64,000 bases of DNA from Caulobacter sp. (GTDB lineage: Bacteria; Pseudomonadota; Alphaproteobacteria; Caulobacterales; Caulobacteraceae): contig NZ_JAGIBH010000004.1 in assembly GCF_017744445.1 (NCBI RefSeq), forward strand, positions 186,001-250,000, read 5' to 3'. A program made the position numbers and the translations under genes. This document shows, in pieces, positions 1 through 64,000 of this stretch (the stretch's first letter is position 1; every line of letters begins with the position of its first letter). The notes below the pieces were generated by a model that was not told where the DNA came from, ran no database searches, and was given only the letters and a program-made list of their open reading frames with translations.

Positions 1-1744
1 AAGCGATCTCGTCAATGACGCCGATGATCTGGGTGATCGACTGCGACGACTTTTCGATGCCGCCCATGGCCACGACGGCTTCCTTGACCACCGCGCCGCT
101 GCGTTCCGCAGCGGCTTTTGCGCTAATGGTGACTTGGCGGGCGCGCTCGGCGCCTTCCGAGCTGCGCTTCACGGTGGCGGTGATCTGGTCGAGGGCGGCG
201 GCGGTCTGCTCCAGGCCAGCGGCCTGGCGTTCGGTGCGCTGCGAGAGGTCGTCGGCGGCGCTGCTGATCTCGGCGCAACCGCCCCGGATGCTGCGCGCGG
301 CGGTCAGGATGCCGGCCATGGTCGCCTGCAGGCTCTCGACCGCAGCGTTGAAGTCGCGCGGCATCTTGGACGCGTCGCCCTGGAAGTCGTCCTCGCGCAT
401 GCGCCAGATCAGGTCGCCGTCGGCCAGGCGCTCCATGCCTTCGCCCAGCGAGTGGACGGCCTTGGCTTGCGCGGCGGCGAAGGCTTGCGCCTCCTGCTCG
501 TGGCGCTGACGTTCGATCTCGGCGGCGGCGCGCTCGGCCTCCTGCTCGGCCCGGCGGCGCTGGCCGTCGGCCAGATCGTGGCGGAAGCCGTCCAGGGCGC
601 GAGCGATGGCGCCGATCTCGTCGCCGCCGTCGACGCCGGGCACGGCCTCGTCGTAGCGGCCGGCCGACAGCTTATCGACTGAGCGGGTCAGGCCGGTCAG
701 CGGCTTCTTGACCAGGCTGGCGCTGGCGAAGAACAGCGCGGCCAGCACGGCGGCGGTGATCACCAAGCCGCCGACGAACAGGATCTTGGCCAAGCGGTCG
801 GCCGGACCGGTGATGGCGGCCACCGGCACGTCCATGACCAGCGCCCAGGTCGTGTTCAGGGCCGGGATCGGCACGGGGCGGACGATGCGGGCCATCGGCA
901 CGCCGTCCTCGACCACGCCTTTGATCTCGACGGCCGCGCCGCCGTCCAGGACGCTGCGGACCTCGTCGGCGCCGACATCGCTATAGGCCTGGGTGCGCTT
1001 GGAAGCGTCGGGGTGGGCAATCCACTTGCCGCTGGGCGACAGCATCATCACCCGACCACCGCCCAGGGGCTTCAGCTCGCCCAGGGTCTTGGAAACGCTG
1101 TCCAGGGCCATGTCCAGGCCGGCCACGCCAATGAACTGGCCGTGCGAGGTGACCGGATAGACCACCGAGGTCATCAGCACCGACTTGCCGGCCACGTCAT
1201 AGGAATAGGGCTCGACGACGGTCGACTTCCCGGTCTGCTTGGGCACGGCGTAGTACGGCTCGGCGTACTCGTTGCCCTGGTCCAGAGGCTGGAAGATCAC
1301 CTTGTCGCCGTCGTGCACCCAGTAGGGCGAGAAGTTGCCGGCCTTGTTCGAGCCCGAGGCGGTGTTGCCGGCGAACTCGGCGTCCTTGCCGTCAAAGGCG
1401 TTCGGCTCGGCCATGTACCAGCTGCCCAGCACCATGGCCGAGGACTCGGCATTGGGCTTCAGCATCTGGACCACCGTGGCGCGGTCGTGCATCCCGGCTT
1501 CGTGGGCCGCGCCGATCGAGACGGCCATCGACCGCACGGTCGACTGCACGCGGCCGATGTCGGCCTGCACGCTCTGGATCGCGTCGTCGGCGACGGCGCC
1601 GGCATAGCGGTTGGTCAGACCCGAGACGATGGTCGCCGTGTGCGACGACACCGCGACCGCCGCGGCGATCAGCAGGAAACCGATCGCGAGACCGGCCACC
1701 AGGATCAATTTCCAGGCGATGGTCAACCGACGGAACGCTGTCAT
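1..1744 (-). CDS. Methyl-accepting chemotaxis protein (3' end outside window)
   Basis: Inner-membrane chemoreceptor that would pass ligand signals to CheA/CheW. The reading frame opens at an ATG (1742-1744) and stays open to the window edge, giving 581 codons with the C-terminus missing. Visible order: an N-terminal membrane segment (about residues 9-30), a large periplasmic region of Cache/PDC type with motifs such as SPYWV and GVAGLDMALDSV, a second membrane segment near residue 300, a HAMP region ending in an ADGDLIWRM stretch, then the start of the coiled-coil signalling domain (SQRTERQAAGLEQTAAALDQ). The conserved signalling tip lies beyond the window. It follows the glucoamylase gene on the same strand after a 124-bp gap; whether it senses maltodextrin is unknown. 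Confidence 0.9.
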   Translation of the reverse strand, partial: MTAFRRLTIAWKLILVAGLAIGFLLIAAAVAVSSHTATIVSGLTNRYAGAVADDAIQSVQADIGRVQSTVRSMAVSIGAAHEAGMHDRATVVQMLKPNAESSAMVLGSWYMAEPNAFDGKDAEFAGNTASGSNKAGNFSPYWVHDGDKVIFQPLDQGNEYAEPYYAVPKQTGKSTVVEPYSYDVAGKSVLMTSVVYPVTSHGQFIGVAGLDMALDSVSKTLGELKPLGGGRVMMLSPSGKWIAHPDASKRTQAYSDVGADEVRSVLDGGAAVEIKGVVEDGVPMARIVRPVPIPALNTTWALVMDVPVAAITGPADRLAKILFVGGLVITAAVLAALFFASASLVKKPLTGLTRSVDKLSAGRYDEAVPGVDGGDEIGAIARALDGFRHDLADGQRRRAEQEAERAAAEIERQRHEQEAQAFAAAQAKAVHSLGEGMERLADGDLIWRMREDDFQGDASKMPRDFNAAVESLQATMAGILTAARSIRGGCAEISSAADDLSQRTERQAAGLEQTAAALDQITATVKRSSEGAERARQVTISAKAAAERSGAVVKEAVVAMGGIEKSSQSITQIIGVIDEIA

Positions 1745-1868
1745 TTCAAAGGTCTCCGGCCGCGAGCGATGGCGTTAACCATCTCATCGCGACCGAATCC
1801 TAAAGCCCGCGTTAACTACGCCGTAAGGGCGCTGAACTGCGACAATCCGCGCGCTTCAACGGCTTACC

Positions 1869-4184
1869 CTAGCGCGAGAACCGGGCCTTAACTGGCGCAT
1901 AGGTGTCCCACACCTGGCCATCACTGACCGAGCGCAGCAGCTTGACGTACTCAGCATGGCTCCAGGCCAGCGGCGTCGCGCTGTCGGTGCCCTCGCCGCG
2001 CACATAGGCGTGCTGGCTATCGGCGCCGACGCCGTCCCAGACCTGTTCAGGGATCAGCAGGCCGTCGTTGGCGAACAGCTCCATGGCCTTGACGTAGGTG
2101 TCGCGGATCTTCTTCACCGCCGCCGCGTCGGGCTTGCCCGAGAGGCCCGCCAGAGCCAGCTCGTAGTGGCCGCGCTCGCCGGTGAAGATCGGCCACACCC
2201 GGCCGCGCTGGCCCGGACGCATCTGGTCGTCGGCCCCGTAGTTGGCGCCGGTCTTGGTATCCTCGCCATAGCCGTCGACGCCATAGCGCCGCCAGCCGGG
2301 GAAGCTGCCCTCCACGCCCGGGAACTTGAAGTCGTAGCGGACGCGGTACAGGTCCTCGAGCGCCTGGTCGTCGATCTTGGGCAGGCTGGCGACGATGGCC
2401 GGGTCGTCGGCGCGACGCACGCCGTAGCGGACCAGTTCCAGGAAGCCGGCGTCCAGCATCTTGTCCTCGGGGACCGCCGCCTGGCCGTTGCGCTCCTCGA
2501 CCGGGCTCTTGTTGTCGGCGTCCTGGTCGCTGTTGAGGCGCAGGTAGTAGTGGCCGTCGCCGAAGGAGCCCTTGGTCGTGACCATGCGGGCCTCGACCTT
2601 GCCGGAGTAGTCGTCGGCGGTCTTGCGGTAGGTCTCGGCCGAAGCCTTGTCGCCGGCGGCCTCGGCGATGTCGCCGGCCACGACCAGGCCCGCAATCACG
2701 GCGGCGGTCGTCGAGGGCGAGTAGCCGCCCTGCTCCTCCCAGCGCTCCTGCTGGGTGAACGGCGGGGTGATCGTGCTGTGGTTCCAGCCCAGGTCGACCT
2801 TGCCGCCCTTGACCAGGAAGTCGGCGGCCGGCTTCAACATGCGACCGTAGAAGGTCTTGAGGTCGGCGTCGGACAGCCAGCCCAGTTTCCACAGTTTCCA
2901 GCCCAGCATGATCGGCATGGCGGTCTGATCGAGCTGAACGCCAACCCATTCGGGCGTGCCGTCCACATGGGACTTCTGCAGGAACCAGCCGCCGTCGCCC
3001 TTGTTGCCGGAGGTCTTCGCGCCGACCTGCACCGTCGGCAGGTAATGGAAGGCGGCCAACGGCGTGTCTTTGTCGCCCAGGGCCGCCAGGGCCATGGCGC
3101 ACTGATAGAAGTCGCGCGGCCAGACGGCCTTATAGCCAGTCGAGGACTGGGTCGCGTCGACCGTGTCGCCCCACGGGTTCGACAGCGAGGCGATCAGGGC
3201 GCCGGCGTGGGTGCGGTCCTCCTGGACCTTCAGCATCAGGGCGCTGGCCTGTAGCAGCTTGCCACCATCCTCCGACGCCTCGCGCAGGCGCGGCAGCTCC
3301 GTCAGGGATGCGAGATAGTCCTCCCAGCCCACCCGCGCGCCCTCGCCGTTGAAGCGGGCCAGCACTTCCGTGTAGCCGGTCTTCAGCGTGGCGGCAGCGG
3401 TCGCGTCGGCGGCCTTGGCGTCGGGGCCAAAGCCGATGGCGAAGTCGAAGGTCGCTTCCTTGGCCACGACCGGCAGCTGGCCGGTCAGGACGATCGCGCC
3501 CTTGGCCGAGGTCGTCGTGTCCTTCAGGCCGGCGAGCGCGTCGTTGTCCTTCAGCACGCTGGCCGAGGCCTTGGCGAAGGGCTTGGTCCCCTTGAGGCTG
3601 AGAAACGCTTTGCCCTCGTAGGCGGTCAGCGCTGTGGTCGAAGCAGAGCCGGCGTCGCCGCCGCCGGTGTTGGCCATGTGCGGCTCCAGCACCAAGGTCG
3701 GGGTCACCGGGCCCTTCAGCGCCTTGATCGTCACGCGCACGAACAGACTGTTGCGGTCGGGATCGGTGAAGATCCGCTTCTCGATGACGAAGCGGCCTTG
3801 CTTGTCGGTGGTGGTGATCTTGTAGGCCGGCGCCAGCGGTCGGCCGGCGGCGTCGACGTGCAGATATTCGGTCTTCGAGGTCGTATCCGCGCCCTCGATC
3901 GCCAAGCCCGTCGCGGTCTGCACCGCGATGCGCATCTGCTTGATCTGCGCCTCGTGGATCAGGCCGTACATGGTCTCGGTCAGCACGCCGTCAGCGATCG
4001 AGAACCAGACCTTGGACACCGCCCCGGTCTTGCCGCCAGCCTTGTAGGCGCCGTCGACATAGGCCTCGTAGGACGCCCCGACGCCGGTCTTGGCGGAATA
4101 GGCCCAGGTGCTGGGCGCGGCCTGCGCGGCGCCAGCGATCAAGACGGCGGCCGAGGCCAGGGCGATAGATTTCAGAGTGCGCAT
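1869..4184 (-). CDS. Glucoamylase (glucan 1,4-alpha-glucosidase, GH15)
   Basis: 771-residue exported enzyme releasing glucose from non-reducing ends of maltodextrins. A signal peptide (about residues 1-22, ending AGAAQA) is followed by a beta-sandwich N-terminal domain and an (alpha/alpha)6 GH15 catalytic domain with the motifs YKAVWPRDFYQ near 351-361 and RWEEQGGYSPST near 481-492 (glutamates 483/484 include the probable general acid). WSHAEYVKL near the C-terminus carries Glu745, the probable general base. The ATG lies 13 nt after the stop of the MalY-like transporter, so the two form an operon. This arrangement and order match the C. crescentus maltose locus, where the equivalent gene is predicted to be a periplasmic glucoamylase. 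Identification is by motif and context. Confidence 0.9.
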   Translation of the reverse strand: MRTLKSIALASAAVLIAGAAQAAPSTWAYSAKTGVGASYEAYVDGAYKAGGKTGAVSKVWFSIADGVLTETMYGLIHEAQIKQMRIAVQTATGLAIEGADTTSKTEYLHVDAAGRPLAPAYKITTTDKQGRFVIEKRIFTDPDRNSLFVRVTIKALKGPVTPTLVLEPHMANTGGGDAGSASTTALTAYEGKAFLSLKGTKPFAKASASVLKDNDALAGLKDTTTSAKGAIVLTGQLPVVAKEATFDFAIGFGPDAKAADATAAATLKTGYTEVLARFNGEGARVGWEDYLASLTELPRLREASEDGGKLLQASALMLKVQEDRTHAGALIASLSNPWGDTVDATQSSTGYKAVWPRDFYQCAMALAALGDKDTPLAAFHYLPTVQVGAKTSGNKGDGGWFLQKSHVDGTPEWVGVQLDQTAMPIMLGWKLWKLGWLSDADLKTFYGRMLKPAADFLVKGGKVDLGWNHSTITPPFTQQERWEEQGGYSPSTTAAVIAGLVVAGDIAEAAGDKASAETYRKTADDYSGKVEARMVTTKGSFGDGHYYLRLNSDQDADNKSPVEERNGQAAVPEDKMLDAGFLELVRYGVRRADDPAIVASLPKIDDQALEDLYRVRYDFKFPGVEGSFPGWRRYGVDGYGEDTKTGANYGADDQMRPGQRGRVWPIFTGERGHYELALAGLSGKPDAAAVKKIRDTYVKAMELFANDGLLIPEQVWDGVGADSQHAYVRGEGTDSATPLAWSHAEYVKLLRSVSDGQVWDTYAPVKARFSR

Positions 4185-4197
4185 GGCGAGGACCTCG

Positions 4198-5712
4198 TCA
4201 GGCTTGAAGGGAAGAAGGGGTGCGGTCCTCGACCACGAAGGTCGCCGCCGCCGAGATCGCGAAAGCGACCGCGCCCAGGACGAGGGCCCAGATCGCCTCG
4301 CCGCTGAAGAAGGTCTTCAGCAGCAGGCCCAGCACCGTCGCCGCCAGCAGTTGAGGGATGACGATGAAGAAATTGAAGATGCCCATGTAGACCCCCATCT
4401 TCCGGGCCGGCAGGGCTCCGGCCAGGATCGAGTACGGGGCCGACAGGATCGAGCTCCAGGCGAAGCCGACGCCGACCATGCCGATCCACAGCATTCCCGG
4501 CTCGCGGATCAGCAGGAACGACAGCAGGCCCAGGGCGCCCAGCACGAGGCACGCCGCGTGACTCACGCGCCGGCTGGTCGCCTGGACCATCAGCGGAATG
4601 ACCAGCGCCGCCAGGGCCGCCACGCCGTTGTAGATGGCGAACAGCACGCCCACCCAGTCGGCGCCGTCGTTATACGCCTTGGACGTCGCGTCGGCCGCGT
4701 GGAAGTGGACCGCCGCCACCGCCGGGGTGGTGTAGATCCACATGGCGAACAGGCCGAACCACGAGAAGAACTGCACCACCGCCAGTTGGCGCATGGTGCG
4801 GGGCATGCGGAAGAAGTCCTCCAGCACCTCGGAGAAACCATTGCGGGTCTTGCCCATGCGCTTGAGGCGCACGCCGACCACACCCATGACGCCGAACGCG
4901 GCCAGCAGGGCCGCCAGGACGTAGAGCTCCTTCTCCAGCCGCGCGCCCCAGACGGTCACGGCCAGGGCCGCGCCGCCCAGGATGCCCAGGGCGGCCAGGC
5001 CGATATAGGCGTTGACCGAGGGCTCGGGCTCTTCGTGCGGGTTCCAGCTGGCCTCGGCGCGCTCGGCGATCTCGAAAGCGTCCAGCTGATCGGGGCTGTA
5101 TTCCTTGGTGGTGAAGACGGTCCACATCACCGCCAGCAGCAGCCCCGCCCCGCCGGCGTAGAAGGCGATCCGCACCGCGTCCGGGACCTGGCCGGCCGGG
5201 GCGGTGTTGGCGACATGGAACCAGTTGGTCAGCATCCACGGCAGGGCCGAGGCCAGCACCGCGCCCAGGCCGATGAAGAAGCTCTGCATGGCGTAGCCGG
5301 TGGCGCGCTGCTCGTCGGGCAGGTTATCGCCGACGAAGGCCCGAAACGGCTCCATGGTGATGTTGATCGAGGCGTCCATCAGCCACAGCGCCCCCGCCGC
5401 CACCCACAGGCTCGGCGAATTGGGCATGACGAACAGCGCCAGCGTCGTGAGGATCGCGCCCCAGAAGAAGTACGGCCGACGACGGCCCAGGCGGCCCCAG
5501 GTCTTGTCCGAGAGATGACCGATGATCGGCTGGACCAGCAGGCCCGTGGCCGGCGCGGCGATCCACAGGATCGCCAGGTGGTTCACATCCACGCCCAGGG
5601 TCTGGAAGATACGGCTGGTGTTGGCGTTCTGCAGGCCGAAACCAATCTGGATTCCGAAGAAGCCAAAGCACATGTTCCAGATCTGCAGGAAGCTCAGCCT
5701 TTGCCTGGCCAT
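4198..5712 (-). CDS. malY: Maltose/maltodextrin inner-membrane transporter, MalY-type MFS
   Basis: 504-residue, roughly 12-helix sugar transporter of the GPH/SLC45-like branch of the major facilitator superfamily. The sequence shows HLSDKTWGRLGRRRPYFFWG after the third helix, the typical basic cytoplasmic loop, and a long central cytoplasmic loop. In C. crescentus MalY carries maltose across the cytoplasmic membrane and is encoded next to malI; the same neighbourhood is present here. I start at the internal ATG 5710-5712, preceded by a clear GGAGG four to five bases upstream, rather than at an in-frame ATG 48 nt further upstream that has no such site. It is divergent from malI across a 301-bp regulatory region and is followed after 13 nt by the glucoamylase gene. 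Confidence 0.88.
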   Translation of the reverse strand: MARQRLSFLQIWNMCFGFFGIQIGFGLQNANTSRIFQTLGVDVNHLAILWIAAPATGLLVQPIIGHLSDKTWGRLGRRRPYFFWGAILTTLALFVMPNSPSLWVAAGALWLMDASINITMEPFRAFVGDNLPDEQRATGYAMQSFFIGLGAVLASALPWMLTNWFHVANTAPAGQVPDAVRIAFYAGGAGLLLAVMWTVFTTKEYSPDQLDAFEIAERAEASWNPHEEPEPSVNAYIGLAALGILGGAALAVTVWGARLEKELYVLAALLAAFGVMGVVGVRLKRMGKTRNGFSEVLEDFFRMPRTMRQLAVVQFFSWFGLFAMWIYTTPAVAAVHFHAADATSKAYNDGADWVGVLFAIYNGVAALAALVIPLMVQATSRRVSHAACLVLGALGLLSFLLIREPGMLWIGMVGVGFAWSSILSAPYSILAGALPARKMGVYMGIFNFFIVIPQLLAATVLGLLLKTFFSGEAIWALVLGAVAFAISAAATFVVEDRTPSSLQA

Positions 5713-6013
5713 GGATCCTCCGCCCCGCTCCGACCGCCGGTTGCCCCGGCTGGTTCGCAAGTTTTTTCATAAAACTTCGTGGCGCGCATTTGCGCATGCG
5801 CCGCCGCGTGGCGCAACGAGAAATCCAGGACTGATTGAGGTTATCGGCAAACCCGCAGCCGCCGCTCGCGCTTCGAGTTAGCAAAGCTTGCGGAATGATT
5901 TGCAGGAGTTTTCAGAGCGATTTTCACCCTACCCGGCTTGCCAACCCGCTCGAACGGCGCCTTATGGGCCCCTGAAAAAATTTGCAGAAATCTTTGCATT
6001 AGGGGCGTTTCGA
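5713..6013. promoter_or_regulatory. malY/malI divergent promoter region with TTTGCA repeats
   Basis: Gap of 301 bp with no gene. It holds TTTGCA at 5899-5904, degenerate TTTTCA copies at 5909-5914 and 5921-5926 (10 and 12 bp on), and two more TTTGCA at 5981-5986 and 5993-5998 just before the malI start. The same hexamer recurs in the amylase/malA promoter region, so these are candidate MalI operators; autoregulation of malI would follow. A GCGCATTTGCGCATGCGC stretch near 5790 is also strongly self-complementary. Binding itself is inferred. Confidence 0.5.
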
Positions 6014-7024
6014 GTGAGCAAGGGGGCGACGCGACTGGAGGACCTGGCCAAGCTGGCGGGGGTCTCGATCTCGACCGCCTCGCGAGCCCTCAACGACAGC
6101 CCCGCCGTCAACAAGCGCACCAAGCAGCTGATCTGGAAGCTGGCGCGCGAGATGGACTACCCCTTCCGCCGCTACATGCCCGCCGGCCCGATCGGAGCCG
6201 AGGCGACCATCGCCATCGTCACGCCGCGCGTGCAGAGCCGCGACAGCGGCATGTCCGATCCCTTCTTCCAGGAACTGCTGGCCGGCGTCGGCGAGGCGGC
6301 CCGCGAGCGGGGCTGCGACGTCATCCTCAGCCACATCGCCCCGGCCAATTTCGAGGACCTGTCGGCGGCCATGACCACCAGCCGAGCCGAGGGCGTGATC
6401 TTCCTGGGCCAGAGCTCGCTGCACGCGGCCTTCAACCGCCTGGCCGAGACCGAGAACCGCTTCGTGGTCTGGGGCGCGCAGTTCCCGGACCAGAACTACT
6501 GCTCGGTCGGCTCGGACAACGTCATGGGCGGCCGCCGCGCCACGCTCCACCTGCAGCGCCTGGGCCGCAAGCGCATCGTCTTCTTAGGCGACACCGAGGC
6601 GCCCGAGGCCATGCAGCGCCACCGCGGCTATCTGGACGCTCTTGAGCACGCCAAGCTGGGCGTCGATCCGGAGCTGATCGTTCCGGCCCACTTCGAGGTC
6701 GAGTCGGCAGAAGCCGCTCTCGACAGCCTGATCCACCATGGCGTGACGTTCGACGGCGTCGTCGCCGCGTCCGACCTGATCGCCCTGGGCGCCATGCGCG
6801 CCCTGAAGCACGCCGGCCTGTCGGTTCCCGGCGACGTCTCGGTCATGGGTTTCGACAACGTCCCCTTCAGCCGCTACGCCAGCCCGGCGCTCAGCACCAT
6901 CGCCCAGGACACGACCAAGGCGGGGCGGCTGATGGTGTCCAAGCTGCTGGACAGCGGTGAGCGCGCCAGCCGGTCGGAACGGGTGCCGACGGACCTGATC
7001 ATTCGCGAGAGCTGCGGGGGGTAG
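6014..7024 (+). CDS. malI: LacI-family repressor of the maltose regulon, MalI-type
   Basis: 336-residue DNA-binding repressor. The N-terminus (TRLEDLAKLAGVSISTASRALNDSPAVNKRT) is a textbook LacI helix-turn-helix plus hinge, followed by a periplasmic-binding-protein-like sugar-sensing domain ending in GDVSVMGFDNVPFSRYASPALSTI. The start is a GTG at 6014-6016 with a weak AGGGGCG upstream; in-frame ATG codons further upstream would add about 42 residues that do not resemble the family. In C. crescentus, MalI at this position represses maltose transport and maltose relieves it. It is divergent from malY and convergent with the alpha-glucosidase gene across an inverted repeat. Confidence 0.88.
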   Translation: MSKGATRLEDLAKLAGVSISTASRALNDSPAVNKRTKQLIWKLAREMDYPFRRYMPAGPIGAEATIAIVTPRVQSRDSGMSDPFFQELLAGVGEAARERGCDVILSHIAPANFEDLSAAMTTSRAEGVIFLGQSSLHAAFNRLAETENRFVVWGAQFPDQNYCSVGSDNVMGGRRATLHLQRLGRKRIVFLGDTEAPEAMQRHRGYLDALEHAKLGVDPELIVPAHFEVESAEAALDSLIHHGVTFDGVVAASDLIALGAMRALKHAGLSVPGDVSVMGFDNVPFSRYASPALSTIAQDTTKAGRLMVSKLLDSGERASRSERVPTDLIIRESCGG

Positions 7025-7050
7025 CCCTCTCTGATCACCTATACAAAAAC

Positions 7051-7179
7051 CCGACCTTCCCGGCGAAAGCCGGGACCCAGATTCAGCCTGAGCGGTTTGG
7101 GATGATCCGAGATGCGCGACATCAGCTTATCGAGCGCTCGGGGTTCGATCTGGGCCCCGGCTTTCGCCGGGGAAGTCGG
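7051..7179. repeat. Inverted pair of GNRA-loop intergenic palindromes between convergent genes
   Basis: Two arms of about 34 bp, 7051-7084 and 7146-7179, are near-perfect inverted copies (CCGAC(C/T)TTCCC(C)GGCGAAAGCCGGG then an A(C/G)CCAGAT tail). Each arm contains its own hairpin CCCGGC-GAAA-GCCGGG with a GAAA tetraloop, so the whole can fold as two small hairpins or one long one. It fills the gap between the convergent malI and alpha-glucosidase ends. Families of such intergenic palindromes are common in Caulobacter genomes. A role as bidirectional terminator or transcript end is inferred. Confidence 0.75.
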
Positions 7180-7190
7180 ATGTTGACGGA

Positions 7191-8771
7191 CTAAGCCCTT
7201 CTCGCGATCAGCCCCGCGCACGCTGGCATCTCGCCTTCGGCGCCCAGGTTCACCCCGTCGACCAGCGCCCAGCCCTCCGGCAGCGACCACGTCGCGGCCT
7301 CGTGCCCTAGGTTGAAGGCCAGCAGCAGCGCACCCTCGCCTTCCCCGCGCTGGAAGATCAGCAGCGGGCTGTTGGTCTCGACGAAGCTGATCGCGCCGGT
7401 GCGCAGGGCCGGATAGGCGCGGCGCAGGGCGATCAGGCGGCGGGCGACATGTAGGGTCGAGGTCGGGTCGGCCTCCTGGGCGTCGACGGCCAGCAGCAGG
7501 TGCTCGGGATCCACCGGCAGCCACGGCTCGACGCCCGAGAAGCCGGCATTGACCGCGCTCGACACCCACGGCATCGGCGTGCGAGCGCCGTCACGGCCCA
7601 GGGTCTGGGGCCAGTTGGCGATAGCTTCGGGGTCCTGCAGGCGCTCGAACGGCACATTGGCCTGGGGCAGGCCTAGCTCCTCGCCCTGATAGACGAAGAC
7701 ATTGCCGCGCAGCCCCATCAGCAGCAGCAGGCACATCTCGGCGAAGGCCTTGCGGTCGCGGCCCTCGGCCCAGCGCGACACCGCGCGCGGGGCGTCGTGG
7801 TTCGAAAAAGTCCAGGACGGCCAGCCCTCCCCGTCAGCGCCCGGCCACATGGCCGCGCCGTGCGGGATCATGTCGCCCGTCAGCTTGTCGGCATAGAGAT
7901 AGAGGAAGCCGTAGGCGCTGTTCAGGCGATCCTCACCGGCCGTGAACAGCTTCATCTCGCGATCGGCGTGATCGCCGCCGACTTCCGCCACCGAGAACCG
8001 GCCGCCCGCCGCATCCGTCAGCGCCCGCAGGCGGCTGAGGAACTTCGGGATGTCGGCGTGGCTCTGGTTGTGAATCTTGTCCTGGAAGTCGAATGGCCGC
8101 GTACGCTTGCCGCCCGGCGGCAGCGGCGGGTTGTCGGTGAAGGCCGGGTCGTGCATCGAGAAGTTGATGGCGTCGAAGCGGAAGCCGTCCACGCCCTTGT
8201 CGATCCAGAACCGGGTGACGGCCAGCAGGGCCTCCTGCACAGCCGGATTGTGCAGGTTCAGCTGCGGCTGCGAGGCCAGGAAGTTGTGCATGTAGTACTG
8301 GCCGCGGCGAGCATCCCAGGTCCAGGCCGGGCCGCCGAACACCGACTGCCAGTTGCTGGGCGGGCTGCCGTCGGGCTTGGCGTCGGCCCAGACGAACCAG
8401 TCGGCCTTGGCGTTGTCGCGGCTCTGGCGGCTTTCGACGAACCAGGGATGTTCGTCCGAGGTGTGCGAGAACACCAGGTCGATGATGATCTTCAGGTCCA
8501 GGTCGTGGGCCTTGGCGATCAGGGCGTCGAAGTCGGCCAGCGTGCCGAAGATCGGGTCCACGTCGCGGTAGTCCGAGACGTCGTAGCCGAAGTCCTTCAT
8601 CGGCGAGGTGAAGAACGGCGACAGCCACACTCCGTCCACGCCCAGCGAGGCGATGTGCTCAAGGCGGGCCGTGATCCCCGGCAGGTCGCCGACGCCGTCG
8701 CCGTTCGAGTCGGCATAGCTGCGCGGATAGACCTGATAAATGACCGCGCCGCGCCACCATTCGGCGTTCAT
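7191..8771 (-). CDS. Alpha-glucosidase, GH13 family, cytoplasmic
   Basis: 526-residue GH13 enzyme expected to hydrolyse maltose and short maltodextrins to glucose. It begins directly with the (beta/alpha)8 barrel (WWRGAVIYQVYPRSYADSNGDGVGDLPG) and has no signal peptide, so it is cytoplasmic. Catalytic residues visible: Asp200 in GFRFDAINF (nucleophile), Glu263 in SVAEVGGD (acid/base), Asp326 in FSNHDAPR. I chose the ATG 8769-8771, which has GGAGA five bases upstream and gives the usual family N-terminus; an in-frame upstream extension would overlap the preceding amylase gene. The alpha-amylase ends 41 bp upstream on the same strand, so both are probably one MalI-controlled operon. Confidence 0.92.
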   Translation of the reverse strand: MNAEWWRGAVIYQVYPRSYADSNGDGVGDLPGITARLEHIASLGVDGVWLSPFFTSPMKDFGYDVSDYRDVDPIFGTLADFDALIAKAHDLDLKIIIDLVFSHTSDEHPWFVESRQSRDNAKADWFVWADAKPDGSPPSNWQSVFGGPAWTWDARRGQYYMHNFLASQPQLNLHNPAVQEALLAVTRFWIDKGVDGFRFDAINFSMHDPAFTDNPPLPPGGKRTRPFDFQDKIHNQSHADIPKFLSRLRALTDAAGGRFSVAEVGGDHADREMKLFTAGEDRLNSAYGFLYLYADKLTGDMIPHGAAMWPGADGEGWPSWTFSNHDAPRAVSRWAEGRDRKAFAEMCLLLLMGLRGNVFVYQGEELGLPQANVPFERLQDPEAIANWPQTLGRDGARTPMPWVSSAVNAGFSGVEPWLPVDPEHLLLAVDAQEADPTSTLHVARRLIALRRAYPALRTGAISFVETNSPLLIFQRGEGEGALLLAFNLGHEAATWSLPEGWALVDGVNLGAEGEMPACAGLIARRA

Positions 8772-8812
8772 CGACGTCTCCGCACCGGGGCGAACCAGAA
8801 CCTGCACTGTCA

Positions 8813-10609
8813 CTATCGTCCCTCGGAAACGCAAATCTTGTAGTCGAACGGCGCAAGCTCGATCGCATAGCTGCCCGGTGCGACAGCCGTCGCGGCGCAT
8901 GCGCCGTGCAGCGCCTTCCAGGCGACGGAACCGTACTCGACCGAGATATTGACCTTCAGCGGCTGGTCGCTGGTGTTGAACACAGCCACCACTTCGGTCT
9001 TGTCCAGAATGCGTGAGAACGCCAGCAGGCCAGGCTTGTCGCCGGCGGCGCGGGTCACCTGACGACCTTCGCGCAAGGCTGGCGTGGTGATCCGCAGTTT
9101 CGAGAGCTCGGCGATGCGCTGGTAGAGCACGGCGTCGGTCTTGAACGCCGACATCGGCCCCTTGGCGCTCGAGCCTACCAGCCGGTTGTCGTTGTAGCTG
9201 GCGACCTGGCTGGGGAACATGTCCTCGCGGCTATCGGCATAGTCGCCGTCGCCGGTGAAACCTTGCTCGTCGCCGTAATAGACGGTCGGCACACCGCGTG
9301 CGGTCAGCATCAGTGCGCTGGCCAGGGTGACGCGGGCTAGCAGCTCGTCGTCGCCGATCGTCGGCTTGGCCTTCAGCATGAACCAGCCGATGCGGCCCAT
9401 GTCGTGATTGCCCAGGAATGTCGGCAGCTGCCGCGCGGTCGCCTCGCCGCCCTCGTAGACGGAGTCGGCGGCGAACACCGTGGCCAGGCGGTCCGTGCCG
9501 GTGCGGCCGATGGCGACATCGGTGGCGGCAGACTGGAACGCGAAGTCCAGCACCGCCGGCAGCTTGTCGACCTTCACGTGGCGCGCCAGGGCGGCGCCGT
9601 CGGGATCGAACACCTCGCCGAAGATGTGGAAATTCGGGATGCCCCTAGCCTTGGCGCGGGCCAGCATGGCGGGAACGAAAGCCTGCCAGAACTCCGGGTT
9701 CACGTGGCGGGCGGTGTCGATGCGGAAGCCGTCGACGCTGAACTCGTCGGTCCACCGGCCATAGACCTCGATGAAGCCCTGCACCACGCGCGGGTTCTCG
9801 GTGAAGACGTCGTCCAGGGTCGCGAAATCGCCCAGCAGCGAGCTCTCGCCCGCGAAGGTGCTGTCACCCCGATTGTGGTAGAAGATCGGGTCGTTCAGCC
9901 ACTCCGGCTTCTTGGCATGCTCCTGCCCCGCCGGGACGTAAGGCGTATAGGCCCAGTCCGTGCGCTTGAGCTTAGAGAAGTCCTTGCCGTCGAAGCCGTC
10001 ATTGATCGGCGCGCCCGCCACGCCGCCCTGCCGGACATACGGATAGTCGGCGACGCCGCGATAGGCGCAGCGGCTGTCCGGGCACTCGCGGTACTGGATG
10101 ACGTCGGCCGTGTGGTTCACGACGATGTCCATGTAGACCTTCATGCCCCGGGCATGGGCCGCGTCGACCAGGGCCTTGAAGTCGGCCTTGGTCCCCAGGT
10201 GCGGATCGACGTCGGTGAAGTCGGTGATCCAATAGCCGTGATGCGCGGCCGACTCGTGGCCCGGCGGGCCCTGCACCGCGCGGTTCTTGAAGATCGGCGC
10301 CAGCCACACCGCCGTCGCACCCAGGCCCTGGATATAGTCCAGCCGCCGGGTCACGCCCTTCAGGTCGCCACCGTGATAGAAGCCCGCCCGCGTCGGGTCG
10401 AAGCCATCCGCCAGCGGACCTAAAGCGGGGCCGCCGTGGTCATTGGTCACGTCGCCATTCTCGAAGCGATCGGGCAGGACGAAATAGATCACCTCGTCCT
10501 GCGGCTTGCGCAGCCGAAAGGACTGGGGAGCCGCCGACACGGACGTCGCCAACGCGCTTAAGGCTATCACAGCCAGCAGCGTTCTGCGCCAGGGCGCTAA
10601 GGCCGACAT
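8813..10609 (-). CDS. Exported alpha-amylase, GH13 family
   Basis: 598-residue secreted amylase. The signal peptide is residues 1-26 (basic MSALAPWRR, hydrophobic core, SVSA cleavage before APQS). The GH13 barrel follows from residue 39 (DEVIYFVLPDRFENGD) with Asp298 in GFRIDTARH as nucleophile, Glu332 in IFGEVFD as acid/base and Asp403 in LGNHDMGR. An all-beta C-terminal domain closes the protein. The ATG at 10607-10609 has GGGAGGGGAG just upstream; longer in-frame starts would bury the signal peptide. It is the first gene of the leftward operon with the alpha-glucosidase and is divergent from malA. It probably acts in the periplasm on dextrins admitted by MalA. Confidence 0.92.
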   Translation of the reverse strand: MSALAPWRRTLLAVIALSALATSVSAAPQSFRLRKPQDEVIYFVLPDRFENGDVTNDHGGPALGPLADGFDPTRAGFYHGGDLKGVTRRLDYIQGLGATAVWLAPIFKNRAVQGPPGHESAAHHGYWITDFTDVDPHLGTKADFKALVDAAHARGMKVYMDIVVNHTADVIQYRECPDSRCAYRGVADYPYVRQGGVAGAPINDGFDGKDFSKLKRTDWAYTPYVPAGQEHAKKPEWLNDPIFYHNRGDSTFAGESSLLGDFATLDDVFTENPRVVQGFIEVYGRWTDEFSVDGFRIDTARHVNPEFWQAFVPAMLARAKARGIPNFHIFGEVFDPDGAALARHVKVDKLPAVLDFAFQSAATDVAIGRTGTDRLATVFAADSVYEGGEATARQLPTFLGNHDMGRIGWFMLKAKPTIGDDELLARVTLASALMLTARGVPTVYYGDEQGFTGDGDYADSREDMFPSQVASYNDNRLVGSSAKGPMSAFKTDAVLYQRIAELSKLRITTPALREGRQVTRAAGDKPGLLAFSRILDKTEVVAVFNTSDQPLKVNISVEYGSVAWKALHGACAATAVAPGSYAIELAPFDYKICVSEGR

Positions 10610-10914
10610 CGCTCCCCTCCCGTTGGCGGCGATCTCGGGATCGCCATTTGCAATTCTTTGCAAGAATTTGCAGAGCCAAGCGCGAACTGTCAATCCATCT
10701 CATTGAAGGGATTTGCGGCGCTCTCGCTACGGAAAGCGCGCATTCAGTGGCGCAAAGAAGCCACACACAGTGCAATTCCTCTGAGAGCATCGATCCAACG
10801 CACCTTGGTTTGCAATTTTTTGGGTTGATTACAGGTCGTTAATTTGCAGTAGTTTGCACCAACGGCCCGCCGCACGACGTCAAACGCGCAGAGCCGGTCA
10901 GGGAGGGAGACTCG
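10610..10914. promoter_or_regulatory. Amylase/malA divergent promoter region with 10-bp-phased TTTGCA repeats
   Basis: Gap of 305 bp without genes. Three TTTGCA copies stand exactly 10 bp apart at 10647-10652, 10657-10662 and 10667-10672 (38-63 bp before the amylase start); the middle of this block is a perfect 7-3-7 inverted repeat, 10652-10668. A single copy lies at 10809-10814 and another 10-bp-phased pair at 10843-10848 and 10853-10858, 57-72 bp before malA. Candidate MalI operators for both divergent operons; the assignment is inferred from recurrence in the malY/malI gap. Confidence 0.6.
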
Positions 10915-13638
10915 ATGAACACCCAATTCTCGCGCCGCCGTGCGTGGCTGATGGCCGGCAGCGCCACGAGCCTGGCGTTGGCGTTCGCCATGGCCGGCGC
11001 CGCTCAAGCGCAGACCACCGCCCCCGCCGCCCAGGACGACAGCAAAGTCGAAGAGATCGTCGTCACCGGCATCCGCCGCGGCATCGAAGGCGCCATCTCG
11101 CTGAAGAAGAGCTCGACCTCGATCGTCGAAGCCGTCTCGGCCGAAGACATCGGCAAGCTGCCGGACGTGTCGATCGCCGAGTCGATCGCCCGCCTGCCCG
11201 GCCTGACCGCCCAGCGCCTGGACGGCCGCGGGCAGGTCATCTCGATCCGGGGCCTAGCTCCGGACTTCACCACCGCCCTGCTGAACGGCCGCGAGCAGGT
11301 CTCGACCGGCGACAACCGCGGCGTCGAGTTTGACCAGTATCCGTCGGAACTGCTGAGCGCGGTCGTGGTCTACAAGACCCCGGACGCCGGCCTGATCGGC
11401 CAGGGCCTGGCCGGCACCGCCGACATGCGCACCGTCCGCCCGCTGGCCTTCGGAAAGCGCGCCCTGGCGATCGGCGCCCGCTACGAATGGAACGACATCG
11501 GCGCCCTGAACGCCGGCACCAAGGCCCATGGCAACCGCCTGTCGATCTCGTACATCGACCAGTTCATGGACGGTAAGCTGGGGATCGCCCTGGGCTACGC
11601 CCACATGGAGTCGCCCTATCAGGCCGAGCGCTGGAACTCGTGGGGCTATCCCACCGACGCGGCCGGCAACCTGGTGATCGGCGGCGCCAAGCCGTACGTG
11701 CAGTCCAGCATACTCAAGCGCGACGGCGTCATCGGCGTCCTGGAATTCAAGCCGACCGACAATTTCAGCTCGTCGCTGGACGTCTTCTATTCGGAGTTCA
11801 AGAACCACCAGATCCAGCGCGGCATCGAACTGCCGCTGGTCTGGGGCGGCGTGCCGCTCACCGGTTCGCAGGCCTCGGGCAGCTTCGTCACCAGCGGCGC
11901 CTTCAACGGCGTGAAGGGCGTGGTCCGTAACGACGGCAACGATCGTGACGCCACGATCAAGTCGGTCGGCTGGAACAACAAGCTGAACGTCGGCGACGAC
12001 TGGACCCTGGTCAGCGACCTCTCCTACTCGAAGGTCGAGCGCACCGACCAGATCGTCGAGAGCTATGCCGGCACCGGCCGCTCAGGGACCGGCGCGACCG
12101 ACAACATGACGTTCACGATGAACGACGACGGCGTCGCGATCTTCAAGTCGACCCTGAACTACGCCGATCCCAACCTGATCAAGCTGACCAGCTCGCAGGG
12201 CTGGGGCAGCGACATCATCACGGGCGGCCAGGACGGCTATCTGAACCAGCCGACCATCGAGGACGAGCTGAAAGCCGCGCGCTTCTCGGCGACCAAGGCC
12301 CTGGACGACGGCCTGTCGTCGTTCAAGGTCGGCTTCAACTACAGCGAACGCTCCAAGGCGCTGGTGAACGACGAGTGGTTCCTGCGCGTGAAGGGCTCGC
12401 CCGCCAGCGTCTCGATCCCGCAGTCGGCCCTGGTCGGCACCACCTCGCTGGCCTTCATCGGCATCCAGGGCATGGTCAGCTACGACCCGTTCGCCCTGAT
12501 CAAGAACGGCACGTACGACCTGGTCCGCAACCCGAACGCCGACGTGCTGGTCAAGAGCTGGGACGTCGAGGAGAAGGTCGCGATCGGCTATGTGAAGGCC
12601 AATATCGACGCCGCCGTCGGCAGCGTGCCGGTCACCGGCAACTTCGGCTTCCAGATCGTCAGCACCGACCAGAGCTCGACCGCCCTGGGCGCTTCGGGCA
12701 CCGGCACGGGCGTTACCCGCGCCAACCTGTCGGGCGGCAAGAAGTATGTCGACTTCCTGCCCAGCATGAACCTGCAGTTCGCCCTGCCGGGCGAGCAGAG
12801 CCTGCGCTTCGCCGTCGCCCGCACCCTGGCCCGTCCGCGGATGGACCAGATGCGCGCCAGCAAGACGTTCAGCTACGATCCGTCGAAGGCCGCCAACACC
12901 AACATCAACTTCTCGCCGTGGAGCGGCACGGGCGGCAACCCGGAACTCGAGCCCTGGCGCGCCGACGCCTATGACGTGTCGTACGAGAAGTACTTCGGCC
13001 GTCAGGCCTACATCTCGCTCGCCGCCTTCTACAAGGATCTGAAGACCTACGTTTACGACCAGAGCGTGATCTTCGACTTCACCGGCTTCCCGACCGGCGG
13101 CGGCAATCCCGCCACGCGCCTGGGCCTGGTGACCACCCCGCAGAACGGCAAGGGCGGTAAGCTGAAGGGCGTCGAATTCGCCGCCTCGATCCCCGGCTCC
13201 CTGTTCACGGACTGGCTGGACGGCTTCGGCGCCACCTTCAGCGCCTCGTACACCGACAGCTCGATCCACCCGAACCCGGCCGACCTCAGCACCCCGATCC
13301 CGGGCCTGTCCAAGACCGTGGCCAACCTGACCGTCTACTACGAGAAGAACGGCTTCTCGTTCCGGGTCAGCGACCGCTATCGCTCCAAGTTCCTGGGCGA
13401 GGTCTCGGGCTTCGGCAACGGCCGCAACTACCGGATGGTCAAGGGCGAGTCCGTGGTCGACAGCCAGATCGGCTACACCTTCAGCGACGGCCCGATGGAC
13501 GGCCTGTCGCTGCTCGCCCAGGTCAACAACCTGACCAACGAGCCCTTCGTCACCTATCAGAACAACGATCCGCGCCAGGTCATCGACTATCAGAACTACG
13601 GCCGCACCTTCCTGGTGGGCCTGAACTACAAGTTCTAA
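10915..13638 (+). CDS. malA: TonB-dependent maltodextrin outer-membrane receptor MalA
   Basis: 907-residue receptor importing maltodextrins through the outer membrane using ExbBD/TonB energy. The signal peptide covers about residues 1-32 (ending AGAAQAQ). The TonB box-like EEIVVTGIRRG lies near residue 45, then a plug domain (EDIGKLPDVSIAESIARLPG, GQVISIRGL, FDQYPSELLSAVVVYKTP) and a 22-strand barrel ending in the aromatic signature FLVGLNYKF. GGAGGGAGA precedes the ATG. Length, TonB box form and position beside amylase, alpha-glucosidase, MalI and MalY match C. crescentus MalA (about 99.5 kDa, maltose induced, EEVVIT box). A strong terminator follows at once. Confidence 0.93.
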   Translation: MNTQFSRRRAWLMAGSATSLALAFAMAGAAQAQTTAPAAQDDSKVEEIVVTGIRRGIEGAISLKKSSTSIVEAVSAEDIGKLPDVSIAESIARLPGLTAQRLDGRGQVISIRGLAPDFTTALLNGREQVSTGDNRGVEFDQYPSELLSAVVVYKTPDAGLIGQGLAGTADMRTVRPLAFGKRALAIGARYEWNDIGALNAGTKAHGNRLSISYIDQFMDGKLGIALGYAHMESPYQAERWNSWGYPTDAAGNLVIGGAKPYVQSSILKRDGVIGVLEFKPTDNFSSSLDVFYSEFKNHQIQRGIELPLVWGGVPLTGSQASGSFVTSGAFNGVKGVVRNDGNDRDATIKSVGWNNKLNVGDDWTLVSDLSYSKVERTDQIVESYAGTGRSGTGATDNMTFTMNDDGVAIFKSTLNYADPNLIKLTSSQGWGSDIITGGQDGYLNQPTIEDELKAARFSATKALDDGLSSFKVGFNYSERSKALVNDEWFLRVKGSPASVSIPQSALVGTTSLAFIGIQGMVSYDPFALIKNGTYDLVRNPNADVLVKSWDVEEKVAIGYVKANIDAAVGSVPVTGNFGFQIVSTDQSSTALGASGTGTGVTRANLSGGKKYVDFLPSMNLQFALPGEQSLRFAVARTLARPRMDQMRASKTFSYDPSKAANTNINFSPWSGTGGNPELEPWRADAYDVSYEKYFGRQAYISLAAFYKDLKTYVYDQSVIFDFTGFPTGGGNPATRLGLVTTPQNGKGGKLKGVEFAASIPGSLFTDWLDGFGATFSASYTDSSIHPNPADLSTPIPGLSKTVANLTVYYEKNGFSFRVSDRYRSKFLGEVSGFGNGRNYRMVKGESVVDSQIGYTFSDGPMDGLSLLAQVNNLTNEPFVTYQNNDPRQVIDYQNYGRTFLVGLNYKF

Positions 13639-13668
13639 GCGCGTAACACCTTCCCCAAAGCCTTTGGC

Positions 13669-13705
13669 GCCCCTGTCGGTCCTGCCCGACAGGGGCTTCT
13701 TTTTG
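13669..13705 (+). terminator. Rho-independent terminator of malA
   Basis: Perfect 11-bp stem (13669-13679 with 13686-13696, GCCCCTGTCGG arm), 6-nt loop, then TTCTTTTT. It lies 30 bp after the malA stop codon. Confidence 0.9.
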
Positions 13706-13780
13706 GGTTCGAGCTAGAGTTTAAAAGCTCTCTTTAGAATTGAGCCGGATAGTGCCCGCCAATTGTTGGGGGAGCGCAGA

Positions 13781-14842
13781 ATGCCGTTCAAGACCGTCCG
13801 CATGACCGTGCTGCTGGCGAGCGCCAGCGTGCTGACCGCCTGCGCCAGCCATGACGAGGTCGCCGCCCTGCGCCAGCCGGCCCTGCCGCCGCTGGCCGTG
13901 GCCAAGGCCGCTCCCGCCCGCCCCTACTATCGCAATGTCGCCGTCCAGGCCGTCGAGGGCGCGCCCGAGTTCCGCTGGTTCGATGGCGGCGGCGTCATCA
14001 CCACCCGCCCGACCCGCGCTGAGGTCACCGCCGGCCTGAACAAGCACCTGCTGGGCGCCGAGATGCTGGCGCCGTCGCGCCTCGACGCCGAGTACATGCT
14101 GTACACGACGTTCGAAGACCTGCGCGGCCCCAACGTCTGGTGGGGAACCGACAAGCTGGCCACGGCCCGCGTGACCTTCCGCCTGGTGCGCTGGCGCACG
14201 GGCGAGCTGGTGCGCGAAAAGACCGTCGAGGCCGGCTATAACGTCCACTGGACCGGCGCGACGCCCGAGATCGCGCGAGCGGCCATCGGCGGGGCCCTGG
14301 TCGGCATCGGCCTGGGCTACTACGTCAACCAGAACCACATCGTCGACATCTATGACGCCCCAATCGCCGGCGCCATCGGCGGACTGGAAGCCGCCAGCAT
14401 CGGCGGTCCGCGCCAGTGGGGGCCAGGCTTCGCCAGCGCCTTCACCGCCGCCGTCGCCACCGGCACGGCCGCCGGCCGTTTCCAGGACCTGGAGGCCATG
14501 CTGGCGGGCGGCGCGATCGGCGCGGCTGGCGCCGCGGCGGGTCCCGTGCCTGTTCAGCGGCAGGTCGCCGCGAACGGCGAGATCACCTCCGGCTTCAACG
14601 GCACGCTACGCCGCGCCGCCGCCACGCGCGGCCTGATGGCCCTGGCGTTCGACATGTTCATGAACGATCTCAGCCGCGACGGCTCGGTGGTCTACAAGAC
14701 CGCCGTCTCGTGCCGGGCCCTGAACGGCGACGCCGGCCGCGGCCCCTACCTGGCCGAGACCGCCAACGCCTATGCCGTCGACTGTCCCGGCGCGCGCTAC
14801 AACGACGCCAAGACGGCCAAGGCCTATCCCAGCCGCTTCTAG
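13781..14842 (+). CDS. Predicted outer-membrane-anchored lipoprotein, glycine/alanine-rich centre
   Basis: 353-residue protein with a lipoprotein signal (MPFKTVRMTVLLASASVLTAC, lipobox LTAC), so lipid-anchored and probably periplasmic. The first half (residues about 50-150) has an ABC-type auxiliary-like feel, RLDAEYMLYTTFEDLRGPNVWWGTDKLATARVTFRLVRWRTGELVREKTVEAGY. The middle holds two glycine-rich segments (IGGALVGIGLGYYV; AMLAGGAIGAAGAAAG) that could insert in membrane. I start at ATG 13781, with GGGGGAGCG upstream, not at an in-frame ATG 18 nt earlier. It stands alone between malA and the phage-like block, and its stop overlaps the convergent small lipoprotein gene. I do not recognise the family; function unknown. 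Confidence 0.75.
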   Translation: MPFKTVRMTVLLASASVLTACASHDEVAALRQPALPPLAVAKAAPARPYYRNVAVQAVEGAPEFRWFDGGGVITTRPTRAEVTAGLNKHLLGAEMLAPSRLDAEYMLYTTFEDLRGPNVWWGTDKLATARVTFRLVRWRTGELVREKTVEAGYNVHWTGATPEIARAAIGGALVGIGLGYYVNQNHIVDIYDAPIAGAIGGLEAASIGGPRQWGPGFASAFTAAVATGTAAGRFQDLEAMLAGGAIGAAGAAAGPVPVQRQVAANGEITSGFNGTLRRAAATRGLMALAFDMFMNDLSRDGSVVYKTAVSCRALNGDAGRGPYLAETANAYAVDCPGARYNDAKTAKAYPSRF

Positions 14843-15066
14843 GGTTTCGCCTCCGGCGCTTCGGCCGGCGCGCAGACCCGGGTCACCTTCAGCGACCCGC
14901 CGCCCGGCTGGCCCTTGTCGACGTGCAGGTCGACCGTGCGCTCGCAACCCTCGTTCAGCACCTTGACCGCCTGGGCCAGGGTCACGGGGTCGACGGCCAT
15001 GCCGGCGCAGCCCGACAGGGCCATGGACAGCACAAGGCCCGCCATCGGGCCGATGACGTGTTTCAT
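14839..15066 (-). CDS. Small lipoprotein at the end of the lysis module
   Basis: 75-residue protein with lipobox LSGC (MKHVIGPMAGLVLSMALSGCAG), hence a short lipid-anchored periplasmic peptide with two further cysteines and an acidic, alanine/proline-rich tail. AAGGAG lies seven bases before the ATG. It is the last gene of the leftward phage-like block, 26 bp after the endolysin gene. Its size, lipid anchor and place suggest an outer-membrane spanin (Rz1-like), but no sequence signature proves this; a host lipoprotein is the alternative. Its stop codon overlaps that of the convergent lipoprotein gene. Confidence 0.6.
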   Translation of the reverse strand: MKHVIGPMAGLVLSMALSGCAGMAVDPVTLAQAVKVLNEGCERTVDLHVDKGQPGGGSLKVTRVCAPAEAPEAKP

Positions 15067-15092
15067 CTCTAGCTCCTTGGATTGTTGAAGGA

Positions 15093-15614
15093 TCAGGCCG
15101 CGCGGCCCAGGAAGACCGCGCGCTCGGCCTCGCGCCGGTTCACGAGGCCCGGCAGCTCGCGACCGCCGGCATAGCGCCACATCCGGAAGGCGTCGGCCGC
15201 ACCGACGACGTCGCCAGCGATCAGCCGCCGGCGCACGCTGCTGCTCTCGAAGGCGGTCAGGCCGATGTTGTAGGCCAGGCTGGTCAGCGCCCCCAGTTGG
15301 GCGTCGCTCAGCGGCGTTTTCGGAAACAGCGCCGCGACCTTGTCGCAGACGCGCTGCGCATCAGCCTTCAGCAGCGTATCGGCGTCCGCCCGGATCATCC
15401 CCGCCGGCCACCGCGTGCGCCACAGGCGGTAAGCGGTCTCGCGGTCCTTCACCGGACGACCACCGACGAACAGGGCGTGACCCCAGCCGACGGTATAGAT
15501 CCCGACCGGGTCTGGCTGAGGCTCCAGGATGGCGGTCTTGCGATCGCCGTCGTGCAGGCCCTCGAAGCGCTGGATAAGCGCCAGCGCGCACGCGGGCACG
15601 GCTCGCGTGGTCAT
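15093..15614 (-). CDS. Phage-type endolysin (GH24 muramidase family)
   Basis: 173-residue lysozyme-like protein, within the usual size for T4-type endolysins. The N-terminal catalytic motif is visible: E18 in LIQRFEGLHDGD, then YTVGWGHAL (Gly-Trp-Gly-His typical of the family) and a C-terminal helical part with LTSLAYNIGLTAF and LVNRREAERAVFL, the usual GH24 ending. It would cleave peptidoglycan during release of particles. There is no signal peptide, so it needs a holin; the small two-helix membrane protein 43 bp upstream is the candidate. The ATG 15612-15614 has AAAGGA seven bases before it. Confidence 0.85.
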   Translation of the reverse strand: MTTRAVPACALALIQRFEGLHDGDRKTAILEPQPDPVGIYTVGWGHALFVGGRPVKDRETAYRLWRTRWPAGMIRADADTLLKADAQRVCDKVAALFPKTPLSDAQLGALTSLAYNIGLTAFESSSVRRRLIAGDVVGAADAFRMWRYAGGRELPGLVNRREAERAVFLGRAA

Positions 15615-15657
15615 GGTGATGTCCTTTGATGTTGCGGCGGGATGCTCCCGCCCGCCG

Positions 15658-15879
15658 TCAGGCCTTCTCGGTCGTGACGGTCGTTTCCGGCGAAGCGGCA
15701 CGCGGACCAGTCCGCGTCAGGAAGGTCGCCAGGGCGCCGATGATCACCAGCATGATGTCCTTGGCCGTCGCCCTGGGCTCGAAGAAGACCAGCAGCACCG
15801 CCAGCAGGATCAGGCCCAGCAGCGCGGCGGCGACCAGCACCGTGTCGGCTGACGGATGGAAGTCGCGCAGGACGGTCAT
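15658..15879 (-). CDS. Small two-helix membrane protein, candidate holin
   Basis: 73-residue protein with two hydrophobic segments (VLVAAALLGLILLAVLLVFF near residues 14-33 and DIMLVIIGALATFL near 41-54) separated by a short charged loop, and a polar tail. Size, topology and position directly before the endolysin gene fit a class II-like holin. Its ATG overlaps the stop codon of the preceding gene by four bases (ATGA), so the two are translationally coupled. AGAAGG stands seven bases before the start. Family not recognised by sequence; role from context. Confidence 0.65.
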   Translation of the reverse strand: MTVLRDFHPSADTVLVAAALLGLILLAVLLVFFEPRATAKDIMLVIIGALATFLTRTGPRAASPETTVTTEKA

Positions 15880-16316
15880 GTGACGACCTTCTGTTTCCTT
15901 CGGCGCGGCGACTTGGCGGGCGCGTCGAGGGTGATGACGGTGGCCCTCCCCTCCTCCAGCACGGTCAGGCCGCGCGGGCGCGCGCCCTTGGGGATGTCGA
16001 TGCCGTGGCGGCGGAGGTGCTCCTGCAGGCTCTCGATATGCTGGCGCATCTGGGCGGTCTCGCCACGGCATTGCAGGTTCTCGTTCTCGAGTTCCTCGAC
16101 GCGATGCCGCAGCTGGGCGACCTCTACGGTCAGGGCGTTTCGATCGGCTTGAAGGGCCGCGATGAAGCCCTCGGCCTGGTGACTGAGCGCTGTCTGGAAG
16201 GCCGCCTGGGCGGTCGTGAGATCCGCCGGCGCCTTGGCCCGCGCGGCGAGAAAGGCCCAGAGCCCGCCGCTGCCCATGACGAGCCCCAGCCCCGCGACGA
16301 CCTGTGAGGCAAGGTC
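15876..16316 (-). CDS. Single-pass membrane protein with coiled coil, candidate inner-membrane spanin
   Basis: 146-residue protein: a short hydrophobic N-terminal segment (VVAGLGLVMGSGGLWAFLAA, residues about 7-26), then an extended coiled coil (ALTVEVAQLRHRVEELENENLQ) and a basic C-terminus (KSPRRRKQKVV). Start is a GTG at 16314-16316 with AGGAG six bases upstream. One N-terminal membrane anchor plus coiled coil next to holin and endolysin genes is the plan of Rz-like spanins, although such genes usually follow rather than precede the endolysin. It could also be a phage-associated structural or anti-holin protein. Confidence 0.6.
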   Translation of the reverse strand, partial: DLASQVVAGLGLVMGSGGLWAFLAARAKAPADLTTAQAAFQTALSHQAEGFIAALQADRNALTVEVAQLRHRVEELENENLQCRGETAQMRQHIESLQEHLRRHGIDIPKGARPRGLTVLEEGRATVITLDAPAKSPRRRKQKVVT

Positions 16317-16420
16317 CACTGTACGCTCCTGACCTTTCAGTTCGTTTGGCGATTGATGGCAATGAGACCAGCGATGCGGATCGGTGACCCGCATCGCTGC
16401 GTCGTCCTAGGGCTCTACGA

Positions 16421-16714
16421 TCAGAGCTCGTTGCCCTGGAGGTAGAAGTCGCTCGAGCCGCTCTTGGCGATCACGGTTCCAGCCGGCCAGATCACGGGCA
16501 GTGGGGTGAAAGCAACGCCCGTTGAATAAGCGTAAGGCAGAACCTGAGCGATCCCGTTGACCTTGTAGCCCGGGTTGCCCGTAGGGGAGCCCGACTGAAG
16601 AAACCCGACGAACGTCTTGCCATCGGCAACGGTATAGACCACGGCGCTCGAGGCCAGGGCCGAAGTTTCGACGACGATGAGCCGGCCGCCGCCGGCCGGA
16701 TCCTGCATAGCCAT
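16421..16714 (-). CDS. Small phage-block protein of unknown function
   Basis: 97-residue, beta-rich, alanine/glycine/valine-rich protein (TVADGKTFVGFLQSGSPTGNPGYKVNGIAQ) with no membrane segment or signal. AAAGGAG precedes its ATG by eight bases and it starts 12 bp after the tip/fibre gene, so it is in the same operon. Small genes directly after tail fibres are often fibre chaperones or head-fibre-like decorations; that is a guess from position. Not recognised. Confidence 0.65.
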   Translation of the reverse strand: MAMQDPAGGGRLIVVETSALASSAVVYTVADGKTFVGFLQSGSPTGNPGYKVNGIAQVLPYAYSTGVAFTPLPVIWPAGTVIAKSGSSDFYLQGNEL

Positions 16715-16726
16715 TGTGGCGCTCCT

Positions 16727-18022
16727 TTATTTGGTTTTGATGCCGGTGATCTTGCAGCGGACGGTTCCGTAGTCCGCCGCGAGCTGCGTTGCTGAACCAA
16801 GGGCGATCAGGGCTCCCCCGGCATTCGGGATGCTTGGAATCGTGAACTTGTAGACGACGGCGTCAGTCAGCTTGTTGAAAAGCCAGACAGTCTTGCTGGA
16901 GCCCGTATCGGGATCCAGTGCGAGTACAAGATCCTGATTGTAACTGTTGCTGTAGGGTAGCTCTGACCAAATCTGGGACGAAGAAGTATTATAGCTGTGC
17001 GTGTATAGCGCCTCACCCATCCTGTTTACCCGGACTGGCGAGAAAGTCGTTAGCGGCGCAGTCCCGCAGCTGATGCACGCGAGTCCTTGATCCGCATTCC
17101 CACCATTGTTGTAGTACCCAAAATAGGCTTTGTAGACGCCCGTCGAGGTCTTCGTGATGAACGGCTGACCGATGACTCCAAGTATGGTCGATCCCGAGCC
17201 ATCGGTGTCGTATCGGACAGCGCCCAGGTAGGCGCCCGTCGTCGCGTTGCTAAAGTAGACATTCAATTCGGAATAGATATGCGACATCATTAAGCCGCCG
17301 CGAATGGCGAACGACGAGTACTGATTTGTCAGCTGCACCGTCCCCAGCGTCACATCCGCCAATTGCGTTGACGTCGCGGTGTTGTAGCGCTTCAGGGTCG
17401 ACGCAGACGTGGCCGCATAGATGATCCCGGTCTCGACGTCATAGGCCATGAACCAGACGATCGCCCCACCGAAGAGCGACGTCTCCGCACCCGCTAGGCC
17501 GCCAGCGCGGCGATAGGCGGCGGTCTTGGTGCTGTTACCGCCGTGCGTGTAGTAAAAGTTGCCACTGGCGTCAAAGAAAGCGCAGCGGGGAGATGCGCAT
17601 GCCAGTTGCGGTGAGATCGTCGGACTGGTTGCGGCCGCGCCGAGCGTCGCAAGACTCTGGGGCGAACCGGTCTGCTGCTCCGTGAAAACCGTGGGCTGGC
17701 CCAGCAACGTGTAGCTATTCTGGTTGCCCGTGAAGCGCATGAGGTTGCCGAAGATCGGCAACGCGGCGGTGGACAGCGTGGCGACGGCGTCGGCCTGGAT
17801 GATATCGGACCCAGACAGCCGCCAGCTATAGTCGCAGGGCATGTACGGCCTCCACGAGGAGCCGTTTAGCCGAAGGTTCAGGACCTTCCGACCCGGGTTG
17901 CTCCAGGTGAAATCGCGGATGACCAGACTTTCGTTGGCCGCCAGATCGAAAAGCGTCTGGCCCGCGGCGAGCTGGTTATAGTCGCAGGTGACGTCGCAGA
18001 TGACTTCGGTGGTATCGACCAT
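16727..18022 (-). CDS. Tail tip or receptor-binding protein, low-GC
   Basis: 431-residue protein rich in Ser, Thr, Tyr, Asn and Gly with repeated beta-propeller-like strands (FYYTHGGNSTKTAAYRR, VWFMAYDVETGIIYAATS, SSFAIRGGLMMSHIYSELN, VYKAYFGYYNNGGN). Such compositions are typical of receptor-binding parts of phage tails. The coding region is visibly poorer in G+C than its neighbours (stretches near 16.9-17.3 kb approach one half), suggesting recent exchange of the host-recognition gene. It follows the fibre gene by three bases. I recognise no named family, so binding specificity is unknown. Confidence 0.65.
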   Translation of the reverse strand: MVDTTEVICDVTCDYNQLAAGQTLFDLAANESLVIRDFTWSNPGRKVLNLRLNGSSWRPYMPCDYSWRLSGSDIIQADAVATLSTAALPIFGNLMRFTGNQNSYTLLGQPTVFTEQQTGSPQSLATLGAAATSPTISPQLACASPRCAFFDASGNFYYTHGGNSTKTAAYRRAGGLAGAETSLFGGAIVWFMAYDVETGIIYAATSASTLKRYNTATSTQLADVTLGTVQLTNQYSSFAIRGGLMMSHIYSELNVYFSNATTGAYLGAVRYDTDGSGSTILGVIGQPFITKTSTGVYKAYFGYYNNGGNADQGLACISCGTAPLTTFSPVRVNRMGEALYTHSYNTSSSQIWSELPYSNSYNQDLVLALDPDTGSSKTVWLFNKLTDAVVYKFTIPSIPNAGGALIALGSATQLAADYGTVRCKITGIKTK

Positions 18023-18025
18023 GGT

Positions 18026-18817
18026 CTAGAAAACTCCGTGTTTCATCAGGTAGGCGACCGGGACTTCGACGGGTTCGGGAGCCCATTCGAAGTCGAAGTC
18101 TGACGTGGATTTTTTCTTCAGCAGGTAGCCCTTCGCGCCACCCGTGGGGGTGCCGATGCCGGGAATGCCCTGCACGCCCTGCACGCCGGGCACCCCGCCG
18201 ATGCTGATGTTCCAGTTGCTGACCGAGCCGCTGCCGCCGGCCTGGGTGACGGCCACCGTCAGGGTCGCGCCGGCGTAAGACGTGCAGACGCCGACCATGA
18301 ACTTGGTCGGATCGCCTTGCGCGACGGCATAGATCGGCATGCCCTCGACGAAGCTTTCGTTGGCGTCGACGGTCCAGGTCTTGGTCCCCGTGCCCAGCGT
18401 GTTGGCGGTCAGAGACTTGGTCGAGAACGAGACGCCCGAGGCGACGTTCTGGATCTGGGTCAGGGTCGCGACGGCCTCGCTGGCCTTGGTGGTCGCGATG
18501 CCGGCTTGGGTGGTGGCCAGGGTCACTTGCCCGGCGGCCAGGGTCACCTGCCCCGCCGCCAACGTGACCTGGGCCGCCGCGAGCCCGACCTGATCGGCCG
18601 CCTGGGTGGCCTTGGCTGTCGCCGTCGCCGCCGAAGCCGCGGCGGCGGCCTTGTCCGCCGTGACCTGGACGGCTAGGCCGTAGACCTCGGTCGAGAGCGC
18701 ATTTGTCTCGGTCACGAAGGTCGGCATCTGTCCCAGGAAGGCGTCGGCCCTGGTGTTGAAGTTGGCGGGATCGTTGGTGGATGGCGGCGTCGGGAACGCC
18801 GTGATCTGTGCGGGCAC
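18026..18817 (-). CDS. Tail fibre protein with heptad repeats and short collagen-like segment
   Basis: 263-residue fibre. After an N-terminal PPSTNDPANFNTRADAFL segment typical of phage fibre attachment ends, there is an alanine/threonine-rich coiled coil including four seven-residue repeats around QVTLAAG (residues about 75-105), a beta-rich head (TKTWTVDANESFVEGM), a short collagen-like run (GVPGVQGVQGIPGIG, near residue 210) and a C-terminal tip. Trimeric coiled coil plus collagen-like triplets is usual in phage fibres. Start is GTG (18815-18817) with GAGGTC eight bases upstream, overlapping the end of the preceding gene's region. It precedes the variable tip protein gene. Confidence 0.78.
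   Translation of the reverse strand: MPAQITAFPTPPSTNDPANFNTRADAFLGQMPTFVTETNALSTEVYGLAVQVTADKAAAAASAATATAKATQAADQVGLAAAQVTLAAGQVTLAAGQVTLATTQAGIATTKASEAVATLTQIQNVASGVSFSTKSLTANTLGTGTKTWTVDANESFVEGMPIYAVAQGDPTKFMVGVCTSYAGATLTVAVTQAGGSGSVSNWNISIGGVPGVQGVQGIPGIGTPTGGAKGYLLKKKSTSDFDFEWAPEPVEVPVAYLMKHGVF
18516..18599 (-). repeat. Four 21-bp tandem repeats inside the fibre gene
   Basis: Units 18516-18536, 18537-18557, 18558-18578 and a weaker 18579-18599 encode the QVTLAAG-type heptads of the fibre coiled coil. Such repeats can change fibre length by slippage or recombination. Confidence 0.75.
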
Positions 18818-18821
18818 GGGG

Positions 18822-19970
18822 TCAGACCTCTTCGAGTTCGAGGGAAATCAGGGCGTCATCGGGCTGGTCCATGTTGATCGTGAACCGCTTGTAGACACCG
18901 ACGATGAGCAGGGCCGCGAAGTAGCCGCTCTCCTGGTCGTCCAGGCCCGACCACAGCGCCGGCACGGCGTTGAGGTCGTCGCGCAGCTGCAGGACCCGAT
19001 CGACGTCGGTCTTGCGGCAGCGCAGGGTCTGGACGGTGCGCGGCACCGAGCGGCGGGGCACCAGGGCGGCGGTCCCGAAGTCGTCGCGATCGATCTTCGA
19101 GAAGTTCAGGGCGTCGCTTTCGGCCTGGTGCTGGGTGGCGCCCAGATAGACCGACGTGCCCAGCACCACGCCGCCGCAGGTCACGGGACCGTTGGCCCTG
19201 GTCAGGGTGATGGTGATGACGGCGTTGGTGTACGGCGGCAGGTCGAAGCGCGCGAACTCCTGCCGGTAGCGGAACGCGCCGAAGAAGTAGTCGTACCAGC
19301 CGCTGGTCGGCCGGTTCAGCAGGTTGGCCGAGGCGGTGTAGACCGTCGCGCCGGCCACCGTGACCGTGACGGAAACCGTGTCGGCGACGATGCCGACGAC
19401 GCCGATCGAGTCCACGCGCTGGCCCGGCGTCAGCGACACCGTCAGCGGCGAGGCCGTGGTGGTGCCGGTGTTGCGCAGCAGGTCGAACATCGCCCAGCGG
19501 CTGGTCGGGCCGATGTCGGTCCACCAGCTGTCGCCGGTCGTGGCCGGGTTCTGACCCAGGTTCGCGGTCGTCGCCACGGTGTGCGAACCGCTCTGCGTCC
19601 CGCTACCCGAAAGCGGGGAACCACCGGCGCTGGCGGCGACCTTGAAGGTGTTCGCCGTATCGGCCAGCACGTAGTAGGTCGTCCCGGCGGCGATGGCCGA
19701 AGGCAGCGCGCCCGTCGTCGAGAACACCACCGGCGTGTCCGCGACGAGACCGTGGCCAGCCCAGGTCACAACGCCGTTCGAAGCGATCGTCACGTTGGCG
19801 ATCTTGCGGGCGACCGCCTCGTAAAGGCGGTGAGTGGTCGGGCTGAAGACCTTGTCGCCGTTCTTGTAGGCCGTGGTCGCGCTCCAGGCCGCCTCCCCTG
19901 CCGAGGGTTCGGCGCAGGTGGTGCTGGTCAGGATGGCGGGCGTGATCGTGATGGGAGGAAGCGCGCGCAT
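18822..19970 (-). CDS. Distal tail / minor tail protein with carbohydrate-binding-like module
   Basis: 382-residue protein encoded directly after the tape measure (its ATG overlaps the tape measure stop, TGATG), the usual place of the distal tail or baseplate hub protein. Residues about 28-55 (AWSATTAYKNGDKVFSPTTHRLYEA) resemble a small CBM5/12-type carbohydrate-binding module. The middle is beta-rich with SLTPGQRVDSIGVVG and WYDYFFGAFRYRQEFARFDLPPY, and the C-terminal half (RRSVPRTVQTLRCRKTDVDRVLQLRDDL) resembles the conserved part of phage minor tail proteins. It likely joins the tube end to the fibre. Assignment is by position and general resemblance, not a proven family. Confidence 0.65.
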   Translation of the reverse strand: MRALPPITITPAILTSTTCAEPSAGEAAWSATTAYKNGDKVFSPTTHRLYEAVARKIANVTIASNGVVTWAGHGLVADTPVVFSTTGALPSAIAAGTTYYVLADTANTFKVAASAGGSPLSGSGTQSGSHTVATTANLGQNPATTGDSWWTDIGPTSRWAMFDLLRNTGTTTASPLTVSLTPGQRVDSIGVVGIVADTVSVTVTVAGATVYTASANLLNRPTSGWYDYFFGAFRYRQEFARFDLPPYTNAVITITLTRANGPVTCGGVVLGTSVYLGATQHQAESDALNFSKIDRDDFGTAALVPRRSVPRTVQTLRCRKTDVDRVLQLRDDLNAVPALWSGLDDQESGYFAALLIVGVYKRFTINMDQPDDALISLELEEV

Positions 19971-22900
19971 CAGGCAGCCGCCTGTGTCTGCATGGCGCGG
20001 CCGCCCTCGGTGACGTTGGTCAAGGTGCGCTCCATCTTGTCATTGCTGGTGGCGATGCGAGCGCTGGTGGCGCGAAGCTCGGCGAGCTCCGCGCGCAGGC
20101 GCTGCAGTTCCTGGATCAGGGCCCGGTCGCCCTTTTGGTCGGCGCGCTGGACGTTGACAGCTTCGCCAGGGCTCAGGGCCAGGCCGAAGAACTTGGAGTC
20201 CGGAGGACCCGAGCCACCAACCTCGAAGCTGCCGCCGGTGGCGTAGCCCTGGATGAGCCGCTGGTATTCCAGGTAGTCGTACTGGTCCTTGTTCCGAACC
20301 TTGAAGGTCTGCAGCAGGGAGTAGGCCTGCGTGCCGGGAATCATGACCTCGAACGGGATATTGTGCTCGGCGTAGAAGGCCGGATCCCGCAGGGATTCGG
20401 TGTAGGCCATCTGCCCCAGCATGGCGTCGTAGTTGTACTTGCCATCCAGGGTCTTGGTGAGGTCGACAGCGCTGCCGCCCGCGCCGGAGCCCGTCGTCGG
20501 CGGCGCCGGATTGCCCAGGCCCAGGTTGGAGCCGTCCACCGAGACGACGCCCGCCGACCGGGCCGCTGCCAGTGCGCCGCGCAGGCTGAAGATCGCCTGC
20601 TCGACCGAGACGACGCTGGCGTTGATCTGGATTAGCCCCTGCACCGAAGCGTCCAGCGCATCGAGCTGGCGCTGAGCGATCGAGACCTGGCGATCGGCCG
20701 TATCCGCCGCCTCGTCCACCGCGTTTCGCACCAGGCCGACGTCACGCAGATAGTCCAGGCTGGTCGACACGTAGTCGCGCGAGGCCGCCGTGAACGCCTC
20801 GCCCTCGCTCTGCAGCCGCCCCATGGCGTCGGGATCGCCCAGGCGGGCCATGGCCGCGGTCGACAGGAACGTCTCCCGCGTCCGGCGATAGCGCGCGCCC
20901 GGATCGGTTCCGGCGATCGTGTCCGTCAGGCTGCCGCTGAACGTCCGCAGCGACGCGGACAGCTCCTTGAACTTGTCCTTGGTCGCCTGGATGGCTTCCT
21001 GTTCGCGCTCATAGGCCTGGGTCAGCACGTCGCGCGCGGCCGACACCTTCTCGGCGGCGTCCTGCGCGGCCCAGGTGCGCCGCATGTAGTCCTTCTGGAC
21101 GTCGTCCTCGACCTCGGCCAGGGCCAGGTCCCGCCGCATGTTCTTGGCCAGGTCGGTGTAACCTTGGGCGTCCCAAAGATCGGCCAGGGCGTTCGAACGA
21201 TCCCTCGCCAAGGCTTTGTCCTTGGCTTCCTTCTCGGCGGCTTCGGCGGCCACCGTGGCCGCGTCCTCCACGGCCCACAGGGTCTTGAGCAGCGGCAGCA
21301 GCGAGGCGTCGAGCGCCTTGACGGCCTCCTCCTCGGCCGCCCGGGACTTGGCCAGCTTGTCAGCCGGCTTCATGACCAGATCGTCGATCCGGTCCTGGAT
21401 CGACTTGGCCTTGTCATCGACCGCCGCCTTGGTCGTCTCAGCCGCCGTGGCGACCTTGTCGAAGGCCGGGGCCAGCTTCATCATCGCCGCGTAGAGTTCG
21501 GCGCCCGCCTCAGTCGAGACGTCCAGACCCAGGACCGTCTTCGCGAAGCCGTCGCGCGTCAGGTCGGTCGGCAGCTTCAGACGGGCCAGCTCGCCCGTCA
21601 CGGACTCCTTCACTGGCTTCAGCCGCTCGTCCTCGCTCAGGAAGTGCTCGGCGAAGAAGGCGGTCTGCGCGGTGAGTTCTTCCAGGCCGCCCGAAAGCTT
21701 GACCAGGCGTTCGCGCGCGGCGTCGGTCGCGTCGCCGACCGTACTGAACACCATGCCGAGCGAGGCCAAGGCCTCGTTGACGCTCTTGATGTCGGCCTCG
21801 CGCTGCTTGGCGTCCTCGATATCGAAGAGCTGTTGCTGCCTCGCCTGATTCGCCGGCGCGATCCCGTTGAGGGTCTGCTGCCGCCGCAGTCGTTTCGCCG
21901 TCGCGGTATCGCCGCTTGCCTCGGCGATCTGGATGTCCAGATCGTAGCCCTGGGCCGCGATCTGCGCCTGCCGTTGCGCCTCCTCGGCGGCGGCCTGGGC
22001 CTTGGCCTGTTTCTTGGCCTTCGAGGAGCCGAAAAGGCTGCCGATGCCGCCCAGTACGGCGCCGATGGCGGCGCCGGCGACGTTGCCGATACCGGGAATG
22101 ATCGTGCCGGCGGCGGCCAGGGATGCGACGAGGCTCATGCCTCCCAGCGCGCCCGACGCGGCGCCGCTGATGGCGGATCCTGTCCTGCCGCCGACAATCC
22201 CGCCAACGCCTTGAGCAACGCCAGCCAGCGCCGTGAACTTATCCGCGGCCGTACCGGTCTTCCCGAACGCCTTCTCCAATTGACCAAGAAGACCGACCAT
22301 AGAGCCGAGGGCGCCGGTCCAATCGTTCTTGTTCAGCGCCGTTGCGATGCCTTCGATGCTGATCCGCGTGGCGTCCGCCTGAGCGACGTTCTTAGCCAGG
22401 GCTTCGGCGACATCCTCGAAAATGGTCGAGAAATGAGGGCCATCCCCAATGATCTCGCGCATCGTGTGTAGCGTTTCGCGCTGCTGCGCCGCGACGGCCC
22501 TCTGCGCTTCCTCGGCGCCTCTAGTGACGGCGGTCTGCTGCTCCCATTGATCTCGCAATTCCACGAGACGATCATGAAGCTGAGAGGTCGGCGCCTTCAG
22601 GATTTCCAGGTTGATTTGACGCCGACGGATCTCCTCATTCGAGAGACCCATTGTCGCGATTTCCTCGGACAAGGCATCGGCGAAGTCCTTGGAAGACTGC
22701 GCGCCTCGCGACCAGGCCTCGTCCTCAGCCGACAGCGCGGCAGTATGGCCTTTGACGGCCTGTGTATGAACGATGGTGGCGGCTTGCGCCTTCTGCAGCT
22801 CCTTGCCGTGCGCCACAATCGCTTTGCTGGCGCGCTCGTATCCAACGTCGAGATTTGCAATTCCGCCGTTGGCGGCATCAATGGCAGCCTGAGCAGCACC

Positions 22901-24085
22901 CTTCTCCCGATTGAGTTCCGAGCCTGCGCGCCCCCCCGCAGTCGAAAGGCGGCGATCCCGATAGGTTCCGCGTGGCCCGGTCTTCTCCGTGACGACCCCA
23001 TCTTGCAGGTCCGCCAAACGCGCTTCGGCGCCCGCTTTCTTGGCCATTAAGTCCGCACGGGCGACCTCATAGGTCGCCTTCGCTCGATCCAGCTGAGCCT
23101 TGGTGTACTCCTTGACGTTCACCGTGACCCCAGGCGTCGGGTCCTGACTCAAGATGTTGTTGAGGTCAGATATGGCTTTGGCCGAGATATCGCTCGCACC
23201 AGCTGCAGCGGTGGACGACTGGGCCGCATCACGCTGAGCGAACGCGAGCGCCGCCACGCCGGCGATCAACGCACCGACGACCAAGCCAATCGGACCACCG
23301 ACCGCCCCCAGGAGCGCGGCGCCCAGCCCTCGAGACGCGACGGCCGCCTCGGTCGTCGCCGCCGTCGCGACCACAGCGGTTTCCGCGGCTATGACATTCT
23401 TGGCCGCAGCCTCGGTCGCGGCAGCGGCCTGCAGATGCAACGCGCCGGCGGCGCCTCCTGAAGCGGCCGCGAGCGACACATTGGCCGACGCCGCCTCTCC
23501 AGCCGAGGCCGCAGCGATCTTGGAAACAAGGGTCTGCGCAGCCTGCGCGCCTGCGATCGTGAGGAGGCTCGCCGCCAGACTTCCGGCTGAACCGCCAAGC
23601 TGGCCAAGGACGCCACCCAGATCCGCGCCGTCGATTTTTGCCTTCACAAGAACCTTGGAAACGTCAGCGGTCTTGGCGGCCAACGTCTTCAAGGGATCTT
23701 CGCCTGATGCGATCTTGGCGAACGTATCGATCAGGACACCGCTCAGCTCCTTGGCAGCGTCGCGCGAGGCTTTCAGCTGATCGGCGCTCGCTTTTGCGGC
23801 GGCTTCCGTCGTCTTCAATGCGCTGCTGGCTGGCGCCTGGACCTTGGCGATCTCTGCTTGAGCCAGCGCAGCCGCCCGGGTAGCCGCCGCGTGATCGTTC
23901 AGACTCTTGGTGATGGCGCTGAGATCCGTCGCCCCCCGCGATGCTTGCTTGTTCAAGTCGGCGATCGCCGCAGCCAAGCGGTCGGCAGCCTGCGTCGCGG
24001 TGCGCTGCGCCGAAGCCAACGAGTCCGTTGCGCGAGCAGATTTGCCCAACTGCGAGATCAGCTCATCCAGATCCTTGTCAGCCAC
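19970..24085 (-). CDS. Tail tape measure protein
   Basis: 1371-residue, largely helical, Ala/Lys/Glu-rich protein, the largest in the block. It has coiled coils at both ends, two hydrophobic glycine-rich zones (GGPIGLVVGALIAGVAALAF near residue 265; IIPGIGNVAGAAIGAVLGGI near 650) and the usual non-repetitive helical filler. In long-tailed phages this protein sets tail length, about 0.15 nm per residue, which would predict a tail near 200 nm. Start is GTG (24083-24085) with GGGAGAG seven bases upstream. It follows the G/GT chaperone gene, exactly the order in siphophages. Frame is intact, so the block is not simply decaying. Confidence 0.92.
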   Translation of the reverse strand: MADKDLDELISQLGKSARATDSLASAQRTATQAADRLAAAIADLNKQASRGATDLSAITKSLNDHAAATRAAALAQAEIAKVQAPASSALKTTEAAAKASADQLKASRDAAKELSGVLIDTFAKIASGEDPLKTLAAKTADVSKVLVKAKIDGADLGGVLGQLGGSAGSLAASLLTIAGAQAAQTLVSKIAAASAGEAASANVSLAAASGGAAGALHLQAAAATEAAAKNVIAAETAVVATAATTEAAVASRGLGAALLGAVGGPIGLVVGALIAGVAALAFAQRDAAQSSTAAAGASDISAKAISDLNNILSQDPTPGVTVNVKEYTKAQLDRAKATYEVARADLMAKKAGAEARLADLQDGVVTEKTGPRGTYRDRRLSTAGGRAGSELNREKGAAQAAIDAANGGIANLDVGYERASKAIVAHGKELQKAQAATIVHTQAVKGHTAALSAEDEAWSRGAQSSKDFADALSEEIATMGLSNEEIRRRQINLEILKAPTSQLHDRLVELRDQWEQQTAVTRGAEEAQRAVAAQQRETLHTMREIIGDGPHFSTIFEDVAEALAKNVAQADATRISIEGIATALNKNDWTGALGSMVGLLGQLEKAFGKTGTAADKFTALAGVAQGVGGIVGGRTGSAISGAASGALGGMSLVASLAAAGTIIPGIGNVAGAAIGAVLGGIGSLFGSSKAKKQAKAQAAAEEAQRQAQIAAQGYDLDIQIAEASGDTATAKRLRRQQTLNGIAPANQARQQQLFDIEDAKQREADIKSVNEALASLGMVFSTVGDATDAARERLVKLSGGLEELTAQTAFFAEHFLSEDERLKPVKESVTGELARLKLPTDLTRDGFAKTVLGLDVSTEAGAELYAAMMKLAPAFDKVATAAETTKAAVDDKAKSIQDRIDDLVMKPADKLAKSRAAEEEAVKALDASLLPLLKTLWAVEDAATVAAEAAEKEAKDKALARDRSNALADLWDAQGYTDLAKNMRRDLALAEVEDDVQKDYMRRTWAAQDAAEKVSAARDVLTQAYEREQEAIQATKDKFKELSASLRTFSGSLTDTIAGTDPGARYRRTRETFLSTAAMARLGDPDAMGRLQSEGEAFTAASRDYVSTSLDYLRDVGLVRNAVDEAADTADRQVSIAQRQLDALDASVQGLIQINASVVSVEQAIFSLRGALAAARSAGVVSVDGSNLGLGNPAPPTTGSGAGGSAVDLTKTLDGKYNYDAMLGQMAYTESLRDPAFYAEHNIPFEVMIPGTQAYSLLQTFKVRNKDQYDYLEYQRLIQGYATGGSFEVGGSGPPDSKFFGLALSPGEAVNVQRADQKGDRALIQELQRLRAELAELRATSARIATSNDKMERTLTNVTEGGRAMQTQAAA

Positions 24086-24145
24086 AACGGCTCTCCCAAA
24101 AAGTTCGGGCCGCGCCTCGGTGAAGAGGCGCAGCCCGGTTGGTGG

Positions 24146-24936
24146 TCAGCCGCCCTTGGCGGGGGCCGTCATCGTCAGAAGGTGTTCGGCGTCCAGGGCG
24201 ATCAGGGCCCGGCGTTCCCACGGCTCCAGCCGCACGCCCTCGTCGCGTTCCCAGGCCTGGATCTCCAGGCGCGAGAGGCGCGAGGGGCCAAAGCCGCCCG
24301 ACTGGCGGGTCTGGCACAGGTCGGCGTACCAGCCCCAGAGGTGGGCGACGTACGACGACAGCGGCGGCGGGTTGGCGAGCCGCCAGGTCGCTTCCGGATC
24401 GCCCTGGCGGGCCAGGCTCTCCAAGTGCGTCCGCAGCGGCTCGCCGTCATCCTGCCGGCCGGCGAGCTCGAACTGCTCGCGGGCATAGGCTGTCAGGCCG
24501 CGGACTTGCCCGGCATAAAATTTCCGAGGGTGTTCGAGGCCGTGGTGACCTGCTCGGCGATCTCGGAATTGCGGCTGACCAGGCGGAAGGCGTTCTCGGC
24601 CGACCACTCCTGCTTGATGCCGCGCCAGCCGACCAGGCGGATGGCGGTCAGGCGGTGGCCGAAGGCGATGTCGTCCTCGATCGGCGTGAAGTCGGCCTTT
24701 TCGGGGTTCGAGCGGCCGGTCATGGCGGCGGCCACGGCCTGCTTCTTGCGGCGATCGTTGACGAGGCGGTTCACCTCGCCTTGCACCTTCTCGGACTGGC
24801 CGCCCAGCACCAGCAGGAAGACGCCGGAGCCGCTGCCATCGGCGCGGATGTACTCGACTTCGAAGGGCGTATCGCCGGCGGCGACGGCGTCGAGGTCGTT
24901 CAGGTCGAACAGGGTTTCGGTCGAGAACTTGGTCAT
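24146..24936 (-). CDS. Tail assembly chaperone GT fusion made by -1 ribosomal frameshift
   Basis: Predicted 263-residue fusion: residues 1-140 come from the upstream frame (24936-24517), then ribosomes slip -1 at A-AAT-TTT and read TAT GCC GGG onward to the stop at 24146, adding 123 residues (YAGQVRGLTAYAREQFELAG...). The downstream frame has no convincing start of its own: its first in-frame ATG (24607) lies deep inside the upstream gene without a ribosome site. In lambda and most long-tailed phages the minor GT product binds the tape measure through T and the tube protein through G. The gene pair lies between tube and tape measure genes, as expected. Slippage is predicted, not shown. Confidence 0.85.
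24493..24936 (-). CDS. Tail assembly chaperone G (unshifted product)
   Basis: 147-residue major product of the chaperone gene, ending seven codons after the slippery site (NFMPGKSAA). The sequence is beta then helical (FEVEYIRADGSGSGVFLLVLGGQSEKVQGEVNRLVNDRRKKQAVAAA) and resembles phage G proteins that coat the tape measure before tube polymerisation. The ATG 24934-24936 is preceded by AAGGACAAAGCGAC. It lies between the tail tube gene (89 bp upstream) and the tape measure gene. Confidence 0.82.
   Translation of the reverse strand: MTKFSTETLFDLNDLDAVAAGDTPFEVEYIRADGSGSGVFLLVLGGQSEKVQGEVNRLVNDRRKKQAVAAAMTGRSNPEKADFTPIEDDIAFGHRLTAIRLVGWRGIKQEWSAENAFRLVSRNSEIAEQVTTASNTLGNFMPGKSAA
24517..24523 (-). 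other. Programmed -1 frameshift slippery heptamer
   Basis: On the coding (minus) strand the heptamer is A AAT TTT in the zero frame, a canonical X-XXY-YYZ site: both tRNAs re-pair after a one-base backward slip (AAT to AAA, TTT to TTT). It lies in the last 30 nt of the G frame and leads exactly into the open T frame. Confidence 0.85.
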
Positions 24937-25025
24937 GTCGCTTTGTCCTTGGGAAAAGGACGGCCGGGCGCGACCCGGCCGTTGAGTTGAGGGGACTTTA
25001 GAGGGAGGGAGAAGGGCCGGGCCGG

Positions 25026-26240
25026 TTAGGCGGCGCTGTCCTGGATGGCGACGATGGTCTGGTCGGTGGCCAGGGTCGCGCCGCCGGCGCTGTTGATCTG
25101 GGCCGTGAACGGATAGGTCCGGATCACCGCCTTCTCGCCGTCGTCGGGGGTGTCGCCGGTCAGCTTGATCATCGGCAGGTTGATGACCACGAAGTCGGCG
25201 TTGGCCGTGGCGTCCTCGGTGATGGCCAGCACCAGCGAGGTGGTCGAGCGGCCGTCGAAGATCGACTGCAGCGAAACGCTGTCGAACTTGGCCGTGAACG
25301 AGCCCGATACGGCGAGGCGGCCGCGCTGAATGTCGTCCACGACGTTCGAGCCCACCACGGCGTCGCTGTGGGCGGCGTTGCCGTTGATGGTCACCTGGGC
25401 GCCGGTGACATTGGCCACGGGCGCGCCGTTGACCAGGATCACGCCGTTGACGGCCGTCAGGATGTCGGTGCCCGTCTCGGCGGCCGGCGAGGTCAGCACC
25501 TGGGCGGCGCCTAGGGTGCGGGTGCGGCCGACGGTGTCGAGGCTGATGGTGGCGTTGCCGGTGGCCGGAAGGTTCAGCGCGGCCTGGCCCACCTGCTGGT
25601 CAGCATAGGTTTCCGAGCGGCCCAGGTCCGGATACCACTCCTCGAAGGTGTAGTAGTCGTTGGTGTGGGCGGTCAGCGGGACCAGCGACTTCTTGCCCGA
25701 GACGGCGACCGTGGCGCTGGCGATACTGGTCTCGGCGAACATGGCCGAGCCATTGATCACGCGCACCGTGGCGACCGTGGCGGTCAGGGCGATGACCAGC
25801 AGGTTCTTCTGGGTGTTCAGGGCGTTGAAGGCGCCGGCGGTCAGGCGGACGACGTCACCGATCTTGAAGCCGTCGGTCAGATACGAGCCGGCGGCGCGGG
25901 TCAGGGTCCAGTTCTGGCCCGAGGCGGCGACGCTGATCGTGGCGCCGGTGGCCGAGACGCCCGTGGTCATGTCCTTGCGCAACAGCGAGGCCAGCAGGGC
26001 CGCGTACGAGCCCGGCGACAGCAGGCCGTCGATCTTGCCGGCCGGCTTGACCACGCCCAGGCCAACGCCCGTCGACTGCTGGTGGCTGACGATCTCGTTG
26101 CTTTCGAAGGTGTCCGGCGGGGCCTGGAACACCGAGCTGGTGCGGCGGACGATCTGACCGCCCGTACCGGTCGCGGCGGCGCCGAGGCCGGCCTGCTTCT
26201 TGTAGACGGTCTTCTTGTTGATGCCCTGGGCGACTGCCAT
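25026..26240 (-). CDS. Major tail tube protein
   Basis: 404-residue structural protein of the phage tube family (the MAVAQGINKKTVYKKQAGLG start and the ESNEI-HQQ pattern are typical of Phage_tube_2-like proteins of long-tailed phages). The core is beta-rich; residues about 95-190 form a repeated Ig-like insert (VVRLTAGAFNALNTQKNLLVIALTATVATV), common as surface decoration on tail tubes. A strong AGGAGAAG precedes the ATG. It lies between the tail terminator and the tail chaperone genes. Frame intact. Confidence 0.85.
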   Translation of the reverse strand: MAVAQGINKKTVYKKQAGLGAAATGTGGQIVRRTSSVFQAPPDTFESNEIVSHQQSTGVGLGVVKPAGKIDGLLSPGSYAALLASLLRKDMTTGVSATGATISVAASGQNWTLTRAAGSYLTDGFKIGDVVRLTAGAFNALNTQKNLLVIALTATVATVRVINGSAMFAETSIASATVAVSGKKSLVPLTAHTNDYYTFEEWYPDLGRSETYADQQVGQAALNLPATGNATISLDTVGRTRTLGAAQVLTSPAAETGTDILTAVNGVILVNGAPVANVTGAQVTINGNAAHSDAVVGSNVVDDIQRGRLAVSGSFTAKFDSVSLQSIFDGRSTTSLVLAITEDATANADFVVINLPMIKLTGDTPDDGEKAVIRTYPFTAQINSAGGATLATDQTIVAIQDSAA

Positions 26241-26318
26241 GGGGATCTTCTCCTGGGAAGTTATCGGGATGGGTGGAGGGGCTGGACGGAAGACCGTCCC
26301 TTCGGGCGGAGGCCGCCG

Positions 26319-26723
26319 TCAGCTGGTGATCGTGGCCAGGAACGGGACCTGAACGGGCACGACGTAGCGGTCGCCCTCCAGGATCGCGGCCAGGATGAGA
26401 GGGGTGCGGGCGACCTGGGTGGTCAGGCCGTCGGACGTGAAGGCCGCGCCGCGCGGGAAGGTCGCGCGCAGCAGCTCGATACGAGCGGACAGGTCGGCCA
26501 TGCCGGCGCCCTGCGGCCAGCACAGCGCGACGACGAACATGCCGCCCTGCTGGAAGCCGCGCCCGTACTCGGTGTTGACCGGCGGCTCGAACAGCATCGA
26601 TGCGCGCTGGTACGGCGCGCCCGCCGTCGGCGTGTAGGCGGTGTTCTCCCAAGCAGTGGCCAGGGCGGGGCTCATGGCGGCCAGCGCTGTCTCCAGCGCC
26701 GCGCGGATCTTCAGCACGCTCAT
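26319..26723 (-). CDS. Tail terminator/completion protein (DUF4128-like)
   Basis: 134-residue protein with the pattern of the phage DUF4128 family: IRAALETALAAMSPALATAWENTAYTPTAGAPYQRASML, then GRGFQQGGMFVVALCWPQGAGMADLSARIELLRATFPRG and a closing VPVQVPF strand. In this family it caps the finished tail and normally joins it to the head. I start at ATG 26721-26723, because upstream codons do not match the family. It is the first structural gene of the block, following a 281-bp gap that may hold the structural promoter. Its presence without any head gene is notable. Confidence 0.82.
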   Translation of the reverse strand: MSVLKIRAALETALAAMSPALATAWENTAYTPTAGAPYQRASMLFEPPVNTEYGRGFQQGGMFVVALCWPQGAGMADLSARIELLRATFPRGAAFTSDGLTTQVARTPLILAAILEGDRYVVPVQVPFLATITS

Positions 26724-27004
26724 CGGCGGCCCGCCGGCAGACAGGCGAGCGGAGGCGTTCCCGGAGCCGCATGGCTCCCGGCGACGGGATCGAGGGTCAT
26801 GTCTGGGTTCCTGAACAGGCAGGCGAGACGACAACCCCGCCCTTGAACGAAGGACGGGGTCGCGGGCGGTCCGTCGCTCAAATCGAGCGTCGGGTCCGGA
26901 AGAGATCGAAGGTTCGGATTTTTAGTCTTCGGAGGTCAAAAGCGCCGTCATAGGCACATCTCCGAGAATGATCAGATTAGACCATCTACCTTCCCGACGG
27001 TCAA
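26724..27004. promoter_or_regulatory. Gap between regulatory and structural modules of the phage block
   Basis: 281 bp with no convincing gene, relatively AT-rich near 26.89-27.0 kb. It contains a hairpin (separate entry) and, on the minus strand, a tiny open frame MTALLTSED (start 26957 region) with GGAG eight bases before it. This is the likely site of the promoter for the structural operon, but no sigma-factor box stands out. Confidence 0.4.
26835..26859 (-). terminator. Hairpin between regulatory and structural modules
   Basis: Ten-base-pair stem (26835-26844 with 26850-26859) with one G-U wobble in the minus-strand transcript and a 5-nt loop. It lacks a U-run, so it may be a weak terminator or processing site rather than a strong intrinsic terminator. 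Confidence 0.4.
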
Positions 27005-27652
27005 TCAATTTGCTCGATAAACGTTCCTATTCTTGCGGTCGCGAGCGATCTGCTTGGCCATGGCCACGATCAGGTCCAGAACCTCGACCAGGACTTCGCG
27101 ATTACGGGTGAAAGCGCGGCCGGCGCCCCAGACCGACAGACTGGTCCCCTCGCCCACCACCGAGCGCAGCAGGCGCAAGGCCATGGGCTTGTCGGCCAGC
27201 GACATGGCCACGGCGCGGTCGGCGCGAGCCACGAAGTCCAGCATGCGGGCGCGACGCAGCCGGGCGGCGACGAAGCGGTCGTTGTCGTGGCCGCCGCCCC
27301 CACCGCCACTCAAGCGCCCGGGCTCCAGGCTGGCGGCGCGCAAGTCACGGCCGCGGGCCTCGAAACCGACGCGGTACAGCAGGCCGACGGCATAGTGCGC
27401 GTCGGTGATGCGGCCGCCCTGGCGCAGGCTGCGCAGGCCGTCGCGGCTGGAGATCCGCAAGCCGCCGGCGCCGGTATCGATCTGCTCGCCCCGCGCGCGG
27501 GCCAAAGCCGCGGTCTCGATCAGGCCAGCGGCGATCTCGGCCTCCTCGCTGCGCGCCAGCTGAGCGCCGGCGATACGCAGCACGGTCTCGCGCGCCGCCT
27601 GGCGGGCGGCGGGACTGATGGCCAGGACGGCGGCGCGATCGGCGCGGGCCAT
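27005..27652 (-). CDS. Phage-block regulatory-module protein, unknown function
   Basis: 215-residue soluble protein, arginine/alanine-rich (VARADRAAVL..., GLIETAALARARGEQIDTGAGGLRISSRDGLRSLRQGGRITDAHYAVGLLYRVGFEARGRDL). The DAHYAVGLLYR stretch and the C-terminal RLLRSVVGEGTSL segment are helical and look conserved, but I cannot name the family. The first ATG (27650-27652) has no good ribosome site; an ATT codon 18 codons upstream (27706) has AAGGGG ahead of it and would add ISVQVIRPEGLTSAELAD. It is the third gene of the leftward regulatory operon. Confidence 0.65.
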   Translation of the reverse strand: MARADRAAVLAISPAARQAARETVLRIAGAQLARSEEAEIAAGLIETAALARARGEQIDTGAGGLRISSRDGLRSLRQGGRITDAHYAVGLLYRVGFEARGRDLRAASLEPGRLSGGGGGGHDNDRFVAARLRRARMLDFVARADRAVAMSLADKPMALRLLRSVVGEGTSLSVWGAGRAFTRNREVLVEVLDLIVAMAKQIARDRKNRNVYRAN

Positions 27653-27733
27653 GTCGGCCAGCTCGGCGGAGGTCAGCCCCTCGGGACGGATGACTTGGAC
27701 GCTAATGGCGGTCCCCTTCTCGTTTGGAAAATC

Positions 27734-27949
27734 TCAGCGCCCGAACCGGACGCCGCGTCGGTTTTCGGCCAGGGCGTGGCGCCGGGCCTCGCCGGCGCAG
27801 ACCTGGGCGACGAAGTCGTGGCCTTCACTCTCGGCCAGCATCCGGCCGGCGGCGCGGATGATGGCGCACAGCATCGGCTTGCGTGGCCCGCAGGCCTGGA
27901 CGGCGCGGTCGATGGCCCCTTGCGCGACCTCGTCCTGCAGGCCGCTCAC
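27734..27949 (-). CDS. Small protein of the phage regulatory operon
   Basis: 71-residue protein (VSGLQDEVAQGAIDRAVQACGPRKPMLCAIIRAAGRMLAESEGHDFVAQVCAGEARRHALAE) predicted helical, with no membrane segment. The start is taken as GTG 27947-27949, whose first bases overlap the preceding stop codon (GTGA), implying translational coupling. Not recognised; position suggests a regulator or accessory factor of the phage block. Confidence 0.6.
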   Translation of the reverse strand: MSGLQDEVAQGAIDRAVQACGPRKPMLCAIIRAAGRMLAESEGHDFVAQVCAGEARRHALAENRRGVRFGR

Positions 27950-28359
27950 CCGCCCTGCTCCTCCAGGACGGCGCGGCCGGCCGCCGTCAGGCTGACCCGG
28001 CACGGACGACCGCCGAGACGCTCGACCAGGCCGATCAGGCGCGCGGCCTGGGCGCGGTCGCTGCCGGCCGACAGGCTGACGGCCATCTCGTCGGCCAGGT
28101 CCGCCAGGGTCAGCGGGCCGTCGGCCAGGGCCTCCAGCACGGCCAGCACCTTGGCCGGCACGACAGGCTCATCCGGCAGGACGCCGAACAGGCGGGTGCG
28201 GATCGCCTCCGACAGCGCGTAGCGGTCAGGGCGCGGATCGCCCATCAGCAGGCCGGTGAGAATGGCGCGCGGGCGCCGACGGTCGGCCTCGGTGCGGCGG
28301 GCCGTATAGACGTGAAAGGTCGCATGACCGGCCGGACCGGTCGCGTGGATCGGAATCAT
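27946..28359 (-). CDS. Winged-helix-like regulator of the phage block
   Basis: 137-residue protein. The C-terminal half (VLAVLEALADGPLTLADLADEMAVSLSAGSDRAQAARLIGLVERLGGRPCRVSLTAAGRAVLEEQ) has the spacing of a MarR-like winged helix: helix, helix-turn-helix, wing. The N-terminus is basic. ATG 28357-28359 has AGGAAG eight bases upstream. It is the first gene of the leftward operon and is divergent from the XRE gene, with two abutting operator-like sites between them, the arrangement of a phage genetic switch. The DNA-binding role is inferred. Confidence 0.65.
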   Translation of the reverse strand: MIPIHATGPAGHATFHVYTARRTEADRRRPRAILTGLLMGDPRPDRYALSEAIRTRLFGVLPDEPVVPAKVLAVLEALADGPLTLADLADEMAVSLSAGSDRAQAARLIGLVERLGGRPCRVSLTAAGRAVLEEQGG

Positions 28360-28454
28360 CTGGAGCTTCCTGCGGCTTGAGCCGATGGATGGGGAATTTC
28401 GGGGGAGACCCCGCCCGGCTCGCGTCGCCAGGGCGAAGTTCTCGGAATATCCAA

Positions 28455-28488
28455 TTTGTACCAAATACAAATTTGCATGGCAAGCAAA
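28455..28488. promoter_or_regulatory. Two abutting 17-bp operator-like palindromes in the switch region
   Basis: Site A 28455-28471 reads TTTGT-N7-ACAAA and site B 28472-28488 reads TTTGC-N7-GCAAA; they touch without a gap. Extended arms are perfect (AATTTGTA/TACAAATT for A with 5-bp spacer; AAATTTGC/GCAAATTT for B with 7-bp spacer). They lie in the 181-bp gap between the divergent regulator genes, so one protein binding here could control both promoters. Confidence 0.75.
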
Positions 28489-28540
28489 TTTTGTGTTTAA
28501 TGGCCGGACATTCTCCCTTTCGCTCGCATCTGGGATTTGC

Positions 28541-28885
28541 ATGACACCCGACCGGCAGGCCAAGGCGAAACGGCGCGGCAAGACCTTCATCCGCGCCTGG
28601 CGCAAGCATCGCGACCTGAACCTGGAGCAGGCCGTCGAACGGCTGGAGCTGGAGGTCGGCTACCCCTATTCGGTAGCCCAGCTGTCGCGTGTCGAACGCG
28701 GCGAGACCGGCTATTCGCAGGACGTGCTGGAAGCGCTGGCGACCATCTATCGCTGCGAGCCTGCCGACCTGATCATGCGGGATCCGGAAGCCTCCGAAGG
28801 AATCTGGTCGATCTGGGACCAGCTCCAGCCCGTTCAGCGGCTGCAACTGGTCGAGATCGGACAAACCCTGAAAAAGGTGGGATAA
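28541..28885 (+). CDS. XRE-family helix-turn-helix regulator
   Basis: 114-residue DNA-binding protein of the Cro/CI type: FIRAWRKHRDLNLEQAVERLELEVGYPYSVAQLSRVERGETGYSQDVLEALATIYRCEPADLIMRDP is a complete XRE domain with the R-x-E-x-G recognition-helix region. No peptidase or dimerisation domain is fused, so it is not a LexA/CI-type cleavable repressor. Start is ATG 28541, with only a weak ribosome site. It is the only rightward gene of the phage block, divergent from the winged-helix operon, and is the best candidate for binding the TTTGY-N7-RCAAA sites. Confidence 0.85.
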   Translation: MTPDRQAKAKRRGKTFIRAWRKHRDLNLEQAVERLELEVGYPYSVAQLSRVERGETGYSQDVLEALATIYRCEPADLIMRDPEASEGIWSIWDQLQPVQRLQLVEIGQTLKKVG

Positions 28886-28892
28886 TTCCCAC

Positions 28893-29147
28893 CTAGTCCA
28901 ACGCCAGGATCTCGCCCTGGCGCGCGATCAGCGCAGGCTTGCCCCAAAGGCCTGACAGCGGCTCGCCCCGCACGCGATACAGCGCCACGCCCGACGATCG
29001 CCGCCCCAGGACCTCCATCTCACGCCGGGCATCCTCCTCGAAGTAGCACTCCCGAACCTCGGTCGGCTGGAGCGTTCCACCCCGCCTCCCGAACGCCTGT
29101 ACGCAGAACCGCGTCACCGCGAACACGACAACCTCCGCCTTCAACAC
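28893..29147 (-). CDS. Small protein under the same operator type, unknown function
   Basis: 84-residue protein if started at GTG 29147 (LKAEVVVFAVTRFCVQAFGRRGGTLQPTEVRECYFEEDARREMEVLGRRSSGVALYRVRGEPLSGLWGKPALIA): alpha/beta, with a reasonable coding character throughout. The exact start is uncertain; an ATG at 29246 gives 33 more residues but would run through an operator-like site. Convergent with the XRE gene, 7 bp apart. Two TTTGC-N7-GCAAM sites lie upstream, tying it to the phage block. Family not recognised. Confidence 0.55.
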   Translation of the reverse strand: MLKAEVVVFAVTRFCVQAFGRRGGTLQPTEVRECYFEEDARREMEVLGRRSSGVALYRVRGEPLSGLWGKPALIARQGEILALD

Positions 29148-29224
29148 CCCTACTCTGCACGCCTCTTTCGCGTGAGTCGACGGGTCGCGGCGGCGCGTAC
29201 GTCCGAGTCTGACGTGTGTTAATT

Positions 29225-29277
29225 TTTGCACATGAGGCAAATTCAAGAGTACGAGTTAGATTTGCATGTAGCGCAAC
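29225..29277. promoter_or_regulatory. Two further TTTGC-N7-GCAAM operator-like sites
   Basis: Site C 29225-29241 (TTTGC-N7-GCAAA) and site D 29261-29277 (TTTGC-N7-GCAAC) share the arms and 7-bp spacer of sites A and B at 28455-28488. They precede the 84-residue gene and lie between it and the tRNA gene. Confidence 0.6.
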
Positions 29278-29334
29278 GATGCCACCACAGCTCAGCAGCG
29301 GCGCGCAGGCTTCAGCACTATAAGGGAGAAGGTT

Positions 29335-29410
29335 TGGTAGGCCTGGAGGGACTCGAACCCCCAACCAGACCGTTATGAGCGGTCGGCTCTAACCATTGAG
29401 CTACAGGCCC
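29335..29410 (-). tRNA. tRNA with CAT anticodon (Ile2 or elongator Met)
   Basis: 76-nt cloverleaf on the minus strand with encoded CCA (29337-29335). Anticodon stem GACCG/CGGTC encloses CTCATAA, anticodon CAT. The T-arm carries GGTTCGAGTCC. The short D-loop (AGCTCAATGGTTAGAGC) resembles the lysidine-modified tRNA-Ile2 more than elongator tRNA-Met, so Ile2 is favoured, but the two cannot be separated with certainty by eye. The phage block lies just beyond its 3' end. Confidence 0.93.
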
Positions 29411-29559
29411 GCGCGAATACGGGTGAGCGTACGCGAGAGCCGGCGAATAACATGAGCCGAACGCCGCTTAAAGCTCCGGTTCAGGTTGATGCTGTCACCA
29501 AAGGAACCATAGCTGTCCGGCGTCGCTTTCCTGCGCCGGATCGCCCTGGAGAAAGAACG

Positions 29560-30312
29560 ATGACCAACACCGCTCGCCGCCTGACTTCGATGGCCCTGCC
29601 TGCCCTGATCGGCGGCGCGTTGCTGATGGGCGCAGCCGCTCCGGCCTTGGCCCAGAGCTCCACCGAGGCGGCTTTCAAGGCCACGACCTTCAGCCTGTCG
29701 GCCTATGGCGAGACCCGCGTGGCGCCGGACATGGCCACCATCAATCTGGGCGTCCAGACCGAAGCCACCAGCGCTTCCAGCGCCCTCAAGGCCAATGGCG
29801 AGCGCATGAACCAGGTGATGGCCGCGCTGAAGAAGGCCGGCGTCGCCGAACGCGACATCCAGACTTCGAACCTGAACATCAACGCCCAGTATGCCTATGA
29901 GCAGAACCAGCCGCCCCGCCTGACCGGCTATCAGGCCTCGAACCAGGTGACGATCACGGTGCGTGACCTGTCCAAGCTGGGCGCGACGGTGGACGCTACG
30001 GTCAATGCCGGCACCAACACGGTCAACGGCATCAGCTTTGGCCTGATCAATCCGCAGGCGGCCGAGGACGCCGCCCGCCTGGAGGCCGTCAAGGCCCTGC
30101 AGGCCAAGGCCGAGCTGTACGGCCGCGCCACGGGCTACAAGACCGTGCGCCTGGTCAATCTGAGCGAAGGCGGCGGCTACATGCCCGCGCCGCCGCCGGT
30201 GCCGATGATGGCCTTCGCCGGCAAGCGCGAGATGGCCGACTCGACCAGCATCGCCGGCGGCGAGCTGAAGGTCCGCATCGACGTCAGCGCGGTCTACGAA
30301 GTCTCGAAGTAA
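29560..30312 (+). CDS. Periplasmic SIMPL-domain (DUF541) protein
   Basis: 250-residue secreted protein. The signal peptide ends at PALAQ (about residue 32). The rest is one SIMPL/DUF541 domain: FSLSAYGETRVAPDMATINLGVQTEATSASSALKANGERMNQVMAALKKAGVAERDIQTSNLNINAQY, with the usual RLTGYQASNQVTITVRDL and the closing LKVRIDVSAVYEV strand. Family members are periplasmic or outer-membrane-associated oligomers of poorly known role, some linked to oxidative stress. GGAGAAAG precedes ATG 29560. It is monocistronic, ended by a clear hairpin terminator. Confidence 0.9.
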   Translation: MTNTARRLTSMALPALIGGALLMGAAAPALAQSSTEAAFKATTFSLSAYGETRVAPDMATINLGVQTEATSASSALKANGERMNQVMAALKKAGVAERDIQTSNLNINAQYAYEQNQPPRLTGYQASNQVTITVRDLSKLGATVDATVNAGTNTVNGISFGLINPQAAEDAARLEAVKALQAKAELYGRATGYKTVRLVNLSEGGGYMPAPPPVPMMAFAGKREMADSTSIAGGELKVRIDVSAVYEVSK

Positions 30313-30336
30313 GTCCGCTCCCCGAGCAGGCACGAA

Positions 30337-30370
30337 AAAGCCGCCGTCGGGACAGCCCGGCGGCGGCTTT
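30337..30370. terminator. Bidirectional rho-independent terminator
   Basis: Perfect 10-bp stem AAAGCCGCCG (30337-30346 with 30361-30370) with an inner CGGG/CCCG stem, flanked by A-run and T-run. It sits between the convergent SIMPL gene and panD-distal lipoprotein gene, serving both strands. Confidence 0.85.
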
Positions 30371-30381
30371 GATGCTTCAGG

Positions 30382-30843
30382 CTAGAAGCCGGCTTTCTTA
30401 AAAGCCCGCTCGACCCGATTCTTGATCTCCAGCCCCGGCAGGGCGCGCTCGCCCTCCATGACGGCGACATAGGTCAGGTTACGCGGCGGCTTGCCCTCGC
30501 CGGTCGGCACCGGGCCGATCGACCAGCCGACGGTGTTGGCGGCGGCCGCGGGGCTGGGGCAGCTGATGAAGCGGGCTGGCTTGCCCAGGCTGGCCTTGAG
30601 CAAGTCCTCGGCCGTGGTCTGGCCACCCTCGCAGTCGGGCAGGTTGCGCGAGCAGGTGACATAGCCGCCGCCGCGCCAGACCAGCTTGCCGTCGGCGTCG
30701 GCGATGACCACGCAGGTCGAGGGCGAGCCGATCGACTTGCCGACCGACTGCGTCAGGATGCTCTCATCGACGCCGTCCGGCAGTTTGCCCGAACAGGCCG
30801 ACAGACCCAGGGCCGCCAGCCCTACCAGCGCGATGCGACGCAT
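30382..30843 (-). CDS. Predicted lipoprotein downstream of panD
   Basis: 153-residue protein with lipobox LSAC ([17 protein letters not shown]). The mature part contains several cysteines (STCVVIADADGK, YVTCSRNLPDCEGG, FISCPSP) that could form disulphides in the periplasm. Its ATG overlaps the panD stop (TGATG), so it is translationally coupled to panD, though a functional tie to pantothenate synthesis is not obvious. Family not recognised. Confidence 0.78.
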   Translation of the reverse strand: MRRIALVGLAALGLSACSGKLPDGVDESILTQSVGKSIGSPSTCVVIADADGKLVWRGGGYVTCSRNLPDCEGGQTTAEDLLKASLGKPARFISCPSPAAAANTVGWSIGPVPTGEGKPPRNLTYVAVMEGERALPGLEIKNRVERAFKKAGF

Positions 30844-31199
30844 CAGGCCGCCTTCTTGATCTGGTTGCCCTCTTCCAGCAGCACGACGGTCGGGGCGTAG
30901 TTGCGCGCCTCTTCCGCGGCCATCTGGCAGTAGGTGACGACGATGACGAGGTCGTTCTTCTGCACCAGGCGCGCGGCGGCGCCGTTGACACCGATCACCT
31001 TGGAGCCGCGCGGGGCCTCGATGGCGTAGGTGGTGAAGCGCGCGCCGTTGGTGATGTTCAGCACGTCGACCTGCTCATTGGGCAGGATGCCCGAGGCGTC
31101 CAACAGGTCGCGGTCGATGGCGATCGAGCCTTCGTAGTCGAGGTCGGCCTGGGTCACCGTGGCGCGGTGCAGCTTGGCCTTGAGCATGGTGAGCAGCAT
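30843..31199 (-). CDS. panD: Aspartate 1-decarboxylase
   Basis: 118-residue pyruvoyl enzyme making beta-alanine for pantothenate and coenzyme A. The self-cleavage site is seen in DYEGSIAID (Gly-Ser bond, Ser becomes the pyruvoyl group), with [10 protein letters not shown] before it and [13 protein letters not shown] and [23 protein letters not shown] after it. I start at ATG 31197-31199 ([12 protein letters not shown]), equal to the usual MxRTMLxxKLHR N-terminus; an ATG 12 nt later is possible. First gene of a two-gene operon with the downstream lipoprotein. Confidence 0.95.
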
Positions 31200-31388
31200 G
31201 GCGGGGAAGCCTATCCCTTTGAATGGTTGGGGTTCTTCCGGGCCGCCACACACAAGGCCCGCGAATACATGTCACGCATATAGCATGAAGCCTTCGCGGT
31301 TCAATCGCACTGCAACATGGCGACAAAGGTTAACAGCGCGGCATTTTCACGTTAGGGTTTGACCGAACGCGGTTCTGTGGGGGAAGCC

Positions 31389-32054
31389 ATGCGTCATGGG
31401 AAGTGGTGGGCGACGACGGGGGCCGTCGTCGTCGCCATGGTCGCGGGGGCGACCTGGATATCGACCAGCCGGGCTCAGACCCGGGACGCGACCGGGGCGC
31501 CGATCCCCGGCGCCGCCGCGCCGCGTCCGGCCATCCGACCCGGTATCGCGGCCTTCGTGGCCCCGCCGCGTCCGCGCGTGGACTGGCAGGGCGCGGTCGG
31601 CGGCCTGAGGCAGTCGGGCGGCCTGGGCGAGAACCTGGGCGGCAACCTGAACCGCCAGCAGGTCGACATCACCGCCGTGCCGATCCTGTTGCCCACCGAC
31701 GCCAAGCTGGCCGGCAATGCGCGGATCTACAGCTTCGGCGACTACTACACGATCACGGCCGACACGGCCGGCGGCGGGGTGTCGTTCAGCGGCACGACGA
31801 CCACCGTGCCGATGCCGGCGAGCAAGCCGCTGAAGATCGACAGCGGCCCCGAGCAGTTGACCGTCCAGCGCACGGTCGACGGCCAGCTGGCCAGCTTCGT
31901 GCGCTACGGGGTGCTTTACACGGTGGAGATCCGCTGCGACGCGCCCAGCGACCCGCGCTGCGTCGATGACAACTACGTCCTGGGCCTGGTCGGCAAGACC
32001 ACCGCCGTGGTCATGGGCAAGGCCGCGCGGCAGGCCGCAGGGCTGGGAGGTTGA
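31389..32054 (+). CDS. Secreted or membrane-anchored protein of unknown function
   Basis: 221-residue protein. An N-terminal hydrophobic segment (WATTGAVVVAMVAGATWI) is a signal peptide or anchor, followed by a proline/alanine-rich linker and a compact beta-rich domain (VDITAVPILLPTDAKLAGNARIYSFGDYYTITADTAGGGVSFSGTTTTVPM ... VLYTVEIRCDAPSDPRCVDDNYVLGLVGKTTAVVMGK) with one cysteine pair. ATG 31389 has GGGGGAAG before it. It is followed two bases later by the M23 lipoprotein gene, so they form an operon and may act together at the cell envelope. Not a family I can name. Confidence 0.75.
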   Translation: MRHGKWWATTGAVVVAMVAGATWISTSRAQTRDATGAPIPGAAAPRPAIRPGIAAFVAPPRPRVDWQGAVGGLRQSGGLGENLGGNLNRQQVDITAVPILLPTDAKLAGNARIYSFGDYYTITADTAGGGVSFSGTTTTVPMPASKPLKIDSGPEQLTVQRTVDGQLASFVRYGVLYTVEIRCDAPSDPRCVDDNYVLGLVGKTTAVVMGKAARQAAGLGG

Positions 32055-32056
32055 TC

Positions 32057-32962
32057 ATGCAAGTCTCCCCGCTCCTTCTGGTCGCCGCCCTGGCGCTGGC
32101 CCCGCTAGCCGCCTGCGACGACACCACCAAGACACCGGCGACCGGCGGCGTGACGCCACCACCTTCGCCCGAGCCCGGTCCGCCCAAGGCCGACGATGCG
32201 CCCGCCGACGGCGGGGCCGAGCAGCCGTCCAGCGAGCCGGTGCCGCCCAGCCCCGATCCCGCGCCGCAGCCGCCCGAGCCGCCCGCGCCTTCGCCGGCCA
32301 GCTTCGACCACGCGCCGGCCGGCGCGATCCCGGCCGGTCAGGGTCCGGGCTATCTGGACCGCACGGTCTGGTCGCCCAAGATGTGCTGGCCGATGATGGA
32401 GGCCGGCTTCCCGAACTCGCAGGTCTACGGCCCCGGCGGCGGCATGGGTCCGCCCGGCAAGCCCAGCCAGTGCGATACGCTGAACTACACCCTGCCCTGG
32501 CGCGACACCTTCTGCGAGGCGCGCTCGCGGGCGAACCCGCTGTGCGCGGGCTCCGGCAACGGCCACCAGGGCCAGGACATCCGCCCGGCCACCTGCAAGA
32601 AGAATGAGCACTGGGCCGTGGCCGCCGAGGCCGGCACGATCACCGACATCGGGACCTACACCGTCACGCTCGTGGCCAAGGCCGCGCCGCACTACACCTA
32701 CCGCTACCTGCACATGCAGATGTCGACCCTGGCGGTGAAGGAAGGCGACAACGTCGCGGTCGGGCAGAAGCTGGGCAAGGTGTCCAACGACTTCGGCGGC
32801 ACGCCCACGACGATCCACCTGCACTTCGAGCTACGGGCGGGGGTCAGCGGCACGACGAGCGACGGCAAGGCGGTGACGCTGCACACCTTCCTGCCGCCGT
32901 ATCTGAGCCTGGCCGAAGCCTATCAGCGCAAGCTGGATGGCAAGGCGTGTGGCGCCCCCTAG
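32057..32962 (+). CDS. Lipoprotein with M23 (LytM) peptidase domain
   Basis: 301-residue lipoprotein: lipobox LAAC at residues 16-20 (start ATG 32057, with GGGAGG seven bases ahead; an in-frame TTG lies six bases earlier). A proline/acid-rich linker of about 70 residues leads to a C-terminal M23 fold with the zinc-ligand motifs GHQGQD (H-x-G-x-D type) and IHLHFEL (H-x-H), so catalytic residues appear intact, unlike many LytM factors. Cysteine-rich segments precede the domain. It probably cuts peptidoglycan cross-links in the periplasm. Coupled to the preceding gene. Confidence 0.85.
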   Translation: MQVSPLLLVAALALAPLAACDDTTKTPATGGVTPPPSPEPGPPKADDAPADGGAEQPSSEPVPPSPDPAPQPPEPPAPSPASFDHAPAGAIPAGQGPGYLDRTVWSPKMCWPMMEAGFPNSQVYGPGGGMGPPGKPSQCDTLNYTLPWRDTFCEARSRANPLCAGSGNGHQGQDIRPATCKKNEHWAVAAEAGTITDIGTYTVTLVAKAAPHYTYRYLHMQMSTLAVKEGDNVAVGQKLGKVSNDFGGTPTTIHLHFELRAGVSGTTSDGKAVTLHTFLPPYLSLAEAYQRKLDGKACGAP

Positions 32963-33924
32963 GGCTGCCGCGTCGCTGACCGATAAGCCCGCGGCGTTGT
33001 GCCGACCTCGTCCTTGAAGGCGCGGTTGAACGGTCCCAGCGAGGCGAAGCCGCAGTCGAAGGCGATCTCCAGGATCGAGCGCCGCTCGTCCGGGCTGGCC
33101 AGCAGCGCCTTGGCGCGCGCGATGCGGTGGTGGTTGATCCAGCGGTTGAAGTTGGAAAAGCCCAAGGCGGCGCTGATGCACTGCGAGACCCGGTACTCCG
33201 GCTCGCCCAGCCGCGCGGCGACGTCGGCGATCTTCAGCTCGGGCCGGCTGTCGATGGCCTCCTCGGCCAGCAGGCGCTTGAGCCGATCGGCCAGGCGGGC
33301 GTCGTCGTCGGTGGCCGCGCGGCGGACTCTTACCGCGAGCGGATGACGCCGTCGGAACCAGACCGCGCTCAGCGTGGCCGCCAGACCCACCACGGCGCAG
33401 ACGCTCTTCACCAGGTCGTCCTGCGCGGCGCCGGCCGACGCGCGCAGGCCCAAGACCGAGACGCCGACGAGCACGGCGTACAGCGCCACGAATACGAACC
33501 GAAACCGCTTCTCGATCGTCGGCAGGTCTGCTGCATACCGCTGGAACGGCTCGACGAAGGTCAGCAGCAAGGCCGCCGAGCCGCTGAGAGCATAGACATT
33601 GCCGGCGACGCGTCCGACCAGCGTCCCCGCGGGCGCCAGACCCGCCAAGCCGGCGCTGATGGCGACGACCAGGGCGACGACCCAGGCCCACCGCGCATCG
33701 CGCTCAGCCGGGTCGAACAGGGCCCTCGCGACCAGCCAGGCCCATCCGCAGGCCCCTAGCCCCACGACGGAAAGCGCCGTCGCCAGACGCCCCTCAAGGA
33801 AGTGGCTCAGCGCGTAACAGACGAACGAGACCGTCGCGATCGTCGTCACCACCTGCAGCCGCCCGCGCGGCCGCCAGGGCCTCAGGCCCGCGATCGAAGC
33901 GCCGGATGTGGTGGCCAAGGTCAT
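32959..33924 (-). CDS. Membrane-bound AraC-family regulator
   Basis: 321-residue regulator with about six or seven hydrophobic helices in residues 25-190 (VSFVCYALSHFL, LSVVGLGACGWAWLVARALF, WVVALVVAISAGLAGLAP and others) and a C-terminal double HTH: ADVAARLGEPEYRVSQCISAALGFSNFNRWINHHRIARAKALL and ILEIAFDCGFASLGPFNRAFKDEVGTTPRAYR. Such membrane AraC proteins sense a signal in or across the inner membrane. It is divergent from the DUF2306-type membrane protein gene across 126 bp and is its likely regulator. Its end overlaps the convergent M23 gene by four bases. Confidence 0.85.
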   Translation of the reverse strand: MTLATTSGASIAGLRPWRPRGRLQVVTTIATVSFVCYALSHFLEGRLATALSVVGLGACGWAWLVARALFDPAERDARWAWVVALVVAISAGLAGLAPAGTLVGRVAGNVYALSGSAALLLTFVEPFQRYAADLPTIEKRFRFVFVALYAVLVGVSVLGLRASAGAAQDDLVKSVCAVVGLAATLSAVWFRRRHPLAVRVRRAATDDDARLADRLKRLLAEEAIDSRPELKIADVAARLGEPEYRVSQCISAALGFSNFNRWINHHRIARAKALLASPDERRSILEIAFDCGFASLGPFNRAFKDEVGTTPRAYRSATRQP

Positions 33925-34050
33925 GGCTGCGAACCTGCCCCAGCTTTCCGAAAATATCTCTAGCCGAATTCCAAATCGGCGAGACCCGGCGCTGAGCGCG
34001 CCGCCATCCCTGCCGTCGGCCTCAATCCCGAGGTCGTGTCAGGAGTTTCC

Positions 34051-34848
34051 ATGTCGTCCCTATCGTTTCCCCAGAAGGCCCTACGGGGGGCCAGCGTCCT
34101 CTGGTTCACCGTCGCGGCCGTCGGTCAGATGGTCTTCATCGGCTTCATCCTCGCCTTCTACGGCGTGCGTACGGCGACCGGGAACTTCGCCGGCTGGAAT
34201 GACAAGCCGCTGATCGACGGCTACATCCAAGGCGATAACCTGGGCAATGTGGTCTTCGCCGCCCACGTCCTGCTGGCCTCGGTGGTGACGCTGTGTGGCC
34301 TGATGCAGCTGGTCCCCGCCCTGCGCCGCAAATGGCCGCGCCTGCACCGCTGGAGCGGCCGGACCTTCATGGTCATCGCCTTGTTCATGGCGTTGAGCGG
34401 CGTCTGGCTGGCGGTGGTGCGCGGGACCTATCTGTCGGTGATCTCGGCGGTGGCGATCCTGATCAACGCGGTGCTGATCCTGGTCTTCGTCGCCCTGGCC
34501 TGGCGGCACGCGATCAAGCGCCGGTTCGAGCAGCACCGGCGCTGGGCCATGCGGACCTTCATGGCCGTCAGCGGCGTCTGGTTCCTGCGGGTCGGCATCA
34601 TGGGCTGGATCGTCATCAACCGTGGGCCGGTCGGCATGACCGACAAGATGTCCGGCCCCACAGACATCGTCCTGACCTTCGGAAGCTACCTGATCCCGCT
34701 GGCGGTGCTGGAGCTGTATGAGGCGGCTCAGAGAAGCGACAGCAACGGCCTGAAAAGCCTGACTGCGACCGTGCTGGCGCTCGCCGCCGCGTTCACGGCC
34801 ATCGGGGTGTTCGGCGCGATCGCCTTCCTGTGGGGTCCGTATCTCTAG
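34051..34848 (+). CDS. Polytopic membrane protein, DUF2306-like
   Basis: 265-residue inner-membrane protein with about six to seven helices (SVLWFTVAAVGQMVFIGFILAFYGV, VVFAAHVLLASVVTLCGLMQLVPAL, FMVIALFMALSGVWLAV, LILVFVALAW, FMAVSGVWFLRVGIMGWIVI, TVLALAAAFTAIGVFGAIAFL). Conserved-looking charged turn RRKWPRLHRWSGRTF and FEQHRRWAMRTF are typical of DUF2306/YfhL-type proteins with possible haem or redox ligands (H in HRW and EQHRRW). AGGAG precedes ATG 34051. Divergent from the membrane AraC regulator; role unknown. Confidence 0.8.
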   Translation: MSSLSFPQKALRGASVLWFTVAAVGQMVFIGFILAFYGVRTATGNFAGWNDKPLIDGYIQGDNLGNVVFAAHVLLASVVTLCGLMQLVPALRRKWPRLHRWSGRTFMVIALFMALSGVWLAVVRGTYLSVISAVAILINAVLILVFVALAWRHAIKRRFEQHRRWAMRTFMAVSGVWFLRVGIMGWIVINRGPVGMTDKMSGPTDIVLTFGSYLIPLAVLELYEAAQRSDSNGLKSLTATVLALAAAFTAIGVFGAIAFLWGPYL

Positions 34849-35705
34849 GCGCCCGCCGCGCTCTTCAGGAACGCGGCCATGTCGGCCAGCAAGGTCGACT
34901 TGCGTCGGAAAGGTCGCGAGAGCGCTAGCACCGTACCCGCGTGGTCGAGGCCGGCATAGTGGTGCTCCTCGACCTTGGCGCCCGCGTCACGCAGCGCGGC
35001 GGCCAGCTTGCGAGTGTTGCGGGGATAGACCGTGGTGTCCTTGTCGCCTGTCGCCAGGAAAGCCGCCGGCGCATCGGCGCGGGCGTAGCGGGTCGGCTGG
35101 GTGGCCTCGAGGTCGGCGGCCTCGCCAAACGTCCGCTGCGTGATCGGCCCGTCCAGCGGCAAGAAGGCATAGGGTCCCGACAGGCCCGCGAAGGCCTTGA
35201 CCGCGCCGGGCGCGACGCCGGCGGCCGCCAGGTATCGCGGGTCCAGGGCCAGCATGGCGGCGTTGTAGGCGCCCGCCGAGTGGCCGACCAGGATGATGCG
35301 CTTGGGATCGCCGCCCAGCGCGCCGGCATGATCGATCGCCCAGCGGACGGCCTGCGCGCAGTCGTCCAGGAAGCTCGGGAAACGGACCTCCGGATACAGC
35401 CGATAGTCAGGGACGATGGTCAGGAAGCCCTGGGCCGCCAGGGCCCGCGCGGCCCAGCCATAGTTCTGCCGCCGACCGCTATCCCAGGACCCGCCGTAGA
35501 AGAACACCGCCACCGGCGCCGCGCCGTGAGCGGTCGGCGGCGCATAGACATCAATCCCGCCACGAGGACCGGCGGCGTAGCGCGAGCCCCGCCCCTCGAC
35601 CTTGGCGGCGTCCTTGGGCGTTAGGGTCGCGAAGACCGACAGCGGCGAGCAGGCCGAGGTCATCAGCGCCGCCAGCGCGGCAAGGCCCGCGCGCCGTGTG
35701 GTCAC
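34845..35705 (-). CDS. Alpha/beta-hydrolase lipoprotein (carboxylesterase type)
   Basis: 286-residue esterase-like protein with a lipoprotein signal (lipobox TSAC, residue 19). Oxyanion-hole motif FFYGGSW (HGG-like), nucleophile serine in GHSAGAYN, and C-terminal catalytic acid and histidine near ATGDKDTTVYP and YAGLDHAG define a complete triad of the BD-FAE/hormone-sensitive-lipase branch. Start is GTG 35703-35705 overlapping the stop of the upstream acyl-CoA synthetase gene (GTGA), so the two are coupled; release of acyl chains for the synthetase would make sense but is inference. Its end overlaps the convergent DUF2306 gene. Confidence 0.85.
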   Translation of the reverse strand: MTTRRAGLAALAALMTSACSPLSVFATLTPKDAAKVEGRGSRYAAGPRGGIDVYAPPTAHGAAPVAVFFYGGSWDSGRRQNYGWAARALAAQGFLTIVPDYRLYPEVRFPSFLDDCAQAVRWAIDHAGALGGDPKRIILVGHSAGAYNAAMLALDPRYLAAAGVAPGAVKAFAGLSGPYAFLPLDGPITQRTFGEAADLEATQPTRYARADAPAAFLATGDKDTTVYPRNTRKLAAALRDAGAKVEEHHYAGLDHAGTVLALSRPFRRKSTLLADMAAFLKSAAGA

Positions 35706-37492
35706 AGCTTGAAGGCGCCGCTTTCGATCTTGGCGTGCAGGGCCTTGGTGATCTTCACATAGCCCTTGGCCGGATCGCGGAAGTACAGCGGATCCTTGGT
35801 CTTGGCGGGGTCGAAGCCGTCATTGACCAGGTCCATTTTGCGGTACTTGAAGGTGCCGGTGGTCTCGATCGCCTTCTGCAGGCGCACGAAGATCGGGCGG
35901 GCATAGGTGGGTAGCTGCTCGTCGACATGCTTGGCGAAGGCGACCATGTCGAACTCGCCCTCGACGACCAGCGAGGCCATGCCGGCCTTGCCGTCCAGGT
36001 CGCCGACCGGCACGCCGTACACGTTGACTTCCTGCACGCCCTCGAAGCCGGCGATGCGCTCGGACACCTCGCTGGTGGCGACGTTCTCGCCCTTCCAGCG
36101 GAAGGTGTCTCCGATGCGGTCGACGAAATAGATGTAGCCGTCGCTGTCGACCTTCATCAGGTCGCCGGTGCGGAACCAGTTGTCGCCCTTGGCGAAGACG
36201 TCGTGCAGGATCTTCTTCTCGGTGGCGGCCTTGTCGGCATAGCCGGTGTAGTTCGAGCGCGCGTCGCTGCCGATATGGCCGATGCACTCGCCGACCTCGC
36301 CGGGCGCCACCTCGATGCAGCAGCCGTTGGCGCTGCGGATCGGCGTCTCGCTCTCGACGTCGAACTTCACGATCCGGATGTTGAACTTCTTCTTCAGATA
36401 GCCCGGGATCCGGCCGATCGCGCCACGGCGGCCGTCGAAGTTGAACAGCGAGACATTGCCCTCTGTCGCGCCGTAGAACTCCAGCACCTCGCCGACCTTG
36501 AAGCGGTCCAGCATCTCGTTCCAGACGTCGGGACGCAGGCCGTTGCCGAAGATCATGCGCAGCTTGTGGGCGCGCTCCAGCTCGTGCGGCGGCTGGTTGG
36601 CCAGATAGCGGCACAGCTCGCCGATATAGACGAACATCGTGCAGTTCTCGTTCACGACGTCCGGCCAGAAGTGGGTGGCCGAGAACTTCTTGCGCAGCAC
36701 GATCGAGCCGCCGTTCAGCAGGCCCGCGCCCAGGGCGCAGAGGCCGCCGGTGGCGTGGTACAGCGGCAGGGTCACATAGATGCGGTCGTTCTGATTGGCC
36801 CCGGTCGAGCCAGCGAAGCCGCGCATGTAGAGCTGGGCGCGCATGTGGGTAATGCGCGCGGCCTTGGGCAGGCCCGTGGTGCCGCTGGTGAAGATGTAGA
36901 GCGCCGTGTCCTTGGCGACGATGCCGTCGCGGGCCGTCTCGCGGTCTGGACGCAGCTGGCTGCAGCTCTTCAGCGCCTTGACTAGGTCACGCTGCTCGCC
37001 CGTCGCCGGGCCCAGCACCCACTGGTGCATGTGGCGCTGCAGCTGGCTCTTCACGTCCTCGAAGCACGGCGAAGTCTCGGGATCGACGATGCAGTGCATA
37101 GCCTGGGAGATGTTCAGGCAGTGCGCCAGCGCCGCGCCGGTCAATTGGTTGTTGATCAGGGCCGTGGCCACGCCGACCTTCGACAGGCCGTACCAGATGG
37201 CCATGTACTCCAGCCGGTTAGGCATGAAGAGCGCCACGGTCTGGCCGCGCGTGATCCCCTGCCCCTTGGCCCAGTGGGCGTAGCGGTTGGCGATGGCGTC
37301 CAGCTCGGCATAGGTGACGGTCTTGCCTTCGAACGTGATCGCCCGACGCTCGCGCCACTTGTCGACCGCGGCCTCGAGGTCGTCGCAGATCAGGTTCGTG
37401 CTGTCGGGAGCAATGGACTTAACGCGCTTGAGCGTCCGGGACAGTCCCTTGAGGAACTTGATCTCCCGCCGGATTTTTTGACGCAAACGCAT
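35702..37492 (-). CDS. Long/very-long-chain acyl-CoA synthetase, FATP type
   Basis: 596-residue AMP-forming enzyme activating fatty acids to CoA thioesters. Visible motifs: P-loop-like IFTSGTTGLPKAARITH, the adenylation motif EFYGATEGN, TGDLMKVDSDGYIYFVDRIGDTFRWKGENVATSEV (the form special to FATP/VLACS proteins) and the C-terminal lysine region TGTFKYRKMDLVNDGFDP. Unlike FadD it has a conserved N-terminal membrane-associating stretch. GGGAGAG lies before ATG 37490-37492. First gene of a two-gene operon with the esterase lipoprotein. Confidence 0.92.
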   Translation of the reverse strand: MRLRQKIRREIKFLKGLSRTLKRVKSIAPDSTNLICDDLEAAVDKWRERRAITFEGKTVTYAELDAIANRYAHWAKGQGITRGQTVALFMPNRLEYMAIWYGLSKVGVATALINNQLTGAALAHCLNISQAMHCIVDPETSPCFEDVKSQLQRHMHQWVLGPATGEQRDLVKALKSCSQLRPDRETARDGIVAKDTALYIFTSGTTGLPKAARITHMRAQLYMRGFAGSTGANQNDRIYVTLPLYHATGGLCALGAGLLNGGSIVLRKKFSATHFWPDVVNENCTMFVYIGELCRYLANQPPHELERAHKLRMIFGNGLRPDVWNEMLDRFKVGEVLEFYGATEGNVSLFNFDGRRGAIGRIPGYLKKKFNIRIVKFDVESETPIRSANGCCIEVAPGEVGECIGHIGSDARSNYTGYADKAATEKKILHDVFAKGDNWFRTGDLMKVDSDGYIYFVDRIGDTFRWKGENVATSEVSERIAGFEGVQEVNVYGVPVGDLDGKAGMASLVVEGEFDMVAFAKHVDEQLPTYARPIFVRLQKAIETTGTFKYRKMDLVNDGFDPAKTKDPLYFRDPAKGYVKITKALHAKIESGAFKL

Positions 37493-37593
37493 TCGGCTCT
37501 CCCTTCAAACAACCATTGGAGAGCGCCGCGCGACGGGTCAAGACGCCGAGTGCTGCATCGCAAACCTTTCGGCGTTCTCGCAGAAAAGCTGGA

Positions 37594-38490
37594 CTAGTCG
37601 GGAACCCGGAACCGTACCTCGCCCCGCTTGGAGTCGATGGCGACCGTCTGGAATTTCTTCAGGATATCAATGCCGATGACGATGGCGGGCTCATCACGAA
37701 AGCCCCAGTAGTCGAAAGTGTGAACCTGCCCGATCAACAGTGGAATGTTCCGTAACGTCAGCTTTCCCAGCATCAGGCGCGACACCACCGTGGCCCGCGC
37801 GGCCAGGACCTGACCGGTCACGCTGCGCAGTTCCGTATCGGAAAGTTCGCCTACGATCGACTTGCCTTCGCGCGCCGCCTCCAGCAGCGGCGGGTTGCCC
37901 ACCGAGGTGGTCGAGCCGGTGTCGACGAAAGCGATCAGGCGCTGGTCTGGGATGAACGCATCGATCAGCATCAGGCCGCTGCGGGTCAGCCGCGACTTGA
38001 CCGCGACGGTCTGGCTGTCGGACAGCGGCAGCCCCTCGCCCACCACCATCTTCTGCCGCTGGAAATCGAGCAGCAGGCTGGCCCGGCCCAGCCATTCCAG
38101 GCCCAGCACCCCGTCCATGCGCAGCAGCGACCGCGGCAGGACCGACACTGTCGTATTCGACCGCGAACGCTTGCCAACCGTCAGGTTCTCGACCCGCGCG
38201 GTCGCCACCGACTGGACGCCGGCGATGCTGTGCAGCTTGTTGGCGCCTGTGCGGACCAGACCCAGCTGATCGGCCAGTTCGGTGGAAATCACCGAACTGC
38301 TGGCCCCGGTGTCGACCAGGAAGTCGAACGGTCCCTGCCCGTTCACATAGGCCTTCACCGTCAGGCGCTGGGCCGTGTCGAGATATTTCAGGGGGTCGGG
38401 CGCGTCGCTCGCCTGGCCAAACGCCGCACCCGGCGCGATGGCTCCGGCGGCGATCAGCCTCATCAGTGCGCGACGCTCTATGTCGTCCAT
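37594..38490 (-). CDS. Retropepsin-like aspartic protease, single chain with two DTG motifs
   Basis: 298-residue exported protein (Tat/Sec-like signal, residues 1-25, ALMRLIAAGAIAPGAAFGQ). It carries two retropepsin repeats: FLVDTGASSSVIS near residue 59 and FVDTGSTTSVGN near residue 189, each followed by beta-rich flap regions and a hydrophobic-Gly motif (GVLGLEWL; IVIGIDIL). Two active aspartates in one chain mean it can work without dimerising, as in eukaryotic pepsins, while most bacterial members have one. It stands alone between the acyl-CoA synthetase and DAHP synthase genes. Substrate unknown. Confidence 0.82.
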   Translation of the reverse strand: MDDIERRALMRLIAAGAIAPGAAFGQASDAPDPLKYLDTAQRLTVKAYVNGQGPFDFLVDTGASSSVISTELADQLGLVRTGANKLHSIAGVQSVATARVENLTVGKRSRSNTTVSVLPRSLLRMDGVLGLEWLGRASLLLDFQRQKMVVGEGLPLSDSQTVAVKSRLTRSGLMLIDAFIPDQRLIAFVDTGSTTSVGNPPLLEAAREGKSIVGELSDTELRSVTGQVLAARATVVSRLMLGKLTLRNIPLLIGQVHTFDYWGFRDEPAIVIGIDILKKFQTVAIDSKRGEVRFRVPD

Positions 38491-38567
38491 ACACGTCCTC
38501 CCCGAGGGAGGACGCTATACGGCGGCGTGAGCCGGCGCCAGATAGCGCCGTTCACGGAGCGACAAAG

Positions 38568-39947
38568 TCAGCCGGCGGCGAGACGACGCTGATCGTCGCG
38601 GGCGGCCTTCAGCTTCTCGGCCACCAGGAAGGCCAGCTCCAGCGCCTGCTCGCCGTTCAGGCGCGGGTCGCAGTGGGTGTGGTAGCGGTCGGCGAGATCC
38701 GTCTCCGAAACCGCGCGGGCGCCGCCCAGGCATTCGGTGACGTTCTGGCCGGTCATCTCCAGGTGGACACCGCCCGGATGCACGCCCTCGGCCTGGGCGA
38801 TCTCCACGAAGCTCTTCACTTCGCTGAGGATGCGGTCGAACGGACGGGTCTTGTAGCCGGTCGAGGCCTTCAGCGTGTTGCCGTGCATCGGATCTGTGGC
38901 CCAGACCACCGAACGGCCGGCGGCCTTGGTGGCCTTCATCAGGCGCGGCAGGCGGTCGGCGATCTTGTCCGAACCAAAGCGGCCGTACAGGGTCAGGCGG
39001 CCGGGCTCGTTGTTGGGGTTCAGCACGTCGATCAGGCGAAGCAGGTCGTCGCCCTCCATGGTCGGACCGCACTTCAGGCCGATCGGGTTCTTCACGCCCT
39101 TCATGAATTCGATGTGAGCGCCGTCCAGCTGGCGGGTGCGCTCGCCGATCCACAGCAGGTGGGCGCTGGTGTCGTACCAGTCGCCCGAGGTGCTATCGAC
39201 GCGGGTCATGGCTTCCTCGAAGCCCAGCAGCAGGGCCTCGTGGCTGGTGAAGAACTCCACCTGGTGCATGCCCGGATGGCTTTGCGGCGTCACGCCGATC
39301 GCGGCCATGAAGGCCAGGCTCTCGGTGATCTTGTCCGACAGCTCGCGGTAACGCGCGCCCTGCGGGCTGTCGCCGACGAAGCCCAGGGTCCAGCGGTGGA
39401 TGTTGTGCAGGTCGGCATAGCCGCCGTTGGCGAAGGCGCGCAGCAGGTTCAGGGTCGAGGCCGACTGGCCATAGGCCTTCAGCAGGCGGTCCGGGTCGGG
39501 AACGCGCTCGCCTTCGTTGAAGTCCATGCCGTTGATGATGTCGCCGCGATACGACGGCAGGGTCACATCGCCCTGAACCTCGGTCGGCTCCGAGCGCGGC
39601 TTGGCGAACTGGCCGGCGATGCGGCCCACCTTCACCACCGGCTTGCCGCCGGCGAAGGTCAGCACCACCGCCATCTGCAGGATCAGGCGGAAGGTGTCGC
39701 GGATGTTGTCCGCATGGAATTCCTTGAAGCTCTCGGCGCAGTCGCCGCCCTGCAGCAGGAAGGCCCGGCCTTCCGCCACATCGCCCAGCAGGCTCTTCAG
39801 GCGACGCGCCTCGCCCGCGAAGACCAGCGGCGGCATCTGGCGCAGCGCCTGCTCGACCCGTTCCACCGCGCCCATGTCCGGATAGTCGGTGGGCATGTGC
39901 TTGGCGGGTTTGGCTCTCCAGGTCGCGGGGGTCCAGCGGGTGGTCAT
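38568..39947 (-). CDS. 3-deoxy-7-phosphoheptulonate synthase, class II
   Basis: 459-residue, plant-like (class II) DAHP synthase, the first step of the shikimate pathway (phosphoenolpyruvate plus erythrose 4-phosphate). Recognised segments: [66 protein letters not shown] region, [21 protein letters not shown] and [18 protein letters not shown], which supply metal and substrate ligands. I start at ATG 39945-39947 ([10 protein letters not shown]), the usual family N-terminus, rather than 87 nt earlier. Unlinked to other aro genes here. Confidence 0.95.
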
Positions 39948-40059
39948 GACGGGCTCGATAGCTGCAAGGGGCGGCGTAGATACCGCGAAAGGGAGGAAAA
40001 GGCAAAATCGTGCGGGACGATACCGCAGACGCACCTAAAGCGGAAAATTCGTTGCGACG

Positions 40060-41286
40060 CTACTTGGCCGAGGCGCTGGTTTTTTGCGCGATGCCGCAGG
40101 CGATGGCGGCAATGACGCCCAGCGCCACCCACCATTCCTGCCAGACCCCGAAGCTGACGCCGCCGATGACCAGGAAGGCCGTGAGGGTCGCCGTCGCCAT
40201 CGCGCCATCGCGACGGCTCACCCCGGCCCAGCCGACGATGCGGTATAGGATCCAGGCGAAAAAAGCCGCCGCCAGGGCCGCGCCGACCGAGCCCAGCTCC
40301 AGCCACAGCTGCAAGGCGGCGTTGTGGGTGTGCAGCGGAATGCCCGGGAAGGTCCGAGCCGCGTCGAAGCCCCAGCCGCGCAGGGCGTGGTCGACCGTCA
40401 GGTTGGCGGCATAGGCCCAGATGTTCAGGCGCGCGTCCCACGACGGCGGGGCCAGCACGTGCAGCCAGGCGAACAGGCCCGAGCGCACGGCCCACAGGAT
40501 AGCCATCGGCGCGAAGATGAAGATCGCCGAGACGGCAGGGATCATGGCGCGGACGAACGCCTTGCCAATCAAGCGCACACCCAGCCAGGCCACGCCCGCC
40601 AGCAGCATCGCCGCGATCGGCGCGTCGGCGCCGGTCAGGTGCGCGCCGACCACGATCATCAGGGCGGTCAGGGCGATCAGGATATTGCGGCCCGGGAACT
40701 TCCAGGCGTCCAGCAGGCGCACCATGGGCCAGAACAGCAGCACCATGGTGTAGGCGCCCATCGACACCTTCACCACCGCGATGTCGGGCCTGACCGGATC
40801 CCCGGTCAGCTTGCGCAAGACCTGATAGAGTGCGGCCTTCGACACGCCGTCCAGGAAGGTCACCAGGGCCAGCAGGATCACGCCGACCACCATCACCCGG
40901 CTGGCCAGGCGGGCCGAGCGCGTGGACATTGCGCCCAGCGCGGCATAGGCGGCCGCGTAGAGACCAACCTCCAGCACCAGCTTGAGGATCGTCAGGTCCT
41001 CGAGATCCTTGCTACGCTTGAAGTCGCCCCAGTGCGGCGCGGCCGGGCTCCAGGCCATGCTGATCACGGCCCACAGCACCAGCAGCAGCAGCGCGAACAT
41101 CGGCAACACCGGCGGGCGCGAGCGCGCCAGGCCGGGCGTCGCCAGCAGGCCGACCAGGGTCAGCACCGTGGCCGACCCCAGCGGCGCCAGGTAGCCGACC
41201 AACGGCGTCGTCACCATCAGAAAGACCGCCAAGCCCCCCAGCCAGCGCGTCCGTTGTTCGCCCCCCCAGGCGGTCGGCTGCGTCAT
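40060..41286 (-). CDS. O-antigen ligase/polymerase-like membrane protein (Wzy_C/WaaL type)
   Basis: 408-residue inner-membrane protein with about ten helices and the large periplasmic loop of the O-antigen ligase family. The key motif is WDARLNIWAYAANLTVDHALRGWGFDAARTFPGIPLHTHNAALQLWLELG, whose arginine and histidine are typical of WaaL/Wzy-C proteins. It would transfer or polymerise polysaccharide on a lipid carrier. Its ATG overlaps the gor stop by four bases (ATGA), so it is translationally coupled to gor without obvious functional link. Confidence 0.85.
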   Translation of the reverse strand: MTQPTAWGGEQRTRWLGGLAVFLMVTTPLVGYLAPLGSATVLTLVGLLATPGLARSRPPVLPMFALLLLVLWAVISMAWSPAAPHWGDFKRSKDLEDLTILKLVLEVGLYAAAYAALGAMSTRSARLASRVMVVGVILLALVTFLDGVSKAALYQVLRKLTGDPVRPDIAVVKVSMGAYTMVLLFWPMVRLLDAWKFPGRNILIALTALMIVVGAHLTGADAPIAAMLLAGVAWLGVRLIGKAFVRAMIPAVSAIFIFAPMAILWAVRSGLFAWLHVLAPPSWDARLNIWAYAANLTVDHALRGWGFDAARTFPGIPLHTHNAALQLWLELGSVGAALAAAFFAWILYRIVGWAGVSRRDGAMATATLTAFLVIGGVSFGVWQEWWVALGVIAAIACGIAQKTSASAK

Positions 41287-42683
41287 CCAACCCCGCCGAC
41301 TTCGACGGGGACGTACTTCTCGCGCATCGTGACCAGCTCTTCGGCCAGGGTCGGGTGGACCGCGCAGGTCGAGTCCCACTGCTGTTTGGTCACGCCCATC
41401 TTCACGGCGATGGCGGCCATCTGGATGATCTCGGGCGAGTCCGGGCCCACCACGTGGACGCCGACCACCTTCTGATCGTCGGCCTTGACCACCAGCTTGA
41501 TGAGGCACCGCTCCTGGCCGCCGTAGAAGGTGATCTTCATTGGACGGAATACCGAGCGGTAGATGTCGACGGTCCCGAACGCGTGACGCGCCTCGGCTTC
41601 AGTCATGCCCACCGAACCGACCGGCGGCTGGCTGAACACCGCCGAGGCGACCATGTCGTGATCGAAGGTGGTCGGGTTGTCGTAGAACTCGGTCTGAGCG
41701 AAGGCCGCGCCTTCGCGGATGGCCACCGGCGTCAGGTTGATGCGGTCGGTGACGTCGCCGACGGCCCAGATGCTGGGCACGTTGGTCTTGGAGAATTCGT
41801 CGACCGCGATCGCGCCCTTGTCGTTCAGCTTCACGCCGGCCTTTTCAAGCCCCAGGCCCTGAACATAGGGCTCACGGCCCGTGGCGAACATCACCGCCTC
41901 GGTCTCGAAGGTCAGGTCACTGGTCAGGGTGCTGAGCAGCGTGCCGTCTTCCTGCTTCTCGATCGAGGTGTGCGAGCAGCCCAGCACGACCTTGATGCCC
42001 TTCTTGCCCAGCTCGTCGGCCAGGTGCGAACGGACGTCGTCGTCGAAGCCGCGTAGGATGTTGGCCCCGCGGTACAGCAGCGTGGTCTGCACGCCCAGGC
42101 CCGCGAAGATGCCGGCGAATTCGACGGCGATATAGCCCCCGCCGACGACCATGATGCTCTTGGGGAGCTTGGGCAGATGGAACGCCTCGTCCGAGGTGAT
42201 GCCATACTCCGCGCCCGGGAAGTCGGGCTTCACGGGACGGCCGCCGGTGGCGATCAGGATCTTCTTGGCGGTGTAGGTCCCGGCGTCCTTGCTGCCTTCC
42301 TTGGGCAGCACCTCGACGGTGTGGGCGTCGATGACCTGGGCTCGGCCGTGCAGCAGGTTGGCGCCGGCCTTCTGCAGGTTGGTGACATAGATCCCCGACA
42401 GACGGGCGATCTCGACGTCCTTGTCGTGGATGAAGCCCTTCCAGTCGAACTTGGCGTTCTCGATCGTCCAGCCATAGCCCTTGGCGGTCTTCAGCTGGCT
42501 GGTGACCTCGCTGGCATAGACCATGAACTTCTTGGGCACGCAGCCGCGGATCACGCAGGTGCCGCCGACCCGATACTCCTCGGCCACGCCGACCTTGGCG
42601 CCGCTCATGGCCGCCACCCGCGCCGCGCGCACGCCGCCCGAACCGGCGCCGATGACGAAGAGATCGTAGTCGTAGTCAGCCAC
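41283..42683 (-). CDS. gor: Glutathione-disulfide reductase
   Basis: 466-residue flavoprotein reducing oxidised glutathione with NADPH. FAD motif FVIGAGSGGVRAARVAA, redox-active disulphide GGTCVIRGCVPKK, NAD(P) fold MVVGGGYIAVEFAGIFAGLGV, IWAVGDVTDRINLTPVAI and the C-terminal HPTLAEELVTM histidine-glutamate pair are all present. Lies 47 bp after rpiA on the same strand and overlaps the downstream ligase gene. Confidence 0.96.
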   Translation of the reverse strand: MADYDYDLFVIGAGSGGVRAARVAAMSGAKVGVAEEYRVGGTCVIRGCVPKKFMVYASEVTSQLKTAKGYGWTIENAKFDWKGFIHDKDVEIARLSGIYVTNLQKAGANLLHGRAQVIDAHTVEVLPKEGSKDAGTYTAKKILIATGGRPVKPDFPGAEYGITSDEAFHLPKLPKSIMVVGGGYIAVEFAGIFAGLGVQTTLLYRGANILRGFDDDVRSHLADELGKKGIKVVLGCSHTSIEKQEDGTLLSTLTSDLTFETEAVMFATGREPYVQGLGLEKAGVKLNDKGAIAVDEFSKTNVPSIWAVGDVTDRINLTPVAIREGAAFAQTEFYDNPTTFDHDMVASAVFSQPPVGSVGMTEAEARHAFGTVDIYRSVFRPMKITFYGGQERCLIKLVVKADDQKVVGVHVVGPDSPEIIQMAAIAVKMGVTKQQWDSTCAVHPTLAEELVTMREKYVPVEVGGVG

Positions 42684-42730
42684 GGTGGCCTCCGGAATAG
42701 CTCAAGCTTGTCGGCGCTGTATGTAGGACG

Positions 42731-43414
42731 TCAGGGCGCCAGGCGCACCACACCCTGATCGGTTCCGATCAGGGCTTCGTCGGCCAGGTCCAGGAACAGG
42801 CCGTGGTCGACCACGCCGGTGATGCTCTTCAGCGCCGCGGCCAAGGCCGCCGGATCGGCGATCACGCCCGAGGCCATGTCGTAGATCAGGTTGCCGCCGT
42901 CGGTGACCACCATGCCGCGATCGGCCTGGCGCAGGCGCGGCGGTGGCAGGTCGAACTCGGCGGCGATGTCGGCCAGGCGCCAGCTGGTGTGAACGTGGCC
43001 GAAGCGGACCACCTCGATCGGCAGCGGGAACTTGCCCAGGGCGTCGACCTTCTTGGCCGCGTCGGCGATCACGACGCAGCGGCTGGAGGCTTCCCAGACC
43101 AGCTTCTCGCGCAGCAGGGCCGCGCCGCCGCCCTTGATCAGGGACAGGCCCGGACCGACCTCGTCTGCGCCGTCCACGGTCAGGTCGATCGACTTCACGT
43201 CGTCCAGCGCCGCCAGCGGGATGCCCAGTTCACGCGCCAGGGTCGCGGTGGCTTCCGAGGTCGGCACACCGCGAATGTCCTTCAGGCCGCGCGCGGCCAG
43301 CGCCTTGACGAACCAGGCGGCCGTCGAGCCCGTGCCCAGACCCACCGTCATGCCGCTCTCGACGAGGTCGGCGGCGGCTTCGCCCGAGATGCGCTTCTGG
43401 TCGTCGGCGCTCAT
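42731..43414 (-). CDS. rpiA: Ribose-5-phosphate isomerase A
   Basis: 227-residue isomerase interconverting ribose 5-phosphate and ribulose 5-phosphate. [69 protein letters not shown] and GNLIYDM are family signatures (phosphate loop, Asp and Lys of the active site). The ATG overlaps the glmU stop by four bases, a translational coupling. Followed by gor. Confidence 0.96.
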
Positions 43415-44787
43415 TTCTTGCTGTCCTTCTTGGCTTGCTTGAGGGCGCGGAACTTGGTCGCCCATCCGGCCTTGGTCGTCTGTTCGGCGCGCGACAGGGC
43501 CAGCGCCCCATCCTCGACATCCTTGGTGATCACCGAGCCCGAGCCGGTCATCGCCCCGTCGCCCACCCGCACGGGCGCGACCAGGGCGCTGTTGGAGCCG
43601 ATGAAGGCGCCCTTGCCGACATGGGTCTGGAACTTCTCGAAGCCGTCGTAATTGCAGAAGATCGTGCCGGCCCCGATATTGGCCTTCTCGCCCACCGAGC
43701 CGTCGCCCAGATAGCTCAGGTGGTTGGCCTTGGCGCCGGCCCCGACCTTGACGTTCTTCACTTCCACGAAGTTGCCGATGTGGGCCTCGGCACCGATCTC
43801 GGCGCCCGGACGCAGGCGAGCATAAGGACCGATCAGAGCCCCCTCGCCGACCGCCGCGCCTTCCAGGTGGCTGAAGGCCTTGATCTGCGCGCCGGCCGCG
43901 ACGCTGACATTCGGGCCGAAGATCACGAACTGCTCGACCACCGCCCCGCCGGCGATCTTGGTGTCCCACGACAGGTGGACGGTGTCGGGCGCGGGCATGG
44001 TGACGCCGTCGACCATCAGGGCGTTGCGGCGGGCCTTCTGCCAAACGGCCTCGGCGGCGGCGAGTTCGGCCTGGGAATTGACGCCCTGCACCGAAGCCTC
44101 CGGCGCGAAGGCCGCGCGGGTCACCAGCTTGCGGTCGTGGGCCAGGCCGACGACGTCGGTGAGATAGTACTCGCCCTTGGCGTTGTCGTTGCGGACGCTG
44201 GCCAGGATGTCGAACAGGATCGCCCGATCAGCGGCTAGCACACCGGAATTGCAGTGCTTGACCTGCTTAGTGGCTAGATCGGCTTCCTTCTCCTCGACGA
44301 TGCGCAGCAGCACGTGGCCTGGCGCCAGGATCAGGCGGCCATAGCCGGTCGGGTTGGCGGCCTCGAAGCCCAGGACCGCGACGTGCGCGCCGCCGGCCAG
44401 CTGGTCGAACAGCGGCGCGATCACGCTGGCGGTGGTCAGCGGGCAGTCGGCATAGGTGACGACCACGTCGCCGTCGAAATCTGCCAGGGCGTCCTTGGCC
44501 GCCAGCACGGCGTGGCCGGTGCCCAGCGGCGGGTCCTGGATCACGGTGGCGTCGGGACCGAGACGCTTGCGAGCGCTCTTGCCGACCTGCGGGCTGTGCG
44601 CGCCGACCACGACGACGATCCGCTCGCAGCCCAGGCCCTGTGCCGCGTCGATGGCGTGATCCAGCAGGGTCCGACCGGCCAGCTTGTGCAGCACCTTCGG
44701 AGTCGGGGACTTCATCCGCGTGCCCTGGCCGGCGGCCAGGATGACGGCGGCGCGCGGGCGGGTCGAGGTGGTGGCGGAATCAGTCAT
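43411..44787 (-). CDS. glmU: Bifunctional GlcNAc-1-phosphate uridyltransferase / GlcN-1-P acetyltransferase
   Basis: 458-residue enzyme giving UDP-GlcNAc for peptidoglycan and lipopolysaccharide. The N-terminal nucleotidyltransferase domain shows [25 protein letters not shown] and PLGTGHAV; the C-terminal half is a left-handed beta-helix of hexapeptide repeats ([47 protein letters not shown]) with [24 protein letters not shown], carrying the acetyltransferase site. First gene of a glmU-rpiA-gor run; divergent from gph across 70 bp. Confidence 0.96.
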
Positions 44788-44857
44788 GGACGGGCGCGAC
44801 TCCCTGAAGAGCGTTCAGCGTTGCATTAGCCGCCCAATTGGCGGAAACGCCAGTCCC

Positions 44858-45571
44858 ATGAGCCAGCTTCATGACCTGAACGGGGCGACGATCGCCTTCG
44901 ACCTCGACGGCACCCTGGTCGACACCGCCCCCGACCTGGTCGGCGCGCTGAACACGATCCTGGCGCAGGAGAACCTGCCCCCGCTGCCCTTCGACGACGT
45001 GCGGCTGATGGTCGGCCGCGGCGCCCGCGCCCTGCTGGAGCGCGGCTTCGCCGCCGCTGGCGCGCCGCTGGACGCCGAACGCGCCCCGCCGCTGGTCCAG
45101 CGCTTCATCGCCCACTACCTGACCCGCATTGCCCAGGAGAGCGCGCCGTTCCCCGGTGTTGTCGAGGTCCTCACCCAGCTGAAGGCGGCCGGTTGCAAGC
45201 TCGTCGTCTGCACCAACAAACTCACCAATCTGTCGGACGCCCTACTCGAGGCCGTGGGCCTGCTGCCCTACTTCGACGCGGTGATCGGCGCCGATAGCGC
45301 CCCCGCCGCCAAGCCCGACGGTCGCCACGTCGCCGCGGCCATCGCCGCCGCGGGCGGCGACATCGGCCGCGCCGTGATGGTCGGCGACAGCATCAACGAC
45401 GCCCTCGGCGCCAAGAACGCCGGGGTTCCCAGCGTGCTGGTCAGCTTCGGCTACACCGAGGAACCGGTCGAGACCCTGGGCGCGGATCTGATCATCCACA
45501 GCTTTTTGGAGGTGCCTGAGGCCTGCAAGACGCTTTTGGCCTCTTGCCCCGCGCCGAACACCAGACTATAG
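44858..45571 (+). CDS. gph: Phosphoglycolate phosphatase (HAD superfamily)
   Basis: 237-residue HAD phosphatase. Motif I FDLDGTLVDTAPDL (nucleophile aspartate), motif II VVCTNK (Thr), motif III lysine in APAAKPDGRH and motif IV MVGDSINDALGAKNAG are complete; the cap domain lies between motifs I and II. It probably removes 2-phosphoglycolate, although HAD specificity cannot be fixed from sequence alone. Start ATG 44858 gives the normal short N-terminus. Divergent from glmU; tRNA-Val follows 50 bp later. Confidence 0.88.
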   Translation: MSQLHDLNGATIAFDLDGTLVDTAPDLVGALNTILAQENLPPLPFDDVRLMVGRGARALLERGFAAAGAPLDAERAPPLVQRFIAHYLTRIAQESAPFPGVVEVLTQLKAAGCKLVVCTNKLTNLSDALLEAVGLLPYFDAVIGADSAPAAKPDGRHVAAAIAAAGGDIGRAVMVGDSINDALGAKNAGVPSVLVSFGYTEEPVETLGADLIIHSFLEVPEACKTLLASCPAPNTRL

Positions 45572-45621
45572 ACCCCCTCCTCTCGCGGATCGGTCCCCTT
45601 CGGCGGACCTCTCCACACGGC

Positions 45622-45696
45622 GGATGCGTAGCTCAGCGGGAGAGCACCTCGTTCACACCGAGGGGGTCACAGGTTCAATCCCTGTCGCATCCACCA
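45622..45696 (+). tRNA. tRNA-Val (CAC)
   Basis: 75-nt cloverleaf with encoded CCA. Acceptor GGATGCG/CGCATCC, D-arm GTAGCTCAGCGGGAGAGC, anticodon stem CCTCG/CGAGG with loop TTCACAC (anticodon CAC, reads GTG), T-arm CAGGTTCAATCC. Confidence 0.97.
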
Positions 45697-45809
45697 TTCC
45701 TTCCCTTCTCTACATTTGAGATCGCGGGGCCTGCCCAGGCCCTGGAAATCCGCTCGCGCGTTCCCACTTCATCCAGGCCGGAAATCCGGGATCAGAAAGG
45801 GTTGAACCG

Positions 45810-46325
45810 ATGAGCACCGAAACCGCCATTCTCGCCGGCGGCTGCTTCTGGGGCGTGCAGGACCTGCTGCGGCGTTATCCGGGCGTGCTGAAGACCCGCG
45901 TCGGCTATTCCGGCGGCGACGTGCCCAACGCCACCTACCGCAACCACGGCGACCACGCCGAGGCGATCGAGATCGAGTTCGATCCGGCGGTGATCAGCTA
46001 CCGCCAGATCCTGGAATACTTCTTCCAGATCCACGACCCCAGCACCCGCAACCGCCAGGGCAACGACATCGGCCGCAGCTATCGCTCGGCGATCTTCTAC
46101 ACGTCGGAAGGCCAGCGCGAGACCGCCGAGGACACCATCGCCGACGTCGACGCCTCGGGCCTGTGGCCCGGCAAGGTCGTGACCGAGATCGCGCCCGCCG
46201 GGGACTTCTGGGAAGCCGAGCCCGAGCACCAGGACTACCTGGAGCGGATCCCGAACGGATATACCTGCCACTTCATCCGTCCGGGTTGGGTCCTGCCCAA
46301 GCGGGCCGCCGCGACGGCCGGCTAG
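45810..46325 (+). CDS. msrA: Peptide-methionine (S)-S-oxide reductase
   Basis: 171-residue repair enzyme reducing methionine S-sulfoxide. The catalytic GGCFWGVQ (Cys12) is at the N-terminus, with [27 protein letters not shown] and the [23 protein letters not shown] segment diagnostic of MsrA. No signal peptide, so cytoplasmic. Its end overlaps the convergent MFS exporter gene by four bases. Confidence 0.96.
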
Positions 46326-47530
46326 GCCTCGCAGGGGACCTGGGCTGGCGTCCGCGCCGCACGACGACGCAGCGCCAGCACCAGGACCACCGCGGCGAGC
46401 GCCGAGACCGCCGCATAGCCCGGGGCGCTGAGCGGCCCCATTTGGTCAACCAGCACGCCGCCGAACACCGCCCCGGCGGCGATCGCCACCTGGAAGGTCG
46501 AGGTCAGCAGGCCGCCGGCCAGTTCCGCCTGGTCCGGCGCGGCCGAGGTCGCCCAGGACTGGAAGCCCACCGGCAGCATGGCAAAGGCGAAGCCCCAGAC
46601 CGTCAGGGCGACGGCGGTTAGCAAGCCGACATGGCCCAGGGTGACGATGGCCAGGGCCGAAACACCCAACAGGGCTGCGCCGGTCAGCACCGCCAGACGC
46701 GGATCACGACCGACCAAGGCGGCACCGGCCAGATTGCCGAAGAAACCAGCGACGCCAAAGGCCAGCAGGGTCAGCGAGATCGCCTTCAGGTCCAGGTGCG
46801 CCACCTGCTCCAGCACCGGTCGCACATAGGTGAAGCCGGCGAAGTGGCCCGAGATCACCAGCAGCACGCCGATCAAAGCGGTCGCTACAGCCGGCCGTCG
46901 TGCGACCTCGACCAGGCCCAGCAGGCGCGGCGTCGACGTGGGGGCAAGGCGCGGCAGAGTCGCCAACTGGGCCAGCAGCGCCAAGGCGCCGACCGCGCCG
47001 GAAATGATGAAGGCCGCGCGCCAGCCCAGGGTGTCGCTGACATAGGCCCCGATCGGCGCGGCCGAGACCGTGGCCACCGACACGCCGGTGAAGATCAGCG
47101 ACATGGCCTTGGGCATGGCGGCGGGCGGCACCAGGCGCATGGCCAGGGCCGCGGCCATCGACCAGAAGCCGCCCAGGCTGGCGCCCAGCAGCACGCGCGC
47201 GACCAGCAGGGTCGGCAGGTCCTTGGCGAACACGGTCAGCAGGTTCGAGACGCTGAGCAGCGCCATCAGGCCCCACATCACCACGCGGCGATCGAAGCGG
47301 CCGGTCAGCACCGGCGTCAGCGGCGCGGCGAAGGCCCCGACCACCGCCGTGGCGGTCACCGCCTGGCCGGCCGCCCCGACGCTGACGCCCAGGTCGCGGG
47401 CCAGTGGCGTCAGCACGCTGGCGGGCAGGAACTCGGATGTGACCAGCGCGAAGACGCCCAGGGTCAGGGTGCCGACGGCGGCCCACGCGGCGGGACGACT
47501 ATCGTCCTGCTCCACGGCGACTGAAGACAT
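46322..47530 (-). CDS. MFS drug/metabolite exporter (DHA1-like)
   Basis: 402-residue, 12-helix transporter. [59 protein letters not shown] covers helices 1-2 and the family motif loop, and the pattern matches the AraJ/NepI-like efflux branch that exports sugars, purine nucleosides or drugs. The ATG 47528-47530 has GGAGG eight bases upstream. It is divergent from the OmpR-type regulator gene and could be its target. Substrate unknown. Confidence 0.85.
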
Positions 47531-47875
47531 GAAAAACCCTCCGGATACTCGACCCCTTAAGTAGGCTTGCGGAGGCCCGGCGCTCGGTCGCTCCGGGCCA
47601 GTTTTTCGAAGCGGCCGTCCAGAAGTTCTCGCTGGTCGTGAGTCGACTGTGTCCGCGCTGACGCGGCTTGATACATTCGCAATACGAACGCGCCCGACGA
47701 CGCCCACAATCGGATGGTCTGATGCACCCGCCGACTTCCGAGGGGCGGCGCGGAGATCGGCAGTGAGCAACTTAGGCCAGCAGGCCGTGACCACCACGCG
47801 GGCGCGACGTTCGGCCCGCGACGGACGGCAAACGAGACGTCCGCCCGCCCACGCTCATGGTCTATGGTTCAGCCC
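47531..47875. promoter_or_regulatory. Divergent promoter region of MFS exporter and two-component system
   Basis: 345 bp without a gene. Apart from the hairpin at 47574-47606 I see no clear operator repeat or sigma-factor motif. Confidence 0.35.
47574..47606 (+). terminator. Terminator-like hairpin antisense to the MFS leader
   Basis: Seven-base-pair stem GGCCCGG/CCGGGCC (47574-47580 with 47593-47599), 12-nt loop, then AGTTTTT. Oriented to stop rightward transcripts entering the response-regulator gene; no rightward gene directly precedes it. Confidence 0.45.
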
Positions 47876-48601
47876 ATGACTCCGCAGACCGACATGGCCC
47901 CTGTCGCCGAAATCCTGCTGGTCGAGGACGACCTCGAACTGCGCCGCGAAATGACCGCCTATCTGGTCGACAACGGCCATGTCGTACACGAGGCCGGCGA
48001 CGTGCCCACCGCGCGCCAGATCCTGGCCGAACGGGCGATCCAGGTGGCGGTGCTGGACGTCAACCTGCCCGGCGAGGACGGCCTGTCCCTGTGCCGCGAC
48101 CTGGCCGGCGGCGAAGGCCCCGCCATCCTGATGCTGACCGCCCTGGGCGATCCCATCGACCGCATCCTGGGGCTGGAGCTGGGCGCCGACGACTATGTGG
48201 TCAAGCCGATCATGCCGCGCGAACTGCTGGCCCGCGTGAAAGCCCTGCTGCGCCGCCGCCCCGCCGGGGCCACGGCGCGCAAGACCAGCGTCTATCGCTT
48301 CGCCGACTTCCGCCTGGACCTGGCCGCCCGCCAGCTGCAGGCGCCGAACGGGGCCATCCTGCTCTTGACCCGCAGCGAACTGGCCATCCTGGGCGCCCTG
48401 CTGGACCGCGCCCGCCAGGTCGTGCCGCGCGAGGACCTGATCGCCCTGCTGCGCACCGACGAGGCCGACGAGATGGGCCGCGCGGTCGACCTGCACATCA
48501 GCCGCCTGCGTCGTAAGATCCAGGACCAGACCGAGCGTGAGCTGATCCGCACCTATCGCGGCGTCGGCTACATGCTGGACGCCGGAGTGGTCGGGCAATG
48601 A
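47876..48601 (+). CDS. OmpR-family response regulator
   Basis: 241-residue DNA-binding regulator. The receiver domain shows VEDDLELRREM (acid pocket), VLDVNLPGEDG (phospho-acceptor Asp) and VKPIMPRELLARVKALLRR (conserved Lys); the C-terminal winged helix ends TRSELAILGALLDRARQVVPREDLIALLRTDEADEMGRAVDLHISRLRRKIQ. The start is uncertain: ATG 47876 is used, ATG 47864 or 47894 are alternatives, and none has a strong ribosome site. Its stop overlaps the sensor kinase start (ATGA). Confidence 0.9.
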   Translation: MTPQTDMAPVAEILLVEDDLELRREMTAYLVDNGHVVHEAGDVPTARQILAERAIQVAVLDVNLPGEDGLSLCRDLAGGEGPAILMLTALGDPIDRILGLELGADDYVVKPIMPRELLARVKALLRRRPAGATARKTSVYRFADFRLDLAARQLQAPNGAILLLTRSELAILGALLDRARQVVPREDLIALLRTDEADEMGRAVDLHISRLRRKIQDQTERELIRTYRGVGYMLDAGVVGQ

Positions 48602-50595
48602 CCTGGAGCAAGCGCCTCAGTCCGCCCCTGTGGGCCCGCATCCTGGCCATCGTGGTCGGGGCTCTGGCCGCCGCCCAGGTGGTGACCCTGGTGCTGACGG
48701 TGTTCTTCCCGCCGGCCCCGCCCAGCCAGTACAGCCTGAGCGACATCGGCGCGGCCCTACGCGGCGGCGACACGCCCAACGATCGCGATCGCCCGCTGGT
48801 GCTGTCCTTCGAGGACACCGCCCCCAGCCTGGCCAGCCCCGGCTGGGTGGTCTCGCCCGCCGCGACCCGGGACCTGGCCAAGCTGGTCGGCGCGGCCCAG
48901 ACCGACGTGCGCCTGCTGTTCTACGCCCCGCCGCCCCTGGCTGGCGCGCCCATGCCGCCGCCTCCGGCTCGCGCCGAGCAGGGCCGGTCGCGGATGATCA
49001 CTGTGGGCCAAGCCGGCGGCGCCGGTGGTTCGCCATCAATGCCGATGGGCGGACCGGGCCGCATGCCGGGCGGTGGGCCGATGGGGCGGAGCGGTCCTAT
49101 GGGGCAGCCGGGCGGCGCGTTCCCGCCGTCCCAGCGCGTGTTCCAGCGCCCGTCGATGCCGCAACAGCCGCAGATGTCCCGCCCCATGACGCGTCCGTCG
49201 GGTTCATTCCCGGACGGCGCAGCGGCGATCCGGGGGCCAAGCGCTTCGCCCGCCATGGGCAGCCGGACGCCCGTGGGCCGGCCGGATGTCCTGAACGGCC
49301 CCGCGCGCGGACCGATCATCCGCTCGCCGCTAGACGCCGCTGTCTTCGCACGTCCCGCGCCGCGCTTCGTCTTCACCAGCACGGCGACCACCGAGGCGCC
49401 AGCGCGAACCGCGCCTGTCTCCACGACCGTCGCCCCGCCGGCCCCGGTCGTCATCGCCCCGGCCGCCGCGCCGCCGGTCGCCACGCCCGAGCCGATCGAG
49501 CCGGCTCGTCCCGTCGTCGAACCCGCGCTAACCCGCATCCCCCGCGCCAGCCTGCCCAAGGCCGACACGCCCCTGCCCGCCCCCGTGGCCGAGCACACCC
49601 TGCCGCCGCCCTCGATCGCCAGCGGCTTCAGCCTGGGCCGCGCGCCCTATGTCGAAGGCGAGTTCGTCGCCGCCATGAAGATGGGCGACGGACGCTGGGC
49701 CACGGTGCGCCCGCGCCCCGAAGGCTTCCCCAACAGCTGGCAGCGCCGGGTGCTGCTGTGGTTTGGCCTGTCGGTCGCCCTGATCGCGCCTTTGGCCCTG
49801 TTCGTCGCCTGGCGTCTGGCCGCGCCGCTGAAGGTGTTCGCCGAGTCGGCCGACCGCCTGGGCCGCGAGCCCTCGGCCGACCTGCCGCCGCTGTCGGGTC
49901 CTGCTGAGATCGGCAAGGCCGCCGACGCCTTCAACCTGATGCAGCAGCGCCTCAAGCGTTACGTCGACGACCGCACCGGCATGATCCGCGCCATCTCGCA
50001 CGACCTGCGCACGCCCCTGACCCGCATGCGCTTCAAGCTGGAGCGCGCCTCCCCCGCCCTGCGCCAGGCCATAGGCCGCGACATGGACCAGATGGAGGAG
50101 ATGATCGCTTCGGTGCTGGCCTTCATGCGCGACGAAACCCATACAGCCACGCGCCAAGTGGTCGATCTGCGCTCGCTGCTCGAGGTGGTGGTCGACGACG
50201 CCTCCGGCGCTGTGAAGCTGGAGCCCGGCGTGGCGGTGCTGGCCGAGATCGACGTGGTCGGCGTCCAGCGAGTAGTCGAGAACCTGATCGACAACGCCCT
50301 GAAGTACGGCGAACAGGCTGCCGTCAGCCTGGACGTGCGCAACGGCGAGGCCTTCATCGAGGTCGCCGACAAGGGCCCCGGCCTGTCGCCCGACGACCTG
50401 GAGCAGGCATTCCAGCCCTTCTACCGCAGCGAAGCGGCGCGGGCCTCGGGCAAGTCCGGGGTCGGCCTGGGGCTGGCGGTGTCGCGCTCGACGATCCGCG
50501 CCCATGGCGGCGACTTGCGACTGCTGGCGGCGGACCAGGGGCTGGTGGCGCAGCTGCGCCTGCCGCAGGCTCGCTCGCTGCGGGCGGCGGCCTAG
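48598..50595 (+). CDS. Sensor histidine kinase with long Met/Pro-rich periplasmic region
   Basis: 665-residue membrane kinase paired with the preceding regulator. Two membrane segments, about residues 12-37 and 384-405, enclose a 345-residue periplasmic part. Residues about 112-345 are low complexity, rich in Pro, Ala, Gly and, from 133 to 220, Met (10 methionines, in MPMGGPGRMPGGGPMG-like runs). HAMP follows (residues 406-455), then HisKA with the phosphorylated His468 in AISHDLRTPLTRMRFKLERA and HATPase motifs NLIDNALKYG, DKGPGLSPDDLE and KSGVGLGLAVSRS. The usual sensing domain for this family is about 120 residues, so this one is expanded threefold. Confidence 0.9.
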   Translation: MTWSKRLSPPLWARILAIVVGALAAAQVVTLVLTVFFPPAPPSQYSLSDIGAALRGGDTPNDRDRPLVLSFEDTAPSLASPGWVVSPAATRDLAKLVGAAQTDVRLLFYAPPPLAGAPMPPPPARAEQGRSRMITVGQAGGAGGSPSMPMGGPGRMPGGGPMGRSGPMGQPGGAFPPSQRVFQRPSMPQQPQMSRPMTRPSGSFPDGAAAIRGPSASPAMGSRTPVGRPDVLNGPARGPIIRSPLDAAVFARPAPRFVFTSTATTEAPARTAPVSTTVAPPAPVVIAPAAAPPVATPEPIEPARPVVEPALTRIPRASLPKADTPLPAPVAEHTLPPPSIASGFSLGRAPYVEGEFVAAMKMGDGRWATVRPRPEGFPNSWQRRVLLWFGLSVALIAPLALFVAWRLAAPLKVFAESADRLGREPSADLPPLSGPAEIGKAADAFNLMQQRLKRYVDDRTGMIRAISHDLRTPLTRMRFKLERASPALRQAIGRDMDQMEEMIASVLAFMRDETHTATRQVVDLRSLLEVVVDDASGAVKLEPGVAVLAEIDVVGVQRVVENLIDNALKYGEQAAVSLDVRNGEAFIEVADKGPGLSPDDLEQAFQPFYRSEAARASGKSGVGLGLAVSRSTIRAHGGDLRLLAADQGLVAQLRLPQARSLRAAA

Positions 50596-51311
50596 GGCGA
50601 GATCCGTTCGACCGGTACGGTGAACAGATAGCCCCCGTGGCGGACGGTGCGGATCAGCCGCGCCCCGCCCTCGGCTCGCACCAGCTTGCGGCGCAGGCGG
50701 CTCATGGCGACGTTGATCTGGAAGTCGCGCGCCTCGCCGCTGGGCCGCCCCGGCGCCAGCTCGCTGCGCGGCACCACCTCCTGCGGCTTGGCGACCAGCA
50801 CGCGCAGCAGGTTGAACTCCGCCGGCGACAGGTCGATCGGCCGCGCGTTGGGATCGAACAGCTGGTGGGTGGCCGCGCTCAGTCGCCAGCCTTCGAAGTG
50901 GTAGCTTTCCGAGCGAGCCCGGTCGCGCGCCACGCTGACGGCCTCTCCCCGCCGGCGCAGCACGGCCCGCAGGCGCGCCAGCAGCTCGCGCGACCGACAG
51001 GGCTTGGCGACATAGTCGTCGGCCCCGATCTCCAGCCCGACGACAATATCGGCCTCGTCGGCGACGGCGCTGACCACGATGACAGCGGGGGCCGACGGGT
51101 GCGCGCGAAGCTTGCCGCAGACCGCCAGACCCTTCTCGCCCGGCCGCATCAGGTCGAGGATCACCGCATCGACCTCGGCCTCTGCCAGCGCCTGATCCAT
51201 CTCCCGCACCGAGCTGGCCTGGAGCACCTCCAGGTCGTGGCGCGCCAGGAACTGGGCCAGGCCGGCCAGACCCTCGGGATCGGAATCGACAAGCAGGACC
51301 CTGGACCGCAT
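50592..51311 (-). CDS. Orphan OmpR-family response regulator
   Basis: 239-residue regulator: receiver with VLLVDSDPEG, AVILDLMRPGEKG (acceptor Asp) and DDYVAKPCRSRELLARLRAVLRR, and winged helix IDLSPAEFNLLRVLVAKPQEVVPRSELA ... RLIRTVRHGGYLFTVPV. Start taken as ATG 51309-51311; a TTG lies six bases earlier. No kinase gene is beside it on its own strand; it is tail to tail with the Met-rich sensor kinase, their stop codons overlapping, so that kinase or a distant one may phosphorylate it. Confidence 0.87.
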   Translation of the reverse strand: MRSRVLLVDSDPEGLAGLAQFLARHDLEVLQASSVREMDQALAEAEVDAVILDLMRPGEKGLAVCGKLRAHPSAPAVIVVSAVADEADIVVGLEIGADDYVAKPCRSRELLARLRAVLRRRGEAVSVARDRARSESYHFEGWRLSAATHQLFDPNARPIDLSPAEFNLLRVLVAKPQEVVPRSELAPGRPSGEARDFQINVAMSRLRRKLVRAEGGARLIRTVRHGGYLFTVPVERISP

Positions 51312-51391
51312 GGCCAAGGTCTAGCTGGCGCCTTGGGCGGAAAACTTGGCCTGCTTGTATCGCTAGATCGCCAATTGTGGCGCGATTGCGG

Positions 51392-52336
51392 CTAGATCTT
51401 CCGCGCCGCTTCCTGGCACAGGCGCAGCAACCAGGCATTGGGCGAGTCCGGCCCGTCGGTGGTCCGCAGCACCGCCCCGAACGGCGTTGGCGGTGGGGCG
51501 TTGGGCGGCTCGATCATCGCCACCTTGCCGCGCGTGGCGGCCATCTCGGCCAAGCGGCGCGGCAGGATGCAGGTCATGTCCGAGCGGCTGACCATGTTCA
51601 TGGCGCTGAACGAGTCCTGCACCGAGAACGGCTGGTAGGGATTGTCGCCCAGGGCGTAGCTCTCGCCCCACGAGGTGATGCGGCGCAGACCCAGGTGGCC
51701 GGCCGAGGTGCGGTCGGGATCGTCGTCGCCGCCCTTCACCCCCAGGCGCGGCAGGCGGGCCAGGGTGTCGTAGTCGACGCCAGCGGCCAGGGCCGGATGG
51801 TCCTTGCGCAGCACCCACACGCCGCTCTCCTCGAACAGCTTGGTGTGGGTGAACCGCCCAGGGATCGCCTCGAAACAGCCGATGACCATGTCCAGGCTGC
51901 CGGTGTCGAGGTCCTCGGTCATGCCGGTATAGAGGCCGCGGAAGTGGATCTGGATGTTCGGCGCCTGGGCCAGCACCCGCTCGGCGATCAGCGGGCCCAG
52001 GACGTACGAGATGTAGGTCCCGGTCGCGATGGTGAAGGTGTGGTGGTCTACCGCCGGGTCGAACTTCTGGGCGGTGACCGCCGTCTCCAAGAGCTTCAGG
52101 GCCGTGCGAGCGGTGTCGGCGATCTCCAGCGCGCGCGGCGTGGGGCGCAGGCCCGTCTGCCCCCGGATGAAGAGGTCGTCGCCGACCATCTCGCGCAGAC
52201 GGCGCAGGGCGTGACTGACGGCCGACTGGGACAGGCCCAGGCGCTCGCCGGCGCGCGTGGCGTTCTTCTCTTCCAGCAGGGTGACGAACACCCGGAAGAG
52301 ATTGAGGTCGGCGGTTCTGAAATTCACGGCGTTCAT
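51392..52336 (-). CDS. LysR-type transcriptional regulator (NodD-like branch)
   Basis: 314-residue regulator. The N-terminal wHTH is FRTADLNLFRVFVTLLEEKNATRAGERLGLSQSAVSHALRRLREMVGDDLFIRGQTGLRPTPRAL, followed by the two-lobe effector domain (TFTIATGTYISYVLGPLIAERVL ... LDMVIGCFEAIPGRFTHTKLFEE). It is divergent from the HlyD/DHA2/NodT efflux operon across 121 bp and is most likely its substrate-responsive activator or repressor. Confidence 0.92.
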   Translation of the reverse strand: MNAVNFRTADLNLFRVFVTLLEEKNATRAGERLGLSQSAVSHALRRLREMVGDDLFIRGQTGLRPTPRALEIADTARTALKLLETAVTAQKFDPAVDHHTFTIATGTYISYVLGPLIAERVLAQAPNIQIHFRGLYTGMTEDLDTGSLDMVIGCFEAIPGRFTHTKLFEESGVWVLRKDHPALAAGVDYDTLARLPRLGVKGGDDDPDRTSAGHLGLRRITSWGESYALGDNPYQPFSVQDSFSAMNMVSRSDMTCILPRRLAEMAATRGKVAMIEPPNAPPPTPFGAVLRTTDGPDSPNAWLLRLCQEAARKI

Positions 52337-52457
52337 GGCTGTCGTGAAGACATATCATTTCCCTCATGACAGGCGGAGTCCTATTTCACCGGCGAAGGTT
52401 CGCGGCCCGAACGAACCTCGAGGATTCCCCAAAACCTATCGAGACGTGGAGCAGCGC

Positions 52458-53534
52458 GTGAGCGACGCTGAAGGTTACGAAGCTATCGCGGACGCCGAAG
52501 CGAACGCGGCCAACCGGCGGCGAAGCAGGACCCTGGGCCAGCGGCTGCGCTGGCCGCTGATGATCGGCGTGCCCGCCATCATCCTGATCGGGGCCGGCGT
52601 CGTTGTGCTGACGGGCGGCAAGTCCGAGACCACCGACAACGCCTACGTCCAGACCAGCCGCACGGCGATCAGCACCAGCATCGACGGCCGCGTCGTCGAG
52701 ATCGCGGTCCACGAGAACCAGCCGGTCAAGAAGGGCCAGGTGCTGTTCCGCCTGGATCCGGCCGACTATCAGGTCGCCGTGTCCGAAGCCGAGGCCGCCC
52801 TGGCCCAGGCCCGCTTCGACGTCCAGGGCAAGCGCGCGGTCTATGCTCAGCGGATGGCCGACCTGGCCGCCATCCAGGAAACCGCCGCCTACGCCCAGCG
52901 CGAGGCCGCCCGCCAGCGCGACCTGGCCGCCGCCGGCGTCGCCACCAAGGCGCAAGCGGATGAAGCCCGCCACGCCGCCGACCAGGCCCAGCGCCAGATC
53001 GCGGTGGTCAAGCAGCAGGTCGTCACCGCCCTGGCCGACCTGGGCGGCAGCGCCGACACCCCGACCGAACGCCAGCCGGCCGTGCTGGAAGCCGTCGCCA
53101 AGCTGGAGCGCGCCAAGCTGGACAGCTCCTACGCTGCCGTGGTCGCCCCCGCCGACGGCGTGGTGGCCAAGGTCGAGCAGTTGCAGGTCGGCGCCCGCGT
53201 CACCGCCTCGCAGCCGGTGTTCTGGCTGATCTCGGGCCAGCCCTGGATCGAGGCCAACTTCAAGGAAGACCAGCTGGCCCACATGCGTGTCGGCCAGCCG
53301 GCGACGATCAAGGTCGACGCCTATGACAAGCCGCTGAAGGCCCACGTGGCCAGCTTCAGCCCCGGCACCGGCTCCAGCTTCGCCCTGCTGCCGGCCGAGA
53401 ACGCCACCGGCAACTGGGTCAAGGTCGTCCAGCGCCTGCCCGTGCGCCTGACCCTGGATCAAGCTCCACCGGCCAACCTGTCGGGCGGCCTCAGCGCCAA
53501 GGCCACCGTGGACATCCGTTCGGGCAAGCACTGA
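52458..53534 (+). CDS. HlyD/EmrA-type periplasmic adaptor of a tripartite exporter
   Basis: 358-residue membrane-fusion protein: one N-terminal membrane helix (LMIGVPAIILIGAGVVVLTGG, about residues 35-53), the lipoyl half-motifs DNAYVQTSRTAISTSIDGRVVEIAVHENQPVKKGQVLFRLDP and SYAAVVAPADGVVAKVEQLQVGARVTASQPVFWLI, a coiled-coil hairpin between them, and a beta-barrel end. I start at GTG 52458, with GGAG six bases ahead; an upstream in-frame ATG lies inside the LysR gene region. Its stop overlaps the DHA2 gene start (TGATG). Confidence 0.9.
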   Translation: MSDAEGYEAIADAEANAANRRRSRTLGQRLRWPLMIGVPAIILIGAGVVVLTGGKSETTDNAYVQTSRTAISTSIDGRVVEIAVHENQPVKKGQVLFRLDPADYQVAVSEAEAALAQARFDVQGKRAVYAQRMADLAAIQETAAYAQREAARQRDLAAAGVATKAQADEARHAADQAQRQIAVVKQQVVTALADLGGSADTPTERQPAVLEAVAKLERAKLDSSYAAVVAPADGVVAKVEQLQVGARVTASQPVFWLISGQPWIEANFKEDQLAHMRVGQPATIKVDAYDKPLKAHVASFSPGTGSSFALLPAENATGNWVKVVQRLPVRLTLDQAPPANLSGGLSAKATVDIRSGKH

Positions 53535-55060
53535 TGGCTCACGAAGGTCACGCCCGCGATATCGCCAATCGCACGCCCATCACCATCTCGGTGATGCTGG
53601 CGACGATCATGATCTCGCTGGACACCACCATCGCCAATGTCGCCCTGCCCCACATCCAGGGCAGCGTCTCGGCGTCGGCGGACCAGATCACCTGGGTGCT
53701 GACCTCCTACATCGTGGCCTCGACGATCATGACGCCGCTGACCGGCTTCCTGACCGAGCGCATGGGCCGCAAGATGGTGCTGATCGTCTCGATCATCGGC
53801 TTCACCGCGGCCTCGATGCTGTGCGGCGTGGCCCAGAACCTGGTCGAGATCGTCCTCTTCCGCCTGCTGCAAGGCCTGTTCGGCGCGGCGCTGATCCCGC
53901 TGTCGCAGGCCGTGCTGCTGGACATCAACCCACCCGAGCGCCACGGCCAGGCCATGGCCGTCTGGGGCGCCGGCGCGGTGCTCGGCCCGCTGCTTGGCCC
54001 CGGCCTGGGCGGCTGGCTGACCGACAATCTCGACTGGCGGTGGGTGTTCTTCATCAACCTGCCGATCGGCATCCTGGCCTTCTGCGGCGTGTTCTTCTTC
54101 CTGTCCGAGAAGAAGAGCAGCGAGAAGCGCAAGTTCGACACCCTGGGCTTTCTGGCCCTGGCCATCGCCATCGGCGCCTTCCAGCTGATGCTGGACCGCG
54201 GCCCCAGCCAGGACTGGTTCGGCTCGCGCGAGATCTGGATCGAGCTGATCGTCGCCATCATCGCGCTCTGGATCTTCGGCGTGCAGCTGGCCACCGCCGA
54301 GAAGCCGTTCGTGGCGCGCGAGCTGCTGGCCGACGGCAACTTCATCACCTGCTGCCTGTTCGGCTTCTTCATCGGCATCCTGCTGTACAGCACCCTGGCC
54401 CTGCTGCCGCCGCTGATGCAGACCCTGCTGGGCTATCCGGTCGCCTTCACGGGGCTGGTCTCGATGCCCCGAGGCCTGGGCTCGTTCATCGCCATGTTCG
54501 CGGTGGGCCAGCTGATGGGGCGGATGAACATCAAGCTGCTGCTCAGCATCGGCCTGGCGATCAGCGCCCTCTCGCTCTGGCAGATGAGCCACTACAATCT
54601 GGAGATGGACACCACTTTGCTGGTGACCTCGGGCTTCCTGTCGGGCGTCGGCACTGGCCTGATCTTCGTGCCGCTGTCGACCATCGCCTTCGCCAAGGTG
54701 CTGCCCCAGCACCGGGCCGAGGGCGCGGGCCTGTTCACCCTGATCCGCAACATCGGCTCGGCCGCCGGCATCTCGATCATGCAGGCCCTGTTCGTCAGCG
54801 GCATCGAGAAGCACCACGCGGTGCTGGTCGAGCACGCCCGGCCCGACAACCCGCTGTACCAGGCCTACATGCCGCACCTGTTCTCAAGCCAGGCCGCCAT
54901 GGCCGCGTTCAACGGCCTGATCGGCCGGCAGGCGGCGATGCTGTCCTATCTCGACGACTTCCGGCTGATGCTGGTGATCACCATCGCCTGCGCGCCGCTC
55001 ATCCTTCTCATGCGCACCCCGAAACAGGGGGCGAAGGCCGCCAATGTCTCCGACCACTAA
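53534..55060 (+). CDS. EmrB/QacA-type DHA2 multidrug exporter
   Basis: 508-residue, 14-helix MFS pump. DTTIANVALPHIQGSVSASADQITWVLTSYIVASTIMTPLTGFLTERMGRK is the classic DHA2 start (motif with Asp and the GxxxxR/K loop), and WGAGAVLGPLLGPGLGGWLTDNLDWRWVFFINLPIG is antiporter motif C. It uses proton motive force to export hydrophobic compounds through the HlyD-type adaptor before it and the NodT-type channel after it. Overlaps both neighbours, so all three are one operon. Confidence 0.94.
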   Translation: MAHEGHARDIANRTPITISVMLATIMISLDTTIANVALPHIQGSVSASADQITWVLTSYIVASTIMTPLTGFLTERMGRKMVLIVSIIGFTAASMLCGVAQNLVEIVLFRLLQGLFGAALIPLSQAVLLDINPPERHGQAMAVWGAGAVLGPLLGPGLGGWLTDNLDWRWVFFINLPIGILAFCGVFFFLSEKKSSEKRKFDTLGFLALAIAIGAFQLMLDRGPSQDWFGSREIWIELIVAIIALWIFGVQLATAEKPFVARELLADGNFITCCLFGFFIGILLYSTLALLPPLMQTLLGYPVAFTGLVSMPRGLGSFIAMFAVGQLMGRMNIKLLLSIGLAISALSLWQMSHYNLEMDTTLLVTSGFLSGVGTGLIFVPLSTIAFAKVLPQHRAEGAGLFTLIRNIGSAAGISIMQALFVSGIEKHHAVLVEHARPDNPLYQAYMPHLFSSQAAMAAFNGLIGRQAAMLSYLDDFRLMLVITIACAPLILLMRTPKQGAKAANVSDH

Positions 55061-56489
55061 GCTGATCGCCGCGCTCCTGGCGGCAACGTCCCTGACCGCC
55101 TGCACGACGGTCGGCCCGAACTTCCAAGCCCCCGACGCGCCGAAGACCGTCTCGACACTGGGCGCGGGCGAGACCGCCCCGGCGGCCGTTCGCCTGGACG
55201 CCGAAGCGGCCAATGCCGGTCCTTGGTGGACGGCCCTGAACTCGCCCGAGCTGGACGCCGTCATCCGCCAGGCGCTGAAGGACAGCCCTACCCTGGCCGA
55301 GGCCGACGCCACCCTGGCGCAATCGCAATCGGCCCTGGCCCAGGCGCGCGGTGTCGCCGGACCGCAGGTCACCGGCAATGCCGGTGTCGCCCGCGAGCGC
55401 GCCAACCTGCAGGCCTTCGGCTTCACGGGTTTCGGCGACATCCAGCTCAGCAATCCGACCTTCAGCCTGTATTCGGTCGGTGGCGCGGTCAGCTACGACC
55501 TGGACCTGTGGGGCGGCAACAAGCGGCGCATCGAGGGCGCGGCGGCGCGGGTCGAGGCCGAGGGTCGGCGGACGGAAGCGGCCTATCTCAGCCTCACCGC
55601 CAATGTCGCGATGCAGGCGGCGACCATCGCCACCCTGCGTAGCCAGATCGCCAGCGTCGAGCAGATGATCGCCGACGACCAGGCCAATATCGACCTGATC
55701 CGCAAGGCCAACGCCCTGGGCGGCTCGACGAGCCTGGCGAAGGTCTCGGCCGCCAGCCAGCTGGAAGAAGACCGCGCCCAGCTGCCGGCCCTTCAAGGCG
55801 AACTGGCCGCCGCCCGCCACGCCCTGGCCGTGCTGGTCGGCAAGGCCCCGGCCGACTGGGCCGCCCCGGCCTTCGACCTTTCGACCATGGCCCTGAGCGC
55901 CCCGGTCCCGGTCGCCCTGCCCTCGCAGCTGGTGCGCAAGCGTCCGGACATCCTGGCCGCCGAGGCGCAGCTGCACGCGGCCACCGCAGACATCGGCGTG
56001 GCGACGGCCGACCTCTATCCGAACATCAAGCTGTCGGCGTCGCTGACCCAGGGCGCGCTGAAGCCAGGCGACCTCTTCTCGTACGACGCCAGCGGCTGGG
56101 ATATCGGAGCCGGCCTCACCGCCCCGCTATTCGACGGCGGCGCGCTGAAGGCCCGGCGCCAGCAGGCGCGCGAGGCGGCCCGCGCGGCCTCGGCCCGCTA
56201 CCAGCAGACCGTGCTGACGGCGTTCGGGCAGGTGGCCGACGCCCTCTCGGCCCTGTCGGCCGACGAGACCGCCCTGGCCGCCCATGCCCGCACCGAGCAG
56301 CAGGCGGGCGAACGCCTGCGCCTGGCCAAGGTCGCCTTCGACAAGGGCGGCGGCACGCTGCTGGAGGTGATCGACGCCCAGCGCACGCTCAACAGCACTC
56401 GCTCGGCCCGCGCGCGGGCCGAGGGTCAGCGGCTCGTGGACGCTATCCGCCTGTTTGCCGCAACCGGCGCCGACTGGCGGACTAGCTAG
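55044..56489 (+). CDS. NodT-family outer-membrane efflux lipoprotein
   Basis: 481-residue TolC-like channel with lipobox LTAC (Cys20, MSPTTKLIAALLAATSLTAC). It shows TVGPNFQAPDAP at the mature start, WWTALNSPELDAVIRQAL, two repeats of the outer-membrane factor barrel/coiled-coil, and VPVALPSQLVRKRPDILAAEAQLHAATADIGVATADLYPNIKL, typical of NodT. Its first 17 bases overlap the DHA2 gene end. Completes the tripartite exporter. Confidence 0.93.
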   Translation: MSPTTKLIAALLAATSLTACTTVGPNFQAPDAPKTVSTLGAGETAPAAVRLDAEAANAGPWWTALNSPELDAVIRQALKDSPTLAEADATLAQSQSALAQARGVAGPQVTGNAGVARERANLQAFGFTGFGDIQLSNPTFSLYSVGGAVSYDLDLWGGNKRRIEGAAARVEAEGRRTEAAYLSLTANVAMQAATIATLRSQIASVEQMIADDQANIDLIRKANALGGSTSLAKVSAASQLEEDRAQLPALQGELAAARHALAVLVGKAPADWAAPAFDLSTMALSAPVPVALPSQLVRKRPDILAAEAQLHAATADIGVATADLYPNIKLSASLTQGALKPGDLFSYDASGWDIGAGLTAPLFDGGALKARRQQAREAARAASARYQQTVLTAFGQVADALSALSADETALAAHARTEQQAGERLRLAKVAFDKGGGTLLEVIDAQRTLNSTRSARARAEGQRLVDAIRLFAATGADWRTS

Positions 56490-56816
56490 TTACTCGGGAG
56501 CGATCGACGACCGCAGGCGGGCGGCGACGTCGCCCAGGGTGATGGCGTTCAGGCTGTCGTTGACCTCCAGGACGCCCTGGCCGTGCTGCTGCGACAGGTT
56601 GCCGGTGAAGTCGGTCAGGGCCGTGATGTGCTGGGCCAACAGGTCGACCGTGTGCAGCTCCTGCATCACCGACAGGCGGTGCTCGTCCGGCACGACTTCC
56701 AGGATCTTGCCCAGCGCCACGTCCAGATGCCCGCAGGCGACGGCGGCCAGCGACATCTCCGACGAGATCGCCTTCAGCACCGTTTCCACGCTCGCAGGCG
56801 CCAACTTATCCGACAT
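56490..56816 (-). CDS. Small helical protein of unknown function
   Basis: 108-residue soluble, mostly helical protein (SVETVLKAISSEMSLAAVACGHLDVALGKILEVVPDEHRLSVMQELHTVDLLAQHITALTDFTGNLSQQHG). Short helical Caulobacter proteins of this look can act with chemotaxis or signalling proteins, but no signature confirms this. The second of two adjacent ATGs (56814-56816) is chosen because GGGGG is better spaced from it. Its stop abuts the convergent NodT gene. Confidence 0.7.
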   Translation of the reverse strand: MSDKLAPASVETVLKAISSEMSLAAVACGHLDVALGKILEVVPDEHRLSVMQELHTVDLLAQHITALTDFTGNLSQQHGQGVLEVNDSLNAITLGDVAARLRSSIAPE

Positions 56817-56912
56817 CATTACCCCCTGATTCCTGGGAGGGAGGTCAGCACGCGTCGCCCCACGGCCGCAAGGCCTTGATTTGTGCGGCGAATTATCGCG
56901 CCCCAGACAACT

Positions 56913-57668
56913 TCAGATGGCAGTCCGACGCAAGAGCTCGTCACGACGCTCGGCCATTTCCTGGCGGGTGCGTTCCAGGGCGTCGCGCTCGGCCATCGAC
57001 AGCAGGGCCTCGACCGTGCGGTTCAGGTGCTCGTGGATCACCCGGCGGGCTTCCTTGGGATCGCGGTCGCGCAAGGTCGCGACCACCCGGCGGTGGTCCT
57101 CGGCGAAGCCTTCCGGATCGGCCAGGCGCACCCGGCGCAGCTGGGCGCCGCATTCGGGGAACTGGCGGCGCAGGGTCCAGATCTCTTCCACCGCCGCGAC
57201 GATGGCGGCGTTGCGGGTGGCGTGGGCCACGGCCAGGTGGAAGTCGTGCTCCAGCCGCTCGCCGTCCTCAGCGCCCGCCAAGCTGACGAGATCCCGGCAG
57301 ATCCGCTCCAGAGCCATGATCTGCTCGTCGCTGACGGCGGCGGCGGCCAGGGCGCAGGCCTCGCCCTCGAACAGGCGGCGGGCTTCGGTCAGTTCCAGGG
57401 CGCTCACCTCGGCTTCAGCCGTGTCGGGCTCAGGCTTGGCGCGGGCGGTGACATAGACGCCCGAGCCCTGCCGGGCCTCGACCAGCCCCTGGAACTCGAG
57501 GGCTATCATGGCGTCGCGGATGGTCGGACGGCTGACCCCGAACGAGTCAGCCAGCCCCCGCTCAGACGGCAGGCGGTCGCCGGGGGCGTAGCGCCCCTCG
57601 GCGATCGAGGCCGCGATCGAGCGGGCGACCTGCTGGTAGAGCTTCTGAGGGTCGGGCGCGCCGCGCAT
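56913..57668 (-). CDS. FadR-type GntR regulator of the pectin locus (first)
   Basis: 251-residue repressor: wHTH KLYQQVARSIAASIAEGRYAPGDRLPSERGLADSFGVSRPTIRDAMIALEFQGLVEARQGSGVYV, then an all-helical FCD ligand domain with the metal-ligand histidines in HDFHLAVAHATRN and RRVIHEHLNRT. Close in sequence to the second GntR protein at the other end of the locus. It is the last gene after the GH105 enzyme; a palindrome with core GGTCTGACC (57709-57717) overlaps the GH105 end 40 bp before its start. By analogy with UxuR/ExuR/KdgR-type FadR proteins it likely responds to a galacturonate derivative. Confidence 0.88.
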   Translation of the reverse strand: MRGAPDPQKLYQQVARSIAASIAEGRYAPGDRLPSERGLADSFGVSRPTIRDAMIALEFQGLVEARQGSGVYVTARAKPEPDTAEAEVSALELTEARRLFEGEACALAAAAVSDEQIMALERICRDLVSLAGAEDGERLEHDFHLAVAHATRNAAIVAAVEEIWTLRRQFPECGAQLRRVRLADPEGFAEDHRRVVATLRDRDPKEARRVIHEHLNRTVEALLSMAERDALERTRQEMAERRDELLRRTAI

Positions 57669-57699
57669 CGGGTCTCGCTATGGATTCTGACGGGCTATT

Positions 57700-58890
57700 C
57701 TACTGCTTGGTCTGACCTTGGGAAGATGAGCCCAGCTTGCGCACCTCGCTGGCGGCCAGCAGGAACGCGCCGACGCCGTACAGCTGAGTGTCGTCGCGGC
57801 CGACCTGGTCAGGCGCCACGCCCACGCGCTGCACCCAGCCGAGGCGGCCATCCGGCTCGATCGCTGCGTCCAGAGCCTTCCAGCCCTTGTCGATCACCGG
57901 GCCGTACTTGGCGCGCGACAGCAGGCCGTGGTTCACGCCCCAGGCCAAGCCGTAGACAAAGAAGCCCGTGCCGCTGGTCTCCGGCGCCTTCTGCGGCTCC
58001 AGCAGCGAGACGGGCCAATAGCCCTCGGCGCCCTGCAGGGTCGCGATCTTGGCGGCCATCTGCTTGAAGGCCAGCTCGTACTTCGGACGGCTTGGGTGAT
58101 TGGCCGGCAGGTCCTGCAGGATCCGCGCGAGGCCGGCGAAGGCCCAGCCATTGCCGCGGCCCCAGAAGATCTTCTGGCCGGCGTCGCTGCGCCGCGTGAT
58201 GAAGCGGCTGTCGCGGAAATAGAGGTGCTCGGCCTTGTCGAACAGGTAGTCGTGGGTGGCCCAGAACTCGCTGTCGGCATGGGCCAGGTAGCGCTTGTCG
58301 CCGCTGACCTTGGTCAGGCTCACCCAGGCCGGCGGGGCCATGAAGATGGCGTCGCTCCAGCACCAGCGGGCCTGGCAGTAGGGGTCGCCCTTGGCCGGCT
58401 TGGGCGTGAAGTCCAGCGACACCTTGGACGGATCGGCCAGCACCGCGTCGAAGCGGGCGCGGATGGGGCCAAGCTTGCTCTGATCGTGCGTGCGGCCGGC
58501 GGCCCAGACCCAGACCGCGCCGGTGGCGTCGGCGTCGGCGTGACGCGGGCGGTGGTCGAAGCCCCACTGCTCGGCCTCGCCGTGCTTAATCACGGCATTG
58601 GCCAGGTACGGGTCCTGGGTCTCATCGGCGAAGGTGTAGAGGCCGATGTAGAAAGCCGCCTGGATCCAGTCGCGCGGCGCCTCGGTGTCTTTGCGGAACG
58701 AGGTCACCGGCACGTAGTCGAAATTGTCCATGTGGGCCAGCTGCCAGGCGGCGACCTTGCGGCCGGCGGCGTCGATGGCCGAGACGGGCGCGCTGACCAC
58801 AGCGGCCTTCGGAGCGGCCAGAGCGGGCGCGGCGGTTCCAGCCAGGATGGCGACCGCGGCGGCGGCCTTCAGGAGCGTCTTGAAGGTCAT
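57700..58890 (-). CDS. Unsaturated rhamnogalacturonyl/galacturonyl hydrolase, GH105
   Basis: 396-residue exported (alpha/alpha)6 enzyme. A signal peptide ends at ALAAPK (about residue 25). GH88/105 features: EQWGFDHRPRHADADATGAVWVWA with the first catalytic Asp near 119-121, WCWSDAIFMAPPAWVSLT with Asp180, and RGNGWAFAGLARILQDLP near the C-terminal half. The enzyme hydrates the unsaturated uronic acid left by pectate lyases and frees the neighbouring sugar. The signal peptide puts this step in the periplasm. It lies 29 bp after kduI, which handles the resulting ketouronate, so they work in one pathway. Confidence 0.9.
   Translation of the reverse strand: MTFKTLLKAAAAVAILAGTAAPALAAPKAAVVSAPVSAIDAAGRKVAAWQLAHMDNFDYVPVTSFRKDTEAPRDWIQAAFYIGLYTFADETQDPYLANAVIKHGEAEQWGFDHRPRHADADATGAVWVWAAGRTHDQSKLGPIRARFDAVLADPSKVSLDFTPKPAKGDPYCQARWCWSDAIFMAPPAWVSLTKVSGDKRYLAHADSEFWATHDYLFDKAEHLYFRDSRFITRRSDAGQKIFWGRGNGWAFAGLARILQDLPANHPSRPKYELAFKQMAAKIATLQGAEGYWPVSLLEPQKAPETSGTGFFVYGLAWGVNHGLLSRAKYGPVIDKGWKALDAAIEPDGRLGWVQRVGVAPDQVGRDDTQLYGVGAFLLAASEVRKLGSSSQGQTKQ
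57706..57720. promoter_or_regulatory. GntR operator-like palindrome at the GH105/GntR junction
   Basis: Palindrome CTTGGTCTGACCTTG with a perfect GGT-CTG-ACC core, overlapping the last codons of the GH105 gene and about 40 bp before the first GntR gene. It shares the TGG-N5-CCA-type core with sites at 59873, 60035, 63457 and 63638. Suggests autoregulation. Confidence 0.45.
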
Positions 58891-58919
58891 GTTGAGCGTT
58901 TCTTCCCGTACTTATTCTT

Positions 58920-59768
58920 CTAGGCGCCGGGACCGAGGTCCGAGACCGCCAGCATGTCCATGTCGTCGAACTCGAGGTTCTCGCCGCCCATGCTCCAGAC
59001 GAAGCTGTAGCTGGCGGTGCCAACCCCGCTGTGGATCGACCAGCTGGGCGAGAACACCGCCTCGCCGTCGTCCATGAACACCGCGCGCGGCTCGGCCGGC
59101 TCGCCCATCAGGTGCATGACGCGGCCGGGTGCGGCGTCGAAATACATGTAGATCTCGCTTCGCCGGCGGTGGGTGTGCGGCGGCATGGTGTTCCAGACAT
59201 TGCCGTCCTCCAGTTCGGTGAAGCCCATCACCAGCTGGCAGGTCTCGACGATGCCGGGGCGGATGGCCTGGCGGATCACCCGGCGGTTGGCGGTCCCCGC
59301 CTCCCCCGCCTGGATCGTGCGGGCCTCGTCGCGGCGCACATGCTTGCTGGGATAGCTGGCGTGGGCCGGATAACTGACGAGGTAGAACTTGGCCGGATCG
59401 GCTGCGTTGTCGCTCTCGAAGCTGACGCTCTGCGTCCCGCGCCCGATGTACAGGCTGTCGTGGCGCGCCATCTCGAAGCGCTGGCCGTCCAGGGTGATCG
59501 CGCCCGGACCACCGATATTGATCACCCCTACCTCGCGACGCTCGCAGAAGAAGCGCGAGGCCAGCTCCTTGTGAGTCGGCAGGGTCAGGGCCGCCGTGGT
59601 CGGGGTAGCAGAACCGACCACCGCCCGCTCGATCTCCAGATACGACAGGCCCAGCTCGCCGGGACGGAACAGACTGCCGATGACGAAGGTGTCGCGCAGC
59701 TCGCGCACCGTCATGCGGCTCATGCCCGCCCGGTCGGTGCTTTCACGGTAGTCCATCTGCACGCTCAT
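58920..59768 (-). CDS. kduI: 5-dehydro-4-deoxy-D-glucuronate isomerase
   Basis: 282-residue cupin enzyme (usual length 278) converting 5-keto-4-deoxyuronate to 2,5-diketo-3-deoxygluconate in pectin degradation. The metal site is visible in PPHTHRRRSEIYMYFD (His198, His200, Glu205) with a later histidine in SIHSGVG; TFVIGSLFRPGELGLSYLEIERAVVG at the N-terminus and the GIGGPG-type region are family marks. Cytoplasmic, while its upstream substrate is released by the exported GH105 enzyme encoded next. First gene of a kduI-GH105-GntR operon, divergent from the TonB receptor gene. Confidence 0.95.
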   Translation of the reverse strand: MSVQMDYRESTDRAGMSRMTVRELRDTFVIGSLFRPGELGLSYLEIERAVVGSATPTTAALTLPTHKELASRFFCERREVGVINIGGPGAITLDGQRFEMARHDSLYIGRGTQSVSFESDNAADPAKFYLVSYPAHASYPSKHVRRDEARTIQAGEAGTANRRVIRQAIRPGIVETCQLVMGFTELEDGNVWNTMPPHTHRRRSEIYMYFDAAPGRVMHLMGEPAEPRAVFMDDGEAVFSPSWSIHSGVGTASYSFVWSMGGENLEFDDMDMLAVSDLGPGA

Positions 59769-60121
59769 AAGCGGATCACGGCCTCGTATGGGGACGATCG
59801 ATGACGCCGGCCACCGACCCGCTGGCGGCCGCTCGACTGCGCATCCATCCCCCGTCTCGTTTGTGGTTGCGAAACTGACCTTACCAATTTCGAGACCACG
59901 CCGTAAAGCCCGAAGGACAAACGGTTTTTCTGTCCAACGTTGTCATTTGCCCGCTTCAGGTTTTTCTGTTGCTCGATAAGGCAACAATTTCAATCGTCAG
60001 GCCACATTTCAGCCTTGAAACGACTCCGCTTGACAAGTGGCCTGACCAGGCGCCATCAGTTGGGCATACCAATTAGCCGTCCGGACAAAGAGCTGGCGGC
60101 AGGCGCAGGAACACCAGGACC
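59769..60121. promoter_or_regulatory. kduI/TonB-receptor divergent promoter region with GntR-type sites
   Basis: 353 bp without genes. Candidate operators: 59873-59889 (AACTGACCTTACCAATT), 60035-60051 (AAGTGGCCTGACCAGGC) and a weaker minus-strand copy around 59996-60009. They match the pattern AANTGGCCTKACCAATT seen again before the second GntR gene, close to the AATTGGTNNNACCAATT consensus known for UxuR/ExuR-type regulators. The site at 60035 is 70-87 bp before the receptor start. Confidence 0.6.
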
Positions 60122-62518
<2,397 letters not shown>

Positions 62519-62552
62519 GACCTCCCCTTCTTCATTCGGTCCCCTCCTGCGC

Positions 62553-62586
62553 GGCCGGGTTCCTTCGGGGATCCGGCCCGTTTTTT
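62553..62586 (+). terminator. Rho-independent terminator of the TonB-receptor gene
   Basis: Eleven-base-pair stem (62553-62563 with 62568-62578, two G-U pairs) capped by a TTCG tetraloop and followed by CGTTTTTT. Lies 34 bp after the stop. Confidence 0.9.
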
Positions 62587-62595
62587 ATGGAGGAT

Positions 62596-63375
62596 CTACT
62601 TGGCGGCACTGGCCGCGCGCAGGGCGATCTCTTCGCGCTTAGCGGCCAGGCTCTCGCGGGTGCGCTCAATGGCCTCGAGTTCAGCGGTCAGCAGCAGGTT
62701 CTCGATCAGCCCGCCCAGGTGCGCCTGCATGGCGGCGCGGGCGGCCTTGGGGTCGCGGGTGCGCAGGGCCTCGACGATCTCCTGGTGCTCGTCCTTCAGC
62801 GGCCGTTTGCGCACGTGCCGAGCCTTTTCCAGCATCTGCATGCATAGGCGCGAGCGGTAGCGCAGGTCCCAGGTGTTCTCGACGATCCGAGCCACGGCGA
62901 CGTTGCGCGTGGCGGCGGCGATCGAGATGTGGAACTGGCGGTCGGCCAGCTCGGACTGCTCCTTGGTCGCCGCGTCGCTGTTCATCTCGACGACCAGGGT
63001 CTCCAGATAGGCCAGCTCGTCATCGGTGATCAGGGTGGCGGCCAGGGCGGCGGCCTCGCCCTCGAACAGGCGACGGGCCTCGGCCTGCTCGAAGGCCCCG
63101 ATGTCCAGGTCCTTGGCCGGCGGCGGCGGCTGGTCAAGGCGGACATAGACGCCCGAGCCTTGGCGGGCTTCCAGCAGGCCGCGCATCTCCAGAGCGATGA
63201 CGGCGCGGCGGACGGTGGGGCGGCTGACGCCGAACTCGTCGGCCAGGTCGCGCTCGGACGGCAGGCGGTGGCCAGGCTGGAACGCGCCATCGGCGATCGA
63301 CGCGCTGATCGAGGCCGCCACCTGCTGGTAGAGCCGCGTGGAGTCCGTGGACGGAGTGTCCGAAGGGGTCGACAT
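62596..63375 (-). CDS. FadR-type GntR regulator of the pectin locus (second)
   Basis: 259-residue paralogue of the first GntR protein: LYQQVAASISASIADGAFQPGHRLPSERDLADEFGVSRPTVRRAVIALEMRGLLEARQGSGVYV, then a helical FCD domain with DRQFHISIAAATRN and RAAMQAHLGGLIEN histidines. I start at ATG 63373-63375; much longer in-frame starts exist but their residues do not resemble the family and would cover operator sites. It is convergent with the TonB-receptor gene. Three GntR-type sites lie upstream (63457-63471, 63638-63678), pointing to autoregulation. Confidence 0.88.
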   Translation of the reverse strand: MSTPSDTPSTDSTRLYQQVAASISASIADGAFQPGHRLPSERDLADEFGVSRPTVRRAVIALEMRGLLEARQGSGVYVRLDQPPPPAKDLDIGAFEQAEARRLFEGEAAALAATLITDDELAYLETLVVEMNSDAATKEQSELADRQFHISIAAATRNVAVARIVENTWDLRYRSRLCMQMLEKARHVRKRPLKDEHQEIVEALRTRDPKAARAAMQAHLGGLIENLLLTAELEAIERTRESLAAKREEIALRAASAAK

Positions 63376-63688
63376 CGCAAACGCCGTGACAAGCGCCAAG
63401 AACGACGCGTCCCACAGGACTAGCGCCGCTTCGGCCGCCTCACAAGCGCCGCGAGCAAGTGGCCTTACCAAGAGACGGCGAGCGGCCGGAGGGTAAGGAC
63501 TCCGGCCGCCATCGTCGTCCGCCCCGGGAGGAGGTCGGCGCAAGATACGCAGCGCCTGTGGTCGACGAGCAAGAGATCGAACGAAACGCCCGATCACGCC
63601 CGGTCACCCTAGCGAAACTGGCCAAGCATGCAATCAAAAATGGCCTGACCAATTTGTTCAGATTTGTACGACCAATTTGTTAGCGGTC
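63376..63688. promoter_or_regulatory. Upstream region of the second GntR gene with three operator-like sites
   Basis: 313 bp with no convincing gene. Sites: 63457-63471 (AAGTGGCCTTACCAA), 63638-63655 (AAATGGCCTGACCAATTT) and 63661-63678 (GATTTGTACGACCAATTT). The last two lie 23 bp apart, about two helical turns, fitting cooperative or looped binding. Confidence 0.6.
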
Positions 63689-64000
63689 TCAGGCCGCCTG
63701 ACGCAGGTTCCAGGGATGGGCCGGATAGAACTGGGCCATCATCCGGCTGACATAGTCGACCAGACGCGGATAGCTTTCCGCCTCAAGGCGCAGGGGCGAG
63801 TCGAAATGCGGCGTCATGATCCCCGCGAGCATGGCGAAGGCCGTGGCGTCGACGCCGACCGGATGGCTGTCGCGCATCAGATAGGCCTTGTCCTCCAACA
63901 GCTCGTCCAGCGAGCGCAGCGACAGGCTGCCCAGCCAGACCACCTCTTCCCGCAGGTGCCGACCCACGCCGACCGCGCGGACATTGGTCGCGATCGCCTC
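63689..64000 (-). CDS. Glutathione S-transferase-like protein (metaxin/FAX type), 5' part outside window
   Basis: C-terminal 103 residues of a gene entering from beyond the window (reading EAIATNVRAVGVGRHLREEVVWLG at the edge). The stretch DELLEDKAYLMRDSHPVGVDATAFAMLAGIMTPHFDSPLR is typical of the GST C-terminal domain of the metaxin/failed-axon-connections branch. Probably a cytoplasmic thiol transferase-like protein. Stop codon 63689-63691. Confidence 0.8.
   Translation of the reverse strand, partial: EAIATNVRAVGVGRHLREEVVWLGSLSLRSLDELLEDKAYLMRDSHPVGVDATAFAMLAGIMTPHFDSPLRLEAESYPRLVDYVSRMMAQFYPAHPWNLRQAA

Follow-up and report, generated by a model that had tools for sequence, protein, structure and literature searches.

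Positions 14839-29241 of the window, a stretch of 64,000 nucleotides of a Caulobacter genome, hold on the minus strand a siphophage block reduced to the tail, together with genes for lysis and for its own regulation, which raises the question of what use a phage tail without a head might be to the cell that encodes it. Judged from its genes, the block most likely yields phage tails without heads, lethal to related bacteria, and probably represents an F-type tailocin locus (flexible, non-contractile) that its host has domesticated. An F-type tailocin was also the reading of the initial annotation, and it is supported by the shared genomic site, the lack of head genes, purifying selection and the differing fibres. 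All of the parts named there were found with intact reading frames, and the gene span of 14839-29147 given there stands, with the right edge moving to 29241 once a second operator is counted.

The tail genes, all on the minus strand, comprise a tail terminator of 134 aa (26319-26723; PF13554, 9e-21; phrog_179), a tail tube of 404 aa (25026-26240; PF18906, 7e-21; phrog_290), a tail assembly chaperone in a first frame (24493-24936; phrog_313) and a second, overlapping frame (24146-24607; PF23812), a tape measure of 1371 aa (19970-24085; phrog_7740 and phrog_25966) and a distal tail protein of 382 aa (18822-19970; phrog_6278), whose relative DMCA_017 comes directly after the tape measure gene of the Caulobacter phage DMCA and which returned nothing in a sequence search of the PDB. 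The single distal tail protein had been regarded as a gap in the tailocin reading; this worry falls away, given that DMCA and JY42, complete phages of the same lineage, possess an equally short tip. A fibre shaft of 263 aa (18026-18817) shares its N-terminus with the other copies and with DMCA_018, the remainder being variable, and is followed by a fibre or receptor-binding protein of 431 aa (16727-18022) and a fibre-associated protein of 97 aa (16421-16714), both assigned by position and absent from the other copies searched. Between copies at least three fibre types occupy one position; the fibres diverge between species, as does the greater part of the tape measure, and the length of the tape measure ranges from 1371 to 1784 aa across sister species.

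The lysis genes, also on the minus strand, include an endolysin identified as a phage lysozyme by PF00959 (15093-15614; E 3e-30), the holin and spanins being candidates. By hydropathy, the protein at 15876-16394 (phrog_2658; start possibly 16319) combines a single membrane helix with a coiled coil; the initial annotation had a candidate holin, but this protein is rather inner-spanin-like and a hydrophobic candidate of 73 aa at 15658-15879 (hydrophobic segment 14-32), present among the loci compared in this window only, had been missed. The PHROGs match of the inner-spanin-like protein carries the name hol-like chemotaxis, despite its build. An outer-spanin-like lipoprotein of 75 aa (14839-15066), found at 71-79% in other copies, has the residues LSGC, presumably a lipobox-like motif. 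Scans with Pfam and PHROGs profiles gave no match to head, portal, terminase, protease, replication, integrase or sheath families among the block proteins scanned, bearing out the absence of head, packaging, replication and integrase genes reported earlier, and no head protein of DMCA or JY42 matched the 64 kb window. The gene set is that of an F-type tailocin: a non-contractile tail with its tape measure, no sheath and lysis genes, maintained by selection. The three fibre proteins, r215, r2 and an 84-aa protein (the last three described below) had no family match passing the cut-off, and the block contains no known toxin or immunity gene.

No head genes were found in any copy of the block, the block having been checked by profiles and the genome at large in part. 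In related phages and prophages, head genes adjoin the same tube type: the nearest head-bearing viral contigs (L135 and L138) contain a terminase, a portal and a major head protein. The proteins of DMCA and JY42 that match the window and the copies of the block are tail proteins only, and L008, L009 and L040 match head proteins too. At least one head or head-tail-connector match was present in 51 of the 80 viral-contig loci and none in 29; given that many of these 29 are short or divergent, an absent head match was counted only for five contigs in which r215 is followed by the tail terminator. In the own genome the only portal recognised by Pfam is on another contig, within a probable gene transfer agent (GTA) cluster that has its own tail protein, and the block was accordingly rejected as the tail of this GTA; it lacks the head and packaging genes of a gene transfer agent.

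The block stands beside tRNA-Met and panD at an identical site in 7 of the 75 genus genomes searched, so that the comparison of synteny with and without head genes, proposed with the initial annotation, yielded a tail-only block at a fixed site and headed related phages and prophages. Given that six other species have the identical gene order and place, the arrangement is beyond chance. The block is nonetheless dispensable: it was not found at the tRNA-Met site in 39 other genomes, and the tail has been lost in one genome (G012). Median dN/dS was 0.18 for the tube, 0.21 and 0.22 for the chaperones (values distorted by the overlapping frames), 0.27 for the terminator and 0.22 for the lysozyme, ratios by which these genes are evolving under purifying selection. 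Divergence is uneven between genes (dS 0.22 for the tube and 0.50 for the repressor), so the history of the block likely includes exchange between species. In a tree of the tube the tail-only copies cluster, with a support of only 0.38. No att-site duplication was seen: not one stretch of 12 bases from the tRNA-Met gene is repeated in 14001-17000.

It could be argued that the block is a decaying prophage remnant in which tail and lysis genes have been kept by chance, given that G012 has lost its tail genes at this very site and that solitary holin-like genes, possibly leftovers, stand at 9 of the 39 other sites read. However, this is very unlikely, as every frame is open, the structural and lysis genes are under purifying selection across species and the gene order is identical in seven species; the earlier argument from open frames against decay is thereby borne out, selection and synteny weighing likewise. 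G012, which lacks the tail but has kept the regulators, the outer spanin and a holin-like gene, also bears on a second alternative, that of a domesticated tail or lysis device serving some other purpose, for instance adhesion or the release of cell contents, in place of tail-mediated killing. The retention of the lysozyme and outer spanin alongside the tail would suit such a role, yet tailocins have been described as pairing a conserved tube with swapped fibres (PMC13195805), as seen here, which leaves this alternative with little probability.

The tail might instead serve as a donor part, joined to the heads of another phage or element for gene or phage transfer. A complete tail terminator has been retained, and headed prophages with related tubes occur in the genus (G004); however, terminators are retained by tailocins too. 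Furthermore, a search for the portal of DMCA, the nearest isolated phage, detected the headed prophage of G004 but gave nothing in the nine genomes that carry the block, a remnant or a relative, and the sole portal that Pfam finds in the own genome is part of a set that includes a separate tail protein, making a donor role highly improbable. The DMCA terminase was likewise not found in the nine genomes, in a search without a positive control.

The divergent regulator pair of the initial annotation proved in fact to be four regulatory genes: a divergent XRE repressor candidate of 114 aa (28541-28885, plus strand; PF13560, median dN/dS 0.065) and three consecutive genes on the minus strand (28359-27005). 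These are r3 (27946-28359), a winged-helix regulator candidate of 137 aa with sub-threshold HTH matches that is retained in 8 genomes; r2 (27734-27949), a small protein of 71 aa with a median dN/dS of 0.18; and r215 (27005-27652), an activator or antiterminator candidate present in 10 of the 75 genus genomes. A block-associated gene of 84 aa (28893-29147, minus strand) without a Pfam match occurs in the 8 genomes with regulators at the site and had no match in the 39 other sites. The whole genome has three occurrences of the operator TTTGC-N7-GCAAA, two of them within the block: at 28472-28488, between the repressor and r3, in 8 of 8 genomes with regulators at the site, and at 29225-29241, ahead of the 84-aa gene, with exact matches in G061, G030, G025, G018 and G013 and not in G026 or G012. 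Between the regulators and the tail genes stand a promoter-like site and a hairpin, both conserved and on the minus strand. The late-promoter candidate (TTGAC, N17, TCTAAT; 26975-27004) recurs in 12 of 14 sequences, from some of which the pattern was itself derived; a consensus promoter and terminator scan showed no excess over shuffles and did not call this site. The leader hairpin (26824-26860), a possible terminator, folds in 8 of 8 sequences (z -2.1 to -5.4), each folded singly, the stems being out of register in the MAFFT alignment.

The DNA-damage induction implicit in the checks proposed with the initial annotation finds no support in that form. A Pfam scan found no S24 or other peptidase domain in the XRE repressor, and SOS control of the F-pyocin type, through an S24 repressor or a LexA box at a promoter, was not found. 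GTTC-N7-GTTC is a LexA-type box, and its only exact occurrence, at 26340 in a scan for exact matches only, falls within the tail terminator gene; given that neither promoter has such an exact box, induction by mitomycin C is not assured. The repressor was also considered as an orthologue of RogA of the GTA system and rejected on its differing domain layout, RogA having 213 aa and a peptidase-like domain.

Directly upstream of the late promoter, r215 may be a distant relative of DUF6456 (PF20057), the family to which the GTA activator GafZ belongs. Profile comparison gave a score of 43.1 against 17.3 for the best of 100 shuffles, and profile against profile the match stood at 83.6% and 75.3%, or 1.9% and 17.8% with fewer sequences; hmmscan of r215 against PF20057 gave no match even at E 10. 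A model of r215 from 67 sequences reached a pLDDT of 87.9 and a pTM of 0.70, a structure from the single sequence being useless (pLDDT 38.4). The GafZ-bearing frame of the own genome returned nothing in a sequence search of the PDB. A longer relative of r215 stands upstream of the terminase in a headed prophage, and the order of r215 then tail terminator is repeated in the five viral-collection contigs mentioned above. The switch for the block is perhaps a protein distantly related to the activator of GTAs.

It is suggested that the block goes back to a prophage with a tail of the DMCA/JY42 lineage, which shed its head module, probably from between a late regulator and the terminator gene of the tail, and whose remainder was then fixed next to tRNA-Met. 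As long as the cell is at rest, the XRE repressor, bound at the TTTGC-N7-GCAAA operators, would silence both the operon of regulators and the gene of 84 aa; upon its release r3, r2 and r215 would be produced, and r215, acting at the late promoter, may enable RNA polymerase to read through the leader hairpin and on into the genes for tail and lysis. A headless tail of about 200 nm would then be assembled by the terminator, tube, chaperones and tape measure, the producer would be lysed by holin, lysozyme and spanins, and the fibres would attach to related strains, whose envelope the tip would breach. A further-reaching proposal, that this is a genus-level F-type tailocin produced suicidally under a processive antiterminator homologous to GafZ, with the tape measure swapped along with the fibres, is a tentative one and somewhat doubtful. 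If true, headless weapons and GTAs in Alphaproteobacteria would share one type of late-gene switch from phage ancestors, and tape-measure exchange would give sister species tails of different lengths, about 205 nm for 1371 aa and 268 nm for 1784 aa by the rule of 0.15 nm per residue.

F-pyocins of Pseudomonas aeruginosa likewise consist of a headless siphophage-type tail, lambda-like, with fibres and lysis genes, and are controlled by PrtN/PrtR with a RecA-sensitive repressor; the block differs in its tube lineage and in its short repressor without a peptidase domain. The carotovoricin tail is contractile and R-type, unlike that of the block. Nevertheless, carotovoricin of Pectobacterium is described as having a genus-wide shared gene neighbourhood and exchanged tail fibre loci (PMC13195805). 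Closer in kind is rhizoviticin of Allorhizobium vitis, by its own account the first F-type tailocin from Alphaproteobacteria, which also encodes a flexible tail without a head, along with lysis genes, and occupies a single genomic position in several strains (PMC10811719). It keeps an integrase remnant, as well as replication genes needed for its expression, neither of which the block has, and is described as SOS-dependent; the block spans species, its control looks different, and the likeness drawn here is one of gene content and placement. The Caulobacter GTA with GafY/GafZ is also a chromosomal phage-derived lytic system with an activator operon under a repressor, and r215 would be a putative distant relative within the family of its activator, but it has heads and packs DNA (as described in PMC11150451 and PMC9632790). 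Phage DMCA (PQ480021) shares a tube 65% identical, a related distal protein and fibre N-terminus and one short tip protein, and differs in that it is a whole phage: it has a terminase, an integrase, portal-like and head genes and a tape measure of 792 aa.

No Caulobacter tailocin was described in the titles and abstract openings of the literature searched on Caulobacter and alphaproteobacterial tailocins and bacteriocins. F-type tailocins are rarely described and Caulobacter is a model genus, in which this locus provides a testable switch (operator, promoter, hairpin and r215), a natural tail deletion in G012 and, in its copies, a natural series of fibres and tape measures. It raises the questions of what determines tail length and target range, and whether an antitermination switch is common to tailocins and GTAs.

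An order-wide search with the tube in 299 evenly drawn genomes returned seven matches, three of them in Caulobacter (the own genome, G026 and G023) and four distant, at 22-37% identity. The tape measure was also matched in genus genomes that lack the cassette, namely G004 (the headed prophage), G032, G035 and G062, and one further genome of the genus has a related block at another place.

The block at 14839-29241 on the minus strand is best read, with a good degree of confidence, as a domesticated F-type tailocin, given its content, its site, the absent head genes, the selection on its frames and the differences among its fibres; the particle, its killing activity and its switch are predictions. 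The genome that holds the window (G000:C115:186001-250000) is 5.34 Mb in size. From 29147 to 14839, the minus strand encodes an 84-aa protein, three small regulators (r3, r2 and r215; 28359-27005), and then the tail set: terminator, tube, two chaperones in overlapping frames, a tape measure (1371 aa), a single distal protein (382 aa) and the three genes of the fibre region. After these come an inner-spanin-like protein, a holin candidate of 73 aa, a lysozyme and an outer-spanin-like lipoprotein. A candidate XRE repressor of 114 aa lies on the plus strand (28541-28885). The reading frames are open, and the last block gene overlaps the flanking gene at 13763-14842 by four bases. Tube proteins 82-97% identical occur in three named Caulobacter strains and a Caulobacterales MAG. 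If the block is a tailocin, it would be a further alphaproteobacterial case beside rhizoviticin, from which it differs in a more settled layout and, apparently, in its switch.

Head and tail proteins of DMCA (PQ480021) and JY42, complete phages with related tails, were compared against the window, the block copies and several prophage loci. Only tail proteins matched in the window and the copies, whereas at L008, L009 and L040 head proteins were matched upstream of the tube. The DMCA terminase was found in none of 12 genomes, a search without a positive control since the prophage-bearing genome G004 was among the misses; the DMCA portal matched in one of the 12, G004, and in none of the nine genomes with a block, remnant or relative. 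Within the block's own genome, the Pfam portal model identified one place, on a different contig, together with a terminase, a major head protein and a tail protein of 1225 aa (phrog_4271), a set which we take, from its layout, to be the gene transfer agent (GTA) cluster.

Searches of 75 genomes of the genus gave 12 with a tape-measure match and ten with an r215 match. Seven (G000, G013, G018, G025, G026, G030 and G061) share the site and gene order of the block, which is flanked on one side by tRNA-Met and panD and on the other, where within reach, by a TonB receptor gene, often also gene 13763; the G061 contig stops within the fibre gene, leaving its lysis genes beyond view. At this site G012 retains the repressor, r3, r215 and a partial r2, together with a holin-like gene and the outer spanin, with no tail genes, and G023 has a related tail-only block at a different place (tube 82%, r215 49%) and none at panD. 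In 59 genomes panD is present and neither block nor remnant is; none of the 39 of these sites that were read, five of them as stretches shorter than 7 kb, contained a block regulator or tail gene. At three of the 39 sites, tRNA-Met and gene 13763 are less than 2 kb apart, revealing the locus in its block-free state. The opposite border of the block showed no repeat of the tRNA gene. A solitary gene for a holin-like membrane protein, with a relative in the cassette of G023, occupies the site in nine of the 39 genomes and in G012 (L090-L097 and L099, beside tRNA-Met/tonB; L058; L042), and is either a remnant of earlier cassettes or a gene of the host.

The collection of viral contigs yielded 82 loci with a gene for a tube relative, of which 80 were kept. 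Five (L130-L134) place r215 before the tail terminator, as in the window. One of these, L130 (IMGVR_UViG_3300025303_000083), also carries the bacterial gene panD beside the cassette and is therefore probably a chromosome listed as a virus. The closest head-bearing loci, L135 (84%) and L138 (81%), encode a terminase, portal and major head protein. In the tube tree the tail-only copies cluster, adjoining L135/L136, at a node support of only 0.38.

Median dN/dS values (Nei-Gojobori, excluding G023 and DMCA) were 0.18 for the tube (21 pairs), 0.27 for the tail terminator, 0.32 for the distal protein, 0.22 for the lysozyme (15 pairs), 0.28 for r215 (28 pairs) and 0.065 for the repressor, with 0.22 and 0.21 for the chaperones, values distorted by their frame overlap; the 0.65 of the tape measure tests nothing, as the sequence aligns poorly. 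The dS of the tube (0.22) is close to that of flanking tonB (0.24) and panD (0.22), and that of r215 and the repressor is 0.44 to 0.50, so the block genes do not have a single common history, in agreement with a separate comparison of distances.

Fibre types vary at one position: 263, 431 and 97 aa in the window, a 242-256-aa shaft with a glycine-rich 378-382-aa tip in G025 and G026, and a 537-547-aa fibre in G013, G018 and G030. The initial annotation had seen a gap in the scarcity of distal tail proteins; this objection falls away, given that in DMCA and JY42, both complete phages, a single protein of about 300 aa likewise separates the tape measure from the fibre, which makes the short tip a trait of the lineage. 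The tape measure (19970-24085) is a mosaic with a swapped middle: the last 600 or so residues are kept across copies, the first 200 show weak likeness and the middle mostly has no detectable likeness to the window's version. Among sister species its length at the block site runs from 1371 to 1784 aa.

The candidate activator or antiterminator r215 (27005-27652) gave no Pfam match, even at E 10. Against a 50-member alignment of DUF6456, the family of the GTA activator GafZ, it scored 43.1 (probability 83.6%), where the best of 100 column shuffles reached 17.3; another r215-family alignment gave 75.3%, and fewer sequences 1.9% and 17.8%. Immediately after r215 stands a promoter-like TTGAC, 17 bases and TCTAAT, with small variants, in 12 of 14 sequences (absent from G023 and G012), a pattern derived from some of the same 14. 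About 115 bases further, a hairpin folds in all eight sequences analysed, despite their differing letters, and 0 to 6 of 200 shuffles fold equally well. PMC11150451 describes GafZ of C. crescentus as travelling with RNA polymerase and enabling it to pass a terminator that follows the first gene of the GTA cluster. By analogy, r215 may let RNA polymerase pass the leader hairpin. Among 7995 scored proteins r215 has 103 matches, itself included; in a headed prophage of G059, a longer relative (L060 16564-17625) is encoded upstream of the genes for terminase, portal and head protease. This points to a broader family of phage late regulators across the Caulobacterales.

The inverted repeat TTTGC-N7-GCAAA, a putative operator, occurs in the gap that separates the repressor from r3 and a second time ahead of the 84-aa gene, two occurrences in the window against 0.05 expected, and three in the genome against one for the reversed pattern. 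An exact copy of the first is present in each of the eight genomes that carry the regulators at this site, and one of the second in six of them, G026 and G012 lacking it. No S24 domain was found in the repressor, and exact matches to a LexA-type box were absent from both promoters, the single one in the window falling within the terminator gene (26340). The 84-aa gene (28893-29147) accompanies the block with an operator of its own and a median dN/dS of 0.13.
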